64,000 nt of DNA from a virus, in the IMG/VR virus record IMGVR_UViG_3300006086_000006, positions 1 to 64,000 of that record; one strand, 5' to 3'. Of the stretch, positions 1 to 64,000 are shown in pieces. The position numbers and the translations under genes are program-made. The notes under the pieces are model-generated. The model saw nothing but the letters and a program-made list of their open reading frames with translations. It had not been told where the DNA came from and made no database searches. The stretch's first letter is position 1, and each line of letters begins with the position of its first letter.

Positions 1-29
1 AAAAAAAAACGCCCCTAAAAAGGAGCGTT
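1..29 (-). terminator. Intrinsic terminator of the leftward block
   Basis: On the minus strand a 9-bp stem (AACGCTCCT paired with AGGGGCGTT, one G-U) closes a T-rich loop and runs directly into a run of T. It lies just past the stop codon of the UvsX gene, so it should end the leftward transcript coming from the recombination genes. Confidence 0.85.
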
Positions 30-36
30 AAACGTA

Positions 37-2955
37 CTATTCTTCATCATCTGCATCAGACTTATCTGCCGATCTTTTCTCCGCAGATTTGGCACGTTTT
101 GCATCTTTCATGTAAGTGAAGCCCAAACCATCAGAGCATTGATTTTCCAAGAAACTGCGCAACATGACAGGCTTAGACATTTTCAGTTTTTTACATAGTG
201 CTTTAATATCATCCTTGTGTCCTTCAATCAGAGTTTTAAAATCTAACCAATTAACAACTGTTCCAGCAAATGGATTTTTAAAGTCCACGTAAACTTCTTT
301 GCTGATCTGTGTCTTTGGATCTTTCTTGACGACATTAAAGCCTTCCAAGAATTTAATCTTGTTGCGCTGACCACCAATCTGACCCGTTAGCTTCAAATAG
401 GTGTACGCATCCCAAACACGACAGAAACCAGTAGCCGTACCATTAGCGTTCTCTACTACAATACGTAAAGTAACTTCTTGGTTTGGCACACCACCGAGTT
501 TGTTTTTGTGTGTACGAATTTTGATATAGCGGTACGTATCAACACCGTCACCAATAACACTATCTTCTTCTTCCAACATGCCTTTGCCGTGTGGAATAGA
601 AACAGAACTATTGCGGAAACGAACATCGCTGAAGTACTTCAAAGCATCGCCGCATGGCTCAGTCTCAGAAGGTCCATACATTGCCATCGGTACTTTACGT
701 AGTTGGTTAACGCCTAGAACTACAATACGCTTTCTACGCATAGCACTCTTAACACGTTTCAAACCATCAGCAAACATACGCGCTTGCAAAGCCAAGCCTT
801 TATCACCTTCTTCTTTCTTATCTGCACTATCGGGTAACATTGCTGGATAAGAGTCTGTCAGTATGATGGCTTGAATGGTGCCGTCAGGAGCAGGAATGTA
901 GAATTGGTTGTACTTACTAAATAACGCTTTATCATAACGGCCTTTAAGGGCTTTCTGATTGTCGCGGTTATTTTCATACACGAAATACCACTGTCCGCCT
1001 TTCTTGACTTTATCCGGTAATAGTTTTTCTAACTTGGCTAAGTAGTGGAAGAACTTCTCACCAGTATCTGGAGTGTAATAACGTACACGTGGTTTAACAA
1101 TCCAATCACCTGTTTCTTCATCTTGTACACCAAACACACTTTCAATGTTGTCTTTGATGCCCATACTACGCATGATGTTTTCAATGTACTCTGCCTGCGA
1201 ACTACCTTCGTAGTCGAAATACGCAGCCTTGCCACGAAAATCTTTCTGCAACATGATACTACTTAGAATGGTCATTGCCAGGGTGGAGTTGTGGCTAATC
1301 ATACCATTAACATGATAGGAGTGCGTATCTTCTACATTTAGATCGTACACAAGTTTTTTAAGTCTAGTACGTTTAGAGTAGTCTACAGTTGTCCAATAAT
1401 AGTTTGTGTAGTGTTTCAAAGTTTTAATTAATTCTTTACCTTCGTCTGGTAGAGAATCTTCTAACTTATATTCGACAATACAATTTAAAATACGAGATAG
1501 TGTACATCTTGTTAATCCTGATTTACCACTACGCAAGTCTTTTGTTGAAATATTGGAGAATACAGAACTCTGACCACTACTGCTGCAGGATATTCCAAGA
1601 TTTGGACTTATACGATTCACAATATTTATTAAATGTACCGCAAGCTCCGCGCCCGGTAACGTGTTCGTAGGACCAACACGAGAGTTTACAGATTTACTAT
1701 TTAAGCTGCGTTCAATAAGTGTTCGTAATATTTCATTCTTTCTATTGGATAAAAAACCAACTTCAGATTCAAACACATGTGCGAAATCTGGATGTACAGA
1801 TAAAACATAGGCTTCTTTTTCAATCTGAGATTCACTACCATTAGTAGCCCACGTCGTGCGTTCTCTAATATAACAAAGCATGCCCATGTTTTCTAGCATG
1901 TACTTAGTTTCTTCCGCAAGTTTTCTACTAAGCGTTGTAAGAGTAACTGTACCGTTCTTTGAATTAATAGCGGCACCATCACCTTCAAATAACGAACGCA
2001 GGTAAGCTGTTTGTATATTCTTAGGAGAACAGCGTACACTTACAGGAGTAAATCGCTCAGCAGATGTTACATTACCAAGATACTCACTAAAAAATCTTAA
2101 TACTAAGCCATGTGCTATTGCATAATTATCTGTAAGCGTTTTGCAAGGTTGTCCAAACACACGTTTTACGAGTTTATTAAAGCGATTAAGTGCATAAGGA
2201 TTCTTGTTATGAAATCTGTTATCCGGAGAACCTTCTGACACTAACCAGCCAAAAATTTCAGCGAGATTTTCTGAAATCTCACTAGGATAATGTACATCAC
2301 CAAGACCGCGTAAACTATCAGTCATTTTAAACATATAGTCAAGATCTGGTTTAAAATTAAACTTTGCAGACTCTTTGGCATATATATTAGTACCTATTTT
2401 CTTTGGAACATAAGCACCTTGTTTTAGCTTATCTAAACGTGTCCACGTAAATTTACCGTCAACAAGACTCCATAACTTGTGATCCGGCAAACCTTCTACA
2501 ACATCACCTAGTTTTGTCTTGATACGATATGTAGAACCTTTACCTATGTAAACTTTAGTAGCTTGTCGTTTACCTTTATGAGATTCGACAGTAATAGGTG
2601 TAATATCGTTGAAACCTTCTAACGTAGATTTAGATGATTCCAAATATATTTCATCTAGTCGCAACAAACCACTATCTGTTACAACTAAGCTATCACCAAC
2701 AAGGCACTTACACGACTGTTCACCACCGAAGCAGGTATACCAACCACCACCAAGAAGGCCATTGGCCAGCATAATGTTTAGTGATAGTAAGCCTGTACTG
2801 AATCTAGGTTCGTTCTTATCAAACGACATAGCACTCAGTTCAAACTGTTTTTCCATCGAGTCGATTGATTTGTCTAAATGCGCGTATGGATCAAACGCAG
2901 CTAATTCAGACGCATCAGCATTTTTAAGTTTGGCAGATTTTGCTAGTTTAGCCAC
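37..2955 (-). CDS. uvsX: UvsX/RecA-like recombinase precursor with in-frame intein
   Basis: Strand-exchange recombinase of the RecA/UvsX family, which polymerises on single-stranded DNA and drives recombination-dependent replication and repair. The 972-residue precursor is an N-extein (1-83), an intein (84-556) and a C-extein (557-972), giving a spliced enzyme of about 499 residues. The joined Walker A reads GGEQSCKST. The usual second glycine is Cys; T4 UvsX also deviates there (Phe), so this fits UvsX more than bacterial RecA. A Walker-B-like hydrophobic strand (AIILTDSYPA) and the LGVNQLRK segment follow in the C-extein. The C-terminus is Lys/Asp/Glu-rich. The gene lies downstream of the probable SSB, with a terminator hairpin between them, and precedes the terminator at the window edge. 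The family call is firm; RecA versus UvsX subfamily is judgement. Confidence 0.92.
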   Translation of the reverse strand: MAKLAKSAKLKNADASELAAFDPYAHLDKSIDSMEKQFELSAMSFDKNEPRFSTGLLSLNIMLANGLLGGGWYTCFGGEQSCKCLVGDSLVVTDSGLLRLDEIYLESSKSTLEGFNDITPITVESHKGKRQATKVYIGKGSTYRIKTKLGDVVEGLPDHKLWSLVDGKFTWTRLDKLKQGAYVPKKIGTNIYAKESAKFNFKPDLDYMFKMTDSLRGLGDVHYPSEISENLAEIFGWLVSEGSPDNRFHNKNPYALNRFNKLVKRVFGQPCKTLTDNYAIAHGLVLRFFSEYLGNVTSAERFTPVSVRCSPKNIQTAYLRSLFEGDGAAINSKNGTVTLTTLSRKLAEETKYMLENMGMLCYIRERTTWATNGSESQIEKEAYVLSVHPDFAHVFESEVGFLSNRKNEILRTLIERSLNSKSVNSRVGPTNTLPGAELAVHLINIVNRISPNLGISCSSSGQSSVFSNISTKDLRSGKSGLTRCTLSRILNCIVEYKLEDSLPDEGKELIKTLKHYTNYYWTTVDYSKRTRLKKLVYDLNVEDTHSYHVNGMISHNSTLAMTILSSIMLQKDFRGKAAYFDYEGSSQAEYIENIMRSMGIKDNIESVFGVQDEETGDWIVKPRVRYYTPDTGEKFFHYLAKLEKLLPDKVKKGGQWYFVYENNRDNQKALKGRYDKALFSKYNQFYIPAPDGTIQAIILTDSYPAMLPDSADKKEEGDKGLALQARMFADGLKRVKSAMRRKRIVVLGVNQLRKVPMAMYGPSETEPCGDALKYFSDVRFRNSSVSIPHGKGMLEEEDSVIGDGVDTYRYIKIRTHKNKLGGVPNQEVTLRIVVENANGTATGFCRVWDAYTYLKLTGQIGGQRNKIKFLEGFNVVKKDPKTQISKEVYVDFKNPFAGTVVNWLDFKTLIEGHKDDIKALCKKLKMSKPVMLRSFLENQCSDGLGFTYMKDAKRAKSAEKRSADKSDADDEE
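1288..2706 (-). mobile_element. Intein (473 aa) with LAGLIDADG endonuclease, in the UvsX P-loop
   Basis: Begins with Cys (CLVGDSLV) directly after the Walker A lysine and ends with ...MISHN followed by Ser of the C-extein. These are the classic splice residues: Cys1, terminal His-Asn, +1 Ser. Two LAGLIDADG-type motifs are present, IFGWLVSEG and LRSLFEGDG, at precursor residues about 234 and 319. Both keep the acidic residue before the final Gly, so the homing endonuclease may be active. Insertion splits K from S of the P-loop, so the enzyme can bind ATP only after splicing. Confidence 0.93.
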
Positions 2956-2980
2956 TTATTAATCCCCATAAGGTTTGAGC

Positions 2981-3005
2981 GAAAAAATAGGGGCCGAAGC
3001 CCCCT
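2981..3005 (-). terminator. Terminator with UUCG tetraloop between SSB and uvsX
   Basis: Minus-strand GGGGC-TTCG-GCCCC followed by TATTTTTT. It sits 25 bases past the SSB-like stop and upstream of the uvsX start, so it should end or attenuate SSB transcripts before uvsX. Confidence 0.8.
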
Positions 3006-3029
3006 TAACCCAACTGCAAACTTCTACTG

Positions 3030-4253
3030 TTACCAGTTGTCATCATCTTCATCGAACTTGGATGATTTCTTTTTGCCTGATTTTGATTTCTTGTCATCAG
3101 ACTTAGATTTCTTTTTATCCGAAGACTTAGATTTCTTAGAAGACTTTTCGTCTTCATCATCGTCAAACTTTGAAGATTTCTTTTTCTTCTTAGGAACATC
3201 GTCCTCATCTTCGTCATCGTCTGACTTAGACTTCTTGGACTTTTTCTTAGAAGGCTTTTCATCATCGTCATCATCGTCAAACTTAGACTTTTTCTTTTTA
3301 CCTGACTTGGACTTTTTCTTAGAAGACTTTTCGTCTTCATCATCGTCAAACTTAGACTTTTTCTTCTTCTTAGGAACATCGTCCTCATCTTCGTCATCGT
3401 CAAACTTGGATTTCTTTTTCTTCTTCTTCAATGGGACTTCATCATCCTCATCTTCTTCGTCATCTACTTCTTCACCACCAACAAGCTCCATACGTTTGAA
3501 GTCTTCTTTCGCTTGTTTTGGATCCATGCGACCACAAAGATCAAGCAAACCTTCAGACAATTCAAATACTAGGTACTCGTTTTCTTCTTCGGTAATAGCA
3601 CAACGACCATCATCAGCTTTATCGACAGAATACTTTTCAGAACCCGAGGCTTTAGGCTTAAACTTCACATTAATGTCAACGCCGTATTTAACGTGAGACA
3701 AATCGAATGATTTCTTCTTACCACTCTTTTTATCTTTAACGATATTTGTTTCACCAAGCTCTTGAATGCGTGATACAACGCCGTTGGTCAAACGTACAAC
3801 ACGAACAGGAGTCCAAGATTTTGATTTAATGTCTTTGATGCCTGTTTTCTTTTCTTTTGAAGTTGGTTCTGCTTTACGTGCAGGTTCATCTTCTTGCAAA
3901 TCACGAATAATTGCGTTAGTTAGATAAAAGAACTCTGAGGTTACGGGGCTTGTATCCCGATCACCAGTGTCAGCTTCACAGTATGGACAAACAACACCAG
4001 CTTTTGGCTCAGATTCATTCTCAGGGTCAAATGAAATACAGAAACGTGGAACAGTTACTAACTTCTTAGTTTTACCTGCTGCGATTTTACACCAGTGACG
4101 GCGAACTGCAATCAAACCCTTTTCTAATAAACGAATACGAACCCACTCATCGGGGTGATCTTGGAATTTGTAAATGTCGATAACTTCTTCCAGCTTAGCG
4201 CTATCGTTATTGCCTTTTCTAGGCTTAGCAGAGCCTATACCTTTTTGTGCCAT
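3030..4253 (-). CDS. Putative ssDNA-binding protein with alternating Lys/Asp tail
   Basis: 407 residues. Residues 1 to about 245 look globular. They contain His-Trp-Cys near residue 53, a second Cys, and CPYC, an H/C...C...CxxC layout reminiscent of the zinc site of T4 gp32. The rest is a long low-complexity tail of alternating Lys blocks and Asp/Glu blocks (SKFDDDEDE-like units separated by VPKKKKK or SSKKKSK), ending FDEDDDNW. Many phage SSBs end in an acidic tail that recruits partners, but this tail is far longer. Position next to uvsX, with a sigma-like gene upstream, supports a replication role. It starts at an ATG with AGGAG upstream. The SSB assignment rests on context, the cysteine pattern and the tail, not on clear family identity; another DNA-binding scaffold is possible. 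Confidence 0.5.
   Translation of the reverse strand: MAQKGIGSAKPRKGNNDSAKLEEVIDIYKFQDHPDEWVRIRLLEKGLIAVRRHWCKIAAGKTKKLVTVPRFCISFDPENESEPKAGVVCPYCEADTGDRDTSPVTSEFFYLTNAIIRDLQEDEPARKAEPTSKEKKTGIKDIKSKSWTPVRVVRLTNGVVSRIQELGETNIVKDKKSGKKKSFDLSHVKYGVDINVKFKPKASGSEKYSVDKADDGRCAITEEENEYLVFELSEGLLDLCGRMDPKQAKEDFKRMELVGGEEVDDEEDEDDEVPLKKKKKKSKFDDDEDEDDVPKKKKKSKFDDDEDEKSSKKKSKSGKKKKSKFDDDDDDEKPSKKKSKKSKSDDDEDEDDVPKKKKKSSKFDDDEDEKSSKKSKSSDKKKSKSDDKKSKSGKKKSSKFDEDDDNW
3050..3430. repeat. Degenerate tandem repeats coding the Lys/Asp tail
   Basis: Imperfect repeats of TTCTTCTTAGGAACATCGTCC-like and CTTTTCGTCTTCATCATC-like units, spaced by lysine-coding tracts. The same block appears at about 3120-3210, 3320-3400 and in part at 3250-3300. 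They produce the alternating charged blocks of the SSB-like protein and could recombine to change tail length. Confidence 0.7.
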
Positions 4254-4279
4254 ACAAGTAACTCCTAGTGATAAAACTT

Positions 4280-5299
4280 TTATTTACACTCTTCGGCAGT
4301 GTGTTTACGCATTTTAGAAATTTCCTCTTGCGAGAAGTATTCACCAATATCAAAGAACAATCTAACACAGCCGCGAACATCAGCCAATTTAGCAATTTTC
4401 TGAACAAACATATCCCGCTGATTCTGTGCGATAACATCATCGTGGTACGCCTCGTCTGAACCAATAACACTATGTAAACTTTTTGTTTGACCATCATCAT
4501 CGGTTAATTCATCTAAGCTAACACTGTGATTCAAAAAGCCTGTGGTATGTTCTGCGATTTTCTTTCTCTGCGATTGTGGCACTGTGTACGCTATACCATA
4601 TTCATGCTCTGACGTATTACAGGTTTGTGCATTTAGAACCCATTGATTTATATAACTGGTGAACGCACCTTTATTACTGTCATATTTATCAATTGCGAGT
4701 AGCATACTTTTTAAAATGGTTTGACGAACATCGTTGAAATCAAAATTAGGACCATTAGATGTAGTGAATCGTTTTGCTTGGCTACTAGCATGTTTAATAT
4801 ATTTCTCTAACACTTGAGCACGATATTTATAGAAGTGCTCCAAGTAACTATAAGAAACTGTGGCTATAACGTACAAGTGTTGCCTGTGACTGCAACCCGC
4901 TTGTAGTGCAATTGTATCCAATTCACCTTTTAGCAAAATTCGATTATCTGTATCACACATTAAGAACGTGTTGTACTTGGTCAAATAGTTTGAGATACGT
5001 TGTAGAAAGCGATTGGCGAAAACGTGCAAAAAAGAGCGCTCAATTCTTGCCTCACGCAGAATAGAAAACTTCTCCGCACGATCCTTGGTGAAAAGATACT
5101 GACAAAGTAGCTCTACTGTACGAGTACGAGGCAATGAACTCGGCTTTCTCTTACTATTAGTTGACACAACAGACAGGATGTAAGCTACCTGTTGGTCAAA
5201 TAAATCTGTATAAAGAATTATTGGCTCTAACGCTTTATACAGATTTAAGTCTAACACTTGCTGTATCTGTTCGCCAGTTAAATTCTTATCAGACGACAT
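4280..5299 (-). CDS. Divergent sigma-factor-like protein
   Basis: 339 residues. A central segment (about residues 190-225) reads ...AIDKYDSNKGAFTSYINQWVLNAQ, which lines up with sigma-70 region 2 (helix with KYD, a Gly, then aromatic F-x-T/S-Y and W). The C-terminal third (LADVRGCVRLFFDIGEYFSQEEISKMRKHT) could be a reduced region 4. Much of the N-terminal half is unlike bacterial sigmas. Phage sigmas of this kind (T4 gp55 is the best-known case) direct late transcription. The box found repeatedly in this window would be its natural target, but that pairing is inference. A canonical sigma is encoded at 51084. Could also be a regulator with a sigma-like helical core. Confidence 0.5.
   Translation of the reverse strand: MSSDKNLTGEQIQQVLDLNLYKALEPIILYTDLFDQQVAYILSVVSTNSKRKPSSLPRTRTVELLCQYLFTKDRAEKFSILREARIERSFLHVFANRFLQRISNYLTKYNTFLMCDTDNRILLKGELDTIALQAGCSHRQHLYVIATVSYSYLEHFYKYRAQVLEKYIKHASSQAKRFTTSNGPNFDFNDVRQTILKSMLLAIDKYDSNKGAFTSYINQWVLNAQTCNTSEHEYGIAYTVPQSQRKKIAEHTTGFLNHSVSLDELTDDDGQTKSLHSVIGSDEAYHDDVIAQNQRDMFVQKIAKLADVRGCVRLFFDIGEYFSQEEISKMRKHTAEECK
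4281..4290 (-). promoter_or_regulatory. TGTAAATA box (late-promoter-like) upstream of SSB-like gene
   Basis: Minus-strand AGTGTAAATA, 27 bases upstream of the start codon at 4253. It is one of about thirteen similar boxes placed in front of genes in this window, and it resembles the T4 late promoter TATAAATA. Confidence 0.5.
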
Positions 5300-5313
5300 A
5301 TACGCACCGAGTG

Positions 5314-5904
5314 TTAGTCAATAAAGTTGAAGATTTCCTTCAGTTTAGAATTGGTAATCTTTTCGTGGCTGGTGCGAAGCAGAGGATATTTACGCGATGC
5401 TTCAATAACCGAAGCGATATCCAATTCTGTTCCTAAGGTCTTTTCAATGTTACCGTTGAATTTACTAGCAACATTCAACAACCATGTGGCCGCGTCAAAG
5501 ATTTGGGAATATTCAGATTCTGAAAGTTTTTGCTTGTGTTTAATAAGTCCGAACTTTTCAAATACTTCTGCCAATTCAGCACGGACTTCGGTAAGCTCTT
5601 GGTGATGACCGGCACGTTCAATAGCAAAGGACTCACGTTCACGTTGCAGTACACTGTTATAGTCATTCAATGTGTTTTGTTGTGCGATACGCGCATTGAA
5701 GTTTGCTTCGGTCAATTGTTTTGTAAGACTATCGCGTTGTTCTTCCAACACAGCAATACGCACCGATGCTGTTTGTACTTGATTACGTGCGCTTTGCAAT
5801 TGCTGCGCATATTCTCGAATTTCTTGTTGAGCCATTTGCAAATCATAACGCAATTTATGTTCTACTTCTGATTCTTCGGTATTGTGTTCGAGTTGTTCTG
5901 TCAT
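5314..5904 (-). CDS. Hypothetical coiled-coil protein
   Basis: 196 residues. Residues about 10-110 are Glu/Gln/Arg-rich with heptad-like hydrophobic spacing (LEEQRDSLTKQLTEANF and flanks), so a long coiled coil is likely. The C-terminal 80 residues look globular. No family recognised. AGGAG precedes the start, and two TGTAAATA boxes lie about 40-55 bases upstream. It ends 15 bases before the sigma-like gene and may be cotranscribed with it. Confidence 0.75.
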   Translation of the reverse strand: MTEQLEHNTEESEVEHKLRYDLQMAQQEIREYAQQLQSARNQVQTASVRIAVLEEQRDSLTKQLTEANFNARIAQQNTLNDYNSVLQRERESFAIERAGHHQELTEVRAELAEVFEKFGLIKHKQKLSESEYSQIFDAATWLLNVASKFNGNIEKTLGTELDIASVIEASRKYPLLRTSHEKITNSKLKEIFNFID

Positions 5905-5943
5905 TTAAAGATTACTCCTAAAAAGTTGAGTGGTTACATACAG

Positions 5944-5962
5944 TATTTACAGTATTTACAGT
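5944..5962 (-). promoter_or_regulatory. Double TGTAAATA box upstream of coiled-coil gene
   Basis: Minus strand ACTGTAAATACTGTAAATA: two directly abutting copies of the recurring box, 40-58 bases upstream of the ATG at 5904. This is the only tandem occurrence seen in the window. Confidence 0.5.
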
Positions 5963-5963
5963 T

Positions 5964-7640
5964 TTACATATCGCTCTTAATTATTTTGTAAGCAAACGCC
6001 ACGAGGTGCTTACAAGCAAATGGGTGGAGACCAGGATTTGTTATCACAGGTGGATTACCATTACCATAAACAATACGACTAGCACCGCGTGTAGCGTTAG
6101 CATACTCAGCACCTCCAAATACGAATGCCTCGCAATTGTGTACGATTAGACTATTAGCAACAAATCGTTCTACTCCCGGTACAGTTATATCGTATACCTT
6201 TTGCTTGCCTGCGTACTGAATTGAAACAATTGTAACAAATGGTTTTCGCGGCTGCATAGGCTTATCAAAATCAATTCGATCCTTGTGGTATTTAGACAGA
6301 ACAATTTGCTCCAACAAACCGGATTGTCTACTAAATCTAATTGCCCATAATTCCTTAGTTGATGTTAATTGGATGCCATTTATCTTGTTTTCAGAAATAC
6401 CCGATGCACGTTCCATATAAATGGTAGTTCTAGTATAGCCGAAAGATAGCAATGCTTCATTTAGATTAGATAGAGTATCTTTATTGCCACGAAGCAGAAA
6501 ATCACCCTCTTTATACGTTGTTCCGTCAGTAGCTATTAATCCAGAAAGATATCCAATAGTAGATTTTAAAGAGCCGAATCGTATTCCAGAATGATGTTTA
6601 AAATCGTGCTTATAGCAAATCTCAAGTGCTCTGTGATTAAAGAATACGTTGATTCCTTTTCCACACGAGGTATCTGTAATATTACTTACAACGCCTAATG
6701 CTGTAAGCGGCTTCAATATAGATTTTTTATGCCCATACAGTTTTAATGTAGGTGTACCTAAACGCTGACGTGTTCCATATCCTTCTATAACACCCAAAAA
6801 GAAACATTCCCAAAATTCGGTGTCCCGTGTAACTTTTGATTGCTTATTTTCGTGTGTTAAAAGTTTATCTCCAACATTTAGGTCTTTTAATCTTGTCCAC
6901 TGCTCCAATAACTTACAATTACCTAGATTCACATGCTGTAAAAATCTGTGTGCTTTTGTTGCAGTTATACTTAATCCATTACTTAATGTAATTTTCCATA
7001 CCTTTGCTTCACCCTTATAGTAGGGTGCAGTACCGCTATGCAATGTGCCATTTATATCATATTGTATAGGAAAATGATAAGGTTTTGGCTCTTCTACTAT
7101 AGCGAATACCGTCTTTAAGCCATCTGACGTTAGAACTCTGGTCTCTCCTACAATACAATCGCAACTTACTAGGACCTTCTTATGTTTGTTTACAGGGGTT
7201 ATTAAATCTGGCGTATTAGTTTTAGTTTTATCGAGGCCAATAATATGCAGCTTATGGTCTCTACGCAATTTGTGTGGACGATAAGGATCAGAAGTATAAG
7301 CTATGCAGCTCATTGCAGGCATACCTGATTTTGTTTTCGTCTTAGCAACCTTTGTGACGATAACATCAGCAGCGTTATTGATAAATAACTTTGGAGTGCC
7401 ACGAAGCAGTTGCCTAAGTGTCATACCTTTTAACGTGTGGTATGTCTCGGGCAACTGCTTAGGAGTTTTTGGATTTAGGGAACTGAGTTTTACGTTATAG
7501 TCGTTTTGTTTCTTAGGTGGTTTAGGTTTCATCTTTTTCCCTTTTGCACGATCCATAGCCTCTTTCTTAGCAGCACTTGGCTTACCACTAGTATTCGATT
7601 TAGATTTTGCTATAGGAACATATTTCTTTTTCTTTGGCAT
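5964..7640 (-). CDS. SWIM-type zinc-finger protein precursor with in-frame intein
   Basis: 558-residue precursor: N-extein 1-161, intein 162-502, C-extein 503-558; spliced product about 217 residues. The joined product has Cys-Asp-Cys (from SCD plus CEAF) and, about 40 residues on, Cys-Lys-His (FACKHL), the CxC...CxH signature of a SWIM zinc finger, which binds DNA or protein. The N-terminal 50 residues are very Lys-rich and probably disordered or DNA-binding. The role in the phage is unknown. Start has AAGGAA upstream and lies 2 bases from the preceding methyltransferase-like gene, suggesting one operon. Confidence 0.75.
   Translation of the reverse strand: MPKKKKYVPIAKSKSNTSGKPSAAKKEAMDRAKGKKMKPKPPKKQNDYNVKLSSLNPKTPKQLPETYHTLKGMTLRQLLRGTPKLFINNAADVIVTKVAKTKTKSGMPAMSCIAYTSDPYRPHKLRRDHKLHIIGLDKTKTNTPDLITPVNKHKKVLVSCDCIVGETRVLTSDGLKTVFAIVEEPKPYHFPIQYDINGTLHSGTAPYYKGEAKVWKITLSNGLSITATKAHRFLQHVNLGNCKLLEQWTRLKDLNVGDKLLTHENKQSKVTRDTEFWECFFLGVIEGYGTRQRLGTPTLKLYGHKKSILKPLTALGVVSNITDTSCGKGINVFFNHRALEICYKHDFKHHSGIRFGSLKSTIGYLSGLIATDGTTYKEGDFLLRGNKDTLSNLNEALLSFGYTRTTIYMERASGISENKINGIQLTSTKELWAIRFSRQSGLLEQIVLSKYHKDRIDFDKPMQPRKPFVTIVSIQYAGKQKVYDITVPGVERFVANSLIVHNCEAFVFGGAEYANATRGASRIVYGNGNPPVITNPGLHPFACKHLVAFAYKIIKSDM
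6135..7157 (-). mobile_element. Intein (341 aa) inside the SWIM zinc finger; endonuclease half-degenerate
   Basis: Starts CIVGETRVLT and ends ...NSLIVHN followed by Cys, giving Cys1, His-Asn and +1 Cys. LAGLIDADG-like motifs are FLGVIEGYG (precursor about 281) and LSGLIATDG (about 365). In the first, the position normally holding the catalytic Asp/Glu is Tyr, so the endonuclease may be inactive while splicing residues are intact. Inserted between the second and third residues of the zinc-binding CxC. Confidence 0.92.
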
Positions 7641-7641
7641 A

Positions 7642-8316
7642 TCATCGTTTCCTTAAAGCACTTACGATAGTATTGTAGTGGTGTATATTACAACACAAAC
7701 CTATCGTGCGATTAGTTAAACTCGATTGGAGTACAATATCTGTAATGAAACACGAGGTGTCAAGTACAGTGCCTTTGACGTTACGCAATAAACTAAATAG
7801 AGATTTAGGCACAGTTGGTGGCGTTTCTGATTTAGATAATACTATAGCAAATTTCGAGGAATCAGAAACATAACAATCAACATTAATCAATTCTGGTGTG
7901 TTAATAGAAGTTATAGAGTGGACTATAAAATTATATTCATGCGCGGCATACGTTGCAGGCATTATTAAGTTCGACTCTACCAAGAGTACAACATAACCAT
8001 TATCATTTAATAATCTGTAGTAATGCTTAAACAGTTTATCTTGATAGCGAACAGTGCCACACTCTTCCCTAGCCCAAAACTCTGTTTGATTAGGATACGT
8101 GCAAATCAGAGATACACTTTTATCACGCATGTTATTTAAAGATGTGAGAATATCGTCATACACAATAGTTGTGTTATCCGTGCGGTAAGTCTTTTTATTG
8201 TGGTCGGTAGGTATATGTAGATTGAACGTAGATACAACGTGGCGCTCATGTTCTTCGCACCTAGATACACAAGATACATTCTTCTTTACACAACCACACG
8301 CATAAACACTAAACAT
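7642..8316 (-). CDS. Degenerate DNA-methyltransferase-like protein
   Basis: 224 residues with the order of a beta-class N4/N6 DNA methyltransferase: an early strand-turn NTTIVYDDILTSLNNMRDK, then SVSLICTYPNQTEFW where DPPY/SPPY is expected, a helix-strand YYRLLNDNGYVVLLVESN, and near the C-terminus GTVLDTSCFITD where the SAM loop (VLDPFCGSG) is expected, followed by NRTIGLCCN. Both the catalytic PPY and the SAM-binding glycines are replaced, so activity is doubtful. It may be a decoy or a DNA-binding remnant. The N-terminus has several Cys. Good GAGGTAA site upstream of the ATG. Confidence 0.5.
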   Translation of the reverse strand: MFSVYACGCVKKNVSCVSRCEEHERHVVSTFNLHIPTDHNKKTYRTDNTTIVYDDILTSLNNMRDKSVSLICTYPNQTEFWAREECGTVRYQDKLFKHYYRLLNDNGYVVLLVESNLIMPATYAAHEYNFIVHSITSINTPELINVDCYVSDSSKFAIVLSKSETPPTVPKSLFSLLRNVKGTVLDTSCFITDIVLQSSLTNRTIGLCCNIHHYNTIVSALRKR

Positions 8317-8320
8317 AGTG

Positions 8321-8671
8321 TTACCTCAATTCAGCTTCGTCCAAACTAAACTCGTTTTCCTTATCGTCACATACTTCTTCATGTAGTACAACAGCAATAG
8401 GGAATTCAGTAACAGTACCGTCTTGCCAATGCTCAACAGATTTGAGCAAACGCGAATACGACAAAAATACAGGAATTGGAATACCTTGCAATGTTTTAAC
8501 TTCTATGCCGTTACATAGCAGAGTATAATCCATACGCATTTCAGTTAAATCGTAGTAACACACAAAAGTATAAGCATCATCAATAGATAATAATCTATAT
8601 ACCTGACTACTCAGTTCCTGAATCTTTGAATTCAAGTCCTGCAGTTGCGACTGTAGTTCCTGGAAGTTCAT
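8321..8671 (-). CDS. Hypothetical protein, N-terminal coiled coil
   Basis: 116 residues. The first 30 (FQELQSQLQDLNSKIQELSS) form a clear heptad coiled coil; the rest is an acidic alpha/beta segment. The start overlaps the upstream gene by 65 bases and has GGAG upstream. No family recognised. Confidence 0.7.
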   Translation of the reverse strand: MNFQELQSQLQDLNSKIQELSSQVYRLLSIDDAYTFVCYYDLTEMRMDYTLLCNGIEVKTLQGIPIPVFLSYSRLLKSVEHWQDGTVTEFPIAVVLHEEVCDDKENEFSLDEAELR

Positions 8672-9320
8672 AATGTAGCTCCAACGTGTGGGATATAGGT
8701 GAGGCTATATAAATTTCTTGTTCAGAACAAACCTTAGAGAACACATCATTCTTTGTAAATGATAATAACTTATCGTGTTCGCCAGTACGAGACATGGACA
8801 AGAATTCGTTTATCACAGGCATTATCTTATCTGCGTGTGGATGCATCTTTATACTAATGAAATGATCGTATGAGATATTACCAACTGCACATATCATACT
8901 GTAGGATTTCCAGACTAGGTCAAGTTTCCACTCTAAGAATTGTATGCGTTGGTGAGCTTCATAATCTGGTAAATCTTTATACGTTCTATGAGGGTCAATG
9001 AGTACAATCAACTCACGTATAAATTCTAATTCGCGTCTAGCTTCATCTAAACAGGCTTGTGCAACATCGCGTCTTGCTCTTGTTTCATCTAAATCGGCTT
9101 GCGATCTTAACTTGTTATACTGCTGCTCCTCATCATCATTCAATATAGTCTTAGAAGATAAGACTTTGGCTTTTGCCCTGTTACTTTCTGCCAAGGCAAG
9201 ATCAATAGACAAGCTGCGGTCTTCTTCCAACTCGCGCAATACACGGTACGCTTCATCATACGTGTGGCAGTTTGCAACAATAGTATTTAAAATTTGATAA
9301 CGCGAATGTTTCCAGTGCAT
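8607..9320 (-). CDS. Hypothetical protein, helical
   Basis: 237 residues from the ATG at 9320 (GAGG upstream); an in-frame GTG lies 12 bases earlier. The middle (about residues 25-110) is rich in Ala, Arg, Glu and Leu and is probably helical or coiled. The C-terminal end overlaps the next gene. No family recognised. First gene of a leftward group bounded by the terminator at 9342. Confidence 0.7.
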   Translation of the reverse strand: MHWKHSRYQILNTIVANCHTYDEAYRVLRELEEDRSLSIDLALAESNRAKAKVLSSKTILNDDEEQQYNKLRSQADLDETRARRDVAQACLDEARRELEFIRELIVLIDPHRTYKDLPDYEAHQRIQFLEWKLDLVWKSYSMICAVGNISYDHFISIKMHPHADKIMPVINEFLSMSRTGEHDKLLSFTKNDVFSKVCSEQEIYIASPISHTLELHYELPGTTVATAGLEFKDSGTE

Positions 9321-9341
9321 TATAACCGACACCTCAGATAG

Positions 9342-9372
9342 AAAAATAGCGGCTAAATAGCCGCTATTTTTA
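9342..9372. terminator. Bidirectional intrinsic terminator
   Basis: AAAAATAGCGGC, 6-base loop, GCCGCTATTTTT: a perfect stem flanked by A and T runs. It terminates the Lys-rich gene (9408-9869) before the 9320 gene. Confidence 0.9.
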
Positions 9373-9407
9373 TTAACACAACTTCTTCATTAAACCACTA
9401 ATGCTTA

Positions 9408-9869
9408 TTATTCGTCGTCAAAATCGCCGAAGTCATCATCAGCTTGCTTTGCAGATTTTTTAACTTTCACTTTGTCTTTCTTACCGGATTTCTTTTCAGA
9501 CTTACCTGACTTTTCAGACTTGGTAGCTTTAGCTTTCTTGTCTTTCTTGGAAGGTTTTTCTTCCTTTTCAGCTTTTACTTTCTTGCCGGCTTTCTTGTCT
9601 TTCTTGGAAGGTTTTTCTTCCTTTTCAGACTTGGCAACTTTAGCTTTCTTACCAGATTTCTTTTCTGATTTTTCAGCTTTTACTTTCTTGCCTTTTTTAG
9701 CAGGCGCTTCACCACTAACTAGGGCGAGTTGTTCTTCAACACCAGCAGCAACGGCTTGTGCAGCTTCAAGAGCGCGTTCGATAGACTTAACGGTGTTTGC
9801 GGCAGCGCGTTGTTGTTTTCTCAAAGCACGGTTGAATTCACCTGCTGGCACTTCTATGGTCTTAGCCAT
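9408..9869 (-). CDS. Lysine-rich protein with acidic tip
   Basis: 153 residues. Residues 1-50 look helical; residues 55-140 are Lys/Ser/Glu repeats (KKGKKVKAEKSEKKSGKK-like) and the end is DDDFGDFDDE. The tip echoes the C-terminus of the SSB-like protein, so both may bind a common partner. Probably binds nucleic acid through the lysines. GGAG lies upstream of the start. No enzymatic domain seen. Confidence 0.7.
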   Translation of the reverse strand: MAKTIEVPAGEFNRALRKQQRAAANTVKSIERALEAAQAVAAGVEEQLALVSGEAPAKKGKKVKAEKSEKKSGKKAKVAKSEKEEKPSKKDKKAGKKVKAEKEEKPSKKDKKAKATKSEKSGKSEKKSGKKDKVKVKKSAKQADDDFGDFDDE

Positions 9870-9925
9870 AATTCATTTCTCCAAAATATTAAAGGTTTGT
9901 ATCTAGTCGAATAAACTAAATTTGT

Positions 9926-9956
9926 TTTAAAAAGTGAGGTCAAATTAACCTCACTG
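9926..9956 (-). terminator. Intrinsic terminator upstream of Lys-rich gene
   Basis: Minus-strand AGTGAGGT, 7-base loop, ACCTCACT, then TTTTTAAAA. It ends the transcript of the acidic gene at 10001-10432. Confidence 0.85.
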
Positions 9957-10000
9957 TAAATCTGGCAACGAATTGAAACTAAATAGGTAACGGACTAAGA

Positions 10001-10432
10001 CTAGTCATCAAAATCTTCATCGTCTTCGTCTTCATCTTCGTCTTCGTCTTCATCTTCGTCTTCATCTTCGTCTTCATCTTCATCCGAATCATCTTCGTCT
10101 TCGTCATCCGAATCATCTTCGTCTTCGTCATCCGAATCATCTTCGTCTTCGTCATCCGAATCATCTTCGTCTTCGTCATCCGAATCATCGTCTTCGTCAT
10201 CCGAATCATCGTCTTCATCGTCATCCGAATCATCGTCATCGTCTTCGTCAGACTCATCGTCTTCGTCTTCGTCAGACTCATAGTCTGAATCGCCGGCAAG
10301 AGGTTCGATCTGGGCAATCAGTTCTTCGATAGTTTCAAGACCGGCTTCTTTAGCTTCCATCAAAAGATTCAGGTAAGCGTTTGCCAACAATTCGCTAATG
10401 TTTAAAACTGGAGCTGCTTTCTTTTTAGCCAT
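10001..10432 (-). CDS. Extremely acidic Asp/Glu/Ser protein
   Basis: 143 residues. Only the first 50 (AKKKAAPVLNISELLANAYLNLLMEAKEAG...) have normal composition and look helical. From about residue 50 to the end the chain is almost entirely Asp, Glu and Ser in EDEDDSDD-like units. No enzyme can be hidden in the tail; it could compete with DNA for basic proteins, chelate cations or act as a spacer. GGAAAA-type site upstream, with a TGTAAATA box about 55 bases upstream. Function unknown. Confidence 0.75.
   Translation of the reverse strand: MAKKKAAPVLNISELLANAYLNLLMEAKEAGLETIEELIAQIEPLAGDSDYESDEDEDDESDEDDDDDSDDDEDDDSDDEDDDSDDEDEDDSDDEDEDDSDDEDEDDSDDEDEDDSDEDEDEDEDEDEDEDEDEDEDDEDFDD
10010..10285. 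repeat. Trinucleotide-rich tandem repeats in the acidic gene
   Basis: Units of TCATCCGAATCATCTTCGTC plus CT-rich filler, 21-27 bases long, are repeated with near-identity from about 10080 to 10260, flanked by TCTTCG/TCATCG runs. They encode the acidic tail and are likely prone to length change. Confidence 0.85.
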
Positions 10433-10483
10433 TTTTCGATTTTCCTATATCTAGGGTTACTGTGAATGTGGTACTACAAAACT

Positions 10484-10493
10484 TATTTACACT
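10484..10493 (-). promoter_or_regulatory. TGTAAATA box upstream of acidic gene
   Basis: Minus-strand AGTGTAAATA, about 51 bases upstream of the ATG at 10432, just before the stop of the preceding gene. Confidence 0.5.
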
Positions 10494-10498
10494 TTTGA

Positions 10499-11092
10499 CT
10501 AGTCGAGGTCTTCTTCGTCTTCGTCTTCTTCCTCATCATCGGATTCTTCAAAGTCTTCCTCATCGGAGTCATCTTCATCATCCTCGTCAGATTCGTCTTC
10601 CTCTTCCACTACAGGTCGAGATTTACGTTTCTTAGGTGCACGTTGCGCCTTTTCTTCTTCATCCGCAAACAACTCGATTTCAATAGAATCGTTTAGGAAG
10701 ATAGTCGTTGGTTCTTCACTAGTTAAGTCAATAACAGTTACAGAGCCTTGTTTATTGTTCAACGTGACACGACCGCGAACAGAACTAATCAAGTTTCGGC
10801 GCCACATTGTAACTTGCGAAGGTTCACCGACTTGACCAAACACTTCAATCACAGAATTTCTTGGAAATGTACTAACGCGGGTCTTTTTACTTGCGTTAGT
10901 TTTCTTGTGACGGAAGACAATGAAATTCTTGTTCATTGAAACAAGAAAACCATTCACTTGAACAGGTACCAAGGCATACACATTTAATACATGTATAGCA
11001 CCTTTCAATTTGATACCTGTACCTTTTTTAATGCCGCGTAAGCGTTTTGATACCCGATCAGAACGAGCTAGACGGCGAGAGCCTGCAGCCAT
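10499..11092 (-). CDS. Basic beta-rich protein with acidic C-terminal tail
   Basis: 197 residues. An Arg/Lys-rich N-terminus (SRRLARSDRVSKRLRGIKKG) is followed by a beta-strand-rich core (about residues 30-140) that could be a small barrel, then KKRKSR and a 50-residue Asp/Glu/Ser tail. The basic-core/acidic-tail architecture recalls DNA-packaging chaperones, but no family is recognised. AGGAG upstream, with a TGTAAATA box about 40 bases upstream. Confidence 0.7.
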   Translation of the reverse strand: MAAGSRRLARSDRVSKRLRGIKKGTGIKLKGAIHVLNVYALVPVQVNGFLVSMNKNFIVFRHKKTNASKKTRVSTFPRNSVIEVFGQVGEPSQVTMWRRNLISSVRGRVTLNNKQGSVTVIDLTSEEPTTIFLNDSIEIELFADEEEKAQRAPKKRKSRPVVEEEDESDEDDEDDSDEEDFEESDDEEEDEDEEDLD

Positions 11093-11131
11093 GTTATTCT
11101 CCTTTTGTAGAAGTTTGTTTATCGTATTACT

Positions 11132-11141
11132 TATTTACAGT
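11132..11141 (-). promoter_or_regulatory. TGTAAATA box upstream of 11092 gene
   Basis: Minus-strand ACTGTAAATA, about 40 bases before the ATG at 11092. Confidence 0.5.
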
Positions 11142-11148
11142 TTTACGA

Positions 11149-12303
11149 TTAACGGCTGCGTTTTAACAATTTCTTTTTCTTTTTCAAGACAGGTGTAGGT
11201 TGTGCAACTGGAACAGCTTCTTTTGGAAACGAGGCTGCAATAATGAGTAAATCACCACCGAACGCGAATACGGAGTTAAATGCGTCAGGAGCAGTTGTAC
11301 CAATAGGCAGAATTTCAAGGCGGTCCTCATTGTTAGCAGTCGCTTGTTCAAAATACCCGTAATTAACAACATCAGCAACAACACCTTCTTCGCTGTACGA
11401 GGCAATAAGCTTTTGAGTATCTGCGTTTAACAAGTTTGAACTATCTAACACTAATGCACTACGGAAGTTTTCAGTACCGATACCAAATGAACGAGCATAG
11501 TTTTCACCAATGCGGTGCATGATACGAATATCTTTAACAGGTGTATCGGAATCAACTAGGCGTGGAATAACAACATTAACATTCACGTTTATATTGATTA
11601 CAGTACCAGTTTCAAGAACACTCAATGTTGGAGAAACAACTACGTTGAAAATGTTTGATACATCAATTTCAACGTATTCAACTTCCGAATTAACATCAAG
11701 TGAACCGTCTTCACTTACAGCGTGTACGTAATCTTTCAAGCCATTTTCTGGAATGTCGAATGTATCAGAACCGTTATTAAATTCTAAAAAGATTGACTGC
11801 ACTGTATTTGCAATTTGTTCAGACAATGACTGTACTGCAAAATCAGCATCCGCAGCTTTACCGAAGTATGACAAATTAGTAGAAGCAGACAATTCGCTCA
11901 AATACTTAACAGCATTCGCAAACCCTTCACGAACAATACCAAATGGCTTAGCGGCAGAACCTTCACCAGTTGCAAGTGGGCTGCGTAAGTTGTAGTAGTT
12001 ACCGTGGATAACAACTTTATCTGGTAATGTATCATACGCACGTGGTGTGAACGTAAGCAAAAAACGCGGCTGGATTTTAAATACTGAAGTAGAATCTGCA
12101 CCCAATAAATCGGCGATTGTGGGTGTACGTACTACCTCTACGTTAGATTCTACCAACTGCGTATTAATTGCAGTTTCTTCGGTAGCGACTTGTGGCTGCT
12201 GCGACATAATGACCCCTTCTGGTGATGGTTGTGAAGATGCAATCTGCTGAGCTTGCTGCGCAGATAGTGAATTAGGTGCGTTTTCATTTTGATCTTGACT
12301 CAT
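11149..12303 (-). CDS. Hypothetical protein, beta-rich, Lys-rich C-terminus
   Basis: 384 residues. The N-terminal 60 are Gln/Ser-rich and likely flexible. A long middle of alternating hydrophobic beta strands (GTVININVNVNVVIPR region) follows, and the end is KKKKKLLKRSR. There are no recognisable catalytic motifs. Size and composition would suit a structural or DNA-associated protein. Own TGTAAATA box about 43 bases upstream. Function unknown. Confidence 0.7.
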   Translation of the reverse strand: MSQDQNENAPNSLSAQQAQQIASSQPSPEGVIMSQQPQVATEETAINTQLVESNVEVVRTPTIADLLGADSTSVFKIQPRFLLTFTPRAYDTLPDKVVIHGNYYNLRSPLATGEGSAAKPFGIVREGFANAVKYLSELSASTNLSYFGKAADADFAVQSLSEQIANTVQSIFLEFNNGSDTFDIPENGLKDYVHAVSEDGSLDVNSEVEYVEIDVSNIFNVVVSPTLSVLETGTVININVNVNVVIPRLVDSDTPVKDIRIMHRIGENYARSFGIGTENFRSALVLDSSNLLNADTQKLIASYSEEGVVADVVNYGYFEQATANNEDRLEILPIGTTAPDAFNSVFAFGGDLLIIAASFPKEAVPVAQPTPVLKKKKKLLKRSR

Positions 12304-12313
12304 AGTGAGTACC

Positions 12314-13732
12314 CTACCTTTCTATGTTGATTGATAATGCTTTACTATTTACACTTACGTCAATGGGTTGAAATACAAGCCCACGAACAACGTATTCTGG
12401 ATCACGCAATTTAGATAACACGGTTTTGGTATCAAACTTGTCTGTAACTATATGCACAGACTCCAGTATACCGCTAACATCGAAACCCAAACTACTCATG
12501 TGTGATTTAAAGTTTGAAGTTATTGGCAACATTATGCGCTTTTTAGCCTCATTGTAGTAATAGGCTGTGGTTGCAACAAACTGGAATACGTTTTCAAGGT
12601 AGCTGTACTTGTGGTTCAGCTTATCCTGCTCTTGGGAGGATTCGCATGTTTCAATACTCGCTTTCAATCTACGTATTGTATCTTTACACTCCTGTAATAA
12701 AGCACCGGATTTCAGTTTTTGATGTTCTGCTTTCAAACGCAAGCAGTCATCTTTCAAAGAAAGATCTTTTGTCGCTTTGTAGTTCTTGCGTTTTCTGTTG
12801 TACTCGCTGCGCATCTTAGATTCCAGAGTACCGTCTTTAATAGTGCCAAGAAGTTTGCGTGTAGATTCCAAATCTTTCTGCATACCTTCAATATCATTGG
12901 GGTCTACAAAGTTTTTACGTTCTCTATTATCTTCTAGGAATGCGTTAAACAACTCGTAAACTGAACTACACTTTGGATAGTTATTACGAACGTAAGACCG
13001 CAAAGAACGAGGCACGACCAATGTACCAGATATCACAATAAGGTCGAGTGTATCGTCTTCTGCGAGTTTCTTAGCGCGTGTACGGTAATCATCAATTGTG
13101 GATTTACTACGAATAACACCAAATTGTTTTGGAATATCTAAGCGATGAACTTTATCTAAAAGAACCTTCTCTTTATCAAAGAATACATCATAGAGAAAAC
13201 AATCTCCACCTGCGAAACGATAAACAAGATTTATAGGCATGCCGCTGTATACAGGAGATACACGATAACGACCATTGAGCTTTTTAATCTGGTCGTGCGA
13301 TACTGCTTTTGGTGGTCTAAAATAGTTGTGAATTGCGGTAAGACTAGTTGGATAAACAAAATCATCCGTCATGCACAATACGTGACTACGTAAAGCATCA
13401 TATATTTCTTTCAATGGAGTTGGAGGGGCTTCTAAGATAGACATGCTAGCCCAGCAAATACTTAGGTGCGCATCTTTAGGTACACCTAAACCAACTGAAT
13501 ACATCATAGATAATGTAAGCATTGATTTTAAATCACCTCCACGCGCGGATTTACATATAGACACAACGGTCTTTCTTGGAAGTCGTTGCATGATACGCCT
13601 ATCCCCTAGTAACATATCAATACTGGAACCCTGTAAGTGCTCAGGTGTATTACAAACACTAGAAGTATGAGTTGTTGCTAGTGTATTAAACAATTCTAAT
13701 AACTGGCGTGATTTTATTGATTTTGCTAACAT
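12314..13732 (-). CDS. Sel1-like repeat plus degenerate NAD-ligase-like fold
   Basis: 472 residues. Residues about 65-105 match one Sel1 repeat (ARGGDLKSMLTLSMMYSVGLGVPKD-type; helix-turn-helix with YxxGxGV). Further on, order and spacing resemble the adenylation domain of NAD-dependent DNA ligase: SPVYSGMPINLVY where EPKYDGLAISLxY is expected, ISGTLVVPRSL where RGEVVMPK is expected, LGFDVSG where LGFPVSP is expected, and VVRGLVFQ where EIDGVVIK is expected. The catalytic lysine (KxDG) and the motif IV-V acidic and lysine residues are all replaced, so it would be a dead or repurposed fold. A Lys-rich helical insert lies at about residues 285-370. The Sel1 call is fair; the ligase relation is tentative. 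Confidence 0.45.
   Translation of the reverse strand: MLAKSIKSRQLLELFNTLATTHTSSVCNTPEHLQGSSIDMLLGDRRIMQRLPRKTVVSICKSARGGDLKSMLTLSMMYSVGLGVPKDAHLSICWASMSILEAPPTPLKEIYDALRSHVLCMTDDFVYPTSLTAIHNYFRPPKAVSHDQIKKLNGRYRVSPVYSGMPINLVYRFAGGDCFLYDVFFDKEKVLLDKVHRLDIPKQFGVIRSKSTIDDYRTRAKKLAEDDTLDLIVISGTLVVPRSLRSYVRNNYPKCSSVYELFNAFLEDNRERKNFVDPNDIEGMQKDLESTRKLLGTIKDGTLESKMRSEYNRKRKNYKATKDLSLKDDCLRLKAEHQKLKSGALLQECKDTIRRLKASIETCESSQEQDKLNHKYSYLENVFQFVATTAYYYNEAKKRIMLPITSNFKSHMSSLGFDVSGILESVHIVTDKFDTKTVLSKLRDPEYVVRGLVFQPIDVSVNSKALSINIER
12346..12355 (-). promoter_or_regulatory. TGTAAATA box upstream of 12303 gene
   Basis: Minus-strand AGTGTAAATA, about 43 bases before the ATG at 12303, inside the 3' end of the upstream coding region. 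Confidence 0.45.
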
Positions 13733-14163
13733 GAGTAATATCCTGAGAGTTCATCAACAAAGGGTAGGTCAGATTCCCCAATTAAAGAAATACAACCATC
13801 AATTTGCAAATCTTCAATATTGCCTTTTCGGAATTCAATATATGTTTGTGTATTCATAACACAGATTTCATAACTACCATTCACGTTCACGGGGAATGCA
13901 AACCATTGGAGTGTCTGTGATTTAAACGATTGAGATACCTGAGTGTAAAATGCTTTCAATTCATCAGACAGTTTGGAAACTCGCACATGCAACTGGTCAA
14001 GATTCACGGAACGTGGATCGTAACAAGCAAACGTATAAGGAAATAAACCAGGCATCAGATTACCGTTATCGGTTGTATCTGATATACCGATAGACAACAA
14101 GGCACGATTAACAAACAATCCAGGACGAAACTCATTAGCGTCACTGCGAACACGATTAAACAT
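13726..14163 (-). CDS. Hypothetical protein
   Basis: 145 residues from the ATG at 14163, which has AAGGAA upstream; a longer in-frame reading would overlap the HTH gene and is unlikely. Mixed alpha/beta composition, no recognised motif. Its stop overlaps the next start by 7 bases, so it is coupled to the Sel1/ligase-like gene. Confidence 0.75.
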   Translation of the reverse strand: MFNRVRSDANEFRPGLFVNRALLSIGISDTTDNGNLMPGLFPYTFACYDPRSVNLDQLHVRVSKLSDELKAFYTQVSQSFKSQTLQWFAFPVNVNGSYEICVMNTQTYIEFRKGNIEDLQIDGCISLIGESDLPFVDELSGYYSC

Positions 14164-14173
14164 AATTAATTCC

Positions 14174-14428
14174 TTAAATCTTAGTGCGATTGACAACAAT
14201 GCGCAATCCAAGCACATGGCACACAGAACTCAACACAATTAAATCTAAAGATAGGATAGTTGGGTTTAATAGGAGTCCTATACGTTCTTGGCTTATTTTT
14301 GTTAGCAAGGCAATTTGACGAATAGAAACTTCGTCGGACTCTATATGATTTAATAGCTTTATGACTATTAATTGTTTGATACGCTGTGCGCGTTCTTTGG
14401 ATTGACGTATTGATATTTTTGTTTTCAT
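14174..14428 (-). CDS. Small Cro/C1-type helix-turn-helix protein
   Basis: 84 residues from the ATG at 14428 (AAGGA 5 bases upstream). SIRQIALLTKISQERIGLLL fits a Cro/C1 (XRE) HTH: Q at helix 2, a turn, then recognition helix. The following LSLDLIVLSSVCHVLGLRIVV matches the usual fifth helix and C-terminal strand of that family. Likely a transcriptional regulator; target unknown. It lies between the HU-like gene and the 14163 gene. Confidence 0.75.
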   Translation of the reverse strand: MKTKISIRQSKERAQRIKQLIVIKLLNHIESDEVSIRQIALLTKISQERIGLLLNPTILSLDLIVLSSVCHVLGLRIVVNRTKI

Positions 14429-14480
14429 AGTATCCTTTGCACAAAAGGGGCAAAAGCCTCTTTTTATGTTCACACTGTGA

Positions 14481-15032
14481 TTACTTTTTACTAACTTTTG
14501 CTGGAGGGATTGCTGCGTCTTTGAGTTTCTTAAGGGGCAGAATCTTAACTTTAACCGTTGCAGGTTTGGCTTTAGTAATCATCATTTCACCAGGTTTGAA
14601 GGGGTTCTTTTTCTTCTCACCACCTTTAGTTGCAGGTTTGTGTACTGTTTTGATTTTCAAAAGACCAGGAATTTGGAATTCACCAACACCCTTATGTGTA
14701 ACACTGCCGAAAATAACTTGTTCAATAGCATCCAATACTGACTTGATTTGTTTCTTATCTAATTCAGTTTCTTCTGCCAAGTGTTCAATCAATTGAGTAC
14801 GATTGAGTTTTTCTTTTACAGGTGTGTACACAGGTACTTCTTTAACTTTCTTAACACGTACTGGTTTAGCTTTACCAGACTTAACTTTCTTAGCAGGGGC
14901 TTCTTCTTTTGAAGAAGACTTTTTCTTTTTCAAGACAACTTCTTCCTGCTTAGATACAGCTTTCTTTTTCTTAGCCGGGATTGCAGACGTAGCTGGTTTC
15001 ACCGACTTTTTAACTTTCTTCTTTTCTGCCAT
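14481..15032 (-). CDS. HU/IHF-family protein with histone-like Lys-rich N-terminus
   Basis: 183 residues from the ATG at 15032. Residues 1-70 are Lys/Ala/Pro/Ser-rich like histone H1 tails. From about residue 75, LNRTQLIEHLAEETELDKKQIKSVL and GVGEFQIPGLLKIKTVHKPATKG give the HU layout (two helices, then beta strands, G-x-F...PG). The HU arm hairpin appears as KKKNPFKPGEMM. Such proteins bend and coat DNA and would shape the phage nucleoid. An in-frame ATG 15 bases earlier has no ribosome-binding site. A TGTAAATA box and a 14-bp hairpin lie upstream. Confidence 0.85.
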   Translation of the reverse strand: MAEKKKVKKSVKPATSAIPAKKKKAVSKQEEVVLKKKKSSSKEEAPAKKVKSGKAKPVRVKKVKEVPVYTPVKEKLNRTQLIEHLAEETELDKKQIKSVLDAIEQVIFGSVTHKGVGEFQIPGLLKIKTVHKPATKGGEKKKNPFKPGEMMITKAKPATVKVKILPLKKLKDAAIPPAKVSKK

Positions 15033-15076
15033 TTTCAGTAATCTCATATAAAGAGGATAAGGATGAAGGATAGTGT

Positions 15077-15117
15077 GCTCTACCTACACACTTTATTTAC
15101 ACTTGTGTAGGTAGAGC
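15077..15117. promoter_or_regulatory. 14-bp perfect inverted repeat enclosing a TGTAAATA box
   Basis: GCTCTACCTACACA pairs perfectly with TGTGTAGGTAGAGC across a 13-base loop. The loop itself carries the minus-strand AGTGTAAATA box (15094-15103), about 62 bases upstream of the HU-like start. There is no T run, so it is not a typical terminator; it could be an operator or cruciform around a promoter. Confidence 0.6.
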
Positions 15118-15136
15118 GACAAATTACGATTTACTA

Positions 15137-16471
15137 TTAATCTTCTAAATCTTCATCTTCATCATCCGCTTCTTCCAAGTCTTCTTCATCGGAATCCGCT
15201 TCTTCCATTTTGGCAACGGTAACAATGTTTGCACAGGTTACAGAAGATGCTGCGGTATCAAACAAGGCTACTTTATCCTTAGTATCGTCAAAGCCGATAA
15301 CGATCAAGGTGTTACCAGATTTAGCGCTAATCAACTTAGTGCCTAACGGTAATTCGTCACGGCCCAGTTTTTCTTCAACTTCTTCATTTTCATACCAAGC
15401 AGCAATAAGAGGTTGTAGTTTAGATTCGCTTAAACCTGTAAGTTCTTTCAAGGCATCTAAATCCGAGGTTTCTTCGTCGTCATCAGATTCTTCTTCCTCG
15501 TCATCTTCCTCTTCCTCGTCATCATCAGATTCGTCTTCTTCATCGAGGTCATCTTCTTCCTCTTCTTCATCGTCCGATTCTTCATCTTCATCTTCCTCTT
15601 CATCTTCCTCTTCCTCTTCGTCTAGGTCGCCGAGGTCGTCATCAGAATCGGCAGACTCTTCCAAGTCATCATCTGCATCCAATTCGTCGTCTTCTTCCGC
15701 TGCCTCTTCGGCATCTTCATCAAGCTCGACCATGTATGCTGCACGTTCATCTTCATCTGCATCGGCAGGTACCAAACCGATCTGCAACGTACAACGGCGA
15801 TCAAGGTGCAACGTATTAAATGCGGCTACTTCTACATCGAAGCCAGTTTGTTGCTTGATAAAATCAGACAGTGCAGAAGTATTCAACAAAGTTTCAATCG
15901 AGGTAACATTCTTATCGTTGAACGCTGAAATACTACGCAAACGCTTCTGAGATTCTTCTTTCGGTGCGCGAGTGGGCTTAGCATTTACTTTAGCGCCGCG
16001 CGTTGGTTTAGCAGAAGCTGTTACTTTAGTAGTTCCACGTGCAGGTTTAGTTGAGGCAGCTGGCTTTTTCTTACCGACTTTACCACTAGCACACATTTCA
16101 CGCAATTCATCAATACTCAAACCTTGTTGGTCGATACGCTTAGTAAACACTTCACGTGCCAACAATTCATCAACACATTCGCGGCGTGGAGCGGTTGACC
16201 AATCTTTGGCCTTAGATGATTTAGCAGAAGCAGCAGGCTTAGTGTTACGCGCAGTACCACGTGCAACAGGCGCTGCTTTCTTTTGCACTGCTTTAGCTGC
16301 AACCACTTCTTTCAACGTAGTACCAGATAAAGTCAAAGACTCTGGCTTAATACGTGAGCCATTTTCAAGTTTGAACGTAGTAGCAAGAACTTGTGAAACA
16401 GCGGTGCGAGTTTTATCAGCCAATACTACTTTGTAGCCGATGTATTTTTTCAAAAGTTTTACAGTAGACAT
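15137..16471 (-). CDS. Hypothetical protein with long acidic domain
   Basis: 444 residues from the ATG at 16471 (GGAG upstream). The N-terminal 60 look beta-rich. There follow Ala/Lys/Pro/Thr-rich linkers (KPARGTTK, KPTRGAK), a helical segment with TAPRRECVDELLAREVF, a block of about 110 residues nearly all Asp/Glu/Ser (around residues 255-345), a small folded part (LPLGTKLISAKSGNTLIVIGFDD) and a second acidic end. Basic and acidic halves in one chain suggest nucleoid or chaperone roles. No family recognised. Confidence 0.7.
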   Translation of the reverse strand: MSTVKLLKKYIGYKVVLADKTRTAVSQVLATTFKLENGSRIKPESLTLSGTTLKEVVAAKAVQKKAAPVARGTARNTKPAASAKSSKAKDWSTAPRRECVDELLAREVFTKRIDQQGLSIDELREMCASGKVGKKKPAASTKPARGTTKVTASAKPTRGAKVNAKPTRAPKEESQKRLRSISAFNDKNVTSIETLLNTSALSDFIKQQTGFDVEVAAFNTLHLDRRCTLQIGLVPADADEDERAAYMVELDEDAEEAAEEDDELDADDDLEESADSDDDLGDLDEEEEEDEEEDEDEESDDEEEEEDDLDEEDESDDDEEEEDDEEEESDDDEETSDLDALKELTGLSESKLQPLIAAWYENEEVEEKLGRDELPLGTKLISAKSGNTLIVIGFDDTKDKVALFDTAASSVTCANIVTVAKMEEADSDEEDLEEADDEDEDLED

Positions 16472-16591
16472 AAGTAACTCCAAGAGTAATTAAAGAACAG
16501 CGGTTAATGTTTACAACAAAAGAAACTAATTCAGACTAGGTGTATATTCTAGTCTGAAAGATTACAATTTCAAGGCCGAACGATTTTAATG

Positions 16592-17803
16592 CTAATCAAC
16601 ACCAGATACCTCCATACTTTGTTTTTTAATGCTATCGCTTATGATTTGATACAATTCTTTCAAACTCATATTTTCAGCGATAGCACGGGCAGTGTTGTGT
16701 TCAGCTACAACTTCTTCCACAGCAGCAAGTCTAGCTAGGCTAGAATTAAAGTCTGCTGGAAACTTTTCACCGTGTATTGTGGTGAACATTCGGATTGAAG
16801 CAAAGTCTTCTTTGATTAATCGCAAAACACTGAGTGCCAAACATTGAGTGGATTTTTCCTCATACGAAGCATCAGCAGAAACATTAGCAAACTTTAAACA
16901 CTCGATCAAAGTATCGCGGAATTGTTTTACGTGATGCAATAGCACTTCTGTAGAAGGACTTTTACTAGAATGTAATTCATACTTATCGTAAATCTCTTTT
17001 GCATCGTAAGTCCAATTATAAACATTTTGGTCGATTTCCATAAGGTCGAGAATCAACTTCTTGTATGCTGGTGCTAAATCTTTACCAAACGCTGTGTTCA
17101 ATGATCTACGCAAGACATCAGCATAATCAACTTCTTTAGCTAAGCACAACATAGTTTCCGATAATGCAGGTAGTTGGAATCTATTCAGCAGTGCGTAGCC
17201 TGCATCACCAGCAGATAAAGTGCTATTGATAATACCGACGAGAGAATCACGAAATGCTTCCAACATTATCTTGCGTTCATCAATTGACATAGCAATAATA
17301 CGAAGGCCCGTATCAAACAAATAGTTACGGCACTGTGATTGTGAGCCAGATATTGGCACGACACCACGATCATCTATGTGATTATACAATATTTGTGAAA
17401 TACTACTTGGTATACCACAAATACTGAGGCGATCAGCGTAGGTGCGGAAAGTAAATGGTTTCACAAACGTCTGACTCTCGGTTACGGGTACAGATTTTGG
17501 AACATTTTTACCTGACATAAACGCTTCTGCTTCCACATCCGACAACAATCCCCAATCTTTAAATGCTTGAGCGATTTCTAATTCCAAATCAGATTGGTGG
17601 CCTTGCAAATTAAACATAGCAGGCAACGTGACAATAATGTTTTCGATACGTGTACGCAATACTTCCGCAGGCGTACGCTCTACAACACAGTCGTCCTCCA
17701 ATGTGGCAATGTTTTGCTTTATAAGAGCAGCATTGGAAATTGAAGTACGCAACGCAGGTGTTGCATTTTGTGGGATACGCAATTCTTTTACAGATTTAAG
17801 CAT
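16592..17803 (-). CDS. Hypothetical protein, helical
   Basis: 403 residues, mainly helical by composition, with no recognised catalytic motif. It is the first gene behind copy 1 of the ~105-bp promoter/leader element: AGGAG lies 8 bases before the ATG, inside the conserved leader. That makes it likely to be expressed from a host-type promoter early in infection; this is inference from the TGATATAAT box. Confidence 0.7.
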   Translation of the reverse strand: MLKSVKELRIPQNATPALRTSISNAALIKQNIATLEDDCVVERTPAEVLRTRIENIIVTLPAMFNLQGHQSDLELEIAQAFKDWGLLSDVEAEAFMSGKNVPKSVPVTESQTFVKPFTFRTYADRLSICGIPSSISQILYNHIDDRGVVPISGSQSQCRNYLFDTGLRIIAMSIDERKIMLEAFRDSLVGIINSTLSAGDAGYALLNRFQLPALSETMLCLAKEVDYADVLRRSLNTAFGKDLAPAYKKLILDLMEIDQNVYNWTYDAKEIYDKYELHSSKSPSTEVLLHHVKQFRDTLIECLKFANVSADASYEEKSTQCLALSVLRLIKEDFASIRMFTTIHGEKFPADFNSSLARLAAVEEVVAEHNTARAIAENMSLKELYQIISDSIKKQSMEVSGVD

Positions 17804-17805
17804 AT

Positions 17806-17915
17806 TTGATACTCCTGAAGTTTACAAACATTTGAATATGGATTATGAGCTATACCTACAAAGTGTAGACAGGATAGATATTTCTCTGACAACTCATTAT
17901 ATCATATTTTAAAAC
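17806..17915 (-). promoter_or_regulatory. Promoter/leader element, copy 1 of 4
   Basis: Minus-strand extended -10 TGATATAAT (TATAAT at 17896-17901), with TTGCAT 17 bases upstream as a possible -35. Then come an inverted repeat (TGAGTTGT...ATAGCTCA), the conserved ATGTTTGTAAACTT stretch and AGGAG. It drives the gene starting at 17803. Close copies lie at 23123, 27490 and 36079. Confidence 0.8.
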
Positions 17916-17927
17916 AGGATGCAACAA

Positions 17928-18551
17928 TTAAATGTTTATTTTTGGTAGTGCAGAGAATACCAAATTACTCTCACAAAATGCTTGTAATCCTGCTTCTGGA
18001 AATAAAACATTGTACAAACCAAAAGCAACATTACCAGAGCTATAATACAGGCGGATACGAGCACCGGATTCTAACAATCCTTCAATACGGTCAGATAAGA
18101 CTTCGGTATCAGGTAATTCTTCCTCCGAGTCCTCATCCCTATCATCTATAAAGGCTACTAGTATTTCAGCGTAGTCCTTTAGCACATCGTTAAAGTTGCC
18201 ATACAGCGCCATCAATTGCGCAAATGGACCTCTGCCACTAACTTGGGTAGTAACAATAAGAACGCCAATATGTTCGTAGAAAATAGTTTGAACATCGTTT
18301 TTATAAATGATGTCAAAAAGTTCATTCATAACTTGAACAAATGATTCTGCCATGGCTTCGGTAACACGACTCTTTGATTTAGATTTACGTGGTGGTTTAA
18401 CTGAACCTTCTCGCTCTGCATCACCAGAAACTATATGTAATAATTCGGCACAAGTATTCTGCAAAGAAGTTAACCCATCCGTAATCTCGGTTTGTCTATC
18501 TTCCAACCCTTTCAAACGAGCACTTATACGTTTTAAATCTTTATCTTCCAT
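17928..18551 (-). CDS. Hypothetical protein
   Basis: 207 residues from the ATG at 18551, whose A overlaps the upstream stop (TAATG). N-terminal coiled-coil-like segment (LKRISARLKGLEDRQTEITDGL), then a basic KPPRKSKSKSR patch and a mixed alpha/beta body with an acidic loop DDRDEDSEEELPD. No family recognised. Confidence 0.7.
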   Translation of the reverse strand: MEDKDLKRISARLKGLEDRQTEITDGLTSLQNTCAELLHIVSGDAEREGSVKPPRKSKSKSRVTEAMAESFVQVMNELFDIIYKNDVQTIFYEHIGVLIVTTQVSGRGPFAQLMALYGNFNDVLKDYAEILVAFIDDRDEDSEEELPDTEVLSDRIEGLLESGARIRLYYSSGNVAFGLYNVLFPEAGLQAFCESNLVFSALPKINI

Positions 18552-19297
18552 TATCGTAATCTCATAAGTTTGTTGAATTGAAAATCGGTATCGGACACAC
18601 ACTCATAACGCAATAACTTCCACACACGCATATCTGGTTCTTCTGTGTGTGAAATAAGTTCTTCGATAGGTGTATTCCAATGTTGTTGAGAAGGTACCCA
18701 CGAATTACTGAAATTCCCATCTTGTATATTGCACCACACATGAGGTAAAGAGTCATCATGTTTTCTAAGCACTTGCTCTATCGCAAGATATGCCTGTTCG
18801 GTAGGTTCGGAATTTTCTGCAACAAGGCCAGCAGATATAAGAGAGGCTTTAATCGAACGGCGCAATTCTGTCTGTTTGGATTCCTTGCGAATCATTTTCA
18901 AACCCAACTTATTTACGGTGTGTTGCTTCAAACTTTCGCTGCAATCTGTTCGCATAAACACAAACATCAAACCATTGTTAGATTGCATTATATAGTGAGT
19001 ACCTGCGGCCAGAAGAGGTCTGTAGTAATCGACAATTTGTGTATGTGTATTTGACACAAAGTATTTATCGTAAACTTGATAATGCCCATCAACTATCGTT
19101 TCAATGATTACATCCAGATCGTTGTCGTATAGATAACTAAAATCGTTTTCACCGGGTGGTTGGGCTTCGATAACAACATACCCAATATCGCGTTTATGGT
19201 GAGCATAAACAGTGTCGGGTACACGGCGTTTATACTCTTCCATAACGTGGCAAATGTACTCTAGTAAACGCTCAGGTATTTCTTTATGTGCCGTCAT
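18551..19297 (-). CDS. Hypothetical protein
   Basis: 248 residues with an AAGGAA site upstream. Mixed composition; no known domain recognised. Translationally coupled to the following gene through TAATG. Confidence 0.7.
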   Translation of the reverse strand: MTAHKEIPERLLEYICHVMEEYKRRVPDTVYAHHKRDIGYVVIEAQPPGENDFSYLYDNDLDVIIETIVDGHYQVYDKYFVSNTHTQIVDYYRPLLAAGTHYIMQSNNGLMFVFMRTDCSESLKQHTVNKLGLKMIRKESKQTELRRSIKASLISAGLVAENSEPTEQAYLAIEQVLRKHDDSLPHVWCNIQDGNFSNSWVPSQQHWNTPIEELISHTEEPDMRVWKLLRYECVSDTDFQFNKLMRLR

Positions 19298-19300
19298 ATT

Positions 19301-19627
19301 TTATTCCTTATTTTCGTATTGTGCTAAACGCTTACGCAATTCTAAACATTCAGCCTCGGATTTTTGCAAAGCGCGGGATAACCAACGGATGCGATCTTTT
19401 ACGGCTTGCATCCAAACAATAGGTGTGTGATAACCTTCTTCATCGGCCAACAGCTTGCGCATATTGAGTGGTTGATCGTAGTTTAGATACGCACCATTTG
19501 CTATTTCATCATCAGTGTATTGTCCAAGACACAGAGCGGCGCGTTCTTTATCATAGTGCCCTGCATGTGGATCTTTTTCACCATTAGCATGCCATCTTGA
19601 TGAAGGTGTTTCTATAGGTTGTTCCAT
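19301..19627 (-). CDS. Conserved small phage protein (SRWHANGE-type)
   Basis: 108 residues. SRWHANGEKDPHAGHYDKERAALC near the N-terminus and AVKDRIRWLSRALQ in a C-terminal helix are features I recognise from small uncharacterised proteins of many unrelated tailed phages, followed by a Leu/Glu coiled coil. Function is unknown in that family. AGGAG upstream; it overlaps the preceding gene by one base. Confidence 0.75.
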   Translation of the reverse strand: MEQPIETPSSRWHANGEKDPHAGHYDKERAALCLGQYTDDEIANGAYLNYDQPLNMRKLLADEEGYHTPIVWMQAVKDRIRWLSRALQKSEAECLELRKRLAQYENKE

Positions 19628-19965
19628 TATTGTTCTCCTTTAGAGGTAGGTAATTCACGAATAGCAACATGTACAAAATCACCGTTGATAATATCTGGAT
19701 CGTTAGCGCGGTCGCGTTGGGCTTGCTTACTCATTTGATCTACAACATTATTTACAAGCGGCTCCAATAAACTCATCCAATCACTAATGTTAGCATGACT
19801 TTTTGATTTTGCCGGCATATCCCACACCCACGAATCATGTACTACTGACCAGTAGCAAATGATGCCTTTCTTTTGTAACTTGCGTTTACGTTTAGCACTA
19901 ACTAGCCGTACAACCGTTTCTTTACGCAACATAGAAACGTGAACGTCATTCATTAGATGTACCAT
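19627..19965 (-). CDS. Hypothetical small basic protein
   Basis: 112 residues. Basic N-terminal half (SAKRKRKLQKKG) and a Trp-containing core (YWSVVHDSWVWDMP). GAGG upstream of the start. No family recognised. Confidence 0.65.
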   Translation of the reverse strand: MVHLMNDVHVSMLRKETVVRLVSAKRKRKLQKKGIICYWSVVHDSWVWDMPAKSKSHANISDWMSLLEPLVNNVVDQMSKQAQRDRANDPDIINGDFVHVAIRELPTSKGEQ

Positions 19966-19966
19966 A

Positions 19967-20149
19967 TTATGACCTCGTAGGAGTAGGCGTTAAACCAAAT
20001 TTGTTTTTATAATCTGCGATTTGGCTGGCGTGTTTATCTAATGCCATTTTCCACAATATCGGCTTTATTGTGCGTAGCGCATGGATACTAGATACTAGGG
20101 TATCTAGTTCAACAGTTGCAGCAGCAGCAGCAGCAGCAGAAGTATTCAT
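19967..20149 (-). CDS. Hypothetical 60-aa protein with polyalanine run
   Basis: Start at 20149 forms an ATGA overlap with the upstream stop and has GGAG upstream; an ATG 12 bases earlier is less well placed. Residues 4-11 are alanines coded by a GCA-type repeat. No family recognised. Confidence 0.6.
   Translation of the reverse strand: MNTSAAAAAAATVELDTLVSSIHALRTIKPILWKMALDKHASQIADYKNKFGLTPTPTRS
20118..20138. repeat. (GCA)7 trinucleotide tract
   Basis: Seven perfect GCA units on the plus strand, read on the minus strand as (TGC)7 in the frame that gives the polyalanine run of the small gene at 19967. A likely slippage site. Confidence 0.9.
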
Positions 20150-20436
20150 CTTACTCTCCATATACCTTTTAAGATACTGTCTCTTGTTATTCGGAGTTTT
20201 GTTTTGTGTTCTTCACACAACTTGACGACATTAGGATATTGCTTGATAGTATTAGGTATAATATCCTTTTCAACCAAGTTATACAAACAAATAACATAAC
20301 CCTCTGCAGCCTCTCGGCTAATGTAGCCGTTAGATATTGAGTTCAAAGTAATTGTCCTAGTCAACAGAACAACCAAAACGAGCAAAAGAATTACGGCGAA
20401 ACCAAATAGTACGACTATTTTATAATCAATCCACAT
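20146..20436 (-). CDS. Small membrane-anchored protein
   Basis: 96 residues from the ATG at 20436 (AGAGG upstream, 11-base overlap with the upstream gene). One strong transmembrane segment at about residues 6-28 (IVVLFGFAVILLLVLVVLL) is followed by a polar domain. The N-terminal anchor without a cleavage site suggests an inner-membrane protein. Spanin or superinfection-exclusion roles are possible, but nothing specific supports them. Confidence 0.7.
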   Translation of the reverse strand: MWIDYKIVVLFGFAVILLLVLVVLLTRTITLNSISNGYISREAAEGYVICLYNLVEKDIIPNTIKQYPNVVKLCEEHKTKLRITRDSILKGIWRVR

Positions 20437-20896
20437 GGTCAGATACCTCTGCAAGGTAGTCTGAGATAGCATACATATCTGCAACTGTTTCTTTAAACGG
20501 TGTTGGATATACGTTAGCCACACAGGTAACTGGTGAAGTGTTCGGTAACATAATATCGCAGTTATCAAACGTGGTTTCATTGCCGATGCGCGTTGCCTGC
20601 AGTTCATCAGGCAAATCGAAGAAGTCTGCCGATAGTACCACAGAATGTTTCTTTAGTTCTGCAAATACTTTCTCGCGCATTGTGTGCAAGGTTCTACCGA
20701 TAACTGCCAATCTATCACGATTGCGCTTATCATCAAACACACGATGATTCAACAAGATACGGAGAATATCTTGTTCAGACATACGCGGAGATATTGGGAA
20801 TAACACTTGTTCTGTTTTTGGTGATACAACAACTTCATAAGAAGTGTTTTGGCATGTAACAGATAACACACCGTACAAGTTTGTATATTGTCGCAT
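20426..20896 (-). CDS. Hypothetical protein
   Basis: 156 residues from the ATG at 20896 (AAGG 7 bases upstream). Alternating beta/alpha composition; no motif recognised. Overlaps the membrane-protein gene downstream. Confidence 0.7.
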   Translation of the reverse strand: MRQYTNLYGVLSVTCQNTSYEVVVSPKTEQVLFPISPRMSEQDILRILLNHRVFDDKRNRDRLAVIGRTLHTMREKVFAELKKHSVVLSADFFDLPDELQATRIGNETTFDNCDIMLPNTSPVTCVANVYPTPFKETVADMYAISDYLAEVSDHVD

Positions 20897-20906
20897 GATG
20901 TACCTT

Positions 20907-21365
20907 CTATTTGGGATAAATACCGTTAAACATGGATTGAACAATAGCAATAGTAGGTTTATCTGGCACTTTGCTATTGACGTTGTTCGTTATATACCTA
21001 GCCGTCAAAACTAGGAATGTATGCAGTTGTGCTTTAACGTCCTCGTACGGTGGTGTTTCTTCCACCAAATCGTCAGTAGTGACTGCATCATACCACTGAG
21101 GTATATTTTTCATCCACATCCAATCATAAACACGTCGCTCTTTAGCCTTAGCTTTAGTTTTGTAAACAAAGCGCGATAGAAAAGCAGAATACTCAACACA
21201 CCAATGATGGAACTCTTGTGCATTTGGCAGAGCAACCATTTTAATGGCATGGCGTAACATTTCAGGAGAGTATTCCGTACAATCATGTTCTAATTTGCTA
21301 AGGGAAAAACTCATGCTTGTAGAAACAAAGTTTTTCTTAGGACGTGTTGAAATTGTAATACGCAT
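20907..21365 (-). CDS. Hypothetical protein
   Basis: 152 residues from the ATG at 21365 (GAGG upstream). Aromatic, basic middle (KTKAKAKERRVYDWMWMKNIPQW). No family recognised. Confidence 0.7.
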   Translation of the reverse strand: MRITISTRPKKNFVSTSMSFSLSKLEHDCTEYSPEMLRHAIKMVALPNAQEFHHWCVEYSAFLSRFVYKTKAKAKERRVYDWMWMKNIPQWYDAVTTDDLVEETPPYEDVKAQLHTFLVLTARYITNNVNSKVPDKPTIAIVQSMFNGIYPK

Positions 21366-21373
21366 AACACACC

Positions 21374-21778
21374 TCAACTATAGAAGGTATAAAAATCTTG
21401 GTACTCTACTTTAATATCAGTAGGTGCTAAGATTAATACAGTGAATGATGCAAATGGTTTACCGTTAGAGAAAATACCATCACTGTGTCGTGAGCGTAAA
21501 GTGTAATCCTTGCCGTTAGTAATGGAAGTAAACACGCTATCTATCTCACAGTAAACAAAATTTAGGATTCTGTTGACAGCAGCAGGGTCGCAATTAGGCA
21601 AAGTGTTCGGTAGGTATTTTGTAACATGCTTTTTAAGGCGCTCAAACAAACTACCTTGAGTATCGCTCAACTTTATCTTAATGTTTAAGGTTAGCTTGGA
21701 AATGATAACAAAGTTCGGCACTATTGTATCATGTTCCTTTTCAGTATTCATGCCATTGAATGCAATTAATATTTTCAT
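21374..21778 (-). CDS. Hypothetical protein
   Basis: 134 residues; a predominantly beta-rich reading (FVIISKLTLNIKIKL, FASFTVLILAPTDIKV). Weak GAG-type site upstream. No family recognised. Confidence 0.65.
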   Translation of the reverse strand: MKILIAFNGMNTEKEHDTIVPNFVIISKLTLNIKIKLSDTQGSLFERLKKHVTKYLPNTLPNCDPAAVNRILNFVYCEIDSVFTSITNGKDYTLRSRHSDGIFSNGKPFASFTVLILAPTDIKVEYQDFYTFYS

Positions 21779-21781
21779 GGG

Positions 21782-22099
21782 TCACTCTATTAAGATGATT
21801 TTGAATTTACGGAAGGCTAACCACATCATAAATGTGGGGTTAAGCACCGAGGATGTTATGATGTACGGACACAGCAAGTCTTTGTTAAAGTAGTCTGCAA
21901 ACAGGCCAAAGAAATAAAACAAAAGCAAAGCATTAAGTGCCGTAAATACACAGACTGAAAGAAACTTTATATAAACAATCAAATGGAGTTTCTTTTTATC
22001 TGAGGTCGGTGAAGAATTAGCTAAAATAGCTTCTAATTCATCTTGCGGTATTCCAGAACCGTGGACCCACATTGGTATACTATCAATTTCGTTAGGCAT
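21782..22099 (-). CDS. Hypothetical membrane protein, two TM segments
   Basis: 105 residues. A polar N-terminal 37 precedes two hydrophobic stretches, about 38-66 (LIVYIKFLSVCVFTALNALLL) and 75-97 (YIITSSVLNPTFMMWLAF). AAGGAA upstream. Function unknown. Confidence 0.65.
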   Translation of the reverse strand: MPNEIDSIPMWVHGSGIPQDELEAILANSSPTSDKKKLHLIVYIKFLSVCVFTALNALLLFYFFGLFADYFNKDLLCPYIITSSVLNPTFMMWLAFRKFKIILIE

Positions 22100-22289
22100 T
22101 TTTATTTCCTTTTAACGATTCACAATACAATTCCTTAGCCGCAGATTCTATGGCATTATAATCATCTGCAATATGGAAACCTTTTTGTATCAAAACTTCT
22201 CGTACGGTATAATCACAAACTTTAACGCTTTCAGAATACACTGCAACATGCGCAGTGCGTAAATCTAAATGAACAGTTATATCAGCCAT
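22092..22289 (-). CDS. Hypothetical 65-aa protein
   Basis: Overlaps the next gene by 8 bases; weak AAAGA-type site upstream. Mixed composition, no motif recognised. Confidence 0.55.
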   Translation of the reverse strand: MADITVHLDLRTAHVAVYSESVKVCDYTVREVLIQKGFHIADDYNAIESAAKELYCESLKGNKNA

Positions 22290-22323
22290 TATAAAATCTT
22301 TGTACTATGAAAAGACTTTATTG

Positions 22324-22710
22324 TTAGTGAATTGTTGTACTGGAATCTACAAACGATTTATTTTTGAATCGTGTTGGTTCCTCGCGCACGTTCTTAATTG
22401 CAACAGCTTTATTACCAGAAGTCGCTTTCAACATTTTAATAACGGCTGGAGCATACACGTTTTCAAACCAATCACTGTCAACAGACACGTCATCAGGAGC
22501 ATCTACCAATGCAGCACGTATAGTAGTAACAAATTCTACGGCAGCTTCTGGTAACATATTTTGTTCTACAATACCTAACACCAATTCATCATCAGTATTT
22601 TCCTCAAAGTCGGCAGGAGAAGGCGCAGCAAATGTGCGTATAGAAGATATACTGTCTCTTTCTATAGCGCGTAGCAATTGGCATGCGGGGCAATTACAAT
22701 CGTCGGTCAT
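22324..22710 (-). CDS. Hypothetical acidic protein with N-terminal CxCxxC
   Basis: 128 residues. DCNCPACQ at the N-terminus could hold a metal or a redox centre; the rest is acidic and helical. AAGGAG upstream. No family recognised. Confidence 0.65.
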   Translation of the reverse strand: MTDDCNCPACQLLRAIERDSISSIRTFAAPSPADFEENTDDELVLGIVEQNMLPEAAVEFVTTIRAALVDAPDDVSVDSDWFENVYAPAVIKMLKATSGNKAVAIKNVREEPTRFKNKSFVDSSTTIH

Positions 22711-22722
22711 GGTAGTTTCTCC

Positions 22723-23118
22723 TTATTTTATTTCTGAGAATATAACGCCAGTATTGTGCGTTATAGCGGTTGATAATACGGATTGAATGGCAGTGCCAAT
22801 AACTACTTTAGTATTTGGGCGCATGATAGTGTGACGCTTACCCGGAATAGATTCCAGAAGCAGTTGTGCGACTACAGGAGATATATCATAGAACAGTTCA
22901 CGCGCTTTCGTGCTGTTCAAACTTTCTTTGAATACACCGCCTAGATGCTCCGTATTCGGAGAGTGGAATAAGGCTAAACGGCGCACGTTCAAATAATTGC
23001 GAACATGCGGTAATGCGTATTCAATGAACTGGCACAAATCATTCGCGTCCAGTTTTACGTCAAAGTGTACGTGTTCACCATCTGGTTTATTAATACGCAA
23101 CTTTACAAATTTACACAT
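22723..23118 (-). CDS. Hypothetical protein behind leader copy 2
   Basis: 131 residues from the ATG at 23118, preceded by the AGGAG of leader copy 2. Two beta-alpha halves with basic residues (KLRINKPDGEHVHFDVKL). No family recognised. As first gene behind a host-type promoter it is a candidate early gene. Confidence 0.7.
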   Translation of the reverse strand: MCKFVKLRINKPDGEHVHFDVKLDANDLCQFIEYALPHVRNYLNVRRLALFHSPNTEHLGGVFKESLNSTKARELFYDISPVVAQLLLESIPGKRHTIMRPNTKVVIGTAIQSVLSTAITHNTGVIFSEIK

Positions 23119-23122
23119 GATT

Positions 23123-23230
23123 GAACTCCTGAAGTTTACAAACATTTTAATATGTATTAAAAGCTATACCTGCAAAATTTATGAACAGGATGTTTCGCAG
23201 GTATAGCTCATTATATCACATTTTGAAAAC
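23123..23230 (-). promoter_or_regulatory. Promoter/leader element, copy 2 of 4
   Basis: Minus-strand TGATATAAT (-10 TATAAT at 23210-23215; TTGTTT 16 bases upstream). The inverted repeat is perfect here: AGCTATACCTGC (23162-23173) with GCAGGTATAGCT (23197-23208). The loop carries AACAGGATGTT. ATGTTTGTAAACTT and AGGAG follow, leading into the gene at 23118. Confidence 0.82.
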
Positions 23231-23240
23231 AAAACAAAGT

Positions 23241-23552
23241 TTAATTTTTAACGCACGATAAGGATTTATTCATATCACTATCAACGTAGTGGCAAGTAAA
23301 ACCAGTTGGCAATGTTATTTCATGTATAGTGTGATTGTTATACACGAACTCTGTGGCAGATACTTCCTTGTCATCCAATTCATAATGCCTAATATCGTTA
23401 TGCGTTATTGGTACATGCTGTGCAGGAGGTGCAGTTGGATGTGCCTGTTGTTGCTCATTTGTAACTAGTTGATCGTTCCCATGTACTGTGGTGTATATTT
23501 TGAATAGTAGGAATGCTACAATCAAAAACATCATAAGGGACAGTGTTCGCAT
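23241..23552 (-). CDS. Hypothetical protein with N-terminal signal anchor
   Basis: 103 residues. Hydrophobic residues 4-20 (LSLMMFLIVAFLLFKIY) act as a signal anchor or signal peptide, followed by a polar His/Gln-rich domain with two Cys near the C-terminus. It would face the periplasm. GAGGAG upstream. Function unknown. Confidence 0.65.
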   Translation of the reverse strand: MRTLSLMMFLIVAFLLFKIYTTVHGNDQLVTNEQQQAHPTAPPAQHVPITHNDIRHYELDDKEVSATEFVYNNHTIHEITLPTGFTCHYVDSDMNKSLSCVKN

Positions 23553-23554
23553 AA

Positions 23555-24289
23555 CTACTCCTCTAATTCAATGGCAGCACTAAGCATCTTACGCAATTTC
23601 TTTAAGTGCTTAGTATCTATGGATACGCCTTTTGGGCTCGGTGCAAATTCAGTCATCTGCTTTGTTTTGTACCATGCGCGGATATCCAATTTCTTAGCAC
23701 CATCCACTGTATTTATACGCACACTGATTTGCGTGGCATCAGATACAGGTATAGTTCCTAGTTCAACAACATCAGGCGTAAACGATTTCTTGCCTGAATC
23801 TTTTTCTTTCTTTGCAGGAGTAGATTTAGATTGAGCAACAGCAACAGTTTTCTTGCTATTAGCTTTCTTGCTATCGTGTTGCACATAACTGGGCAATGTA
23901 TCTAAATCTTTACCTGTAACGAGGTTATAAAACTCTCGACTTGGAATAACACCATCAGCAATATACTGACGATAATCATTCGGCCACGTACAACCTTTGT
24001 ACAACAATGCTCCACCAATAACGTCATCAGATTCTTCCCACCGATGAACATTAGGCTTTTTAGTCTTTACTGCTTTGGCTTTCTTTGAAACATCATCTAA
24101 CTTACGCAAGAACGCTTTGCGATTGTAACCTTCAGGTTTCGCAGTTATTACTGGGAATGGCAGACCGCTTTCATCTTTTAGCAGACATTCACGCCATTGT
24201 CCAAATACGTTAGATTCCCAATAACAACCAGTGTTTAGCTTTTTGAAAGCAACATCACCTGTGAATTGTTTTGTACTTAATTGTTTCAT
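23555..24289 (-). CDS. PC4/p15-like ssDNA-binding protein
   Basis: 244 residues. The C-terminal ~60 (ISVRINTVDGAKKLDIRAWY, then KGVSIDTKHLKKLRKML) follow the PC4/Sub1 (p15) coactivator pattern: strand, KxLDIRxYY, G-hydrophobic, then Lys-rich helix. PC4-type domains bind single-stranded or melted DNA and occur in some bacteria and phages. The N-terminal 130 contain three Trp/Cys-bearing segments of unknown fold, joined by a Lys/Ser linker. A role at transcription bubbles or replication forks is plausible. Confidence 0.65.
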   Translation of the reverse strand: MKQLSTKQFTGDVAFKKLNTGCYWESNVFGQWRECLLKDESGLPFPVITAKPEGYNRKAFLRKLDDVSKKAKAVKTKKPNVHRWEESDDVIGGALLYKGCTWPNDYRQYIADGVIPSREFYNLVTGKDLDTLPSYVQHDSKKANSKKTVAVAQSKSTPAKKEKDSGKKSFTPDVVELGTIPVSDATQISVRINTVDGAKKLDIRAWYKTKQMTEFAPSPKGVSIDTKHLKKLRKMLSAAIELEE

Positions 24290-24296
24290 AGTAACC

Positions 24297-24674
24297 TCAA
24301 ACTGAGTATATGCGTAAAGCTATCATAATAGTATGCGCATCAACTTTGCGGCTTATAACTGTCATGCGTTTATTTTTGTACTGCAACCTGTGTATAACAT
24401 CACACATTTGGGTGAAGCCTGCGAATCCAAGATATTTGGGAATAACATCCCCAAAATGTTCTGTCATATCATAACAAAAGCGCAAACAGTATGTGTGTAA
24501 TCTGCTATCACGGGGTGGTTCACAAACAACATGAAAAGGCATACTCTGTATGACCATTTCCAAATCTTCATTAGAATCATACTGCAACATTTTAGCAAAT
24601 AAAGATAAGTTGACCTTTTGCTGGCGCGTGACTGGAACCATTACGGCTGTAGTAGATTGTAAGGCAATTTTCAT
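24297..24674 (-). CDS. Hypothetical protein
   Basis: 125 residues from the ATG at 24674 (AGAGG upstream, 1 base after the upstream stop region). Possible helical bundle; no family recognised. Confidence 0.65.
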   Translation of the reverse strand: MKIALQSTTAVMVPVTRQQKVNLSLFAKMLQYDSNEDLEMVIQSMPFHVVCEPPRDSRLHTYCLRFCYDMTEHFGDVIPKYLGFAGFTQMCDVIHRLQYKNKRMTVISRKVDAHTIMIALRIYSV

Positions 24675-24675
24675 T

Positions 24676-25071
24676 TTATTCACCTCTCGCTTTTAGAGAT
24701 TGTGCGAGGTCTAGTTGTGCGTCTACTTCTCGCATAACAGAATCGCGCAATATGCAAAAGCTCTTTGTCTCTTCCAAGTCCAAACGAATACGCATATTCT
24801 CAATGTTTGTAGTAACATCGGCCTTGTACATCAAAATGATTTCTTTGGAGATTTCATTCCAATCATACGTTTCCAAAACCTCTGCCGCACTTTTCTGTAA
24901 CAACATTAGAGTGGTCTCCATATTAAGGAGAACATGTGCCTTAACTTCATTTATGTGTCTACGCTCTGCACGGTACAGTATATGTGGTATAACTATTGTG
25001 GAGAATGTGAGTGCGCAAAATGCAGCGCCGGCAAAAAATAAACCAATATCGTTTAAAAGAGAAATATTCAT
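24676..25071 (-). CDS. Hypothetical membrane protein
   Basis: 131 residues from the ATG at 25071 (GAGG upstream). One TM segment at about residues 9-33 (LFFAGAAFCALTFSTIVIPHIL), then a long helical cytoplasmic part (ERRHINEVKAHVLL). Function unknown. Confidence 0.65.
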   Translation of the reverse strand: MNISLLNDIGLFFAGAAFCALTFSTIVIPHILYRAERRHINEVKAHVLLNMETTLMLLQKSAAEVLETYDWNEISKEIILMYKADVTTNIENMRIRLDLEETKSFCILRDSVMREVDAQLDLAQSLKARGE

Positions 25072-25078
25072 AATAACC

Positions 25079-25582
25079 TCAACTGTTTTCAGAAATAAAG
25101 GCAAGAACACGTTTGGCTTCTTGCACGATATGTTTGTTTGGATCTTTCAAAGCATCAGGAGTAAAACCTAATTGTCTGTATGCTTTTAAACGTATTACAT
25201 AGTGCTCATCGAAAAAGGCTTCCGAAGTGTAACCGTGAAAGTCATACGCTGCTTCACGAACAACATTGCTTTTGTCTTTAAACGCCTCCACAGGGAATTT
25301 AAAGTAACGCAGTGCTTCTAATCGAACACGCACGTCCTCATCCAAACACATGCCTGGAATAAAGCCGATTTTACGACAAGCTGCCATTCTAATAGCTTCG
25401 TCAATATCGTGACGAGATTCGGGTGTGAAGCCGAGAGCCTCATACGCTTTAAGACGAATCATTGGAAATGGATCATCAAATGCTTTTTTGGTAAAGCCTA
25501 TCGCATTGTAAGCAGACAAGCGATTCCATTTGTTAGCATGGTCCAATTCTTTCTCATAAAATGCACGTTGTAGTTTATTCAT
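25079..25582 (-). CDS. Solenoid protein: six exact 22-residue repeats
   Basis: 167 residues. From residue 21 the chain is six consecutive 22-residue units of the type RLKAYEALGFTPE..(6-8)..I, with R-[LM]-x-A at the start and G-F-T-P in the middle, and part of a seventh. Each unit would be two short helices, a compact relative of HEAT or leucine-rich-variant repeats (which are usually longer). Such solenoids bind proteins or nucleic acids. AGG upstream; 4-base ATGA overlap with the previous gene. Confidence 0.75.
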   Translation of the reverse strand: MNKLQRAFYEKELDHANKWNRLSAYNAIGFTKKAFDDPFPMIRLKAYEALGFTPESRHDIDEAIRMAACRKIGFIPGMCLDEDVRVRLEALRYFKFPVEAFKDKSNVVREAAYDFHGYTSEAFFDEHYVIRLKAYRQLGFTPDALKDPNKHIVQEAKRVLAFISENS

Positions 25583-26031
25583 TCTTGAATACCTATGTTA
25601 TTGCGTGAACAGTAGCGGACCATTAAACCATCACCCATTATTTGAGGATCGTAGAATAATAAACCAACTGTAGGCTTATCATTAGAACCATTACACCGGA
25701 TAAGTTTTATAGTAAACTTACGCATCAGCTCAGTGTAGAAGCGTTCAAGTGTAGGGTTAGGTAAATGAGGAAAATCACTACCCGCATTACCTTCATCCTG
25801 AAGTAAAATTTGAGGTAAATATTCAATAGCCTGTTTATCTTTCCCTACAGTGTAGGACCAGTTCTGAACATCCGTATAACAACCTTTCGGCGTGTCAATT
25901 CGCACATGAAATATTCCACGATCCCAAATACCTTCGAGTGCAGTATCTATACCTGTGATAGAAACATTATAGTTACACATATCGTGGATAGCTGCGGACA
26001 ATAGATAGTGTAAGTGTTTATAAATATTCAT
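25579..26031 (-). CDS. Hypothetical protein
   Basis: 150 residues from the ATG at 26031 (AGGAG upstream). Mixed alpha/beta; no family recognised. ATGA-coupled to the repeat protein. Confidence 0.65.
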   Translation of the reverse strand: MNIYKHLHYLLSAAIHDMCNYNVSITGIDTALEGIWDRGIFHVRIDTPKGCYTDVQNWSYTVGKDKQAIEYLPQILLQDEGNAGSDFPHLPNPTLERFYTELMRKFTIKLIRCNGSNDKPTVGLLFYDPQIMGDGLMVRYCSRNNIGIQE

Positions 26032-26035
26032 ACAT

Positions 26036-26470
26036 TTACTCCTGAGTTTTATGTATAAGATTTTGAAGTCGGGAAATGGTATCTGTAAGTGTAACATCAG
26101 CATACGGTTTGTTGTAGAAGTCTGAGAATATAGTGGTACCTTTGTGGATTAAATCACCACACTCCAATAACCGAGCTGTATTGAAATCTATTTCTAAAAA
26201 GTGCAGTAATGCTTCTATACTGTGACACTTATTGAACATCATACGACCATTCATATCAACACTACACCCAGCAGCTTTACCTTTATCGGTGAGTGCAAAC
26301 AACGTAGTAAAACTAGCACGATAGCAGCAATGCTGTAACTCTTCCAAGCTGTGTGCAGGCAAAAGAGGTTTATTACCACTAACATCCGATTGCGGTAATG
26401 GTTCATAGTGCAAAGCTGGATCGAGTGTTGCTAATACGCGAACCATTAATTCTAAGTTAGAATGATTCAT
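26036..26470 (-). CDS. Hypothetical protein
   Basis: 144 residues, AGGAG upstream. Helical composition with scattered Cys/His (ELQHCCYRASF). No family recognised. Confidence 0.65.
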   Translation of the reverse strand: MNHSNLELMVRVLATLDPALHYEPLPQSDVSGNKPLLPAHSLEELQHCCYRASFTTLFALTDKGKAAGCSVDMNGRMMFNKCHSIEALLHFLEIDFNTARLLECGDLIHKGTTIFSDFYNKPYADVTLTDTISRLQNLIHKTQE

Positions 26471-26479
26471 ACATTACTC

Positions 26480-26839
26480 CTAAAGTTTAGTACGAAGGGA
26501 AACTGGATTACCTGGACACTGTTCGTATTTCAGTGAGAATAAATACGTGCGCAAATCTGGATTGATAACATTTTCTACAACAATGTATTCATAATATTTG
26601 GACTTAGCGAGTGATGTTAAGTCTGTTAAAAATGCTTTGAACACACCAGTACGTTGATAGTTTGGAAATACATTAATGTTTGAGATAGTAACACCTTTAA
26701 CATATTTACCATTGCCTGCATAAACAGTACCGGCACGTAGATAGACTTCAAATTTTTCAAACATAAACCATTTTGATTGTGAGGGTCTAACTTCGTGGTT
26801 TATACATACAGTTATAAAGTCAGATATATCTTCTAACAT
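26480..26839 (-). CDS. GNAT-family acetyltransferase-like protein
   Basis: 119 residues, short for the family (about 140-160). ISNINVFPNYQRTGVFKAFL gives the GNAT motif A: beta4 V-x-P, then the acyl-CoA loop (Q/R-x-x-G-x-G/F). IVVENVINPDLRTYLFSLKYEQ matches motif B (helix followed by the GF/KY strand). The last loop glycine is replaced by Phe, which may weaken CoA binding. Substrate unknown; phage GNATs can modify host proteins. Confidence 0.65.
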   Translation of the reverse strand: MLEDISDFITVCINHEVRPSQSKWFMFEKFEVYLRAGTVYAGNGKYVKGVTISNINVFPNYQRTGVFKAFLTDLTSLAKSKYYEYIVVENVINPDLRTYLFSLKYEQCPGNPVSLRTKL

Positions 26840-26864
26840 GTTTATACCTATGTATTTTTGATGG

Positions 26865-27488
26865 TTAAAATGTGATGCTCATATTTTTATGTTTAATGAC
26901 AACCTTACCACCTAGAGTGCGAAGTGTTCGTGCCATAATACCTAATGTAGGGTAACCTAATAATCGAGCAACTACCTCAAAATTGGTATTCATAAACCCC
27001 AGTAGAAGTTGAATGTGACCGTTCTCTAAAACAAGTACGTTGAAATAGAATGGTTTAATGGCGTGTGCGTCCACATGAACAGCGAGAGTCATCAACAATT
27101 CAGTTGCAGAATAATAGCCATATTTGTCCATAACATCCTGCGTATTGTTCACGTACGGTGAATCACACATTGTGGCTCGAATATGACCTACAAAGTTACC
27201 GTGTGGCTGGTAGTCCCGAATTGTGGTCCCTACATAAGCATGTATAGTTGTTAGATTGGTGTTTTTAAATTTAAAAACCTTTTTCGAGTCTGCAAATTCA
27301 GCTATATGACTGTGTTGTTTTATTTCCACAGATTGTGAAATACTGCGGACGGTTATAATTGTCTCTCGATATTCAGTCAGAGAAACTATGCTGAATTTGG
27401 TGTACACTAATGCTTTGTGTGATTTATGTTTAACGCAAAGAAGCAGGGATTCAATCAAGGATACTGTAGATTCGTATGTAGCTTTCAT
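26865..27488 (-). CDS. Hypothetical protein behind leader copy 3
   Basis: 207 residues with its AGGAG inside leader copy 3. Hydrophobic beta-rich body; no domain recognised. Candidate early gene by position behind the TGATATAAT element. Confidence 0.7.
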   Translation of the reverse strand: MKATYESTVSLIESLLLCVKHKSHKALVYTKFSIVSLTEYRETIITVRSISQSVEIKQHSHIAEFADSKKVFKFKNTNLTTIHAYVGTTIRDYQPHGNFVGHIRATMCDSPYVNNTQDVMDKYGYYSATELLMTLAVHVDAHAIKPFYFNVLVLENGHIQLLLGFMNTNFEVVARLLGYPTLGIMARTLRTLGGKVVIKHKNMSITF

Positions 27489-27489
27489 A

Positions 27490-27601
27490 TTTGATACTCC
27501 TAAAGTTTACAAACATTTGAATATGGATTATGACGTATACCTACAAAGTTTGAACAGGATGTTCTTTTGTAAATATAAGTCATTATATCATATTTTAAAA
27601 C
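27490..27601 (-). promoter_or_regulatory. Promoter/leader element, copy 3 of 4
   Basis: -10 TATAAT at 27582-27587 within TGATATAAT. The inverted repeat TGACTTATATTTACAAA / TTTGTAGGTATACGTCA keeps pairing through G-U pairs and a swapped C-G pair at the base. An inner GAACA-TCC-TGTTC hairpin is present, then ATGTTTGTAAACTT and AGGAG. Confidence 0.82.
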
Positions 27602-27661
27602 AAAAATATATCTAAATTTTGCGAGATTGGAGACGTAAAAATGGGAGCCTAGTGCTCCCTA

Positions 27662-27985
27662 TTATTTGTAGTGATCGTATTCTGGTGCAAGTCCAACAAC
27701 TTTGGTTAAATCAAAATCATCTCTATTGACGCGATAGAATTCATAACTGCAAGCATACTTCTTTTCTTTTTCTAAACACTCTGCTTCCATCTTGTATGTT
27801 GTATCTTCTACTATTATGATGAAGTTGGTAACAGGTGCGTGGCATCTAGGACAATTTGGTCTAGGTAGATATTCAAATAGCTCTACACGAGTACCTTTAT
27901 ATAAAGTAGATAGTATCGAACTAATCTCCGCAGACTCTTTCACAATGTCTCTAGGTGCAAAACGAGGTTTAATATCGTTAGTCAT
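27662..27985 (-). CDS. Hypothetical protein with CxxC
   Basis: 107 residues. NCPRCHAPV plus two later Cys may form a zinc ribbon. AAGGTG upstream; ATGA overlap with the previous gene. Function unknown. Confidence 0.65.
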   Translation of the reverse strand: MTNDIKPRFAPRDIVKESAEISSILSTLYKGTRVELFEYLPRPNCPRCHAPVTNFIIIVEDTTYKMEAECLEKEKKYACSYEFYRVNRDDFDLTKVVGLAPEYDHYK

Positions 27986-28503
27986 ATCTTTGTAATCACC
28001 TTTGTTTTACCGCAATTACAAGGCTTCGGCTTTAACTTACTTGATATAGCATTGTAAGCCGCGTCATTGATATTTTCATTGAACGGTGTTGTGTTAGTAC
28101 CGTATACCACTTCATACCGCTTCTTCACGAGAGTCTTAGCAAACATGTTGTCATACGGCCAAGGCTTATTGTTATTGCGTTCCCACAACTCCACATTTAT
28201 AGCGTCCTCCTTAATTAATGCAAACACGGTTTCATCACACACTGTATTAGGTGTTGCTCTACCTACACGTAACACACTACCATTAGCAGCTATTGTTATC
28301 AGGGCAGACAGGGCAGCATTTGCATTGCAGCAAGTATAGTGTTGGCGATTCTCAGACATATCTGTACGCAACGCAGGTAACTTCAACCACTTATCGCCAG
28401 TGATAGTGAACTCTGGAACACTGGGCATGTACCAGCTACGGAGAAACACATAAATATAATCGTTGTAGATTATATTGTTTGGATTGTTGAATACAAAAAT
28501 CAT
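27982..28503 (-). CDS. Hypothetical protein, Cys pairs at C-terminus
   Basis: 173 residues; AGGGG upstream. Contains TCCNANAA in the middle and CNCGK near the end, a possible metal site. No family recognised. Confidence 0.65.
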   Translation of the reverse strand: MIFVFNNPNNIIYNDYIYVFLRSWYMPSVPEFTITGDKWLKLPALRTDMSENRQHYTCCNANAALSALITIAANGSVLRVGRATPNTVCDETVFALIKEDAINVELWERNNNKPWPYDNMFAKTLVKKRYEVVYGTNTTPFNENINDAAYNAISSKLKPKPCNCGKTKVITKI

Positions 28504-28512
28504 ATAATGCCC

Positions 28513-28872
28513 CTATTCAACCAAATAAACAGATTTAGCGATTACGTCCGAACTACGATTGTTGTAGGCCATAATCATCATTGTATTTGCATGCCAAGTT
28601 GAATCTACAATAACGTGCATGGCTAAAATGGATCCAAGGAGACCTGCTTGTACAAGTTCAATATTATTTATAGGATCGAATAGTAACAATATCTTCTCAG
28701 TAAGAATATCTTTTGAACCGATAATCATAGCTACTTCTACATGTGTTGACCGTATAACACTTGCGCGTATATAGGCGATTGTATTAAGATCGAATGTTAC
28801 ATCAGCAGATGGATCGAAAGCTGGTATCAATCCTTTTAATCTGGTCAATTCAGCTAAACTTATAGGAATCAT
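28513..28872 (-). CDS. Hypothetical protein
   Basis: 119 residues, AGGTG upstream. Mostly hydrophobic alpha/beta; no family recognised. Confidence 0.6.
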   Translation of the reverse strand: MIPISLAELTRLKGLIPAFDPSADVTFDLNTIAYIRASVIRSTHVEVAMIIGSKDILTEKILLLFDPINNIELVQAGLLGSILAMHVIVDSTWHANTMMIMAYNNRSSDVIAKSVYLVE

Positions 28873-28873
28873 G

Positions 28874-29203
28874 TTACACCTTTGTAGTATCGTAATATGT
28901 TAAACTACTAATTATACGCATGTTGATATTGTATGCTACAAACATAAAGCAGTTCTTTGGATAACTGTGAAGACGTACTACTGGGTGCCCGTAAATATCA
29001 CCCAAGTAGTCGCCAGCATTTTCTTCTGCATTGAAGCATTGGAAATCTTTGATAATGTCTTCACAGTAATCACCTACTGCCAGCAGTGAGAGGTTGTTTC
29101 GGAATTGGTCTTGTCGAAAGGTTTCAAGAACAAACTGTTCGTAAAATTCTTTATTATTCAAACTACTTATTTTAGCAATCAACTCATTCAATTTTTCTTG
29201 CAT
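28874..29203 (-). CDS. Hypothetical protein
   Basis: 109 residues from the ATG at 29203, which follows the upstream stop by a few bases; an in-frame ATG 36 bases earlier is less likely. Starts with a short helical region and ends beta-rich. No family recognised. Confidence 0.6.
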   Translation of the reverse strand: MQEKLNELIAKISSLNNKEFYEQFVLETFRQDQFRNNLSLLAVGDYCEDIIKDFQCFNAEENAGDYLGDIYGHPVVRLHSYPKNCFMFVAYNINMRIISSLTYYDTTKV

Positions 29204-29207
29204 GATA

Positions 29208-29513
29208 TTAGTCCAATGAGAATACAACCTTTCCATCATAGCTACTGTCTGTTACAAACACTTCTTGGAAGATACGCTCTTCCAAATCTACAATATCAGA
29301 AGCATCTTCCAAAGTACAATCGCCTAGTAAATATAGGCGATTGGAATTGTCATCCATTTCAAATAGTTCAAGCGTCAATGACACAACGGTCGGCTCTCGC
29401 AATATTTTGTTCATAACGCTAATCAAGAATATTTCAAGGTCATGGTCTTCTATGAACCGTTTGACTTCGTCCTCATCACCAACAATATCCGCAAAGGCTT
29501 TTATGTGCTTCAT
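29208..29513 (-). CDS. Hypothetical acidic protein
   Basis: 101 residues, acidic (DEDEVKRFIEDHDLE). ATGA overlap with the upstream gene. No family recognised. Confidence 0.6.
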   Translation of the reverse strand: MKHIKAFADIVGDEDEVKRFIEDHDLEIFLISVMNKILREPTVVSLTLELFEMDDNSNRLYLLGDCTLEDASDIVDLEERIFQEVFVTDSSYDGKVVFSLD

Positions 29514-29935
29514 ACACGGTACCCAGCAAAGACTTCTATATAATAATTGCGGTCTTTCAATTCGAGTGCTTCATCTATTGAATATTTAATGGCACTTTCA
29601 GGTTCAGTTGTAATTAATTCTCGCTCTAAGTCCATAACATAAAGTTTCTGGCGACTGTGCGAGGTCTTGTATGCTACAAATTGAACATCTGTAGTGACAG
29701 TAATGTCGTACTCAACATATAACCCGCGTTCGCAGTTCTGATCCATACCAACAATACGAAAAGAAGTTATAGAAAAATCACAAGATGTGTCAGGTGCTAT
29801 ATCGGCTATACATTGCTGAGCATAGGTTAACGCACTACCACTTAAAGTGAATCCCGATTCTGTCTTCAGACTACAAGTTAAAGATGTTACATCGTAATTG
29901 AAATGTTCAGAGTTTGCTGGTATGTATACTTTCAT
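29510..29935 (-). CDS. Hypothetical protein
   Basis: 141 residues; beta-rich with a Cys-containing middle. Lies 5 bases past the topoisomerase A stop, so probably cotranscribed with it. No family recognised. Confidence 0.6.
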   Translation of the reverse strand: MKVYIPANSEHFNYDVTSLTCSLKTESGFTLSGSALTYAQQCIADIAPDTSCDFSITSFRIVGMDQNCERGLYVEYDITVTTDVQFVAYKTSHSRQKLYVMDLERELITTEPESAIKYSIDEALELKDRNYYIEVFAGYRV

Positions 29936-29940
29936 AATAT

Positions 29941-31563
29941 TTACTCGAATTTTAGACCAGACTGTGGAGAATCGGGTGATTTCAAATAAGTGGCAACACG
30001 TTCTTCTGTATCACGTGCGGCACGACCACCAGGGTCTTTCAGGTCTTTAGATAGCTGCATAATCTCGGCTTTCAACGCACGGACCTTTTCTTTGATAGCA
30101 CCTGCTTCCAACTTAGCCAACTGTCGAACTTTACGATCCAATATAATTGTCGCATCTTCTACAGGCATCTTCAACGCACTTGCTAATGTAACATCAGGCT
30201 CTTTGGCAACAAGAACCTTAGGTAATATCTTGAGAATTTTGTCCATGTTTTCAATAGCAAACAAGTACACCTCATTGATATGCAGGTCGCGCTCAGCCTT
30301 CATTTTCAAGTGCTTAATCATTTTCACTTCAAGCGCAATACGATATTTAATCCACGCCTGTAGTAATGACAAGTAATTCACATACTTGAATTTGTTAGTT
30401 TCGTCCGACTTACGAATTGTGATACCAAGACGATAGTTAACCGATGATGTAATAATGTGGTCAACTTTCTCACAAATAGAATCAAAGCGGTCATCCGATA
30501 AAGATTTCTGCAATTCAATATTGAATAGTGCACCGTACGGTCCGCTACCAACAGATTTTTTACCTTGTGCGGAGTATGCTTCCCTAACACCTTCAATGTT
30601 ACTTATCTTGGCAAGGGTGTTATCTATGTTCTTAACTGAAGATAATGATCCAGGTGTAAACGATTGAATACGAATAACACGCTTATCAAAATCGTAATCA
30701 GCTTTTGGCATGTAGGTAATATTACCCTTACCTGTGCTAATCATTTCTAAGAACGCATCATCATCGGTAGCATCATCACAACCAAACGCATGTTGAATCT
30801 TTAATTGCTTGGCTAACTTTTTATGATTATACTCAACACCTTTCAACATTTCAATAACGACTTTAGCAACACTCTTGAATGAGAAGCTAGGATTACCAGC
30901 ACGTACACCATAAGCTGGTGCTGGTACGTTACCTATGAACAGTATGTAAGGCAGCAGGGCAGGCATGTACAGAGGAATAACATCATCACCAGAGAAGTTT
31001 GGTACTTTTGGTATTACTTCAAGATACTTAGTGTCTGCCATAAACAAATGTGCAAACTTACTTATCTTTGCTTCAGTATATCTATAAGCTGCTGCCATAT
31101 TTATAGGTGTGCCCCAGTTACCTTGACCGTCAACAACTGGAGGCATCGTGTTAGCGATAGTAACCATAGCACCATAAGTAGCAGCATCTCCGTGTGGATG
31201 ATATTTACCAATAGCATCACCTACTGTACGTGCTGATTTCTTATACGAGCTGCTTGGCCGTAAACCTAAACCACACAATGACCACAACACAGCTCTATGT
31301 GACGGTTTTAGACCATCTCGAAAATCAGGAATAGCACGTTCTTCAACAACATAACTACCGTACCTACGTAGTGCATCTTCAGTAAAATCCGCCATACCCA
31401 TATTGATAACATTAGATTCAGGTTGATTCAACATTGGCAGAAACTTAACTGGAGCATCTACATCCAACAATTCAGCAGTTGGTGCGATCGTCTTTTTGCT
31501 CACGTTTGTACCACTAACATCAACGCCCTTTATATCACGAGTGTTTTTCTTAGACTTCTTCAT
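29941..31563 (-). CDS. Type II topoisomerase, DNA-cleaving subunit (GyrA/ParC/gp52-like)
   Basis: 540 residues. Contains IPDFRDGLKPSHRAVLW (winged-helix domain), DAIGKYHPHGDAATY, and AAYRYTEAKIS with catalytic Arg161-Tyr162, the core of the breakage-reunion domain. It ends soon after the tower and coiled-coil regions, with no C-terminal beta-pinwheel of gyrase, so like T4 gp52 it should decatenate or relax rather than supercoil. The N-terminal 45 residues are an extra Lys/Thr-rich extension. It starts one base after the ATPase subunit stop, an obligate pair. Needed to unlink replicating phage DNA. Confidence 0.95.
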   Translation of the reverse strand: MKKSKKNTRDIKGVDVSGTNVSKKTIAPTAELLDVDAPVKFLPMLNQPESNVINMGMADFTEDALRRYGSYVVEERAIPDFRDGLKPSHRAVLWSLCGLGLRPSSSYKKSARTVGDAIGKYHPHGDAATYGAMVTIANTMPPVVDGQGNWGTPINMAAAYRYTEAKISKFAHLFMADTKYLEVIPKVPNFSGDDVIPLYMPALLPYILFIGNVPAPAYGVRAGNPSFSFKSVAKVVIEMLKGVEYNHKKLAKQLKIQHAFGCDDATDDDAFLEMISTGKGNITYMPKADYDFDKRVIRIQSFTPGSLSSVKNIDNTLAKISNIEGVREAYSAQGKKSVGSGPYGALFNIELQKSLSDDRFDSICEKVDHIITSSVNYRLGITIRKSDETNKFKYVNYLSLLQAWIKYRIALEVKMIKHLKMKAERDLHINEVYLFAIENMDKILKILPKVLVAKEPDVTLASALKMPVEDATIILDRKVRQLAKLEAGAIKEKVRALKAEIMQLSKDLKDPGGRAARDTEERVATYLKSPDSPQSGLKFE

Positions 31564-31564
31564 C

Positions 31565-33568
31565 TTAGTTCTCCAACCCTAACAACTGACGACGGTACAC
31601 AGCATCTTCACCAACCACACCTCTAAAGAATTTCGCTTGCTCAGCACTTTCAAAAGGGTTGATACGAATTAGATTACGAATCTTAGGATCGAATGCAATA
31701 GGTTCGAGAACAGTCTCATCAACCTCCCCCCAACCTTTAATGCGTATAATGTCTTTGTCTTTCACTTCTTTAGGCGCAGTTGCGCGAGCTTCTTGGAATG
31801 TCTCACCACCATACAACTTACCTTTATAAACAACTGCATACAGTGGAGCTCGAACACACCACACGCGACCTTGACGCAGTAAGTCTGGCATCAAACGGTA
31901 AATAGCTGCTAGGAACAACACTGCAATGTGATAACCATCAGGATCAGGATCAACTAAGAATATCAGATGTGCAGCACGTAACTTATCAACAGACAGTGTG
32001 GGGTTTTCTGCTTTAGGATCAAGAGTCTTAATATCAGCACCCAAACAGATAAGCATGTTTTGAATTTCTTCATGTGCTAACACCTTAGCTAAAGTGGCTT
32101 TTAGTGCGTTAAGAGGTTTACCTCCTGCACCTAATACTTCTTGATACATACCATTACGAGCATCAATAGCAGTTTTAGCCGCAGAATCACCTTCAACAAC
32201 GTAAAGCTCACGCTCACTTGATTTAGCTTTTGGACTAGCAGCTAAACAAGAGGGTAGTGTATTACCTTTTTTCTTTTTCTTAACATCCGCCATACTCTTA
32301 ACAACTGCCGCTAATTCTTCACGACCTTTAGTCATGGTCTGTGCGCGTTTGATAATCGCTTTAGCGACTTTACTGTTTGCTTTGAAATAGCTCTCAAATA
32401 CAGGCAGCATGATTTCATGTACTTCACGGTCAACTTTACTGGCTAGCTTATCTTTAACTTGGCTCGTGTACGCCGCACCGTGCATACGCCAGTCAAACAT
32501 ACCAGTAAGGCCAATTAACAAGTCACTGTTTGAAAAGCCTGCATCTTTCTTTTTCTTGCCCTTAGATACAGGTAAGAATGGTTTGATCGCCTGGCCAAGT
32601 GCAGTCATAAAGCCTGTAACGTGCCAACCACCATCAACAGTTGGTGATGTGTTTACGAATGTTAAGAAGTTATCCGTGTCTGGATGATCTGCCCACACAA
32701 TAGCACAACTAATGTTATCGTTCTTAAACACAAGCGGTTTGCCCATAGCAGATAGCTCATGGACTTCGCACATTTGTTTTGGTATCCACGCTAAATCTTT
32801 CTTATTGATAAACGTGAGGTCTTTACGCTTACCTTTACGGATAAACGAGAATCGAATCTCTAAACCTGGATTCAAGTAAGCCATGTTCTTAAGCCAAGAT
32901 GCAATTTGTTTTGCATTTGGTTCGGCTTTAACGAAATTCTTAGGCAGTGCTTTACCACGACGGGCATTTTCTGATACTATGGACTGATTGAGTTTTATTG
33001 TGACAATAGTACCGTAATCTGTAGGCTTATCTCGAAGCATTACGGCAACGTCTTTATCCACAGATTTAACTTGTACTGGATGCGGACCTTTTGTTGATAT
33101 GTCTCCACCTAGATACGCCTGATGTACTAGCTTATTTCTATAGTTTGACCATACTCGCATTTCTTCTGACACAGCATTTACAGCAGCAACACCTACGCCA
33201 TGGGTTCCTGCAGATGTTTTGTACGATGTAGCATTAAATTTACCGCCAGCGTGAACACGAGTAAACGCTGCCGTTAGAATACTAATCTTCTCGCCGGATT
33301 TTAGTGTCTTTAATTCGGTCGGCACACCTCCGGCACCATCTGCTACAGTTATATAGTCAGTATCGTAGTTTAAACACACTTCGATTAGCTTGTTTCTACC
33401 TGCAACGGCTTCATCGTAAGCGTTGTCGACAGGCTCCTTAACGCAGCGGTAGGCCATGTCCTCGCCTAGATTACCCAAGTACATAGACGGGTTGGCTTTT
33501 ATACCATCAAGATTTTCTAATACCTGAAAACCATCTTGGCTGGCACTTTTCTTTTTCTTTTCACTCAT
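31565..33568 (-). CDS. Type II topoisomerase, ATPase subunit (GyrB/ParE/gp39-like)
   Basis: 667 residues. GHKL ATPase with NPSMYLGNLG, EPVDNAYDEA (catalytic Glu, Mg-binding Asn) and DGAGGVP. The transducer domain follows, then a TOPRIM with VEGDSA at its start and VDPDPDGYHI (DxDxDG, metal-binding) near residue 540. Length and order match ParE/GyrB without the insert of enterobacterial GyrB. AGGAAAG upstream, with a TGTAAATA-type box (ATGTAAATA) 34 bases upstream, so the two topoisomerase genes have their own promoter candidate. Confidence 0.95.
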   Translation of the reverse strand: MSEKKKKSASQDGFQVLENLDGIKANPSMYLGNLGEDMAYRCVKEPVDNAYDEAVAGRNKLIEVCLNYDTDYITVADGAGGVPTELKTLKSGEKISILTAAFTRVHAGGKFNATSYKTSAGTHGVGVAAVNAVSEEMRVWSNYRNKLVHQAYLGGDISTKGPHPVQVKSVDKDVAVMLRDKPTDYGTIVTIKLNQSIVSENARRGKALPKNFVKAEPNAKQIASWLKNMAYLNPGLEIRFSFIRKGKRKDLTFINKKDLAWIPKQMCEVHELSAMGKPLVFKNDNISCAIVWADHPDTDNFLTFVNTSPTVDGGWHVTGFMTALGQAIKPFLPVSKGKKKKDAGFSNSDLLIGLTGMFDWRMHGAAYTSQVKDKLASKVDREVHEIMLPVFESYFKANSKVAKAIIKRAQTMTKGREELAAVVKSMADVKKKKKGNTLPSCLAASPKAKSSERELYVVEGDSAAKTAIDARNGMYQEVLGAGGKPLNALKATLAKVLAHEEIQNMLICLGADIKTLDPKAENPTLSVDKLRAAHLIFLVDPDPDGYHIAVLFLAAIYRLMPDLLRQGRVWCVRAPLYAVVYKGKLYGGETFQEARATAPKEVKDKDIIRIKGWGEVDETVLEPIAFDPKIRNLIRINPFESAEQAKFFRGVVGEDAVYRRQLLGLEN

Positions 33569-33601
33569 ACTTAACTTTCCTAATAGAGAAATGTTTTTGT
33601 A

Positions 33602-33611
33602 TATTTACATT
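33602..33611 (-). promoter_or_regulatory. TGTAAATA box upstream of topoisomerase operon
   Basis: Minus-strand AATGTAAATA, 34 bases before the ATG at 33568; it overlaps the 3' end of the previous gene. Confidence 0.5.
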
Positions 33612-33973
33612 AATGGTTTGGTTGAAACATGTTTATGTTGCATTCCATGCTCGGAAGAATTGCCCCAAATATCAGAATAATGTTTATCCAATTCAGTAAC
33701 CCTAGATATTTGGTGTAAAGACGAAAAATCATTGCCCCAATAAACATAATTAGAACTATGCAAACATTCAACAATAAACTTCTTCCACATTTCAATGCCA
33801 AGTGGACGCTGTGTCTTAGATGTGCGGATGATACCAATTTCTTTCAATACATAGTGCATAAATTTTCTAGCATACCCACGCACGAAACTTTTATCAGACC
33901 AAACAAAAGTTTGTGTTGCTATAGAATTTTCAATGTCAGCTCTGCATAAAAATACAATACGACCATCTTTCAC
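33605..33973 (-). CDS. Hypothetical protein; true start probably 34079 across a frameshift
   Basis: The unbroken frame has only a GTG (33973) as a plausible start, without a ribosome-binding site. Upstream the same frame continues open for 34 more codons, reading KLFISTSSPKIDYPKIENV and on, protein-like, up to 34075. There an ATG followed by four A at 34079 would enter this frame if one A were absent. So either a one-base insertion (mutation or sequencing error) broke the gene near its start, or slippage on the A run makes the full protein of about 157 residues. Product not recognised. Confidence 0.55.
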   Translation of the reverse strand: MKDGRIVFLCRADIENSIATQTFVWSDKSFVRGYARKFMHYVLKEIGIIRTSKTQRPLGIEMWKKFIVECLHSSNYVYWGNDFSSLHQISRVTELDKHYSDIWGNSSEHGMQHKHVSTKPLM

Positions 33974-34075
33974 ATGCGCAGCATCCGTATTTTTATCAGG
34001 ATCATCTAAATGTAATTGGACATTTTCGATTTTAGGATAATCTATTTTCGGAGAACTTGTTGAAATAAATAGTTT

Positions 34076-34399
34076 TCATATACGTGTATCCAACTCAATT
34101 AGAATATTTGCTAATATTTTAAAAGGTAATTCTGAATAAGTATCTAGGATATAATGATTTTTATCTATAAATAACCAGGCAATAAAATCACCTTGCGTTA
34201 TATAAACAGAATTATATCCTGTTAAATTTTCTGCAGGTAACACGTAGACACAACAATCAAACAATATAAACTGTAAGGCCTCAGGTAAAGAATGCTCGCG
34301 CAACATTTTTTCACGAAAACCGGGTATAACAAAGTGCATACGAAGATTAAGGAATCTTGAATACAGTACGTCATGTAATGCTTTATATTTTGCAGTCAT
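34076..34399 (-). CDS. Hypothetical protein
   Basis: 107 residues from the ATG at 34399, four bases after the upstream stop. Hydrophobic alpha/beta. The terminal TGA overlaps the ATG at 34079 of the disrupted downstream gene (ATGA). No family recognised. Confidence 0.65.
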   Translation of the reverse strand: MTAKYKALHDVLYSRFLNLRMHFVIPGFREKMLREHSLPEALQFILFDCCVYVLPAENLTGYNSVYITQGDFIAWLFIDKNHYILDTYSELPFKILANILIELDTRI

Positions 34400-34403
34400 A
34401 ACA

Positions 34404-34850
34404 TTACACCACATCCGACAGGTATTGCCCAGCCTGTAATTCAATGTGCGTACAACCATCTTGTGACTTACAACCATCAACAAACGAATCCCAGTTTTTA
34501 TCCATTAAGTCTAAGAATGGTTGCGGCGAACCTCGCTCTGTGTATCGTTGCATATACTCTGCTTTTAATTCTTTCGCAGGATATACTAACATGTAGGGAA
34601 TATTGTTATCAACCAAAGCCTGACGGACAACATCGTGAGAAGACACCATAACAAACGCATTATCATTAATAGCGACCTTGATATGTTCGATATAGTTTGC
34701 AGGGAAATTGTCTTTCGGGAATTTGCTACTATCAGAATCAGATACACGCTCTCTAGTGCTTTGAAAGTGTGATTTACCTATACCAGGAAAACCACTGATA
34801 ACATAGGCAGGTTCTTGCGCTGTTGCAGTAATAGTTAAATCAATATTCAT
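34404..34850 (-). CDS. P-loop NTPase / kinase-like phage protein
   Basis: 148 residues from the ATG at 34850 (GGAG upstream). Walker A GFPGIGKS at residues 20-27, then SDSDSSKF, VMVSSHDVVRQALV and IPYMLVYPAKELKAEYMQRYTERG, typical of small nucleotide-kinase-like P-loop proteins I recognise from many phages, ending HIELQAGQYLSDVV. Substrate unknown; nucleotide or nucleic-acid-end kinase are options. Confidence 0.8.
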   Translation of the reverse strand: MNIDLTITATAQEPAYVISGFPGIGKSHFQSTRERVSDSDSSKFPKDNFPANYIEHIKVAINDNAFVMVSSHDVVRQALVDNNIPYMLVYPAKELKAEYMQRYTERGSPQPFLDLMDKNWDSFVDGCKSQDGCTHIELQAGQYLSDVV

Positions 34851-35217
34851 TTTCAGTCTCCATAGTAGTTTCAAGTCTATTGCGAATAGAGCTAAGATTT
34901 AATCTAGCACGAGTATCAATACAATCTTGGATCATATTAGGTAAAAACGGGCTGCTTTTAGTTATTGTGCTATATTGTGATTTGTGTACAAACACTTCAA
35001 CGGACCATGCTTTGTGGCGTGTTTGAATGTCTTGGATAGCAGGTTTGAGTGGTGCCTTCACAGGCAGTAGATATACTACTGCATTTAGGTAGTTGTCCAT
35101 AATATGCGATATTTGTTGCAACATAGTTGAATCGCAACGGTGTGCAGTGTCCAGTGTATCTACGTAGATAAGTGAATCGACGACTTCACTGAAAAATATA
35201 AAAATCGGTACAAACAT
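34840..35217 (-). CDS. Hypothetical protein
   Basis: 125 residues from the ATG at 35217 (GGAG upstream). Overlaps the P-loop gene by 11 bases. No family recognised. Confidence 0.65.
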   Translation of the reverse strand: MFVPIFIFFSEVVDSLIYVDTLDTAHRCDSTMLQQISHIMDNYLNAVVYLLPVKAPLKPAIQDIQTRHKAWSVEVFVHKSQYSTITKSSPFLPNMIQDCIDTRARLNLSSIRNRLETTMETENEY

Positions 35218-35231
35218 TTTTGTCTCCAAAA

Positions 35232-35262
35232 GCAAAATGCCTCCACGAGGGAGGCATTTTTA
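35232..35262. terminator. Bidirectional intrinsic terminator
   Basis: AAAATGCCTCC, 4-base loop, GGGAGGCATTTTT. Directly after the 39-residue ORF on the minus strand; probably ends the tRNA-region transcript. Confidence 0.85.
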
Positions 35263-35264
35263 TA

Positions 35265-35384
35265 TCACGCGACTTTAGCGAAAGCTAGGTGTTGTGTAGG
35301 TGCAACTATCGTCTTACGTTTTACTGTAATGACTTGTACGTTTTTTCCATTCGTTTTTAACACAGTTCTTGTTTTTATTAACAT
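35265..35384 (-). CDS. Putative 39-aa basic protein
   Basis: Reads MLIKTRTVLKTNGKNVQVI and on to AFAKVA; strongly basic, beta-like. AAGGA lies 11 bases upstream, and it ends two bases before the terminator stem, which supports a real small gene. Function unknown. Confidence 0.5.
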   Translation of the reverse strand: MLIKTRTVLKTNGKNVQVITVKRKTIVAPTQHLAFAKVA

Positions 35385-35425
35385 GATTAAAAGATTCCTT
35401 ACGAATAACATTAGTTGGGTTATGT

Positions 35426-35502
35426 TGGTGGGCCCACGCAGACTTGAACTGCGGACATTTCGGTTATGAGCCGAACGCTCTGACCAACTGAGCTATAGGC
35501 CC
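35426..35502 (-). tRNA. tRNA with CAT anticodon (Met, or Ile2 if modified)
   Basis: Complete 77-base cloverleaf: acceptor GGGCCTA/TGGGCCC, D arm GCTC...GAGC, anticodon stem TTCGG-CTCATAA-CCGAA, T arm CGCAG-TTCAAGT-CTGCG, discriminator A and encoded CCA. The G1-C72 pair excludes an initiator tRNA. It could be elongator Met, or tRNA-Ile whose C34 is converted to lysidine by the host TilS; the TATAGCTCAGTTGG start is common in both. Confidence 0.93.
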
Positions 35503-35534
35503 GTTGTAAGGGACAGTAGTTATCTGTCAACACT

Positions 35535-35544
35535 TATTTACACT
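35535..35544 (-). promoter_or_regulatory. TGTAAATA box upstream of tRNA
   Basis: Minus-strand AGTGTAAATA, 33 bases upstream of the tRNA 5' end. Between them a small hairpin GACAG-TAGTTAT-CTGTC occurs (35512-35528). Confidence 0.5.
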
Positions 35545-35545
35545 T

Positions 35546-35725
35546 TTAGCTTTCTTTACGAATAGCCTCGAGTTCTTGCTTTTCCACACGCATCAACGCA
35601 CGATCTAACTGGCGCTTAGCACTGCGGAACATTTCTTTGCGTTTCCCTGGAGCAGGTGCGCAGCAGTTACATTTCATACCGCCTGGACCAACTCGCAGGA
35701 ATTTGAAACAATACTTCTTTGACAT
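35546..35725 (-). CDS. Conserved-type 59-aa Cys-containing phage protein
   Basis: Reads MSKKYCFKFLRVGPGGMKCNC, then APAPGKRKEMFRSAKRQLDR and a charged helix to the end. KCNCC could bind a metal; the C-terminal half is a basic helix. GGAG 7 bases before the ATG and the codon pattern support a real gene. Function unknown. Confidence 0.75.
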   Translation of the reverse strand: MSKKYCFKFLRVGPGGMKCNCCAPAPGKRKEMFRSAKRQLDRALMRVEKQELEAIRKES

Positions 35726-35844
35726 AACAATTCTCCAATGATTGTACTACATCGAAGGAGTAATAGTTGTGCAGGATTCATGTTATACATAATGATTACC
35801 TTAAATAAAAGAGCAGGCCGTGGTAGTTTAATGCCGCAACTAGA

Positions 35845-35958
35845 TTAGATGAAACAGAGGAAGCTGAGACTGCGTAACCTCCAGTACATAACAGGATGTT
35901 TAACTGTCGACCCGCTAGGCTTCATCCCCGTTCGGTAACCATTCAGTCTCAACTTCAT
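35845..35958 (-). other. Structured segment with a possible 37-aa ORF
   Basis: Arms GCTGAGACTG (35863-35872) and CAGTCTCAAC (35944-35953) pair over 10 bp (one G-U) around a region with smaller pairings and AACAGGATGTT, the motif also found in leader copies 2 and 3. The minus strand is also open from the ATG at 35958 to TAA (MKLRLNGYRTGMKPSGSTVK...FLCFI) but lacks a ribosome-binding site. GTGTAAACATT, a variant of the promoter box, lies just upstream. It could be a small RNA, a leaderless peptide, or both. Confidence 0.45.
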
Positions 35959-36078
35959 ATTGTAATGTTTACACTTTTAAATTAAATCTATCCGATATCA
36001 TAAATACTCGTTTTATTAGAACACTCTAACAGAAAAAGGTTTAATAAAGTTGGTAAGCTTGAATATCTACATCACTAG

Positions 36079-36185
36079 ATTTGATACTCCTAAAGTTTAC
36101 AAACATTTCAATATTAACTATGAGCTATACCTACAAAGTGCAGACAGGATAGATATTTCTTTCACAACTCATTATATCATGTTTT
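36079..36185 (-). promoter_or_regulatory. Promoter/leader element, copy 4 of 4 (no gene attached)
   Basis: -10 TATAAT at 36171-36176 in TGATATAAT, inverted repeat TGAGTTGT/ATAGCTCA, ATGTTTGTAAACTT and AGGAG as in the others. Here the ribosome-binding site is followed by GTG-ATG-TAG, so no protein starts. It probably feeds the structured segment, the 59-aa gene and the tRNA downstream. Confidence 0.8.
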
Positions 36186-36200
36186 GCTGACGGTTTCAAA

Positions 36201-36569
36201 CTATGCTAAAGATACGATTAAACGGCCTAGATTAATATGTGCTTGGATACCAAAATCTTTAGACAAGGCATCCTGCAGTTTATCCAATAATTCACTATCG
36301 GTTGCGGAATCATATTTCTCAATTAATTCATCATACCGCTCGGAAATACTGTCTTCAAATGCGCGACACAGTGTAGTGTATCTCGGATCTTTGGAAAGAG
36401 TTTTGTATCTGAAAATAGCATCAGGAGCGTTAACTACGTTAAATACGGAACGGTACAGATCGTTCTTGTTTACCTTAAGATCAAATGAAGTATTGAGAGC
36501 TTCATAAATGGCTCTGTCTAAATCATTGTTTGGTGAGGACGCACTGGTGGAAATAAGAATTTCGGTCAT
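36201..36569 (-). CDS. Hypothetical protein
   Basis: 122 residues from the ATG at 36569. Helical and acidic; no family recognised. Ends just upstream of leader copy 4. Confidence 0.65.
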   Translation of the reverse strand: MTEILISTSASSPNNDLDRAIYEALNTSFDLKVNKNDLYRSVFNVVNAPDAIFRYKTLSKDPRYTTLCRAFEDSISERYDELIEKYDSATDSELLDKLQDALSKDFGIQAHINLGRLIVSLA

Positions 36570-36579
36570 TTTAAATGTC

Positions 36580-36852
36580 TCAGTTGCAAAGGTGGTGTAG
36601 GCCAAATCTGAAGTGTTGTAATGCAGAGCGCATCAACAATCTATCGTAGTCTTTAACAGGTTCTGGACGTTCCATACGTAGACGCAATAACATTAATTCT
36701 CGTATGTATGCCAACTGTGTAATGTTATCTAAACGACAAAGGTTTTTGCGTCTATCATAATAAGATAGAGCTTTAATATGCTTGTCTCTGTGCGTTTTAA
36801 TACGGCCCAATTCTGCTGCACTATTTGTCAGCCTTGGTATCGTCCTCATCAT
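36580..36852 (-). CDS. Hypothetical basic protein
   Basis: About 90 residues. KTHRDKHIKALSYYDRRKNLCRLDNITQLAYIREL is protein-like, basic and helical. The start is uncertain: paired ATGs at 36852/36849 lie inside the acidic gene, and no good ribosome-binding site is seen. The part upstream of 36852 in this frame is a shadow of the acidic gene. Confidence 0.5.
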   Translation of the reverse strand: MMRTIPRLTNSAAELGRIKTHRDKHIKALSYYDRRKNLCRLDNITQLAYIRELMLLRLRMERPEPVKDYDRLLMRSALQHFRFGLHHLCN

Positions 36853-37126
36853 CGGTATCATCAGTAGATTCCTCGTCTTCGTCAGTATCGTCGGATTCCT
36901 CGTCAGAATCATCTCCTTCTTCACTACTATCTTCGGAAGCGGTATCATCTTTAGCAGCTGGCTTTTTCTTAGCCTCATCAGCTTTCTTGGCATCTTCTGC
37001 AACCTGACGTTCATCTTCTATACGTTGCTCTTCCAATTCTTCGTCAGAAGGTTCAGTTTGATTAGCAGTATATTCATCGTAACTATTATATCTGTCACTA
37101 GCTAGAACTATTGTAATAGGTATCAT
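36821..37126 (-). CDS. Acidic Asp/Ser-rich protein
   Basis: 101 residues. The N-terminal 25 are ordinary, followed by a Glu-rich helix, a KKADEAKKKPAAK patch and a Ser/Asp/Glu tail. Another member of the acidic low-complexity class in this genome. It is the first leftward gene after the switch region. Confidence 0.65.
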   Translation of the reverse strand: MIPITIVLASDRYNSYDEYTANQTEPSDEELEEQRIEDERQVAEDAKKADEAKKKPAAKDDTASEDSSEEGDDSDEESDDTDEDEESTDDTDDEDDTKADK

Positions 37127-38284
37127 AGCATTTACTCGTTTATGTGAAAAAGTATATAAAATTACTCAGAAAAGCGCGAAACGCGCACGAAAGCAGCCTC
37201 GAACCGGCGCGGCGTAAAATATTATCAAGCGCGTTAGCGCATAGAAAAAGGAATTAAAACAGATTAGTTAAAAATAGGAGCGGAACGTAGTGTAGCGGAT
37301 GATGAGCGGAGCGAAGAATAAGAGTTACGAAGTAACGATAAAGACCTCTGCGCAGCAGAGTGGAGTTATGAGCCGTAGGCGATTAACTCATACAAGAATT
37401 AATCCTAACTTTAAAGGCAAAAAGGCAAAGAATTAATCCTAATTAAATCGTTATAAAGATAGGCTAATTAGAAACGGGAACAATGGCTTTCCGAAAAGCA
37501 GGCTTTGCCCAATTTACCAAAGACCTAATCAACATCATCTACCAATTAGGATGATGTATTCTTGGAGCCAGGGAAATATCTTTTAGAGTATCTTTAATCA
37601 CCTTTCGCTGCGCTAAGGTGTACTCGCTGCTCCGCAGCATCGGACAGGACGCTTCGCTATTAGGACTTCACTCCGCTCGTCCGATTAGGCTTATTAATCT
37701 GGCTAGTCTATTCAAGTTTTTCGCAAATGCGCCTAATTCTGTTCGGGTATAAATACCCTCACTTTCGCTTCGTTCTCATTCGGTCAATCTCTATCACTCA
37801 TTCTGGCTGGGGAATTCGTTTCGAGGCTATTCGCTCTCGCGCAATACTATGTATTGACACTTTTTATTTCTGAATTTTTAGACTATTTGGTTATATACGA
37901 ATTGCTACCTGTCTAATCTTGAAAAAGCGTGGTTATATAGTGTTTTAATAGTACTACCTTGATAGGACCATGCATTAGGATGGAATTCATATTATTTTTG
38001 CAATAAAAACAGCTATTAATTTTTGACGAAAACATGAAAAGGTATCACCTGTAAAAACACTGGTTTGGGTGGAACGTACATTAGGCATACCGTAGGCTTC
38101 ATTCCTAGCATGTGGAATAGCATTTTCTTGGAACCGCGTTTTAATAACTTTTAGTTATAAGAGCGTGTTTTTGAAGAAATTGAGTGACTTTTTCGCATGA
38201 AAATGAACGATTTTCGTCCTTTTTGCAAAAACAGAAATTGTAAATAATTGATAATCTGCCAAAAACGTGTTTTAGGAGAAAAGT
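37127..38284. other. Non-coding hairpin-rich divergence region; candidate origin / transcription hub
   Basis: About 1.16 kb without a credible gene between the leftward and rightward blocks. The left 650 bases are dense in short perfect hairpins: GCGCG-AAA-CGCGC (37174-37186), GTTAC-GAA-GTAAC (37324-37336), CTCTGC-GCA-GCAGAG (37346-37360), GAGTTA...TAACTC (37363-37389), ACATCATC...GATGATGT (37532-37557), CACCTT...AAGGTG (37599-37620), GCTGC-TCC-GCAGC (37626-37638), GGGTAT-AA-ATACCC (37745-37758). A 15-bp direct repeat AAGAATTAATCCTAA lies at 37394 and 37428. Outward-reading strands on both sides share TTCGCT/CCGCTC motifs. The right 430 bases are AT-rich with a TTGACA at 37854. Origin function is inference. 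Confidence 0.5.
38237..38246 (+). promoter_or_regulatory. TGTAAATA box upstream of 38285 gene
   Basis: ATTGTAAATA, 38 bases before the ATG at 38285; first rightward box after the divergence region. Confidence 0.45.
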
Positions 38285-38530
38285 ATGGAATGGTTTAGTG
38301 TAGTAGAAGTTGACGGTATTTCTCATTATATTGCTATAGATGAATTACCTATTGGATGGGAAAATGTGAATGGTAAATGTTATCTATTTGTGTGTGTAGA
38401 TACATTACCTAATGCAGGAGTTAAGATATGCAGGTACGACGGTAGTTTAGATAGACAAAACTTAGAAGCCGTCGTACTCGCGCATATAGATTACAACATA
38501 CTTAAAATACAACCACAGAATTACGAATAG
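38285..38530 (+). CDS. Hypothetical 81-aa protein
   Basis: Ideal AGGAG upstream. Beta-rich, acidic; no family recognised. Converges with and overlaps the 38502-38711 gene by 29 bases. Confidence 0.7.
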   Translation: MEWFSVVEVDGISHYIAIDELPIGWENVNGKCYLFVCVDTLPNAGVKICRYDGSLDRQNLEAVVLAHIDYNILKIQPQNYE

Positions 38531-38711
38531 GAGTAGTGCGGTTTGAGATAGATAACCGTCTATAGTTATCTATCTTGTTTGAACATTCCGCACCATTTAT
38601 TCCTACAGTATACGTGTACCAAGACTTAGGATCATCTTCTCTCCACATATCTGTAGAACGTCTGCACTCGCTGCGCATAGGGCATGTTGTATTCGTGCAT
38701 TTACTTATCAT
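38502..38711 (-). CDS. Small Cys-rich (CxxxxCPMRxxC) protein
   Basis: 69 residues from the ATG at 38711. KCTNTTCPMRSECRRSTDMW...ECSNKI gives four Cys with spacing typical of small zinc-binding proteins of unknown function found in many phages. The start overlaps the upstream gene by 11 bases. Confidence 0.65.
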   Translation of the reverse strand: MISKCTNTTCPMRSECRRSTDMWREDDPKSWYTYTVGINGAECSNKIDNYRRLSISNRTTPIRNSVVVF

Positions 38712-39282
38712 CTTTGATAAACGCCTTTGCCAGTAATAAGTTGTCGAATACTGCACTTACTAACTTGCCGCTGAAACGGAATGACTTAATTAACGTACCA
38801 TCCACTCTGTGTAATTCTGCATCTATCTTTGCAATGTTTGATTGTAATGCGCGGTTATGTGCTGCACCTAAATCAATTGATACTAAACGATATACAATAC
38901 CTGGAGATATTTCAGCATAACCATTTGCAATTATGCTACGTAGTTGATCTTTGAATGGACCACTACCATTCAACAAGATACCATCATCAGAATCGTTATA
39001 GGAAGCTAATACTTCCAATTCAAACTCTTCCAAGAAGTCATTGCTATTACTAGCTTCGGCTTTGTGCCCAAATTTAGTTTCAATTTCCTTACGAATCTTA
39101 TCCCAAACTTCTCTAAACTTAGAAGAATTCTTGGAATCTAATGCTGAGGCTAATTTCTCACCATTTTCTTGGGACAGGTGGGGCATAATCATACTAAGCA
39201 TACGACTACGAGCACTACTGCCGCGCTTCTTTGCAAGAGCCATCATGTTCTTTTGTACTGCTATTTCCGTACTGTCTTTCAT
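38701..39282 (-). CDS. Hypothetical protein
   Basis: 193 residues; AGG upstream. Helical N-terminal half, beta-rich C-terminal half. Follows the 39287 gene by 4 bases. No family recognised. Confidence 0.7.
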   Translation of the reverse strand: MKDSTEIAVQKNMMALAKKRGSSARSRMLSMIMPHLSQENGEKLASALDSKNSSKFREVWDKIRKEIETKFGHKAEASNSNDFLEEFELEVLASYNDSDDGILLNGSGPFKDQLRSIIANGYAEISPGIVYRLVSIDLGAAHNRALQSNIAKIDAELHRVDGTLIKSFRFSGKLVSAVFDNLLLAKAFIKDDK

Positions 39283-39286
39283 AGTA

Positions 39287-40393
39287 TTAACCTATTTTAA
39301 ATGATTTGTAAATGTTTTTGATTGGTTCCTGTGGTTGAACCACCCTCGTTTGAACTGACCATTCTAATTGCTTTTTTGCTGCCGTCACTTTACGTTCCAT
39401 GTCTTTCACCTTTAATACTAACCTTCTATCCCGTATTACAATAACATCATTCACTCTTACTTCATGTAAACTTGGTGGTAAGATTACTGTGAAATCCGCT
39501 GTCATATCACGTAAATTGTAATCTAAGGCTTTCGATTCAGCGCTCAGGTTACCACGTAGTTTTTCTTGCACTAATTCAAACTCTATAACAATGTGTGTAA
39601 ATTTTTCGGCCTTTGTAGACACTATTATCTTTGTGCCTGCGTATCTGCGTAATAACTTATCTGACAGAGGCACACCGTTCAGATAGATACTTTCGGCCTT
39701 TAGAATGTACTTACCATAACGAACACTGTAATTAGCTACTGTGAAGTATTTTGGCACTAATATCTCATAATACGCATTACCTGTTTTACTTACGTTCCAC
39801 AACTCGTGTGGTGTCAATGCCCTATCTATATTGTAACCATCAAGTTTAACATAGTTCAAACTTGTCAACAAATGGCGCACTGTATTCAATCTTGTGTAGC
39901 CGGGTAGTATGCCTGTGCGATAACATATAGGACAATCTACATTACCTTCTGTCACACTATCTTGATATACAACATTACCATCTTTATCTAGTTGTGCAGT
40001 CAACACGTCTGGAATACTAGGATCATAATCTAAGTCTCCACTTACATCTATCCCCTGATCTTCGTAGATACGTTCTGCCCGACTATCTCCGAATATATCA
40101 TCATCTTGCAGTATTATGGACGACTTAACATCATTACGTGTAGGTACTACTGTATTCACACCATCTTCCACGTGATCGAATGTGTCCTCTACCTTTGTTT
40201 TTCTACAACTGCACACTTCACCTACTCTATCATGTACATGGAAGTAATCTATGAAAACACTATCCACACCAAGTGAGTTGATTACTTGCTCGTTAAATGT
40301 AGGTATAGTCTCTTCCAAACGTGCTTGAGCTTGTTTGTGTGTGTAGTTCTTGGCGCGTCTGTTTGTATCTTGTGGTCCTCTATATATAGCCAT
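39287..40393 (-). CDS. Hypothetical protein, possible virion component
   Basis: 368 residues from the ATG at 40393 (AGG upstream). Contains CSC at about 60 and CPICYRTG at about 155, a possible four-Cys zinc site; between them an Asp-rich, sparsely structured part. The C-terminal 200 are beta-strand-rich. Composition resembles minor structural proteins of large phages, but there is no family proof. Confidence 0.6.
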   Translation of the reverse strand: MAIYRGPQDTNRRAKNYTHKQAQARLEETIPTFNEQVINSLGVDSVFIDYFHVHDRVGEVCSCRKTKVEDTFDHVEDGVNTVVPTRNDVKSSIILQDDDIFGDSRAERIYEDQGIDVSGDLDYDPSIPDVLTAQLDKDGNVVYQDSVTEGNVDCPICYRTGILPGYTRLNTVRHLLTSLNYVKLDGYNIDRALTPHELWNVSKTGNAYYEILVPKYFTVANYSVRYGKYILKAESIYLNGVPLSDKLLRRYAGTKIIVSTKAEKFTHIVIEFELVQEKLRGNLSAESKALDYNLRDMTADFTVILPPSLHEVRVNDVIVIRDRRLVLKVKDMERKVTAAKKQLEWSVQTRVVQPQEPIKNIYKSFKIG

Positions 40394-40482
40394 TCTACTT
40401 CTACCTTTAGCATTGGAAATATAATTAAAATTATCGAACCACGATATGCTAATTTTCTCGAAACTCTTATAAGGTAGATGTG

Positions 40483-41055
40483 ATGCGCATATTATCAATG
40501 GATCCAGGTACTGCTAATTACGGTGTTTCAATATCTGATATGATAGTTAAAGACGGTGAATTAAAAGTAAAAGTTCTTGGTACGCAAATGCTTGAGCGCC
40601 CTATTAAGAACCCTATGTCTATCAAGACTGAGGGTAGAGCGTTTGTATCAAACATATACCATCTTGAGCATTTATATGGACCGTTTGATTTAGTGTGCGC
40701 GGAGCGTTTTCAAAGTAGGGGATTAAAGGGACTTTCCATAGAATCAATCAATATGATGATTGGTAAGTTACATGATATTTATCCTAATATAGTACTTTAC
40801 ACTGCAGGTACTTGGAAGAATGCTTTTAACCGCGTTAATAAGGATTGTTCTTTAAATGATACTTACGATATGCTAAAAGTATTGTCGAAACCAAAATCTC
40901 CTAAAATACGTCACCAAGTACATGAACTAGATTGTACGCTAATGGCGCAGTACCATGTAGCTAAACAATTTGATCTTATACCATTCGCAAACCTAGAAGG
41001 TGAAGCAAGGATAATATCGTTCCTACGTCACTTGGACAAGTCCGCTAAACTGTAA
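40483..41055 (+). CDS. RuvC-like Holliday-junction resolvase
   Basis: 190 residues. RNase H-fold resolvase: MDPGTANYG (first Asp), VCAERFQSRG (Glu), and HELDCTLMAQYH (last acidic cluster) supply the metal-binding acids of the RuvC type. It would cut recombination junctions in concatemeric phage DNA before packaging, matching the UvsX/SbcCD set. AAGG 8 bases before the ATG; an in-frame GTG one codon earlier is ignored. Confidence 0.85.
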   Translation: MRILSMDPGTANYGVSISDMIVKDGELKVKVLGTQMLERPIKNPMSIKTEGRAFVSNIYHLEHLYGPFDLVCAERFQSRGLKGLSIESINMMIGKLHDIYPNIVLYTAGTWKNAFNRVNKDCSLNDTYDMLKVLSKPKSPKIRHQVHELDCTLMAQYHVAKQFDLIPFANLEGEARIISFLRHLDKSAKL

Positions 41056-41058
41056 ATA
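41049..41058 (+). promoter_or_regulatory. TGTAAATA box over the resolvase stop
   Basis: ACTGTAAATA spans the TAA of the resolvase gene. Next gene start is 175 bases away at 41233; a separate TATAAT at 41203-41208 is nearer to it. Confidence 0.35.
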
Positions 41059-41232
41059 GCTTATGTGCCACAGAGCCATTATAGTCTAGCAGTTTGTAAC
41101 TGTAACTTATTGGATACGCGGCCAATAAAACGGAAAACTTGAGTATCGGGCGCATGTGCCAAAGTACAAGGCACCGAAGATATGATAGGCAGACTGCTAC
41201 ATTATAATGGTTTATATTGCATAGGTATTTAT

Positions 41233-41451
41233 ATGAATCCAATTCTACAATATTTTGAATACGCACATTTACCTCCAGCATTACAGTCAGTGAGTAAACC
41301 AATTTGTGATATTGCACATCAGTATGATGACATGTTGCCTGATGGTCCAGAAAAGTCAGCGGGTTTGCGCAAACTGTTGGAAGCTAAAGATTGTTTGGTC
41401 CGTGCATCATTACCTGTGAGACCTATACAGTCTGTGGCGGTGTTGGATTAA
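41233..41451 (+). CDS. Acb2/Vs.4-like cyclic-nucleotide sponge candidate
   Basis: 72 residues from the ATG at 41233 (AGGT upstream). The pattern HLPPALQ...VSKPICDIAHQYDDMLPDGPEKSAGLRKLLEAKDCLVRASL fits the small helical-hairpin family that includes phage Acb2 and T4 Vs.4. Acb2 forms hexamers that sequester cyclic di- and trinucleotides and so blocks CBASS immunity. The most diagnostic part is LPDGxE(R/K)S(x)xLRKLLEAKDxxVRA. Ligand binding by this copy is untested. Preceded by a 177-base gap with a TATAAT at 41203, so perhaps separately and early expressed. Confidence 0.7.
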   Translation: MNPILQYFEYAHLPPALQSVSKPICDIAHQYDDMLPDGPEKSAGLRKLLEAKDCLVRASLPVRPIQSVAVLD

Positions 41452-41452
41452 T

Positions 41453-41998
41453 ATGAAAAAACAATGTCCTCTAGTAGCCTCATATTGTTTTACTTCACGT
41501 TGCAAAATAACCTCGTGTAAGAACTATACTCCAACAACGGCTAATCGTTGTCTTGCCTTAGACGTTAAAGCTGCTGCAGGTGATACACCAATATCTGATT
41601 CTGAATTGTTGTTGTATAAATTCCCAGATAAAGAAATAACAGTTAAAGACGTTAAGCGTATCCGTTCTAAAGCTACTGATAGAATGAACTCGTGGATTAT
41701 GTTTCACCATGTAGTAGCACACATTTTAAACACAGAGAAACCTGAGCAGTTTATTTACCAAGCAGGTAGATCGCAATTAGTTGATAGTGTTATAGCAGAT
41801 AAACCTTTAAATGTACAAGATTTTAATTTCATGCCTTGGATGCTATTAAAACTCGTAGATGAAAAGTATTGCACAACCATTGTACCACAATTTTCATTTA
41901 GATCAGTGTTAAACCTTTCTCAACGGGAATATGATGCGTTTTCAAAAGATGTTCGTGTCATGGCTTCGGGAGATACATTATTTCAAACAATAGTCTAA
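41453..41998 (+). CDS. Hypothetical protein with N-terminal Cys cluster
   Basis: 181 residues. Six Cys in the first 33 (CPLVASYC...CKITSCKNY...RC) suggest a zinc site; a helical body follows. One base after the Acb2-like stop, so likely cotranscribed. No family recognised. Confidence 0.65.
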   Translation: MKKQCPLVASYCFTSRCKITSCKNYTPTTANRCLALDVKAAAGDTPISDSELLLYKFPDKEITVKDVKRIRSKATDRMNSWIMFHHVVAHILNTEKPEQFIYQAGRSQLVDSVIADKPLNVQDFNFMPWMLLKLVDEKYCTTIVPQFSFRSVLNLSQREYDAFSKDVRVMASGDTLFQTIV

Positions 41999-42012
41999 TA
42001 GGAGACTTTCAC

Positions 42013-42621
42013 ATGAGCACAAAAGTATCACTTAAAAAACTTACTATCGCGCAAGCAGAAACTAGTTTGCGTAATGATGACACAGAATTGTATTTGTTGA
42101 ATAAAAGTAATCCATCTGGCAACATTAATATGGTTATTACTTCAAACAACAGCAAAGTTAGTCTTCAAGTTCCAGTCACTTGGATTCCATTCGATGCTAG
42201 TATGTTCTGTCCAAAGAAAGATGTTCTTAGCAATCCAGACTTCCGTCGCGTTGTAGCAAAGGGCTTCTTGGAAATCATTGACAGTGCCGAAGCTGCTGCG
42301 TTGATTGCAGGTAATTCAAGAGCACAAACAGAATTGAACAAATTGTTGGATATCAACAGTAAGCAAACAGATATTGCAGATTTCAATGCACCAGTTGACC
42401 AACAGATCAATGCTGAACCTCCAAAAGGTGCTGATGATATAAATCCATTCATTACTAACATGGTATTACGTTTGTCTTCTGATGAACAAGAAGAAGACCT
42501 GATCAACGAATTAGATAGCAAAGAGCATACGTTGAGCGTTGCAGACATCCAGTATTTGATTGCCAACTCTGTATCGGCTAATGTTAAAGAGTGGGGAGCA
42601 ACGGCTATAGCATCTCGCTAA
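42013..42621 (+). CDS. Hypothetical protein
   Basis: 202 residues; AGGAG upstream. N-terminal beta-rich part, helical Ala/Asn middle, acidic C-terminal part. Followed by a strong terminator. No family recognised. Confidence 0.7.
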   Translation: MSTKVSLKKLTIAQAETSLRNDDTELYLLNKSNPSGNINMVITSNNSKVSLQVPVTWIPFDASMFCPKKDVLSNPDFRRVVAKGFLEIIDSAEAAALIAGNSRAQTELNKLLDINSKQTDIADFNAPVDQQINAEPPKGADDINPFITNMVLRLSSDEQEEDLINELDSKEHTLSVADIQYLIANSVSANVKEWGATAIASR

Positions 42622-42650
42622 TTTAACAGAGTGAAAGTGAGTATTAACTT

Positions 42651-42683
42651 AGGCTGAGGGATAATATCCTTCGGCCTTTTTTT
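42651..42683 (+). terminator. Intrinsic terminator
   Basis: AGGCTGAGGGAT, short loop, ATCCTTCGGCCT (two G-U), then seven T. Ends the 40.5-42.6 kb rightward unit. Confidence 0.92.
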
Positions 42684-42701
42684 CGTCTACGTGAGGACAT
42701 T

Positions 42702-43478
42702 ATGAGAGTGGCATTTTCTGGTAGTGGTTTATTGTATGCTATGCACTTAGGTGCTTATCAAAGTATCATAGAAAAAGATAGTAGCACTTTAACCGCAGTG
42801 TCTGGTACATCTGGAGGTGCTATTATTGCAGCTTTGTTAGCATTCTATCCTATTGATAAAGCACTTCTTATCCTTAAATCTCTCGACCCTTCTAAAGCCA
42901 TTTCATTTAATCCAACTGCAATATTTCAAAGTAGTTTTTGCTTTGGAACACACATTGAAGGTGAATTGAAACGAACATTTGGTACTAAGACGTTTGCAGA
43001 TTCTCCTATACCTATTTATATAACATCGTCTGACGTTATATCAGGCGAACCATTTGTATTCAGTAAAGAAACTTCTCCAAATGCACCTATTTGGTTAGCT
43101 GTACGTGCTTCTTTATCTATACCAATTTTGTATACGCCTGTAAAATATTTAAACAAGTTACTAGTAGATGGTGGTGTCTTGAACCCTACACCTGTAAATG
43201 TGATGCCACCATCCAATGCGATTACGTACGGTATTAGAGTACGTAGTGCGCCTACAGTTAGTGGATATAAAGGCTTGAGTTATTTACCGAAAGTTATATC
43301 TATGTTAACCTACGCAGTAGATAATACAGATGCGTATTTGAATGAGGTAGATGATAAAACAAATATATTATTCCTAGATGTTAAATCTTCTGGGTTTGGA
43401 GTGTTTGATACTGACCTTTTGTTTCAGAATGGTTACTTATCCGCTAATGCTAGACTTTCACCATCTCCGACTCTATAA
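42702..43478 (+). CDS. Patatin-like phospholipase
   Basis: 258 residues. SGSGLLYAMHLGAYQ is the oxyanion-loop region, GTSGG at 35-39 holds nucleophile Ser37, and VDGG at 155-158 holds Asp156; together the Ser-Asp dyad of patatin lipid acyl hydrolases. No signal peptide, so it acts in the cytoplasm or on the inner leaflet. Phospholipases of this family are effectors in host CBASS (CapV), but are also carried by phages, possibly for lysis or membrane remodelling. The gene stands alone between a terminator and the converging primase gene (29-base overlap). Confidence 0.85.
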   Translation: MRVAFSGSGLLYAMHLGAYQSIIEKDSSTLTAVSGTSGGAIIAALLAFYPIDKALLILKSLDPSKAISFNPTAIFQSSFCFGTHIEGELKRTFGTKTFADSPIPIYITSSDVISGEPFVFSKETSPNAPIWLAVRASLSIPILYTPVKYLNKLLVDGGVLNPTPVNVMPPSNAITYGIRVRSAPTVSGYKGLSYLPKVISMLTYAVDNTDAYLNEVDDKTNILFLDVKSSGFGVFDTDLLFQNGYLSANARLSPSPTL

Positions 43479-44484
43479 GTTCTCTTACAGTATCAATTAG
43501 TTCTTGCGGTGCATCGTCTGGATCCATTTTAATTAGCTTTCCTTTCTTGTCATACTCTTCAGGCAATTTCAATCGTTTTACAGGGATGTAATTCGCAGCC
43601 ATCTCCTTGATAATCTTATACATACGCTTACCAGCTTTGTCATTATCCGACATTACATACAATCTTTTTATATTGCTATTTACCGCCAGTATTTTCATTA
43701 ACTTCTTTTCACTAAAGTTCTCGATACCCAAAATAGCCATTGCTGGCACTCTGTTTAACAGAAGTCGTGCTACGTCACGCGGGCCTTCAACTAATACTAA
43801 TGATGTGTATTGTCTCTTTTTCTTTTCTCTTACATTAGCTATTACTTTGCGAATATAATCATATCCCAGTAAACCACTTGTTCTTACCCAACTGCCTGGC
43901 GTGTTCAAGTAACTTAGACCGTCTTTTTGTTTCTCCATGAATGCTTTAACACCACCTACAAACTTTTCGTTTACATAAATTGGGAAGAACAGCATTACCT
44001 CTGCTTCTCTAGCACGTTCTTGTTTATTCCACACTTCTTCACTAAACATTAATGCGCCTAGCTTTCTAAGTAGTGTGCCATCATAACCTCTCCAGTCCAT
44101 TCTAGTAGGCCATTCAATCAACTCCTTTGTTTTCAACGTCTTATACATACGCTCAAGTTGATTTGTACTTTTCATACTAGCTTCTGGTGTTCTACGTTTT
44201 TCTTCTCTAGTCGCACCATTACCTTTGAAATCTAATTGCCACTTCTTAAACTGGGTCAATCCCATTTGTTTTGCTAAGCGATTCCACGGACCTTTAGCAC
44301 CACAACCAAAGCAATGAAACCAGCCAAGTGGAATACCACTATCTTGATTTAAGTTGACACCACATGATGGTGTGTTTTCATCATGGAAAGGACATTGTAT
44401 GAGAAGTGAACTACCTGCCATCTTTTTAGGACCAGGAGAATTATTCAATTCCTCACTTATTATTTGACGCGCATCTTCTGACAT
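43450..44484 (-). CDS. DnaG-type DNA primase
   Basis: 344 residues from the ATG at 44484 (GAGGT upstream). N-terminal zinc finger CPFH...FHCFGC (CHC2 type). Later, FFPIYV and a TOPRIM with VLVEGPRDVARLL (Glu) and VMSDNDKAGKRM (DxD). Shorter than bacterial DnaG, with no helicase-interaction C-domain, similar in size to T4 gp61. Makes RNA primers for the lagging strand. It is the only leftward replication gene in the right half and has its own TGTAAATA box. Confidence 0.92.
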   Translation of the reverse strand: MSEDARQIISEELNNSPGPKKMAGSSLLIQCPFHDENTPSCGVNLNQDSGIPLGWFHCFGCGAKGPWNRLAKQMGLTQFKKWQLDFKGNGATREEKRRTPEASMKSTNQLERMYKTLKTKELIEWPTRMDWRGYDGTLLRKLGALMFSEEVWNKQERAREAEVMLFFPIYVNEKFVGGVKAFMEKQKDGLSYLNTPGSWVRTSGLLGYDYIRKVIANVREKKKRQYTSLVLVEGPRDVARLLLNRVPAMAILGIENFSEKKLMKILAVNSNIKRLYVMSDNDKAGKRMYKIIKEMAANYIPVKRLKLPEEYDKKGKLIKMDPDDAPQELIDTVRELIESEMVKV

Positions 44485-44504
44485 ATTAAGTACCTCGTAA
44501 CTCA

Positions 44505-44514
44505 TATTTACAGT
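44505..44514 (-). promoter_or_regulatory. TGTAAATA box upstream of primase
   Basis: Minus-strand ACTGTAAATA, 20 bases before the ATG at 44484. Back-to-back with the rightward box at 44543. Confidence 0.5.
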
Positions 44515-44542
44515 TACAATTTCCTATAATTTGAATCAAGAT

Positions 44543-44552
44543 ACTGTAAATA
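44543..44552 (+). promoter_or_regulatory. TGTAAATA box upstream of nuclease gene
   Basis: ACTGTAAATA, 18 bases before the ATG at 44571. With the minus-strand box at 44505 it forms a divergent pair 28 bases apart. Confidence 0.5.
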
Positions 44553-44570
44553 TAGGTAGAGGTTTACGAT

Positions 44571-45611
44571 ATGTTTAGTAAGTTACCTAAAAAACGACCG
44601 TACGCTTATGGAAAACGAACTATGGGTCAAAGTAGTTCCTTTTTCGGTAAGCTATACGCAGATGCTATGGAAAAGAGTATTACTACACGAACTGGGCGCG
44701 CTCCTGCTTTTCGTCCCAGCTCTTTACCTATGTGTAGCATTCACGTTTATTTGAAGTTAATGAAAGGTGCTAGTTTAGGTTACTTCGAGCAGGAAATGAG
44801 CGCCGCCGGCGGTTACTTCACTTCTGTAGGTACGGCTGCTCACGAGAATATCCAATACTATATAGGCACTACTGGTAAAGTTTGGGGTGATTGGAATTGC
44901 ATCACACCTTATTGTCAAAAGTTTTATGACACACGCGATTTGTATAATGAAAAGGGAGCTATCACAAGAAAAGGTAGTATTACGGCGAAGAATACCACTA
45001 ACAATATATGCCCATGCTGCAAACATCCAATGGGATATGTTGAGAAAGAGATTAAATATAAAGGTTTGGTAGGTCACATTGATTGTATCATATTATTACC
45101 GAATGGTCATTTCTGGGTAGCAGATTATAAGACTACCACCGCACGTAAGATAATGTCGAAGAAGTTACCACACTCTGCACATCTTATTCAATTACCTGCT
45201 TATTGTTATGTTCTTGCGAAGAAGTACGGTATGGTTATTGACGGTTTTAGTCTTCTCTATTTATCGAGAGACAATCCATTTAACTTCTACGAGTATTCTG
45301 AAAAATGGACACCCGTATGGAGTAAGCGTAGTGGTGATACTATCAAACATGAACGTAAAAAGTTTGTTGCCGGTGTAAGATCCTTCGCTCTCAAAGATCG
45401 CACATACGCTATTGCTGCGAAACCTTGCAGTTCTCGAAAACAATACGAAACTGATATAAACTTCTACGATGAATGTGAATTGTTATCTGTGTGTTTTAAT
45501 AAACGTCGATTGAATGACTATTTAGATAAAGCAGAATCGGCACACAGATACAGCGCTAAATCAATACAACAATTAATACCTGTATTAAATTTACAGGAAG
45601 GTGATCTGTAA
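44571..45611 (+). CDS. PD-(D/E)XK (RecB/Cas4-like) nuclease
   Basis: 346 residues. VGTAAHENIQ (motif with His), GLVGHIDCIIL (Asp), WVADYKTTT (E/D-x-K, here D-Y-K) and HLIQLPAYCYVL (Q-x-x-x-Y) are in the order of RecB-type exonucleases. Four Cys (CITPYC...CPCC) sit between the first two motifs and may bind zinc or an iron-sulfur cluster. Likely processes DNA ends in recombination or degrades host DNA. Confidence 0.85.
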   Translation: MFSKLPKKRPYAYGKRTMGQSSSFFGKLYADAMEKSITTRTGRAPAFRPSSLPMCSIHVYLKLMKGASLGYFEQEMSAAGGYFTSVGTAAHENIQYYIGTTGKVWGDWNCITPYCQKFYDTRDLYNEKGAITRKGSITAKNTTNNICPCCKHPMGYVEKEIKYKGLVGHIDCIILLPNGHFWVADYKTTTARKIMSKKLPHSAHLIQLPAYCYVLAKKYGMVIDGFSLLYLSRDNPFNFYEYSEKWTPVWSKRSGDTIKHERKKFVAGVRSFALKDRTYAIAAKPCSSRKQYETDINFYDECELLSVCFNKRRLNDYLDKAESAHRYSAKSIQQLIPVLNLQEGDL

Positions 45612-45928
45612 TGAAGCCTGCTAACTTTGCACCTATCTATGTTGGTCTATATCCAGAATTAGCAGAAATTGCTAGATCGCATGGATACGCATTGGCTGTT
45701 CATGGTAGTATGGCACGTGATTTTGACCTAATTTGTATACCTTGGGTTAAAGAGCCTAGTAGCCCAGAAACTGTTGTTGATGATATAACAAGCCGGTTCG
45801 CTATCACACGTAACGGCGCACCTAAACCATCTATAAGAGAACATGGTCGCATAGTATACACATTGATTGTATCATTTGGCGAATGCTTCTTAGACTTTTC
45901 TTTTATGCCTATACAAAATGGAGAATGA
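45611..45928 (+). CDS. Nucleotidyltransferase-like small phage protein
   Basis: 105 residues. VHGSMARDFDLI is the GS-x(4-5)-DxD core of the nucleotidyltransferase fold, with CFLDFSFMP as a possible third acidic strand. Too small for a full polymerase-type enzyme; such proteins are common and uncharacterised in phages. TAATG overlap with the nuclease gene. Confidence 0.7.
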   Translation: MKPANFAPIYVGLYPELAEIARSHGYALAVHGSMARDFDLICIPWVKEPSSPETVVDDITSRFAITRNGAPKPSIREHGRIVYTLIVSFGECFLDFSFMPIQNGE

Positions 45929-45929
45929 T

Positions 45930-46436
45930 ATGAGCGAGAATATTTTATATGATGTTAACCAAGTATTAGAGTTCTATTCTGGGCAACACATAGTGCCACA
46001 TGATTCAATACCTGCAGATGTTATATTGGACCCAGCTGATTATACTTTGCAAGGAACATCATATATTGAGAACGGTAATCGTGCTCGCACATTGTTACAA
46101 GAAATCAGCAAGCCTATAAAAGAACGTAAAGAGGGTTTTGTTCACGTTTACGATTGGTTAGACAGTCAACTATATGTGGCTGAACAAGATTCTGGATTGG
46201 CACATGCAATTGCATTCCTAGATTACAAAGCAATGCCAGCATACCGTAAGATGATTTATGATAACTTACCAATGTTTCGTGATATGAAATGCTTTTGTAC
46301 TATCAAAGGTGTTCGTCATCGTGTTACCGGAGCAAGCTCGATGGGCAGCGTGTTTGTTACAAAAGACTTAGAATCACGTCAATATCAAATTGGTGTTGAA
46401 GTTACAGAGTGCTATGATTGGGGCCCTATTCCATAG
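45930..46436 (+). CDS. Hypothetical protein
   Basis: 168 residues from the ATG at 45930 (GGAG upstream); an earlier ATG at 45918 overlaps the previous gene. Mixed alpha/beta; no family recognised. Confidence 0.65.
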   Translation: MSENILYDVNQVLEFYSGQHIVPHDSIPADVILDPADYTLQGTSYIENGNRARTLLQEISKPIKERKEGFVHVYDWLDSQLYVAEQDSGLAHAIAFLDYKAMPAYRKMIYDNLPMFRDMKCFCTIKGVRHRVTGASSMGSVFVTKDLESRQYQIGVEVTECYDWGPIP

Positions 46437-46444
46437 GAGACAGT

Positions 46445-46927
46445 ATGCGTATAATTATCACACAAGCACTCGCGGATTCTGTGGAAACCGCTTTCAAGAA
46501 AAACATAGCTTCGTTTGTTGCAAGCCTTAATTTAGGTGTTTCGCCTGTATCTATTGGAGGTAAGTTTAATAAGGATGGTATTCTGCTAGAAATAGGTCTA
46601 ATGGTAGAAGGTGTTTCTCCAGATGACGTTACTGCATTCATCGTAGATAAACAAAACGGTGATAGTGATATACAACCGCTAGTGTCGAAAAATAAATTCA
46701 GTGCTAAGAAGTGGTCAAAGCGAATAGTTGTTTCAGAAGATACTATCAACAAATGGGTAAAAGCACTTCCAAGTAAATACGTTGCTGGTGATGAATATGT
46801 TGGAAAGAAAAACTCGTATACACTACTTGGCTATTCTAAGAAGCGTGTGGGCTTTGTCGTTGCTAATGATAACTACGAAACTACCATTATCACAGAGAAA
46901 AAGCTAAAGGCTCTTAACAAAGTTTGA
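46445..46927 (+). CDS. Hypothetical protein
   Basis: 160 residues from the ATG at 46445 (GGAG upstream). Contains a Lys/Ser region NKFSAKKWSKR and a beta-rich end. No family recognised. Confidence 0.65.
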   Translation: MRIIITQALADSVETAFKKNIASFVASLNLGVSPVSIGGKFNKDGILLEIGLMVEGVSPDDVTAFIVDKQNGDSDIQPLVSKNKFSAKKWSKRIVVSEDTINKWVKALPSKYVAGDEYVGKKNSYTLLGYSKKRVGFVVANDNYETTIITEKKLKALNKV

Positions 46928-46937
46928 CCTAATTTAA

Positions 46938-46947
46938 ACTGTAAATA
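46938..46947 (+). promoter_or_regulatory. TGTAAATA box upstream of the epimerase cassette
   Basis: ACTGTAAATA, 33 bases before the ATG at 46981; it marks the likely start of the epimerase/glycosyltransferase transcript. Confidence 0.5.
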
Positions 46948-46980
46948 TATAAAAATACCGAAAATTTTAGAGGATACATT

Positions 46981-48177
46981 ATGACTAATAAGAACCATGT
47001 TATCGTACTCGGCGGTGACGGCTTCTGTGGTTGGCCAACCGCTTTACATCTATCCAATATAGGATATGATGTTACTATTATCGACAACTTCTCGCGCCGT
47101 GCGATTGATGAAACACTAGGTTGTGACTCTTTAACTCCTATTTCTACTATGAAACAGCGTATTGCGAAGTGGGAAGAATTGACTGGTAAAGTTATAGGCT
47201 TCTACAATATCGACATTGCGGAACATGCGAGTTCATTATCTAATCTAATAAGTAGAAATGTTCTTGCCGTTGTACACTTTGCGGAACAACGCGCCGCGCC
47301 ATTTTCAATGAAATCTAGTCAAACAAAACGCTACACAGTCAACAACAACACTAATGCTACACACAACTTATTGGTAGCGGTTTGTGATATTGATCCTGAC
47401 ATCCATATCGTGCATCTGGGCACTATGGGTGTTTACGGATATGGTACTGCTGGTGTTGCTATTCCAGAAGGTTACACCACAGTAACTATGAACGGAATGG
47501 ATGGTAACCCTGTTGAAGTTGAATGTTTGTACCCAACGAATCCTGGCAGCGTATATCACCTCACTAAGACTATGGATCAGTTGATGTTCCAGTATTATGT
47601 GAAGAATGATAGATTGCGTATCACAGACCTACACCAAGGTATAGTTTGGGGTACACAAACTCCTGAAACAGAAATGCACGAAACATTAATCAATCGTTTT
47701 GATTATGATGGTGATTATGGTACTGTATTGAACCGATTCTTGATGCAAGCAGCCTTAGGTCATCCACTCACAGTTCATGGTACAGGCGGTCAAACTCGCG
47801 CGTTCATTCATATCCGTGATACCGTTAAATGTATTCAGTTAGCTATTGAGAATCCGCCAGCGCGTGGCGATAAAGTTGTCATTCGCAATCAAATGACAGA
47901 AACACACCGTGTGCGTGACCTCGCTATGATGATTAGCGTCATAACTGGCGTTACCGTAGACTTTGTTGAGAATCCTAGAAATGAAGCTGCCGAAAACGAA
48001 TTGCATGTTGTACGTGAGAAATTCAAGCAGCTGGGTCTCAATGCGATAACACTAGAACAAGGTTTACTATCAGAAGTATTAGATATTGCCACGAAATACA
48101 AAGATCGTTGTGACGTATCTAAAATTCCATGTAAATCTATTTGGAACAATCGTAATACGGTGGACTCCGATGAATAA
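46981..48177 (+). CDS. UDP-sulfoquinovose-synthase-like NDP-sugar epimerase (SQD1-like)
   Basis: 398 residues, full length. Extended SDR: GGDGFCG at 11-17 binds NAD; catalytic Thr148 (LGTMGVYG) and Tyr192-x3-Lys196 (VYHLTK). Stretches characteristic of UDP-sulfoquinovose synthase rather than general epimerases are present: LTPISTMKQRIAKWEELTGK, VVHFAEQRAAPFSM, DLHQGIVWGTQTPETEMHE, and GHPLTVHGTGGQTRAFIHIRDT. SQD1 joins sulfite to UDP-glucose to make UDP-sulfoquinovose, normally for sulfolipid. Sulfite use by this copy is inferred from family likeness. It is followed, with an 8-base overlap, by a glycosyltransferase gene. Confidence 0.88.
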   Translation: MTNKNHVIVLGGDGFCGWPTALHLSNIGYDVTIIDNFSRRAIDETLGCDSLTPISTMKQRIAKWEELTGKVIGFYNIDIAEHASSLSNLISRNVLAVVHFAEQRAAPFSMKSSQTKRYTVNNNTNATHNLLVAVCDIDPDIHIVHLGTMGVYGYGTAGVAIPEGYTTVTMNGMDGNPVEVECLYPTNPGSVYHLTKTMDQLMFQYYVKNDRLRITDLHQGIVWGTQTPETEMHETLINRFDYDGDYGTVLNRFLMQAALGHPLTVHGTGGQTRAFIHIRDTVKCIQLAIENPPARGDKVVIRNQMTETHRVRDLAMMISVITGVTVDFVENPRNEAAENELHVVREKFKQLGLNAITLEQGLLSEVLDIATKYKDRCDVSKIPCKSIWNNRNTVDSDE

Positions 48178-48937
48178 GTATCCTATCTACATTGTATCAA
48201 AAGGCAGAGCCAGTCATTGTCTAACAGCACAAACTTTGCAAAAGCGTGGTATTGATTTTACCATCATAGTAGAGCCGCAAGACTACAAAGAGTATGCTAA
48301 GTATTACGATAAGGCTAACTTGCATAAGTTGAAAAAGGATGATGCTGGTTTACCGTTTGCTAGAAACAGTGCGCTTAAACTATCTCGCTCGCGGGATGAA
48401 GATGCACACTGGCAAATGGATGATGATATTCGTCATTTCATGGTGCGCCAAGATAGTAAGAACGTGAAGATACATGCCGAAAAATCTTTACTAGCAGTGG
48501 AGAAGGTATTTGATTCGTACAAGAACTTATCTGTGATCGCACATCGCTATACTAGCTTTGCATTCTCACAAACAACTGACTTTAGTATTAACAAGAACCC
48601 GTGCTCTTGCATTTTATTAAAGAACGATGTGAAGGCTAAGTGGAATAAAGGCACTGTTGATGATGCGGACTTTGCTCTGCAAGTGTTGAGTTCTGGTGGC
48701 ACCACCATGATTGCCAACAGACAGTTGATTGATACAGTTCCGCATTTGCAGCAGAAAGGTGGTCTTACAGATTTAGCATTGGCAGGTCAAGGTCGTCATG
48801 TTCGATTCTTGCAATTAGCTAAAGACTGGCCAGGCTTCACTGTAAAGATAGATAAGAACGGTAGACCTCGTTTATATCATGGCCGCGTATGGGCACAATT
48901 CACCCAAATGCCTATTAAGAAAAAGAGAACTAAATGA
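48170..48937 (+). CDS. TAGT-like glycosyltransferase 1
   Basis: 255 residues from the ATG at 48170. PIYIVSKGRASHCLTAQTL, a VEPQDYKEY turn, PFARNSALKLS and MDDDIRHF (Asp84-86) fit the GT-A-like family known as TET-associated glycosyltransferases, described in phage DNA-modification clusters. The DDD would bind metal and nucleotide sugar. Basic C-terminus (KKKRTK). Sits directly behind the sulfoquinovose-synthase-like gene, so it may use that sugar nucleotide. Acceptor unknown: modified DNA base, protein or glycan. Confidence 0.7.
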   Translation: MNKYPIYIVSKGRASHCLTAQTLQKRGIDFTIIVEPQDYKEYAKYYDKANLHKLKKDDAGLPFARNSALKLSRSRDEDAHWQMDDDIRHFMVRQDSKNVKIHAEKSLLAVEKVFDSYKNLSVIAHRYTSFAFSQTTDFSINKNPCSCILLKNDVKAKWNKGTVDDADFALQVLSSGGTTMIANRQLIDTVPHLQQKGGLTDLALAGQGRHVRFLQLAKDWPGFTVKIDKNGRPRLYHGRVWAQFTQMPIKKKRTK

Positions 48938-49764
48938 TGTTGAAACTAAAAGACTTCAATCAAGCCAAGTATAATCCAAGAAAAATATCTAGCGCACAAT
49001 TACAAGCGCTAGATCGCTCAATTGGAACTTTTGGCGACCTGGCATGTGTTGTTATCAACAAACGTACTAATACGATTGTTGCAGGGCACCAGCGCCTAAA
49101 AACTCTCGGCGATAAGAAAACAAAAATCGTTACTGAAAAGCATGTTGACGATTTTGGTACTGTAGAACAAGGTTATATACTTGTAATGCGTCCAAACGGT
49201 GCTAAATTTAAAGTATCATTGCGTATCGTAGATTGGGATTTGCGTACTGAGAAGTTGGCTAATATTGCGGCGAACAACCACGGTGGTGAATTTGATAATC
49301 AGAAGCTTGGTAAGCTGTTAGCCGAATTAGATAAAAAAGAATTTGATATTGAAACAATAGGATTCTCTGATGGTGCTGTACAGAATCTTATTAGACGCTC
49401 AATTGAAGCCGAACCAGAACAAAAATATGTGCGCAAGTTAGCTTCACCTGTGTATGAAGTGACTGGTAAGAAACCTAAACTTGCGGATATTTACGACAAG
49501 ACTAAGGCTAATGAACTGAAAGAGTCGATTGCAGAAGCCCGATTGCCTAAAGACGTTCAAGAGTTCCTTATGTCCGCAGCCGAACGTCACACTAAGTTTA
49601 ACTTTGCCAACATTGCAGAATACTACGCTCATGCGCCTAAGAATGTGCAGTCACTTATGGAAGATTGTGCGCTTGTAATAGTTGACCACAAGAAAGCTAT
49701 TGAGCATGGCTATCTCAAACTAACTGACGAAATTATGGATATGGTAAAAAATGGCCAAAAATAA
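48934..49764 (+). CDS. ParB/Srx-fold protein
   Basis: 276 residues. NPRKISSAQLQALDRSIGTFG and VAGHQRLKTL are the ParB-N signature (NPR, GHxR). A Lys-rich linker, then a C-terminal domain (SPVYEVTGKKPKLADIYD ... HTKFNFANIAEYYAHA ... LVIVDHKKAIEHGYL) that I associate with ParB-like proteins of phages. ParB-fold domains bind DNA and some bind or hydrolyse nucleotides. Placed between two glycosyltransferase genes with ATGA and 14-base overlaps, it may guide the modification to DNA or supply a nucleotide-dependent step. Confidence 0.75.
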   Translation: MMLKLKDFNQAKYNPRKISSAQLQALDRSIGTFGDLACVVINKRTNTIVAGHQRLKTLGDKKTKIVTEKHVDDFGTVEQGYILVMRPNGAKFKVSLRIVDWDLRTEKLANIAANNHGGEFDNQKLGKLLAELDKKEFDIETIGFSDGAVQNLIRRSIEAEPEQKYVRKLASPVYEVTGKKPKLADIYDKTKANELKESIAEARLPKDVQEFLMSAAERHTKFNFANIAEYYAHAPKNVQSLMEDCALVIVDHKKAIEHGYLKLTDEIMDMVKNGQK

Positions 49765-50635
49765 TGCAGTCAAATCAAAGCCGAGTATAAAGAAGTGTGC
49801 CATATTTATTCTCACACATAAGCGTCCTGAACAGCAAATAACAATTGCCACATTGAAGAAAGCTGGGTACACAGGCGATCTTTATTTGCTATGCGATACA
49901 CAAGACCCTACGTTGAAACAGTACAAAAAATTGTACGGCGATTCTGTAAAGACGTTTGATAAGAAAGCGTATGTAAACAAGTTTGACCTCATGACCAACG
50001 ATGTTAAATTTAATGCAGTTGTCTATGCACGTAACGCTGTGTACGACGTTGCAAAGAAAATGGGCTTGGACTATATCGTTGTGATGGATGACGATTACTC
50101 CGTGTTCTATCTATCGGTAGATCAGACAGGCTTTTACAAGCGCACTAAAGTCACTGATATGGATAGACTGATTACCGCGCATTTGAAATTCCTAGAAACT
50201 GCCAACTTAGATGTTCTTGCATTTGCACAAGGTGGCGATTTCGTAGGTGGTTGGAATGGTAATATCAATAAAAACAATTTCAGACCCTTGCGTAAAGCAA
50301 TGAATGTGTTTTTCTTGAAAGTCTCTAACCCAATTCAGTTTAACGGCACTATCAATGAAGACTCTACGATGGGTGTTCAAGTAGCTCAAGCTGGTGGTGT
50401 TGTAATAACAAACTGTCTAGTTCAGTTAGAACAAACTACTACGCAAAAAGCTGTTGGTGGTTTGACAGATATTTATAAAGATGCGGGCACTTATCAAAAG
50501 AGTTTCTATACTCTCATTGCTTCACCCTCATCTACCCGTGTTATGTATCAACGTGCTGTAGGCCGTGTTCACCATTTAATTCAGGGTGATTACGCTTACC
50601 CTAGGATTATTTCAGCATCGCTCAAAAAGAAGTAG
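49751..50635 (+). CDS. TAGT-like glycosyltransferase 2
   Basis: 294 residues. IFILTHKRPEQQITIATLKKAG, YLLCDTQDPT, VVYARNAVYDVAKKMG and VVMDDDYSVFY (Asp113-115) give the same GT-A-like order as the gene at 48170; NGTINEDSTMGVQVAQAGG is the probable acceptor-site loop with acidic residues. The two enzymes are clearly different in sequence and could add successive sugars. Overlaps the ParB-like gene by 14 bases. Confidence 0.7.
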   Translation: MAKNNAVKSKPSIKKCAIFILTHKRPEQQITIATLKKAGYTGDLYLLCDTQDPTLKQYKKLYGDSVKTFDKKAYVNKFDLMTNDVKFNAVVYARNAVYDVAKKMGLDYIVVMDDDYSVFYLSVDQTGFYKRTKVTDMDRLITAHLKFLETANLDVLAFAQGGDFVGGWNGNINKNNFRPLRKAMNVFFLKVSNPIQFNGTINEDSTMGVQVAQAGGVVITNCLVQLEQTTTQKAVGGLTDIYKDAGTYQKSFYTLIASPSSTRVMYQRAVGRVHHLIQGDYAYPRIISASLKKK

Positions 50636-50642
50636 GTATAAA

Positions 50643-51062
50643 ATGAATCCTTACAAGAATATTTTAAATAAGGTTAAGTTGTTGTTAAAAGAAGATGACC
50701 AGCTGACAAAGGTACAGTGCGAGTGCCATCAATGGCAGCTGCTTATTAAAATACCTGGGGATTATACGTTCACAGTAGGTAAAGGTGGAGTGAATACTAT
50801 ATTCTATTCACTTTCATCTGCTGAACGTGCAGTATGTTACCCAGATGAAATTCTTACCATATTAGAAGGTTTAGCAAAGTCTAAATCGTTTGGGTATTTA
50901 GCTTTAGATAAGTCAAAGAGTCCTATTGGCTATTCTATTGACAGTAAAGTAGCTACTAAGTTTAAAGGCGCTAGAACTGTTGCAGCTATAGATTTTACTG
51001 GAAAGCACAAAGTTGTGTTGCGTAGAACTACAGATTTGCATGGCAAGAAATTGTGGCAGTAA
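50643..51062 (+). CDS. Hypothetical protein
   Basis: 139 residues from the ATG at 50643 (AGGT upstream). Beta-rich with a Lys-rich end. Follows the glycosyltransferase by 7 bases. No family recognised. Confidence 0.65.
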   Translation: MNPYKNILNKVKLLLKEDDQLTKVQCECHQWQLLIKIPGDYTFTVGKGGVNTIFYSLSSAERAVCYPDEILTILEGLAKSKSFGYLALDKSKSPIGYSIDSKVATKFKGARTVAAIDFTGKHKVVLRRTTDLHGKKLWQ

Positions 51063-51083
51063 TACCTACATAGAGTGATGATA

Positions 51084-51956
51084 ATGGATATTAATAATAC
51101 ACCTAGTGGCATATTGAACTACTACAAGGAAGCGCAGACTGTTGATCTGCTGCCGAATGATGTTGTTTGTGATCTTGTTAGAAAAGCAAAGACAGGTGAC
51201 ATAACTGCCCGAAACCGCGTTATTCGACACAACCTGAAACTTGTTATGGCAATGGCAATGCGTAGTCAACACACTTCAATTTTAGATATTGAAGATCGCA
51301 TTCAGTGGGGTAATCTAGGACTTCTTCACGCTGTTGAAAAATACGATCCTGATATGGTTAATCCAGAAACTGGCAAGCCATTTCAGTTTAGTACATACGC
51401 TACTTGGTGGATTAAGCAGAGTATGGACAGAGAGGGTAAAAATACTCAAAGCACCATTCGATTGCCTATTCATGTTACTAGAAGTATGGCGGCTGTAAAA
51501 CGTATTCAACGTAAGTTATATTTGCGCGGCATACATGATCCTAAGCCCAGTGATTATGCCGAGTATTTCGATGAAGACTTTACTCCAAAAGATTTGAGAA
51601 CCTTCGAATTAGTACCGTACACGTATTCTGAAAATATACTTGCCACTGTTGACGCGGAAGAAGTTTCCTCTATATTCGATACAGTGGAGGACGAGAGTCT
51701 AATGACTTTGGAAGATACTGTGGATAGAGAACTACTAAAGACTGCCATATCGCAATGTTTAGACTCGCTTAACGACTCTGAAAGAACAGTCATTATGTTA
51801 CGTTTCGGTTTAGGTGAAGATTGTAATGAGCTTACTTTGGATGATGTTGGTAAAATCTTAGAACGCACTAGAGAACGTGTGCGACAAATTCAAGTAAAAG
51901 CTATTTCAAAAATGAAAATACAACTACTACGCATATTAAAACAACGGGTATATTAA
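51084..51956 (+). CDS. Sigma-70 family RNA polymerase sigma factor
   Basis: 290 residues from the ATG at 51084. Region 1.2-2: AKTGDITARNRVIRHNLKLV, DIEDRIQWGNLGLLHAVEKYDP, FSTYATWWIKQSM; then STIRLPIHV (region 3 start); region 4: LDSLNDSERTVIMLRFGL and LDDVGKILERTRERVRQIQVKAISKMK (HTH binding -35). A complete sigma of RpoH/RpoS size. Recruits host (or phage) polymerase to phage promoters; which of the two promoter classes seen here it reads is unknown. Confidence 0.95.
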   Translation: MDINNTPSGILNYYKEAQTVDLLPNDVVCDLVRKAKTGDITARNRVIRHNLKLVMAMAMRSQHTSILDIEDRIQWGNLGLLHAVEKYDPDMVNPETGKPFQFSTYATWWIKQSMDREGKNTQSTIRLPIHVTRSMAAVKRIQRKLYLRGIHDPKPSDYAEYFDEDFTPKDLRTFELVPYTYSENILATVDAEEVSSIFDTVEDESLMTLEDTVDRELLKTAISQCLDSLNDSERTVIMLRFGLGEDCNELTLDDVGKILERTRERVRQIQVKAISKMKIQLLRILKQRVY

Positions 51957-51957
51957 A

Positions 51958-52941
51958 ATGAAATTGGAATCTGGTGATTATTTTATTGCGCGCCATCGCG
52001 GTCGTGCCAAACTATGTGTTAAACTCGCTGGTGGCTTTCGTGCTACTCTTGAAAGTACATTACATGCTGATGAGCCTGAAACTATTGAGTATGATCCAGA
52101 ACAGGTGTTGTGTAACCTAGGGCAGAACCCTAAACCAGACACATACTGCAAAGTTAAGGTACGCCCATTTATTAAGACTGTGGAAAGTAAACGCTTTGGT
52201 CCTATTCATATTTGTACTGAAATTCCAAAGAAAGATATGAAAGCACTCAGTGGTGCTATGAAGACAGTGTTTGATTGGTATGAAAAGAATGTTACAACTG
52301 CATTCTTACCATTGTATGCTATATATTTGTACCCACCTGCAGGTAAGATGGTAGGTTGCTATATAACAAAAGTTAAGGGTACAGATATTCAAGATGAAAT
52401 GCACTTGATGCCTAAAGCATTTTCTGATACTAAATACAATGAGTACATGATTGCACATGAATTCGCACATGGTCTGTTTAATCGCTGTGTGCCTAAACCA
52501 ATACGCGCTAAGTGGTTGAAGTTGTATCAGAAGCGTTTAAAACTATCTAAGATTAAACGTGAGCAACTTGACCTTCTTTGGAAGTCTGTTGTAGAGTACG
52601 AAGGTGGTCTTAGTGCTTTTCAAAAAGAAATGGCAGATGATACAGATAGTTTAGTACTAAAAGAAGTAATTGGTTATTTTCGTAGAAATCATCGCATGAC
52701 ACGCGATGATATTGATATGATGTTGTTGCAAGATACGGAAACTTTGGCAGATATGTGGCCATCAACTACAGCATTAACAGAGGAACGTCCTGATATTTCC
52801 ACTTATAGTTTAAAGAGTTATCAGGAATTCTTTTGTGAAGCTGTGGCTTACCATGCTACTGGTAAAAAGTTGCCGAAAGATGTGGAAAAGGGTCTGCAAT
52901 ACACATTCAAACACTGTAAAAGAACATTGAACGACAACTAA
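51958..52941 (+). CDS. HExxH zinc metallopeptidase-like protein
   Basis: 327 residues. HEFAH at 167-171 inside YMIAHEFAHGLF, with a downstream acidic ligand candidate in YQEFFCEAVAYHATG near residue 290, a gluzincin arrangement. No signal peptide, so cytoplasmic. Could mature phage proteins or cut a host factor; the beta-rich N-terminal 90 residues are unassigned. One base after the sigma stop. Confidence 0.75.
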   Translation: MKLESGDYFIARHRGRAKLCVKLAGGFRATLESTLHADEPETIEYDPEQVLCNLGQNPKPDTYCKVKVRPFIKTVESKRFGPIHICTEIPKKDMKALSGAMKTVFDWYEKNVTTAFLPLYAIYLYPPAGKMVGCYITKVKGTDIQDEMHLMPKAFSDTKYNEYMIAHEFAHGLFNRCVPKPIRAKWLKLYQKRLKLSKIKREQLDLLWKSVVEYEGGLSAFQKEMADDTDSLVLKEVIGYFRRNHRMTRDDIDMMLLQDTETLADMWPSTTALTEERPDISTYSLKSYQEFFCEAVAYHATGKKLPKDVEKGLQYTFKHCKRTLNDN

Positions 52942-52954
52942 TAAGGTATATTGT

Positions 52955-53689
52955 ATGACAGCGGTGGATCAGTCTTTTCTAACAAAAATGTTTAATGGCC
53001 TACTGCTGTTCAATACGTTAATTTCAAATTCAGCACCTCTCCAATCTACTTCTTTGTTGTGTCCAAACAAAGTTAAGTTTCTCTATGACCCTGTTAGAGT
53101 TCAGATTCTACACAGTGGATTATATTTCATTATTCCTGATTTGTCTTTAGATGATCAGGAGATACTAGAAGCTGCTATATTGCAAGTTCTACCTACAGCT
53201 ACACAAGGTACCGTGATTAAAGTACCTGAACATCTCGGTCTACTGTTCCTTACTAAAAATATCCAATCATATAAAATATTCAATCAATTAGAATATCGTG
53301 ATGGCGAGCTGCGCTTCTACAAACATCCTCAGTGTCTGATGGTAGCTAGTACATTACCTACTGATATTTTCAAACCAGAATTCTGTTACTTGCGTGAAGT
53401 GCAGTACGTTAGTTTATTGGTGCAAGGTTTAGTGTCCACTGTTCGTCACACCGATAGTACAGATCGCGTAAATAAAATAAAAGCAGATATACGTGTAATA
53501 CGACAATATGCCAATACTGATTATCGTCCTAATGTTGGTACTAAAGGTGACCTTGTATTATCTGTAGTAAATACAGATTTGGTGTATGATCCCTCCGATC
53601 CTGATTTCTTAGCAATTGTGTATACTCTACTGTACAATATGTACACACCGTACACAGAAATAGGAGATGTAATGAAATGGTCGACTTAA
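52955..53689 (+). CDS. Hypothetical protein
   Basis: 244 residues; AAGG upstream. Mixed alpha/beta, hydrophobic; no family recognised. Overlaps the next gene by 13 bases. Confidence 0.65.
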   Translation: MTAVDQSFLTKMFNGLLLFNTLISNSAPLQSTSLLCPNKVKFLYDPVRVQILHSGLYFIIPDLSLDDQEILEAAILQVLPTATQGTVIKVPEHLGLLFLTKNIQSYKIFNQLEYRDGELRFYKHPQCLMVASTLPTDIFKPEFCYLREVQYVSLLVQGLVSTVRHTDSTDRVNKIKADIRVIRQYANTDYRPNVGTKGDLVLSVVNTDLVYDPSDPDFLAIVYTLLYNMYTPYTEIGDVMKWST

Positions 53690-53883
53690 AGTTTACGAAA
53701 AAGCAACCAACTAAGGTAGGCTTGTATGAGATAACTTGTAGCGAAAATAATTATGTTCCAGAGCGTGTTGCTATTACACGTAACGGTAGTTATCTGCAAG
53801 TACATTCCAATGATCTTGGTGTTACGGATTTAGATAGCTTTCACGCAGGTTTAATTGATTTGAAATGGTGCTGTATAGCATAA
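53677..53883 (+). CDS. Hypothetical 68-aa protein
   Basis: Beta-rich small protein starting at the second ATG after GGAG (10-base spacing). No family recognised. Confidence 0.65.
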   Translation: MVDLKFTKKQPTKVGLYEITCSENNYVPERVAITRNGSYLQVHSNDLGVTDLDSFHAGLIDLKWCCIA

Positions 53884-53895
53884 TAGGTGAATATT

Positions 53896-55035
53896 GTGGC
53901 AAAAGAAAAGAGTGCAAAGAAAAAAGAGAGTAAAGAGATTGTTATATCACAGTCATTAGCAGTTAAATATCGTCCACGCAAGTTTAAAGACCTTGTAGGT
54001 CAAGATCCAGTCGTCACTGTAATTAAAGGTATGTTCAAGACGCGCAAGTTTCCTGGTGCTATTCTTATTGAAGGTCAAACAGGCGGAGGTAAGACTACTA
54101 CTGCCCGTATGTTATTTGCGTATTTGAATTGTGAAACGTATAACGCTTGTGGTAAGTGTGCATCGTGTCAAATGGGTGTTGAATCGCATCCTGATTTGCA
54201 GGTAGTCAACGCAGGTACCGATGGTGGTGTAGATGCCATGCGTAAGCTAGTAAAAAGTGCTAATCTAAGTCCTTTGTTTAATAAGCGTGTTATTTGCGTG
54301 GATGAGGCACATAAACTTACAGGTGCTAGTGCTGAGGCACTTTTAGTACCATTAGAAGAACCCAGTAGAGATACAATTTGGATTTTGTGTACTACTGAAC
54401 CTGAAGGTTTGAAAGCTACGTTAAAGAACCGTTGTGTTCGCCTTGTTATGCGTACAATTCCTAAGGCTCAGATCATTGAGAGGCTTATGACAGTTGCAGA
54501 ACAAGAAGGTACTAACTTGGCTAAGATTAAAGGTAGCAAAGAAGCATTAGAAATGATTGCAGATTTCACCAACGGCAGTATGCGCGAAGCACTAGCCTTG
54601 TTAGAAACTGTACTGTTCGGTATTCAAGGTGGTGGTGATATTAGCGATAAGACTGTGCTTACTGCTTATGTACAAAACAGCGAAGTAGATTTAGATAAGG
54701 CATCAGCCAACTTCGTAGCTCTTATGCTTGCCAATAAATTCTCTGCCGCAGTAGGTGTGTTACGCACTACTGAAAACATGCGCGGCTTCTTATCTAAATC
54801 ACTCTGGCTCGCAGATAACCTTGTAGGTCGTCACACAAAAACAAACAAGTTCCAATCTTACACCGTTCGCCTATTCGATGAAGTGTGTAAGAAAAATGGA
54901 TATGAACAGCCAAAGTTCGCCGCTGTTATGAAACTATTGCGTGTGTTAGTTGAAGCAAATCAGGACTTCAATCGTAGTACAGTTCAAGAATCTTTCATTT
55001 TACATGCCTCCATTGAAAAATATGCCCAGGAGTAA
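53896..55035 (+). CDS. Clamp-loader ATPase, DnaX-type
   Basis: 379 residues; GTG start at 53896 with AGGTGA 6 bases upstream. YRPRKFKDLVGQ, Walker A GQTGGGKTT, zinc module CGKCASC, Walker B CVDEAHKL, and LKNRCVRLV as the arginine-finger segment. Helical C-terminal oligomerisation part follows. The zinc module and sequence are closer to bacterial gamma/tau than to T4 gp44. Loads the sliding clamp for processive replication. Confidence 0.93.
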   Translation: MAKEKSAKKKESKEIVISQSLAVKYRPRKFKDLVGQDPVVTVIKGMFKTRKFPGAILIEGQTGGGKTTTARMLFAYLNCETYNACGKCASCQMGVESHPDLQVVNAGTDGGVDAMRKLVKSANLSPLFNKRVICVDEAHKLTGASAEALLVPLEEPSRDTIWILCTTEPEGLKATLKNRCVRLVMRTIPKAQIIERLMTVAEQEGTNLAKIKGSKEALEMIADFTNGSMREALALLETVLFGIQGGGDISDKTVLTAYVQNSEVDLDKASANFVALMLANKFSAAVGVLRTTENMRGFLSKSLWLADNLVGRHTKTNKFQSYTVRLFDEVCKKNGYEQPKFAAVMKLLRVLVEANQDFNRSTVQESFILHASIEKYAQE

Positions 55036-55038
55036 TCT

Positions 55039-55281
55039 ATGTATTTATTACAACATTGGCTGTTTGTGTTAAAGTTTAAGTCATCTACTGCGTTCTATCG
55101 TATGCGCGATAAACTATCTTGGTTCGCTGCGCGTTGTCTGCTGCCAGATCGTGTAGCATACTTCTCTGCCATAAATGTTGTTGCACACGCTACAACAGGC
55201 AATCACAGTAATACTATTGCAACTGAATTACGTGCAATGGAAGCTATCAAACGATTTGCAGATGATAAGAACCTGGATTAA
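55039..55281 (+). CDS. Hypothetical 80-aa protein
   Basis: Basic N-terminal half; AGGAG upstream. Overlaps nothing and sits tight between the clamp loader and the zinc-ribbon gene. No family recognised. Confidence 0.65.
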   Translation: MYLLQHWLFVLKFKSSTAFYRMRDKLSWFAARCLLPDRVAYFSAINVVAHATTGNHSNTIATELRAMEAIKRFADDKNLD

Positions 55282-55283
55282 TC

Positions 55284-55607
55284 ATGTCGCTATTTCAATG
55301 TGAAAACTGCGGTTGTGTTGAAAATACCGCAGTGTCTAATCAAGGCTTCATACATAGTCTCGATAGTTTTAGTTGGGAAGGTATAGAGCACTTGCGAGGT
55401 AAGAAACTTTGCAGCGCTTGTGGTCCCTCCAAATACCACAACGGTAAACTCTCTGGCTTTGGTGTGTGGCACAACGTGTTTAAGCGAACATTCTTACCTA
55501 TCGGTATGTTTAAAACAAACTCTGTCGGTAATATTCAACATATAGAAACCTGCTCTGAAAACTACAAAGAATTTATTTGCGAGGCACCAGAACATGTTAG
55601 ATTATAA
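55284..55607 (+). CDS. Zinc-ribbon phage protein
   Basis: 107 residues. CENCGC at 6-11 and CSACGP at about 43 form a zinc ribbon; SGFGVWHNVFKR is a further conserved-looking part. This type occurs in many phages; function unknown. Overlaps the MazG-like gene by 14 bases. Confidence 0.7.
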   Translation: MSLFQCENCGCVENTAVSNQGFIHSLDSFSWEGIEHLRGKKLCSACGPSKYHNGKLSGFGVWHNVFKRTFLPIGMFKTNSVGNIQHIETCSENYKEFICEAPEHVRL

Positions 55608-56088
55608 AGAACACCTACTTGCCTGTTTAGGTGAGGAATGTGGTGAAGTATCTCAGATCGTAGGTAAGTCTTCTCGTTTCGGTTCATTCGATGCTAAGCA
55701 CCAGGACGTACCGAATAACATAGAGCTTATGCGTAAAGAAGTACACGATATTATTTCCGTGTATCGTGATTACTGTCGTGAAACAGGACACAAGTTTGAG
55801 ATAGATGAAAGTCTGTTGGATGCTAAGCGCCGCAGAGTTCACCTATTTATGTTACGTGCGTATATATCAGGTAATTTGGATGTACGTGGTAGATTCTTTC
55901 GGATACTCACTGAATTGCCTGCCGACGCTATTCCTGACAAATATGTAAAATTCTTTAAAACACACTTTAGTGATTTCCGCAGACAGCTTATGTGCTTGTT
56001 GCCTGATATGAAATCCGAAAAAGAATCACCAGTACACCATTACGTGATTGCAGCTATTGAGAAATACATTGCAGAAAATGAGAGCTAG
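55594..56088 (+). CDS. MazG-like nucleotide pyrophosphohydrolase
   Basis: 164 residues. LGEECGEVSQIVGK (ExxE, metal) and LRKEVHDIISVYRDYC-type (E..D) helices match the MazG/dUTPase all-alpha NTP pyrophosphohydrolases. The C-terminal 80 residues are an extra helical part. Phage MazG proteins may clean dNTP pools or lower host (p)ppGpp. Confidence 0.75.
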   Translation: MLDYKEHLLACLGEECGEVSQIVGKSSRFGSFDAKHQDVPNNIELMRKEVHDIISVYRDYCRETGHKFEIDESLLDAKRRRVHLFMLRAYISGNLDVRGRFFRILTELPADAIPDKYVKFFKTHFSDFRRQLMCLLPDMKSEKESPVHHYVIAAIEKYIAENES

Positions 56089-56090
56089 TT

Positions 56091-58403
56091 ATGATAATCG
56101 GTACAGAAATATTACTTCACAATGTTAAGCCGTACAAATCAGTTCGTGTATCGCTAACAGATAACGACGGTCTTGTTGTTGTTACAGGTCATAATAAAGA
56201 CAGTCGCATATCAAAGAATCAAAGTAATGGTTCTGGTAAGTCTATGTTGTTCGGCGCTATTTCTAATTGCCGCTATTCTTCTGCACCGTCTAGTACGTTG
56301 AAGAACAGCAAGAAAGATATGATTAGCAAAGGTTCCAAGATAGGCTTCCGATTCGTAACAGCAGATGGTCGTAAAGTGCAATTCACACAGCACACCAAAG
56401 GCTGGAACATCCATATCAATGGTGAAGATCAGCACGTTCACCGCATGGATCACCAGATTGCTAAAATGGCAGAACTATTCCCACTATCGGAGGAAGAGTT
56501 TTATGCCTACACCTATTTGTCCAGCATACAAGGACAAAGAGTACACTTCCAAGTTGATAAACCTTCCGAACGTCTGAAATTCATTACTTCTATCTTCCGT
56601 CTTGACGATTATGACAAGATGAAGAAATACTTTACCATGATGTTGGGTAAAGTTAAGGAAGAGCAAATTCGATTCGATGTATTAGAATCTAAAATGCTGA
56701 GTATTACTACTGGACTTGGAAAAGTAAATTGGTCTAATGATCTTCGTGTTGAATATGATGAACTATCTACTAAGTTAAAGAAAATATCTAAACGGTCCAC
56801 TCAATTATCTGATCGTAAAAATGAGTTGATTGCAGAACTTGCTGGACTTCGCACTCTATTGAAGTCTCTGACTAAGTTAGAGAACATGCGTGGTGAGATT
56901 AAAGAGTTCGATAAAGTAATACTTACCGAGAAATTGAAGGCCGCAGAAGCCTATGAATATTATCTGAGAGATAAAGAAACATTCGATACACAATCAGCTA
57001 AAATAAAAACAAGATTGGATAAGCTGTGTTATACGGGTGAACTACCTGATATTAAAGCATTAATTACCGAGTACAAAAAGTTTGAAGCACGTCACGATAC
57101 ATTGCGACAAGCTGTTAAAGATGCCAAAGTACACAATGATAGAATGGCAAAGATAGAGGAACAGTGTACTGAGCTTCGTAAAGAAATAACTGCACTAGGC
57201 TTTAATAGCCCTAAAGATATTGTTGTACCTAAAACATTGGATGAAGATTTAGCTGCGTACAAGACTACGTTGAAATTACGCGACCTACTCGATGCTAAAG
57301 ATTGTGCTACGTGTCCAACCTGCCAACAGTCTGTAGATATTAAGGCAATACAGAAGTCTGTCAGTGTAGCTAGAAAACGCATTGATGAACTAACGGCTGT
57401 GCGTGATGCCAAAGCACTTGCTACTCGTTATAAAGAATTGAAAGCCAAACTAGAACCAGTTATTGATGTTAGTGAGTTATCTACCAAGTTAACTGCACTT
57501 ACTGTGCGTTTGGAGAAACTAGAAACACGTATTGATAATGCTAAGACTATAAAAGAAGTATTGGCATCTAAAGCAGATATTCGTAAACCTAAAGAAGTAC
57601 CCACTGTTAAGAAGTCCGCCTCTTACTATCGGAAACAGATTGGTGCCTTGAAAGAATTCATCCAATTAGAGAATGAAGTTGGTGGTAACACTTACAAGTC
57701 CGTCAATAAAACACACGCTGATACCACAACGTGTCTCGAAACATTGGATTTAGATTTAAAGCGTATTAGTAAAAAATACACTGTCATGTTGGAGCGTAAA
57801 TCTAAACTTGATCTGATGTTTGGTGAATATACTACGCTAATACGTCAGCGCAAAGAATTAGAAGCAGAGTTGGATGAAGTTAAACCAATACTTGCTAAGC
57901 GGGATATGTATAAAGCACTTGAACGTGCTTGGTCTGCAAAAGGTATCAAAGTAAACGCTGCTAATGATATTATGGCGTTGTTGGAATCTAATCTAAACAA
58001 GTATTCTGAATTAATATTTGCGGAACCATTTCAGTTCCGAACATACGCTACAGAGTCTGGTATATTCTGCGAAGTATCTCGTGGTAATGGTACTGCACCT
58101 ACAGATGTTCGTTTAATGAGTGGTGCAGAATCTGATTCATTTAAGTTATTGTTCTTGCTTAGCTTACTGCTAATGGTAGATCCTGCTCGCCGAACTAATT
58201 TCGTGGTGTTAGACGAACCGGACAGTCACATGGATGAGGCTACACGCAATATATTCATAAACAAGTTCTTACCTTTCTTGCGTGAAGTGGTACCCCATGT
58301 GTTTTTAATAACACCGAATGATGAACACCTTTACGAAGACACAACTATATGGCGTGTTATTAAGCATAAAGGTGTGTCCAAATTAGTTGTAGGAGAACAC
58401 TAA
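56091..58403 (+). CDS. SbcC/Rad50-like ATPase (T4 gp46 homologue)
   Basis: 770 residues. Walker A SNGSGKS near 45-51, though the usual first Gly is replaced; a long coiled coil interrupted by CPTCQQ, the zinc hook; signature LMSGAESDSFK; Walker B FVVLDEPDSHMDEA. Works with the SbcD-like nuclease (60048) to resect DNA ends so UvsX can load. GAG upstream. Confidence 0.95.
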   Translation: MIIGTEILLHNVKPYKSVRVSLTDNDGLVVVTGHNKDSRISKNQSNGSGKSMLFGAISNCRYSSAPSSTLKNSKKDMISKGSKIGFRFVTADGRKVQFTQHTKGWNIHINGEDQHVHRMDHQIAKMAELFPLSEEEFYAYTYLSSIQGQRVHFQVDKPSERLKFITSIFRLDDYDKMKKYFTMMLGKVKEEQIRFDVLESKMLSITTGLGKVNWSNDLRVEYDELSTKLKKISKRSTQLSDRKNELIAELAGLRTLLKSLTKLENMRGEIKEFDKVILTEKLKAAEAYEYYLRDKETFDTQSAKIKTRLDKLCYTGELPDIKALITEYKKFEARHDTLRQAVKDAKVHNDRMAKIEEQCTELRKEITALGFNSPKDIVVPKTLDEDLAAYKTTLKLRDLLDAKDCATCPTCQQSVDIKAIQKSVSVARKRIDELTAVRDAKALATRYKELKAKLEPVIDVSELSTKLTALTVRLEKLETRIDNAKTIKEVLASKADIRKPKEVPTVKKSASYYRKQIGALKEFIQLENEVGGNTYKSVNKTHADTTTCLETLDLDLKRISKKYTVMLERKSKLDLMFGEYTTLIRQRKELEAELDEVKPILAKRDMYKALERAWSAKGIKVNAANDIMALLESNLNKYSELIFAEPFQFRTYATESGIFCEVSRGNGTAPTDVRLMSGAESDSFKLLFLLSLLLMVDPARRTNFVVLDEPDSHMDEATRNIFINKFLPFLREVVPHVFLITPNDEHLYEDTTIWRVIKHKGVSKLVVGEH

Positions 58404-58741
58404 TGTTGTATAGTGCGAGATTATGTTTACGCAGCTTAACAGCTGCCGAAATATCTGTTAAAGTAAAGCAATTTCACGACGACTGTAAGGTATCTTCCTC
58501 ATTTTACCCAGTTATACGCGAAGAATACTTTATAGAACATTCCGCGTATCTTTCGCTAAACGGTGCCCAACTTAATGTAAATACATATAACGCGGAGATT
58601 GATTTACGTAAATCAGATACTGGTTGTGGTACTATGTTTGGCATACCTGCACGTAGTGACGTATTTCAACACAGAAATGTACGTGATAGTGAGAATGTGC
58701 CAACTCTTAACATAGAGTACCGCTGCTTTGGAGAAGAATAA
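58403..58741 (+). CDS. Hypothetical protein
   Basis: 112 residues; AGGAG upstream, one-base overlap with the SbcC gene. No family recognised. Confidence 0.65.
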   Translation: MLYSARLCLRSLTAAEISVKVKQFHDDCKVSSSFYPVIREEYFIEHSAYLSLNGAQLNVNTYNAEIDLRKSDTGCGTMFGIPARSDVFQHRNVRDSENVPTLNIEYRCFGEE

Positions 58742-58743
58742 AA

Positions 58744-59490
58744 ATGATACCACTAGGCGTATGTAACCATTCACCTGATTATATAACACATTGGTTAAAG
58801 AAGGTCGCTAATGTGTCTTTAAAGAACACGTTTATGGTAGCTGAACTACTCCCAGAAACAACCAAGAATAAAGCATTGTTATTTCTATCACCTAGTGTAT
58901 TCAAACACCACTTACCTACTCTTAACACCACAATTTATGATAACACATTGTGTTTTGTATTTGGTAGTCCTGTAGATTTAATGTCATTTGATATAATACC
59001 TTTAGATTACAGTTTATCCGAGAACGTGCACTTGGATGCGTTCCAGTTCACACCTATTCAATTAGATTTACTGCATGCCTCACCTGTCCAAGTTAAATAT
59101 ACTAAGCACGATTTCTTAGACATAGTGTTAGAGAAAGTACAATCGTTTAATGGGATACTTACACAGTTGATGACATTTATTTACCAGATACGTCCTAGTA
59201 CACACCAAGCACCTGTGAAGGAAATGGTTTGCCAATGGTTAGTATCTGATGAGACTGCGGATGATCTGGATGTTAGAATTAAAAAGAATCAACAACATGC
59301 ACCTATATCTGAGAAGCAGATACAGCGCTTACGTACTATAGCCACGTCCGAAGTTGCCGAACTTTATCGCCAAGCATTAAAAGCCACTAAACATATCACT
59401 GATTTGGATAGCCCAGCATTCTACAAAATAGTAACTAAGATGAAGGTGTCTGCTTACGAAATTCGATACATCCGTGCGGTTACCAAGTGA
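58744..59490 (+). CDS. Hypothetical protein between SbcC and SbcD
   Basis: 248 residues. The first two-thirds are beta-rich; the C-terminal third is helical and basic (KQIQRLRTIATSEVAELYRQALK). Position in the replication block makes a small replication accessory (for example a clamp-loader small subunit) possible, but no motif supports it. Confidence 0.6.
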   Translation: MIPLGVCNHSPDYITHWLKKVANVSLKNTFMVAELLPETTKNKALLFLSPSVFKHHLPTLNTTIYDNTLCFVFGSPVDLMSFDIIPLDYSLSENVHLDAFQFTPIQLDLLHASPVQVKYTKHDFLDIVLEKVQSFNGILTQLMTFIYQIRPSTHQAPVKEMVCQWLVSDETADDLDVRIKKNQQHAPISEKQIQRLRTIATSEVAELYRQALKATKHITDLDSPAFYKIVTKMKVSAYEIRYIRAVTK

Positions 59491-59497
59491 GGTTATT

Positions 59498-59779
59498 GTG
59501 GCTAGTAAAAAGAAGCTAAGTGTAAAAGAGCTAGAACGCAGAAGCAGACAGCGACAAGCACAAGGCTTGAATAAAAACAAGAAATCACGTATTGACAAGA
59601 ATGGTGTTCTAAAACCTCCATATAACAATATGACACACTTCAGCACAATTACAACACTACCCAACGATGCCTCTGATATGATAGGTACAGCAACCTATAC
59701 AGTAGTTACAAATGATCTGCTGTGGCAACTTAGGGCTCGCAGATACCTAAATAGGTTATTACAAAATAGGGCATACTAA
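59498..59779 (+). CDS. Hypothetical small basic protein
   Basis: 93 residues; GTG start at 59498 with GAGG upstream. Strongly basic N-terminus (ASKKKLSVKELERRSRQRQ). One-base overlap with the next gene. No family recognised. Confidence 0.65.
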   Translation: MASKKKLSVKELERRSRQRQAQGLNKNKKSRIDKNGVLKPPYNNMTHFSTITTLPNDASDMIGTATYTVVTNDLLWQLRARRYLNRLLQNRAY

Positions 59780-60048
59780 TGAAGAAAACTTATACTCCAC
59801 CGCCTTTTCCAGACGCAGAAGAATTTGCACGTTTCTTTGAAACTGTAGCAGCAGGGTTACGTAGTGGTAACATACATCTACACTCTCTTTCCTGTAGTTC
59901 GGAACTTAGACCTTGGAACAACTATCGTACACATAACGTAAATTTTGAGTTTATTGGTAATGCGGGGACTGTGCCTAACTATTATGCGAATGAGCCTGCC
60001 GTTCAAATTCGTAATACAGAACAACTACTAATAGAGTGCGAGAAGTAA
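59779..60048 (+). CDS. Hypothetical 89-aa protein
   Basis: Pro-rich start (YTPPPFPDAEEF), then alpha/beta. TAATG overlap with the SbcD-like gene. No family recognised. Confidence 0.65.
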   Translation: MKKTYTPPPFPDAEEFARFFETVAAGLRSGNIHLHSLSCSSELRPWNNYRTHNVNFEFIGNAGTVPNYYANEPAVQIRNTEQLLIECEK

Positions 60049-61106
60049 TGGCTACATTGGATTGTATTGTAACAAGTGATTGGCACTTAGACGGTCTTGC
60101 TAAACACTTCACTAACCACATTGATCGTCAAATGCTGGAACTAGAAAAGATTTACCAATATGCTATCGACAATGGTATTAGTCATGTGTTCGTACCTGGT
60201 GACGTATCTGATACCCCTAAGATGGAAGAAGCTGCGTATATAGCATTAGTCAATCTTCTCAAAAAATACGATGGTCTTATCCATACGTACTACATCCCTG
60301 GTAATCACGACTTCTCTGATATACGCAAAACGTCAATGGACTTGTTGGATGTTATTAAACTTCACGGTATGTTTAAGACATTCCACTTGTTTCTCAAGCC
60401 AAACAAGATGGTAGTAAGTGGTGTACCTATAAACTTCTTGCCCTATCCATGTTTACACGCACCTAAGTCTAAGACACCTTCTTTGAATTTCACTCACATC
60501 GAATATAATGGTTGTATAGGTGATAATGGTAGACCTCTACGTACTTCAAGAGAATTCATACAGAATGATGGTGATTTTAACGTATCTGGACATATTCACG
60601 TTTATCAATACTTAAAATCTAAACGTGCTATATTCTGCGGTAGTCCATACCAGAAGAACTTTGGCGAACCTCTACCTAAAGGTTTCGTACATTTGAAAGC
60701 ACGTTACAATAATGGTGTTCTCGATATACGTCATAAGTTTATAGATAACAAGCCTGACTTCCAATTCATCAACCTAATTATAGAATCTCGTAGAGATTTC
60801 GCTAAGTTGTCGTCTTCTGACGCATTTAGATATAAACTGTGGATTACACCTGGGGTTGAGATACCTAAGAATATACGTGTAGAGTTCCCCAATATTACTG
60901 GCGGTATATTTGACTTGGGCACTAAAACACGTTCTGATTCCGCTCCAACTGTAGCCACATCAACGGTTAGTCGTAAAATCAACGTCAAAAAGCAACTATC
61001 CGTCTTTTTAAAGAACGCTGGACACGATAAAGCATTTATACGTGATGCTTATGTGGCTACTCAAGCTGCTGCAAATGAGCTAGGTATTGATTTATCTTCG
61101 GAATAG
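60048..61106 (+). CDS. SbcD/Mre11-like nuclease (T4 gp47 homologue)
   Basis: 352 residues from the ATG at 60048. Calcineurin-like phosphoesterase motifs in order: SDWHLDG (DxH), PGDVSD (GDxxD), PGNHDF (GNHD), a further His segment and GHIHVYQ (GHxH). The C-terminal 120 are the capping/DNA-binding region. Partner of the SbcC-like ATPase; the pair is separated by four small genes here. Confidence 0.95.
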   Translation: MATLDCIVTSDWHLDGLAKHFTNHIDRQMLELEKIYQYAIDNGISHVFVPGDVSDTPKMEEAAYIALVNLLKKYDGLIHTYYIPGNHDFSDIRKTSMDLLDVIKLHGMFKTFHLFLKPNKMVVSGVPINFLPYPCLHAPKSKTPSLNFTHIEYNGCIGDNGRPLRTSREFIQNDGDFNVSGHIHVYQYLKSKRAIFCGSPYQKNFGEPLPKGFVHLKARYNNGVLDIRHKFIDNKPDFQFINLIIESRRDFAKLSSSDAFRYKLWITPGVEIPKNIRVEFPNITGGIFDLGTKTRSDSAPTVATSTVSRKINVKKQLSVFLKNAGHDKAFIRDAYVATQAAANELGIDLSSE

Positions 61107-61236
61107 CCTATCAATAAATGATTATTATAGTAATTTGATTATGCTACCGATTACTTCGGGCGCCCGGGCTAGAAGCTCGAAGTCTGATAGGTAACAAACT
61201 TAATCGTTCTATAGAACTCATTTTGGAGATACTGTT
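61107..61236 (+). promoter_or_regulatory. Leader region of the H1-like gene
   Basis: 130-base gap. Contains an imperfect hairpin ACTTCG...CGAAGT enclosing GGGCGCCC, and an AT-rich stretch before it. GGAG precedes the ATG. Probably a promoter plus structured leader; no clear -10/-35 pair is seen. Confidence 0.4.
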
Positions 61237-62130
61237 ATGGCCGTAAAACGCAAACCCGCTGCTGCTAAAAAGGCTGCACCTGCCGCTAAAAAGCCAGCTG
61301 CTCGTAAAGTAAAAGTAGCTACCCAGAAAATCGTCCGTAAAAAGATTGACAATTCTGCTGAAGCTAAAAAAGCACGTAAAGCAGCTAAGACTCGTTACCG
61401 TTCCGAGAAAGCTACAATCAAGACCAAGCGCAAACAAGCTGCGGCTAAGACTTCACCAAAAGTGAAGGCGTTGCGTTCAGATCGTGCGTACTTCTTATCT
61501 TTGGTTAACAAAGGTATTCCAGAAGCTACTGCTAAGCGTATGCTGCGTGACAAGAAAGCTAAAGCTGCAGGTAAGCCAACTACTTCTCAACAGTTGCAAG
61601 CCAAAGCCAAAGCTGCTCGTACCGCACTATCTGGTAAGCGTACCAAATTGAGTGAGCAAATGAAAACTTTGCGCGCTGGTTTGAAAGCTGCTCGTGCTAA
61701 GAATGCTAAATTGCCTGCTGCACAACGTAAAGCTAAAAACTTAGCATTGCGTACAGCTTTCTTGAAGAAAAAGGCTTCTTTGACTAAAGCTAAAACTGCT
61801 TTGACCGCTCAACGTAAGAAAATTGTTGAAGATCACAAAGCAGCTAAAGCTAAGCATGGTTTAGTACGTAAAGCTCCAGCTGGTAAGAAAACTACCCGTG
61901 TAGCTCCTGTTAAAGTTGCAGCTAAGAAGCCAGCTGCGGCTAAAAAAGCTCCAGCTAAGAAAACTCCAGCTGCTGCTAAAAAACACGTAGCACACGTAGC
62001 TAAACCCGCTGCGGCTAAGAAAGCTCCGGCAGCTAAACCTGCTGCAGCCAAAAAGCCAGTAGCACGTAAAGCACCAGCTAAGAAGGCTCCGGCCAAAAAA
62101 GCCCCAGCTAAAGTAGCACGTCGCCGTTAA
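61237..62130 (+). CDS. Histone-H1-like Ala/Lys/Pro-rich DNA-binding protein
   Basis: 297 residues. Residues 1-40 and 215-297 are AAAKK/APAKK repeats as in eukaryotic H1 tails and bacterial HctB/AlgP. The centre (about 45-205) is Lys/Arg/Ala-rich helix with a short folded patch YFLSLVNKGIPEATAKRML. Should coat and condense DNA. Has its own leader and strong terminator, so it is a single-gene unit, perhaps highly expressed. Confidence 0.8.
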   Translation: MAVKRKPAAAKKAAPAAKKPAARKVKVATQKIVRKKIDNSAEAKKARKAAKTRYRSEKATIKTKRKQAAAKTSPKVKALRSDRAYFLSLVNKGIPEATAKRMLRDKKAKAAGKPTTSQQLQAKAKAARTALSGKRTKLSEQMKTLRAGLKAARAKNAKLPAAQRKAKNLALRTAFLKKKASLTKAKTALTAQRKKIVEDHKAAKAKHGLVRKAPAGKKTTRVAPVKVAAKKPAAAKKAPAKKTPAAAKKHVAHVAKPAAAKKAPAAKPAAAKKPVARKAPAKKAPAKKAPAKVARRR

Positions 62131-62175
62131 TAGTGTCTAGGTCGTTAATTTAATCATTAACTACCGAGCCTAATC

Positions 62176-62212
62176 AAAAACGCACATAGGCTCAGTTCTA
62201 TGTGCGTTTTTT
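62176..62212 (+). terminator. Intrinsic terminator of the H1-like gene
   Basis: AACGCACATAG, 8-base loop, CTATGTGCGTT, then TTTT. Perfect 11-bp stem. Confidence 0.93.
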
Positions 62213-62228
62213 CGTATTGGAGAGCAAT

Positions 62229-63239
62229 ATGATTGATTTCAAGACTATAGACTCCTGCCGTACAATGGAGAGTTTCAAGTCTGCCAGATCCTATAACGAT
62301 TTAGTTGTAGTTTTAAGTACCATTAATGGCAATACTGAGTCTATAGCCAATAGAGTACAAAAAGGAGCATCTGCACCTGTTTTACTACAAGGTGTAGAAT
62401 CATTGGAAGAGTTCTCATATTCATTACAATTCTCGAAGACTCTTAGTGTTATAACAACAGATAACAAAACTGCGAAGTATAAGTTATTATGCTCTAAGGT
62501 AGAGAACCTTGTAAACACTACTCTATCTAACGCTTACCATGCTTTAAATACATTAGGTATGCAAGTAGAGTCAGAGCAATTACAAGAATTGGCCTTTACT
62601 GCTTTAAACTTCTTATCCAAATATGTTAAGGTGTACGCATCCATTATTATACCTATTAATGGAAATAATGTTACACATTATTTCATTTTAAACAACATAT
62701 CTACACCATCTGGGTATATTATCAGTGAATTTATAATAGCATTAAACTCAACTAAGTTAAATAATACAGAGTCACTGACTATTAGTTTCCCATCTAAAAT
62801 GTTTTTTCCAGCAGACGCTCAGCCTGTATCTAAAAAGACTGTGACGAAAGCAATAGAATCTTGTATAGGTAGTGATGTTTTGGCAATCCAAAGGTTGAAG
62901 CCGGAATCGAAAAATGCTATCAACCGTATTGATAATGTGTCAGCTACTTATATAGATGATAACCATTTGGCTATAGAGTTATCGTCTGACGTATCACCTT
63001 CTGATATTAATAATGTACTTACGAAAATATTACCTATAGCGTATGTGGCACTTGGTATTACAGATCCTAGAAAGGATATCATACATCGTATGTCTGTAGC
63101 GCCTAATGGTAATAAGGTCATTAAAATCGCACTTATGGATCGTAATTTCTGTGATAGTAGCGCTATCCGCACACTCAAACGCCGATTGAATTTGGATAGC
63201 CAAACCTATAAAACTCTTTTAAGTATTACAGGACAATAA
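62229..63239 (+). CDS. Hypothetical protein
   Basis: 336 residues from the ATG at 62229 (GGAG upstream, after the terminator). Alternating helical and beta parts; Asn/Ser/Lys-rich. No family recognised. Two bases from the next gene, so one operon. Confidence 0.7.
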   Translation: MIDFKTIDSCRTMESFKSARSYNDLVVVLSTINGNTESIANRVQKGASAPVLLQGVESLEEFSYSLQFSKTLSVITTDNKTAKYKLLCSKVENLVNTTLSNAYHALNTLGMQVESEQLQELAFTALNFLSKYVKVYASIIIPINGNNVTHYFILNNISTPSGYIISEFIIALNSTKLNNTESLTISFPSKMFFPADAQPVSKKTVTKAIESCIGSDVLAIQRLKPESKNAINRIDNVSATYIDDNHLAIELSSDVSPSDINNVLTKILPIAYVALGITDPRKDIIHRMSVAPNGNKVIKIALMDRNFCDSSAIRTLKRRLNLDSQTYKTLLSITGQ

Positions 63240-63241
63240 AC

Positions 63242-64000
63242 ATGCCTCTACTAGATATTAAATCCATGATTAAACGCGCTAAAGAGTGGTTACGTTCAGC
63301 TACTATTCCTCAGCTATTGCGTTATCTTACTGGCAGAGAGGTGGAATATCAAAGTCTTATTGCGAAACTCGCGGACTTGAATACCTTAGTATCTACATCT
63401 GCCAGTGAAGATGATGACTATAAGGTTGATGTTAGTGGAGGTGGTCCAGAGTTTGGTACTAATGAGTCGCCTAAATTCAAACAACACCGCGATTTAATCT
63501 CTGGTAAAGAAACAATACAAACACATCATGGTAGAGTAGTACCTCTACAGGATTTTAAAGCTCCGAATCGTAATTCTGTGGCAAAATACGCACAGTTGAT
63601 TGATGAAGCTGAGGCTGCCATAGTTGAATTAGATATAGCGTTTGCACGTTTAAAATCATCTAAAGAAGCCTATATAAAAGATCGCATTAAATCATTGAAT
63701 GAAATTCGTGATAAGTTACAGGAAAATAAAGAACAAGCTATAGATACTATGACAGAGTTGTTTCATAAACACGCACCAGCACAAGTCATAGAATTAACTG
63801 ATAACTTGGTTATGGGTATTAATGGTGCCTTAGATAGCGATACATATTCAGGTGTAGAGCGTGGCGATTTTACTATAACTTCACATGAAACTTTTGCCGG
63901 TATTAAAAATGCAGCGATTGAGTTCACAGCGTACATTTATCTTGATGGTTTGGATAAAGATAGTTTCACAACAACTGAAATGGTATTGGCACTTACATTT
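63242..64000 (+). CDS. Hypothetical protein, runs off the window
   Basis: Open from the ATG at 63242 (AGGA upstream) to the window end, 253 codons without a stop. N-terminal helix MPLLDIKSMIKRAKEWLRS; a Gly-rich acidic linker at about residue 60; a long helical coiled segment at about 115-180 (AQLIDEAEAAIVELDIAF, EIRDKLQENKEQ). The length and coiled coil could suit a virion structural protein, but this is not established. Confidence 0.65.
   Translation, partial: MPLLDIKSMIKRAKEWLRSATIPQLLRYLTGREVEYQSLIAKLADLNTLVSTSASEDDDYKVDVSGGGPEFGTNESPKFKQHRDLISGKETIQTHHGRVVPLQDFKAPNRNSVAKYAQLIDEAEAAIVELDIAFARLKSSKEAYIKDRIKSLNEIRDKLQENKEQAIDTMTELFHKHAPAQVIELTDNLVMGINGALDSDTYSGVERGDFTITSHETFAGIKNAAIEFTAYIYLDGLDKDSFTTTEMVLALTF

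Follow-up and report, generated by a model that had tools for sequence, protein, structure and literature searches.

We found that a promoter and its leader are repeated as a single cassette in a jumbo-phage genome and that, in some copies, compensatory changes preserve a stem near the predicted 5′ end of the mRNA. The window, meaning the whole 64,000-nucleotide stretch analyzed (positions 1 to 64,000 of the 146.8-kb IMG/VR virus record IMGVR_UViG_3300006086_000006), contains four copies. Three more are in a sibling record (d1 to d3), giving 7 copies in 2 records, related by duplication. Compensatory pairing occurs in three of them: copies 2 and 3 of the window and d1. We propose, with a probability of about one-half, that the cassettes are early promoters for host sigma-70 that have a 5′ UTR in common and that the 5′-terminal hairpin, where present, protects or regulates the mRNA.

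The topoisomerase II large subunit encoded by the window record shares 73% identity with its counterpart in Pseudomonas phage PaBG and 67% with the one in Lu11. Therefore, the record is a fragment of a PaBG/Lu11-like jumbo phage. These phages carry many ORFan genes, and we know of almost nothing established about their early transcription. Homology searches indicate that the genes surrounding the copies are mostly ORFans. None of 10 proteins tested around the cassette copies had a PHROG match, nearly all proteins of the 16.6- to 28-kb block had no match in the corresponding loci of relatives, and protein searches with two genes downstream of copies gave no relatives. Other features of the window include a 972-amino-acid protein (37-2955, minus strand) with a match to UvsX-like recombinases at residues 557 to 781 and a separate N-terminal match to phrog_9666, and a protein (23555-24289, minus strand) whose C terminus contains a PC4 (transcriptional coactivator p15) domain that scores over the cut-off of Pfam PF02229. 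Several proteins contain long acidic or lysine-rich codon repeats (3037-3422, 9980-10310, and 15446-15705), and similar repeats occur in PaBG and Lu11.

The first-pass annotation had described four dispersed copies of a promoter/leader element of about 105 bp, and this description holds. They are at 17806-17910, 23121-23224, 27491-27596, and 36081-36185, all on the minus strand. By BLAST, copies 2 to 4 are 79 to 91% identical to copy 1 (E = 7e-19 to 1e-38), and the 146.8-kb record has no copies besides these four. All four contain TGATATAATGA, ATGTTTGTAAACTT, and AGGAG, and copies 2 and 3 contain the inner motif AACAGGATGTT, as had been reported. All four window copies contain the shorter ATCCTGT (minus strand), which, counting the sibling record, is an invariant loop motif in six copies. 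Each cassette has an extended -10 element, TGATATAAT, which is followed by a leader of about 90 nt with AUCCUGU, a 3′ arm around AGGUAUA, AAAUGUUUGUAAACUU, and AGGAG. The outer ends of the two arms are 51 to 52 bp apart, a nearly constant distance despite internal indels.

Copies 1 to 3 open blocks of ORFan genes, each lying directly before a coding sequence start with a Shine-Dalgarno (SD) sequence. Copy 1 (parts at 17806-17904) has its extended -10 TGATATAAT at 17896-17904, a -35 element (TTGCAT) at a 17-nt spacing, and a predicted +1 at 17890. Its leader contains AUCCUGU (17869-17875), the 3′ arm AGGUAUA (17851-17857), the box GUUUGUAAAC (17820-17829), and the SD (17812-17816), and it is the 5′ UTR of a 403-amino-acid ORFan (16592-17803, minus strand). 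A second ATCCTGTT lies in the -35/-10 spacer of copy 1 (17913, minus strand), 44 bp upstream of the leader ATCCTGT, and likewise in the spacer of d1 (L096, the sibling record, about 9770, minus strand). Copy 2 (parts at 23119-23218) has its extended -10 at 23210-23218 and its predicted +1 at 23204. Its strong stem is formed by a 5′ arm (23193-23210) and a 3′ arm (23160-23177) around the loop motif (23185-23191), followed by the box (23134-23143) and the SD (23126-23130). A mechanical ORF (22723-23145, minus strand) begins at an AUG inside the leader box; the SD instead supports 23118 as the likely start of the downstream gene (22723-23118, minus strand).

Copy 3 (parts at 27489-27590) has its extended -10 at 27582-27590 and its predicted +1 at 27576. 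The arms of its stem are at 27565-27582 (5′) and 27531-27548 (3′) and form two G-U pairs, with the loop motif at 27554-27560, the box at 27505-27514, and the SD at 27497-27501. It is the 5′ UTR of a 207-amino-acid ORFan (26865-27488, minus strand). A terminator-like hairpin is just upstream (27643-27659, minus strand), which fits a new transcription unit beginning at copy 3. Copy 4 (parts at 36080-36179) has its extended -10 at 36171-36179, a -35 element (TTGAAA) at a 17-nt spacing, and a predicted +1 at 36165. It has no strong stem; its box is at 36095-36104 and its SD at 36087-36091. The start codon position after the SD has been lost (AAATCTAG), and copy 4 reads into a tRNA-Met region. Downstream of it, at 35890 (minus strand), a third AACATCCTGTT is within a possible 37-amino-acid ORF without a PHROG match and may be chance coding sequence.

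The designation of the element as a promoter and leader is well supported by its position, extended -10, and SD. TGnTATAAT, the sigma-70 extended -10 sequence, is present in all seven copies, as TGATATAAT in six and TGCTATAAT in d3. We took the predicted +1 as the 6th nucleotide after TATAAT. The window also has a second motif, AAAA(C/G)TGTAAATA, at 4281, 5953, 10484, 11132, 15094, 35535, and 35966 on the minus strand and at 46935 on the plus strand, with further sites in the rest of the record; most are intergenic. The Lu11 record labels the same motif a "putative middle/late promoter." This phage group therefore likely has two promoter classes, and because the second matches the Lu11 middle/late motif, the sigma-70 cassette would be the natural early class.

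A pattern scan of IMG/VR identified a single contig with a strong copy, IMGVR_UViG_3300006086_000029 (26.9 kb). It has three copies: d1 (89 bits), d2 (75 bits), and a divergent d3 (24 bits). The contig encodes a terminase with 53% identity to the PaBG one, and therefore it is a fragment of a sibling phage. Outside the cassettes, the sibling and window records have no detectable protein or DNA similarity, probably because they cover different parts of the genome. Exact-motif scans of IMG/VR with a strict pattern and with a box-plus-SD pattern gave no matches. A looser box pattern gave 24 stretches, with the element only in L073 and coding or unrelated sequence in the rest; an arm pattern gave L073 alone. 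A search with the seven-copy consensus gave only the sibling record, blastn against annotated phages gave only chance matches, and 18 matches in genome contigs were rejected as chance. A sequence-model search gave no copies beyond the four in the window record and none in 18 relative records, and a pattern search of 8 of these also found none.

The copies differ in how well their arms pair. We counted pairs in an 18-position window from the last T of TATAAT and found 18/18 in d1, 17/18 in copy 2, and 16/18 in copy 3. Downstream of the predicted +1, these three copies have 12/12, 12/12, and 11/12 pairs, respectively, and in each the stem is stronger than with shuffled 5′ arms (p about 0.0005 or less). 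In copies 1, 4, d2, and d3, the stem energy was no better than with shuffled 5′ arms. Pairing in copies 1 and 4 is confined to the outer 8 to 9 bp, with two or three G-U pairs and a broken inner stem. In d2 it is mainly in the outer part, and d3 pairs poorly, with no helix above 4 bp between its arms. Compared with shuffled sequences, folds of the whole leader gave z scores of -4.8 for copy 2, -1.8 for copy 3, -0.3 for copy 1, and +1.1 for copy 4, and a 60-nt fold of d1 gave -3.2. Copies 2, 3, and d1 have a predicted stable stem within a few nucleotides of the 5′ end, and copies 1, 4, and d3 do not. The fold of d2, including a GUGA/UCAC pairing, varies with the start assumed, and we give that pairing no weight. 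An alternative 8-bp helix, AUAUCUAU/GUAGGUAU, is possible in copies 1, 4, and d2 (p = 0.03 to 0.06 each, values that are not independent). None of the leaders matched the covariance model of any Rfam 15 family, even at E ≤ 1; only tRNA reached threshold in the window.

Four of the seven copies (1, 4, d2, and d3) lack the long stem, and therefore it is not essential to the cassette. Furthermore, the 3′ arm is conserved even in copies without a partner arm, and so it must have another role besides pairing. This role could be as part of a shared translation-initiation region or as a binding site.

In d1 the stem is perfect over 18 bp and includes three new compensatory pairs. Relative to copy 2, d1 has three pairs that are changed on both sides and no inner pair that is broken. 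Simulated independent substitutions matched this result in 0.04% of cases from copy 2 to d1 and in 7.6% from d1 to copy 2. Of 500 shuffles, 3 reached the covariation score of six copies, and when the partner was slid by 1 to 3 columns, the paired cells fell from 78% to 37 to 48%. The first-pass annotation had stated that the arms of all four window copies stay complementary and had argued from this for selection on the palindrome. Complementarity is maintained in copies 2 and 3 but is lost from the inner stem of copies 1 and 4, and the argument for selection has support in copies 2, 3, and d1 and lacks it in copies 1, 4, d2, and d3. Its example, UGAG/CUCA versus UGAC/GUCA, is the sole Watson-Crick outer match and is broken in copy 2 (TGAG/CTTT) and in d2. 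The example maps upstream of the predicted start, in the least consistent part of the stem. Homologous copies with diverged arms, which were to count against the palindrome, do exist in d3 and in the outer arm of d2, whereas d1 is the opposite case.

Where the compensation occurs is informative. Among the stem-forming copies, all three 3′-arm changes facing transcribed bases (positions 12, 13, and 17) are matched. Among all copies, only one of seven changes facing untranscribed bases (positions 0 to 4) is matched by a Watson-Crick pair and one more by a G-U pair. The border between matched and unmatched changes is the predicted +1. RNA pairing predicts such a border, and a DNA operator and palindrome correction do not; with such small numbers, it is support and not proof. 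The earlier annotation had allowed either an operator or an RNA leader. Because changes are fully compensated only beyond the predicted +1, the RNA leader is the favored alternative; on the few sequences at hand, a 5′-terminal mRNA hairpin seems more likely than a DNA operator for about half of the copies.

According to our proposal, the cassettes would be a family of phage promoters of the host sigma-70 (extended -10) type that most likely act early, and all would share one 5′ UTR of about 90 nt ending in an SD. The predicted start of transcription is 6 nt beyond TATAAT. The RNA of copies 2, 3, and d1 would pair its first 12 or so nucleotides with the conserved UUUGUAGGUAU to form a stem-loop at the 5′ terminus, with AUCCUGU presented in the loop. 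Secondary structure at the 5′ terminus stabilizes E. coli mRNA and slows 5′-end-dependent decay (PMC3997798), and the phage stem would similarly shield the mRNA from such decay (RppH/RNase E). The constant downstream half (3′ arm, AAAUGUUUGUAAACUU, and SD) may serve as one translation-initiation region for several gene blocks. The start site, early timing, and protective or translational role are all predictions of this proposal. Two other ideas were rejected: an upstream ORF (MFVNFRS...), which has a conserved AUG but no SD and differing ends, and an intrinsic terminator, since U's follow the stem in copy 2 only. A CsrA/RsmA site (ACAGGAU) is on the antisense strand and was set aside.

Instead, the promoters might be repressed, through blocking or looping, by a phage or host regulator bound to the conserved half-site AGGTATAGCTCA (about +33 to +45) and, in copies that have it, to the inverted half-site TGAGCTATACCT, which overlaps the start. 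Even without a complementary 5′ arm (d3 and d2), the 3′ half-site is retained; in addition, the outer ends keep their spacing, one arm overlaps the -10/+1 region, and the gene at 14174-14473 encodes a weak HTH protein (phrog_2339, E = 0.0015). However, proteins prefer one half-site, whereas in copies 2, 3, and d1 the two arms have changed jointly, to sequences that differ among the copies. The two half-sites do not share one consensus: the 3′ one is conserved, and the 5′ one varies and covaries within each copy. Copy 3 also deviates from a palindrome by its two G-U pairs, and the outer positions, nearest the promoter, show the least symmetry. We consider an operator unlikely.

Slightly more doubtful is that duplication and recombination spread the cassette and templated quasi-palindrome correction made the palindromes, so that the hairpin is functionless and only the promoter and SD are selected. 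The copies do appear to be mosaics (the upstream region is common to copy 1 and d1, the outer 5′ arm to copy 2 and d1, and an identical 5′ arm to copy 4 and d2), and four of the seven lack the stem. However, compensation ends near the predicted +1 instead of crossing the whole palindrome, and ATCCTGT does not vary in six copies even though it is neither promoter nor SD. It is improbable, in our estimation, that the leaders form a phage-wide RNA regulon in which a phage or host RNA-binding factor binds the leader (5′ stem, AUCCUGU loop, and UUGUAGGUAUA and GUUUGUAAAC boxes) and coordinates the decay or translation of several gene blocks, the variants that have the long stem and those that lack it being tuned to different outputs.

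We think it very unlikely that the nascent leader is an antitermination element of the put/nut type that binds RNA polymerase or a phage protein for readthrough of long gene blocks. The cassette does recur immediately behind several promoters, where long gene blocks of a single direction begin, and HK022 putL is similarly just downstream of an early promoter (PMC9378689). However, HK022 put RNA is about 70 nt with two long stem-loops and is bound by the zinc-binding domain of RNA polymerase β′ (PMC9378689); our leaders have one strong stem at most, half of the copies have none, no Rfam family matches, and few terminator-like sites are available for readthrough. Least probable of all is a translational switch in which pairing between the loop UCCUG and the SD (C/UAGGA) keeps the SD hidden until it is freed by a factor. 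All seven copies have UCCU in the loop region, and copies 1 to 4 can form 5 bp with their own SD, C-to-U changes being kept as G-U pairs. However, d2 retains the loop although its SD at that place is lost, d1 pairs by only 4 bp, and any UCC loop would pair with any SD.

If the cassettes are sigma-70 promoters with an optional 5′ hairpin, then they would mark the starts of several transcription units in PaBG/Lu11 jumbo phages and could be searched for to locate such units in fragments that lack protein homologs. Leaders with and without the 5′ stem are also a natural series for testing its effect. We did not find a description of the cassette in the open papers searched. Protective 5′-terminal stem-loops of the ompA/papA type (Emory 1992 and Bricker 1999, both as cited in PMC3997798) resemble copies 2, 3, and d1 in that a sigma-70 transcript carries a stem at or close to its very 5′ end, before the SD. 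However, the phage stem is part of a repeated multi-operon cassette, is missing from about half of the copies, and has a conserved loop and downstream box. Like HK022 put, the leader is right downstream of phage promoters and repeated in one genome, but it has one stem instead of two and no Rfam sequence match. The Lu11 "putative middle/late promoter" motif (AAAACTGTAAATA), which is also found in this genome, is likewise a class of promoter that recurs between genes in this phage group, but its sequence is unrelated to the cassette and it has no conserved leader attached. The PaBG-like relative L035 has two near-identical intergenic TGCTATAAT promoters (15884-15945 and 19279-19340). However, their conservation is upstream of the -10, and their leaders are unlike each other, with predicted folds no better than shuffled sequences. 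The parts of the cassette are ordinary in kind, and what is new is that they recur together as a phage-specific unit whose 5′ stem is optional and covaries.
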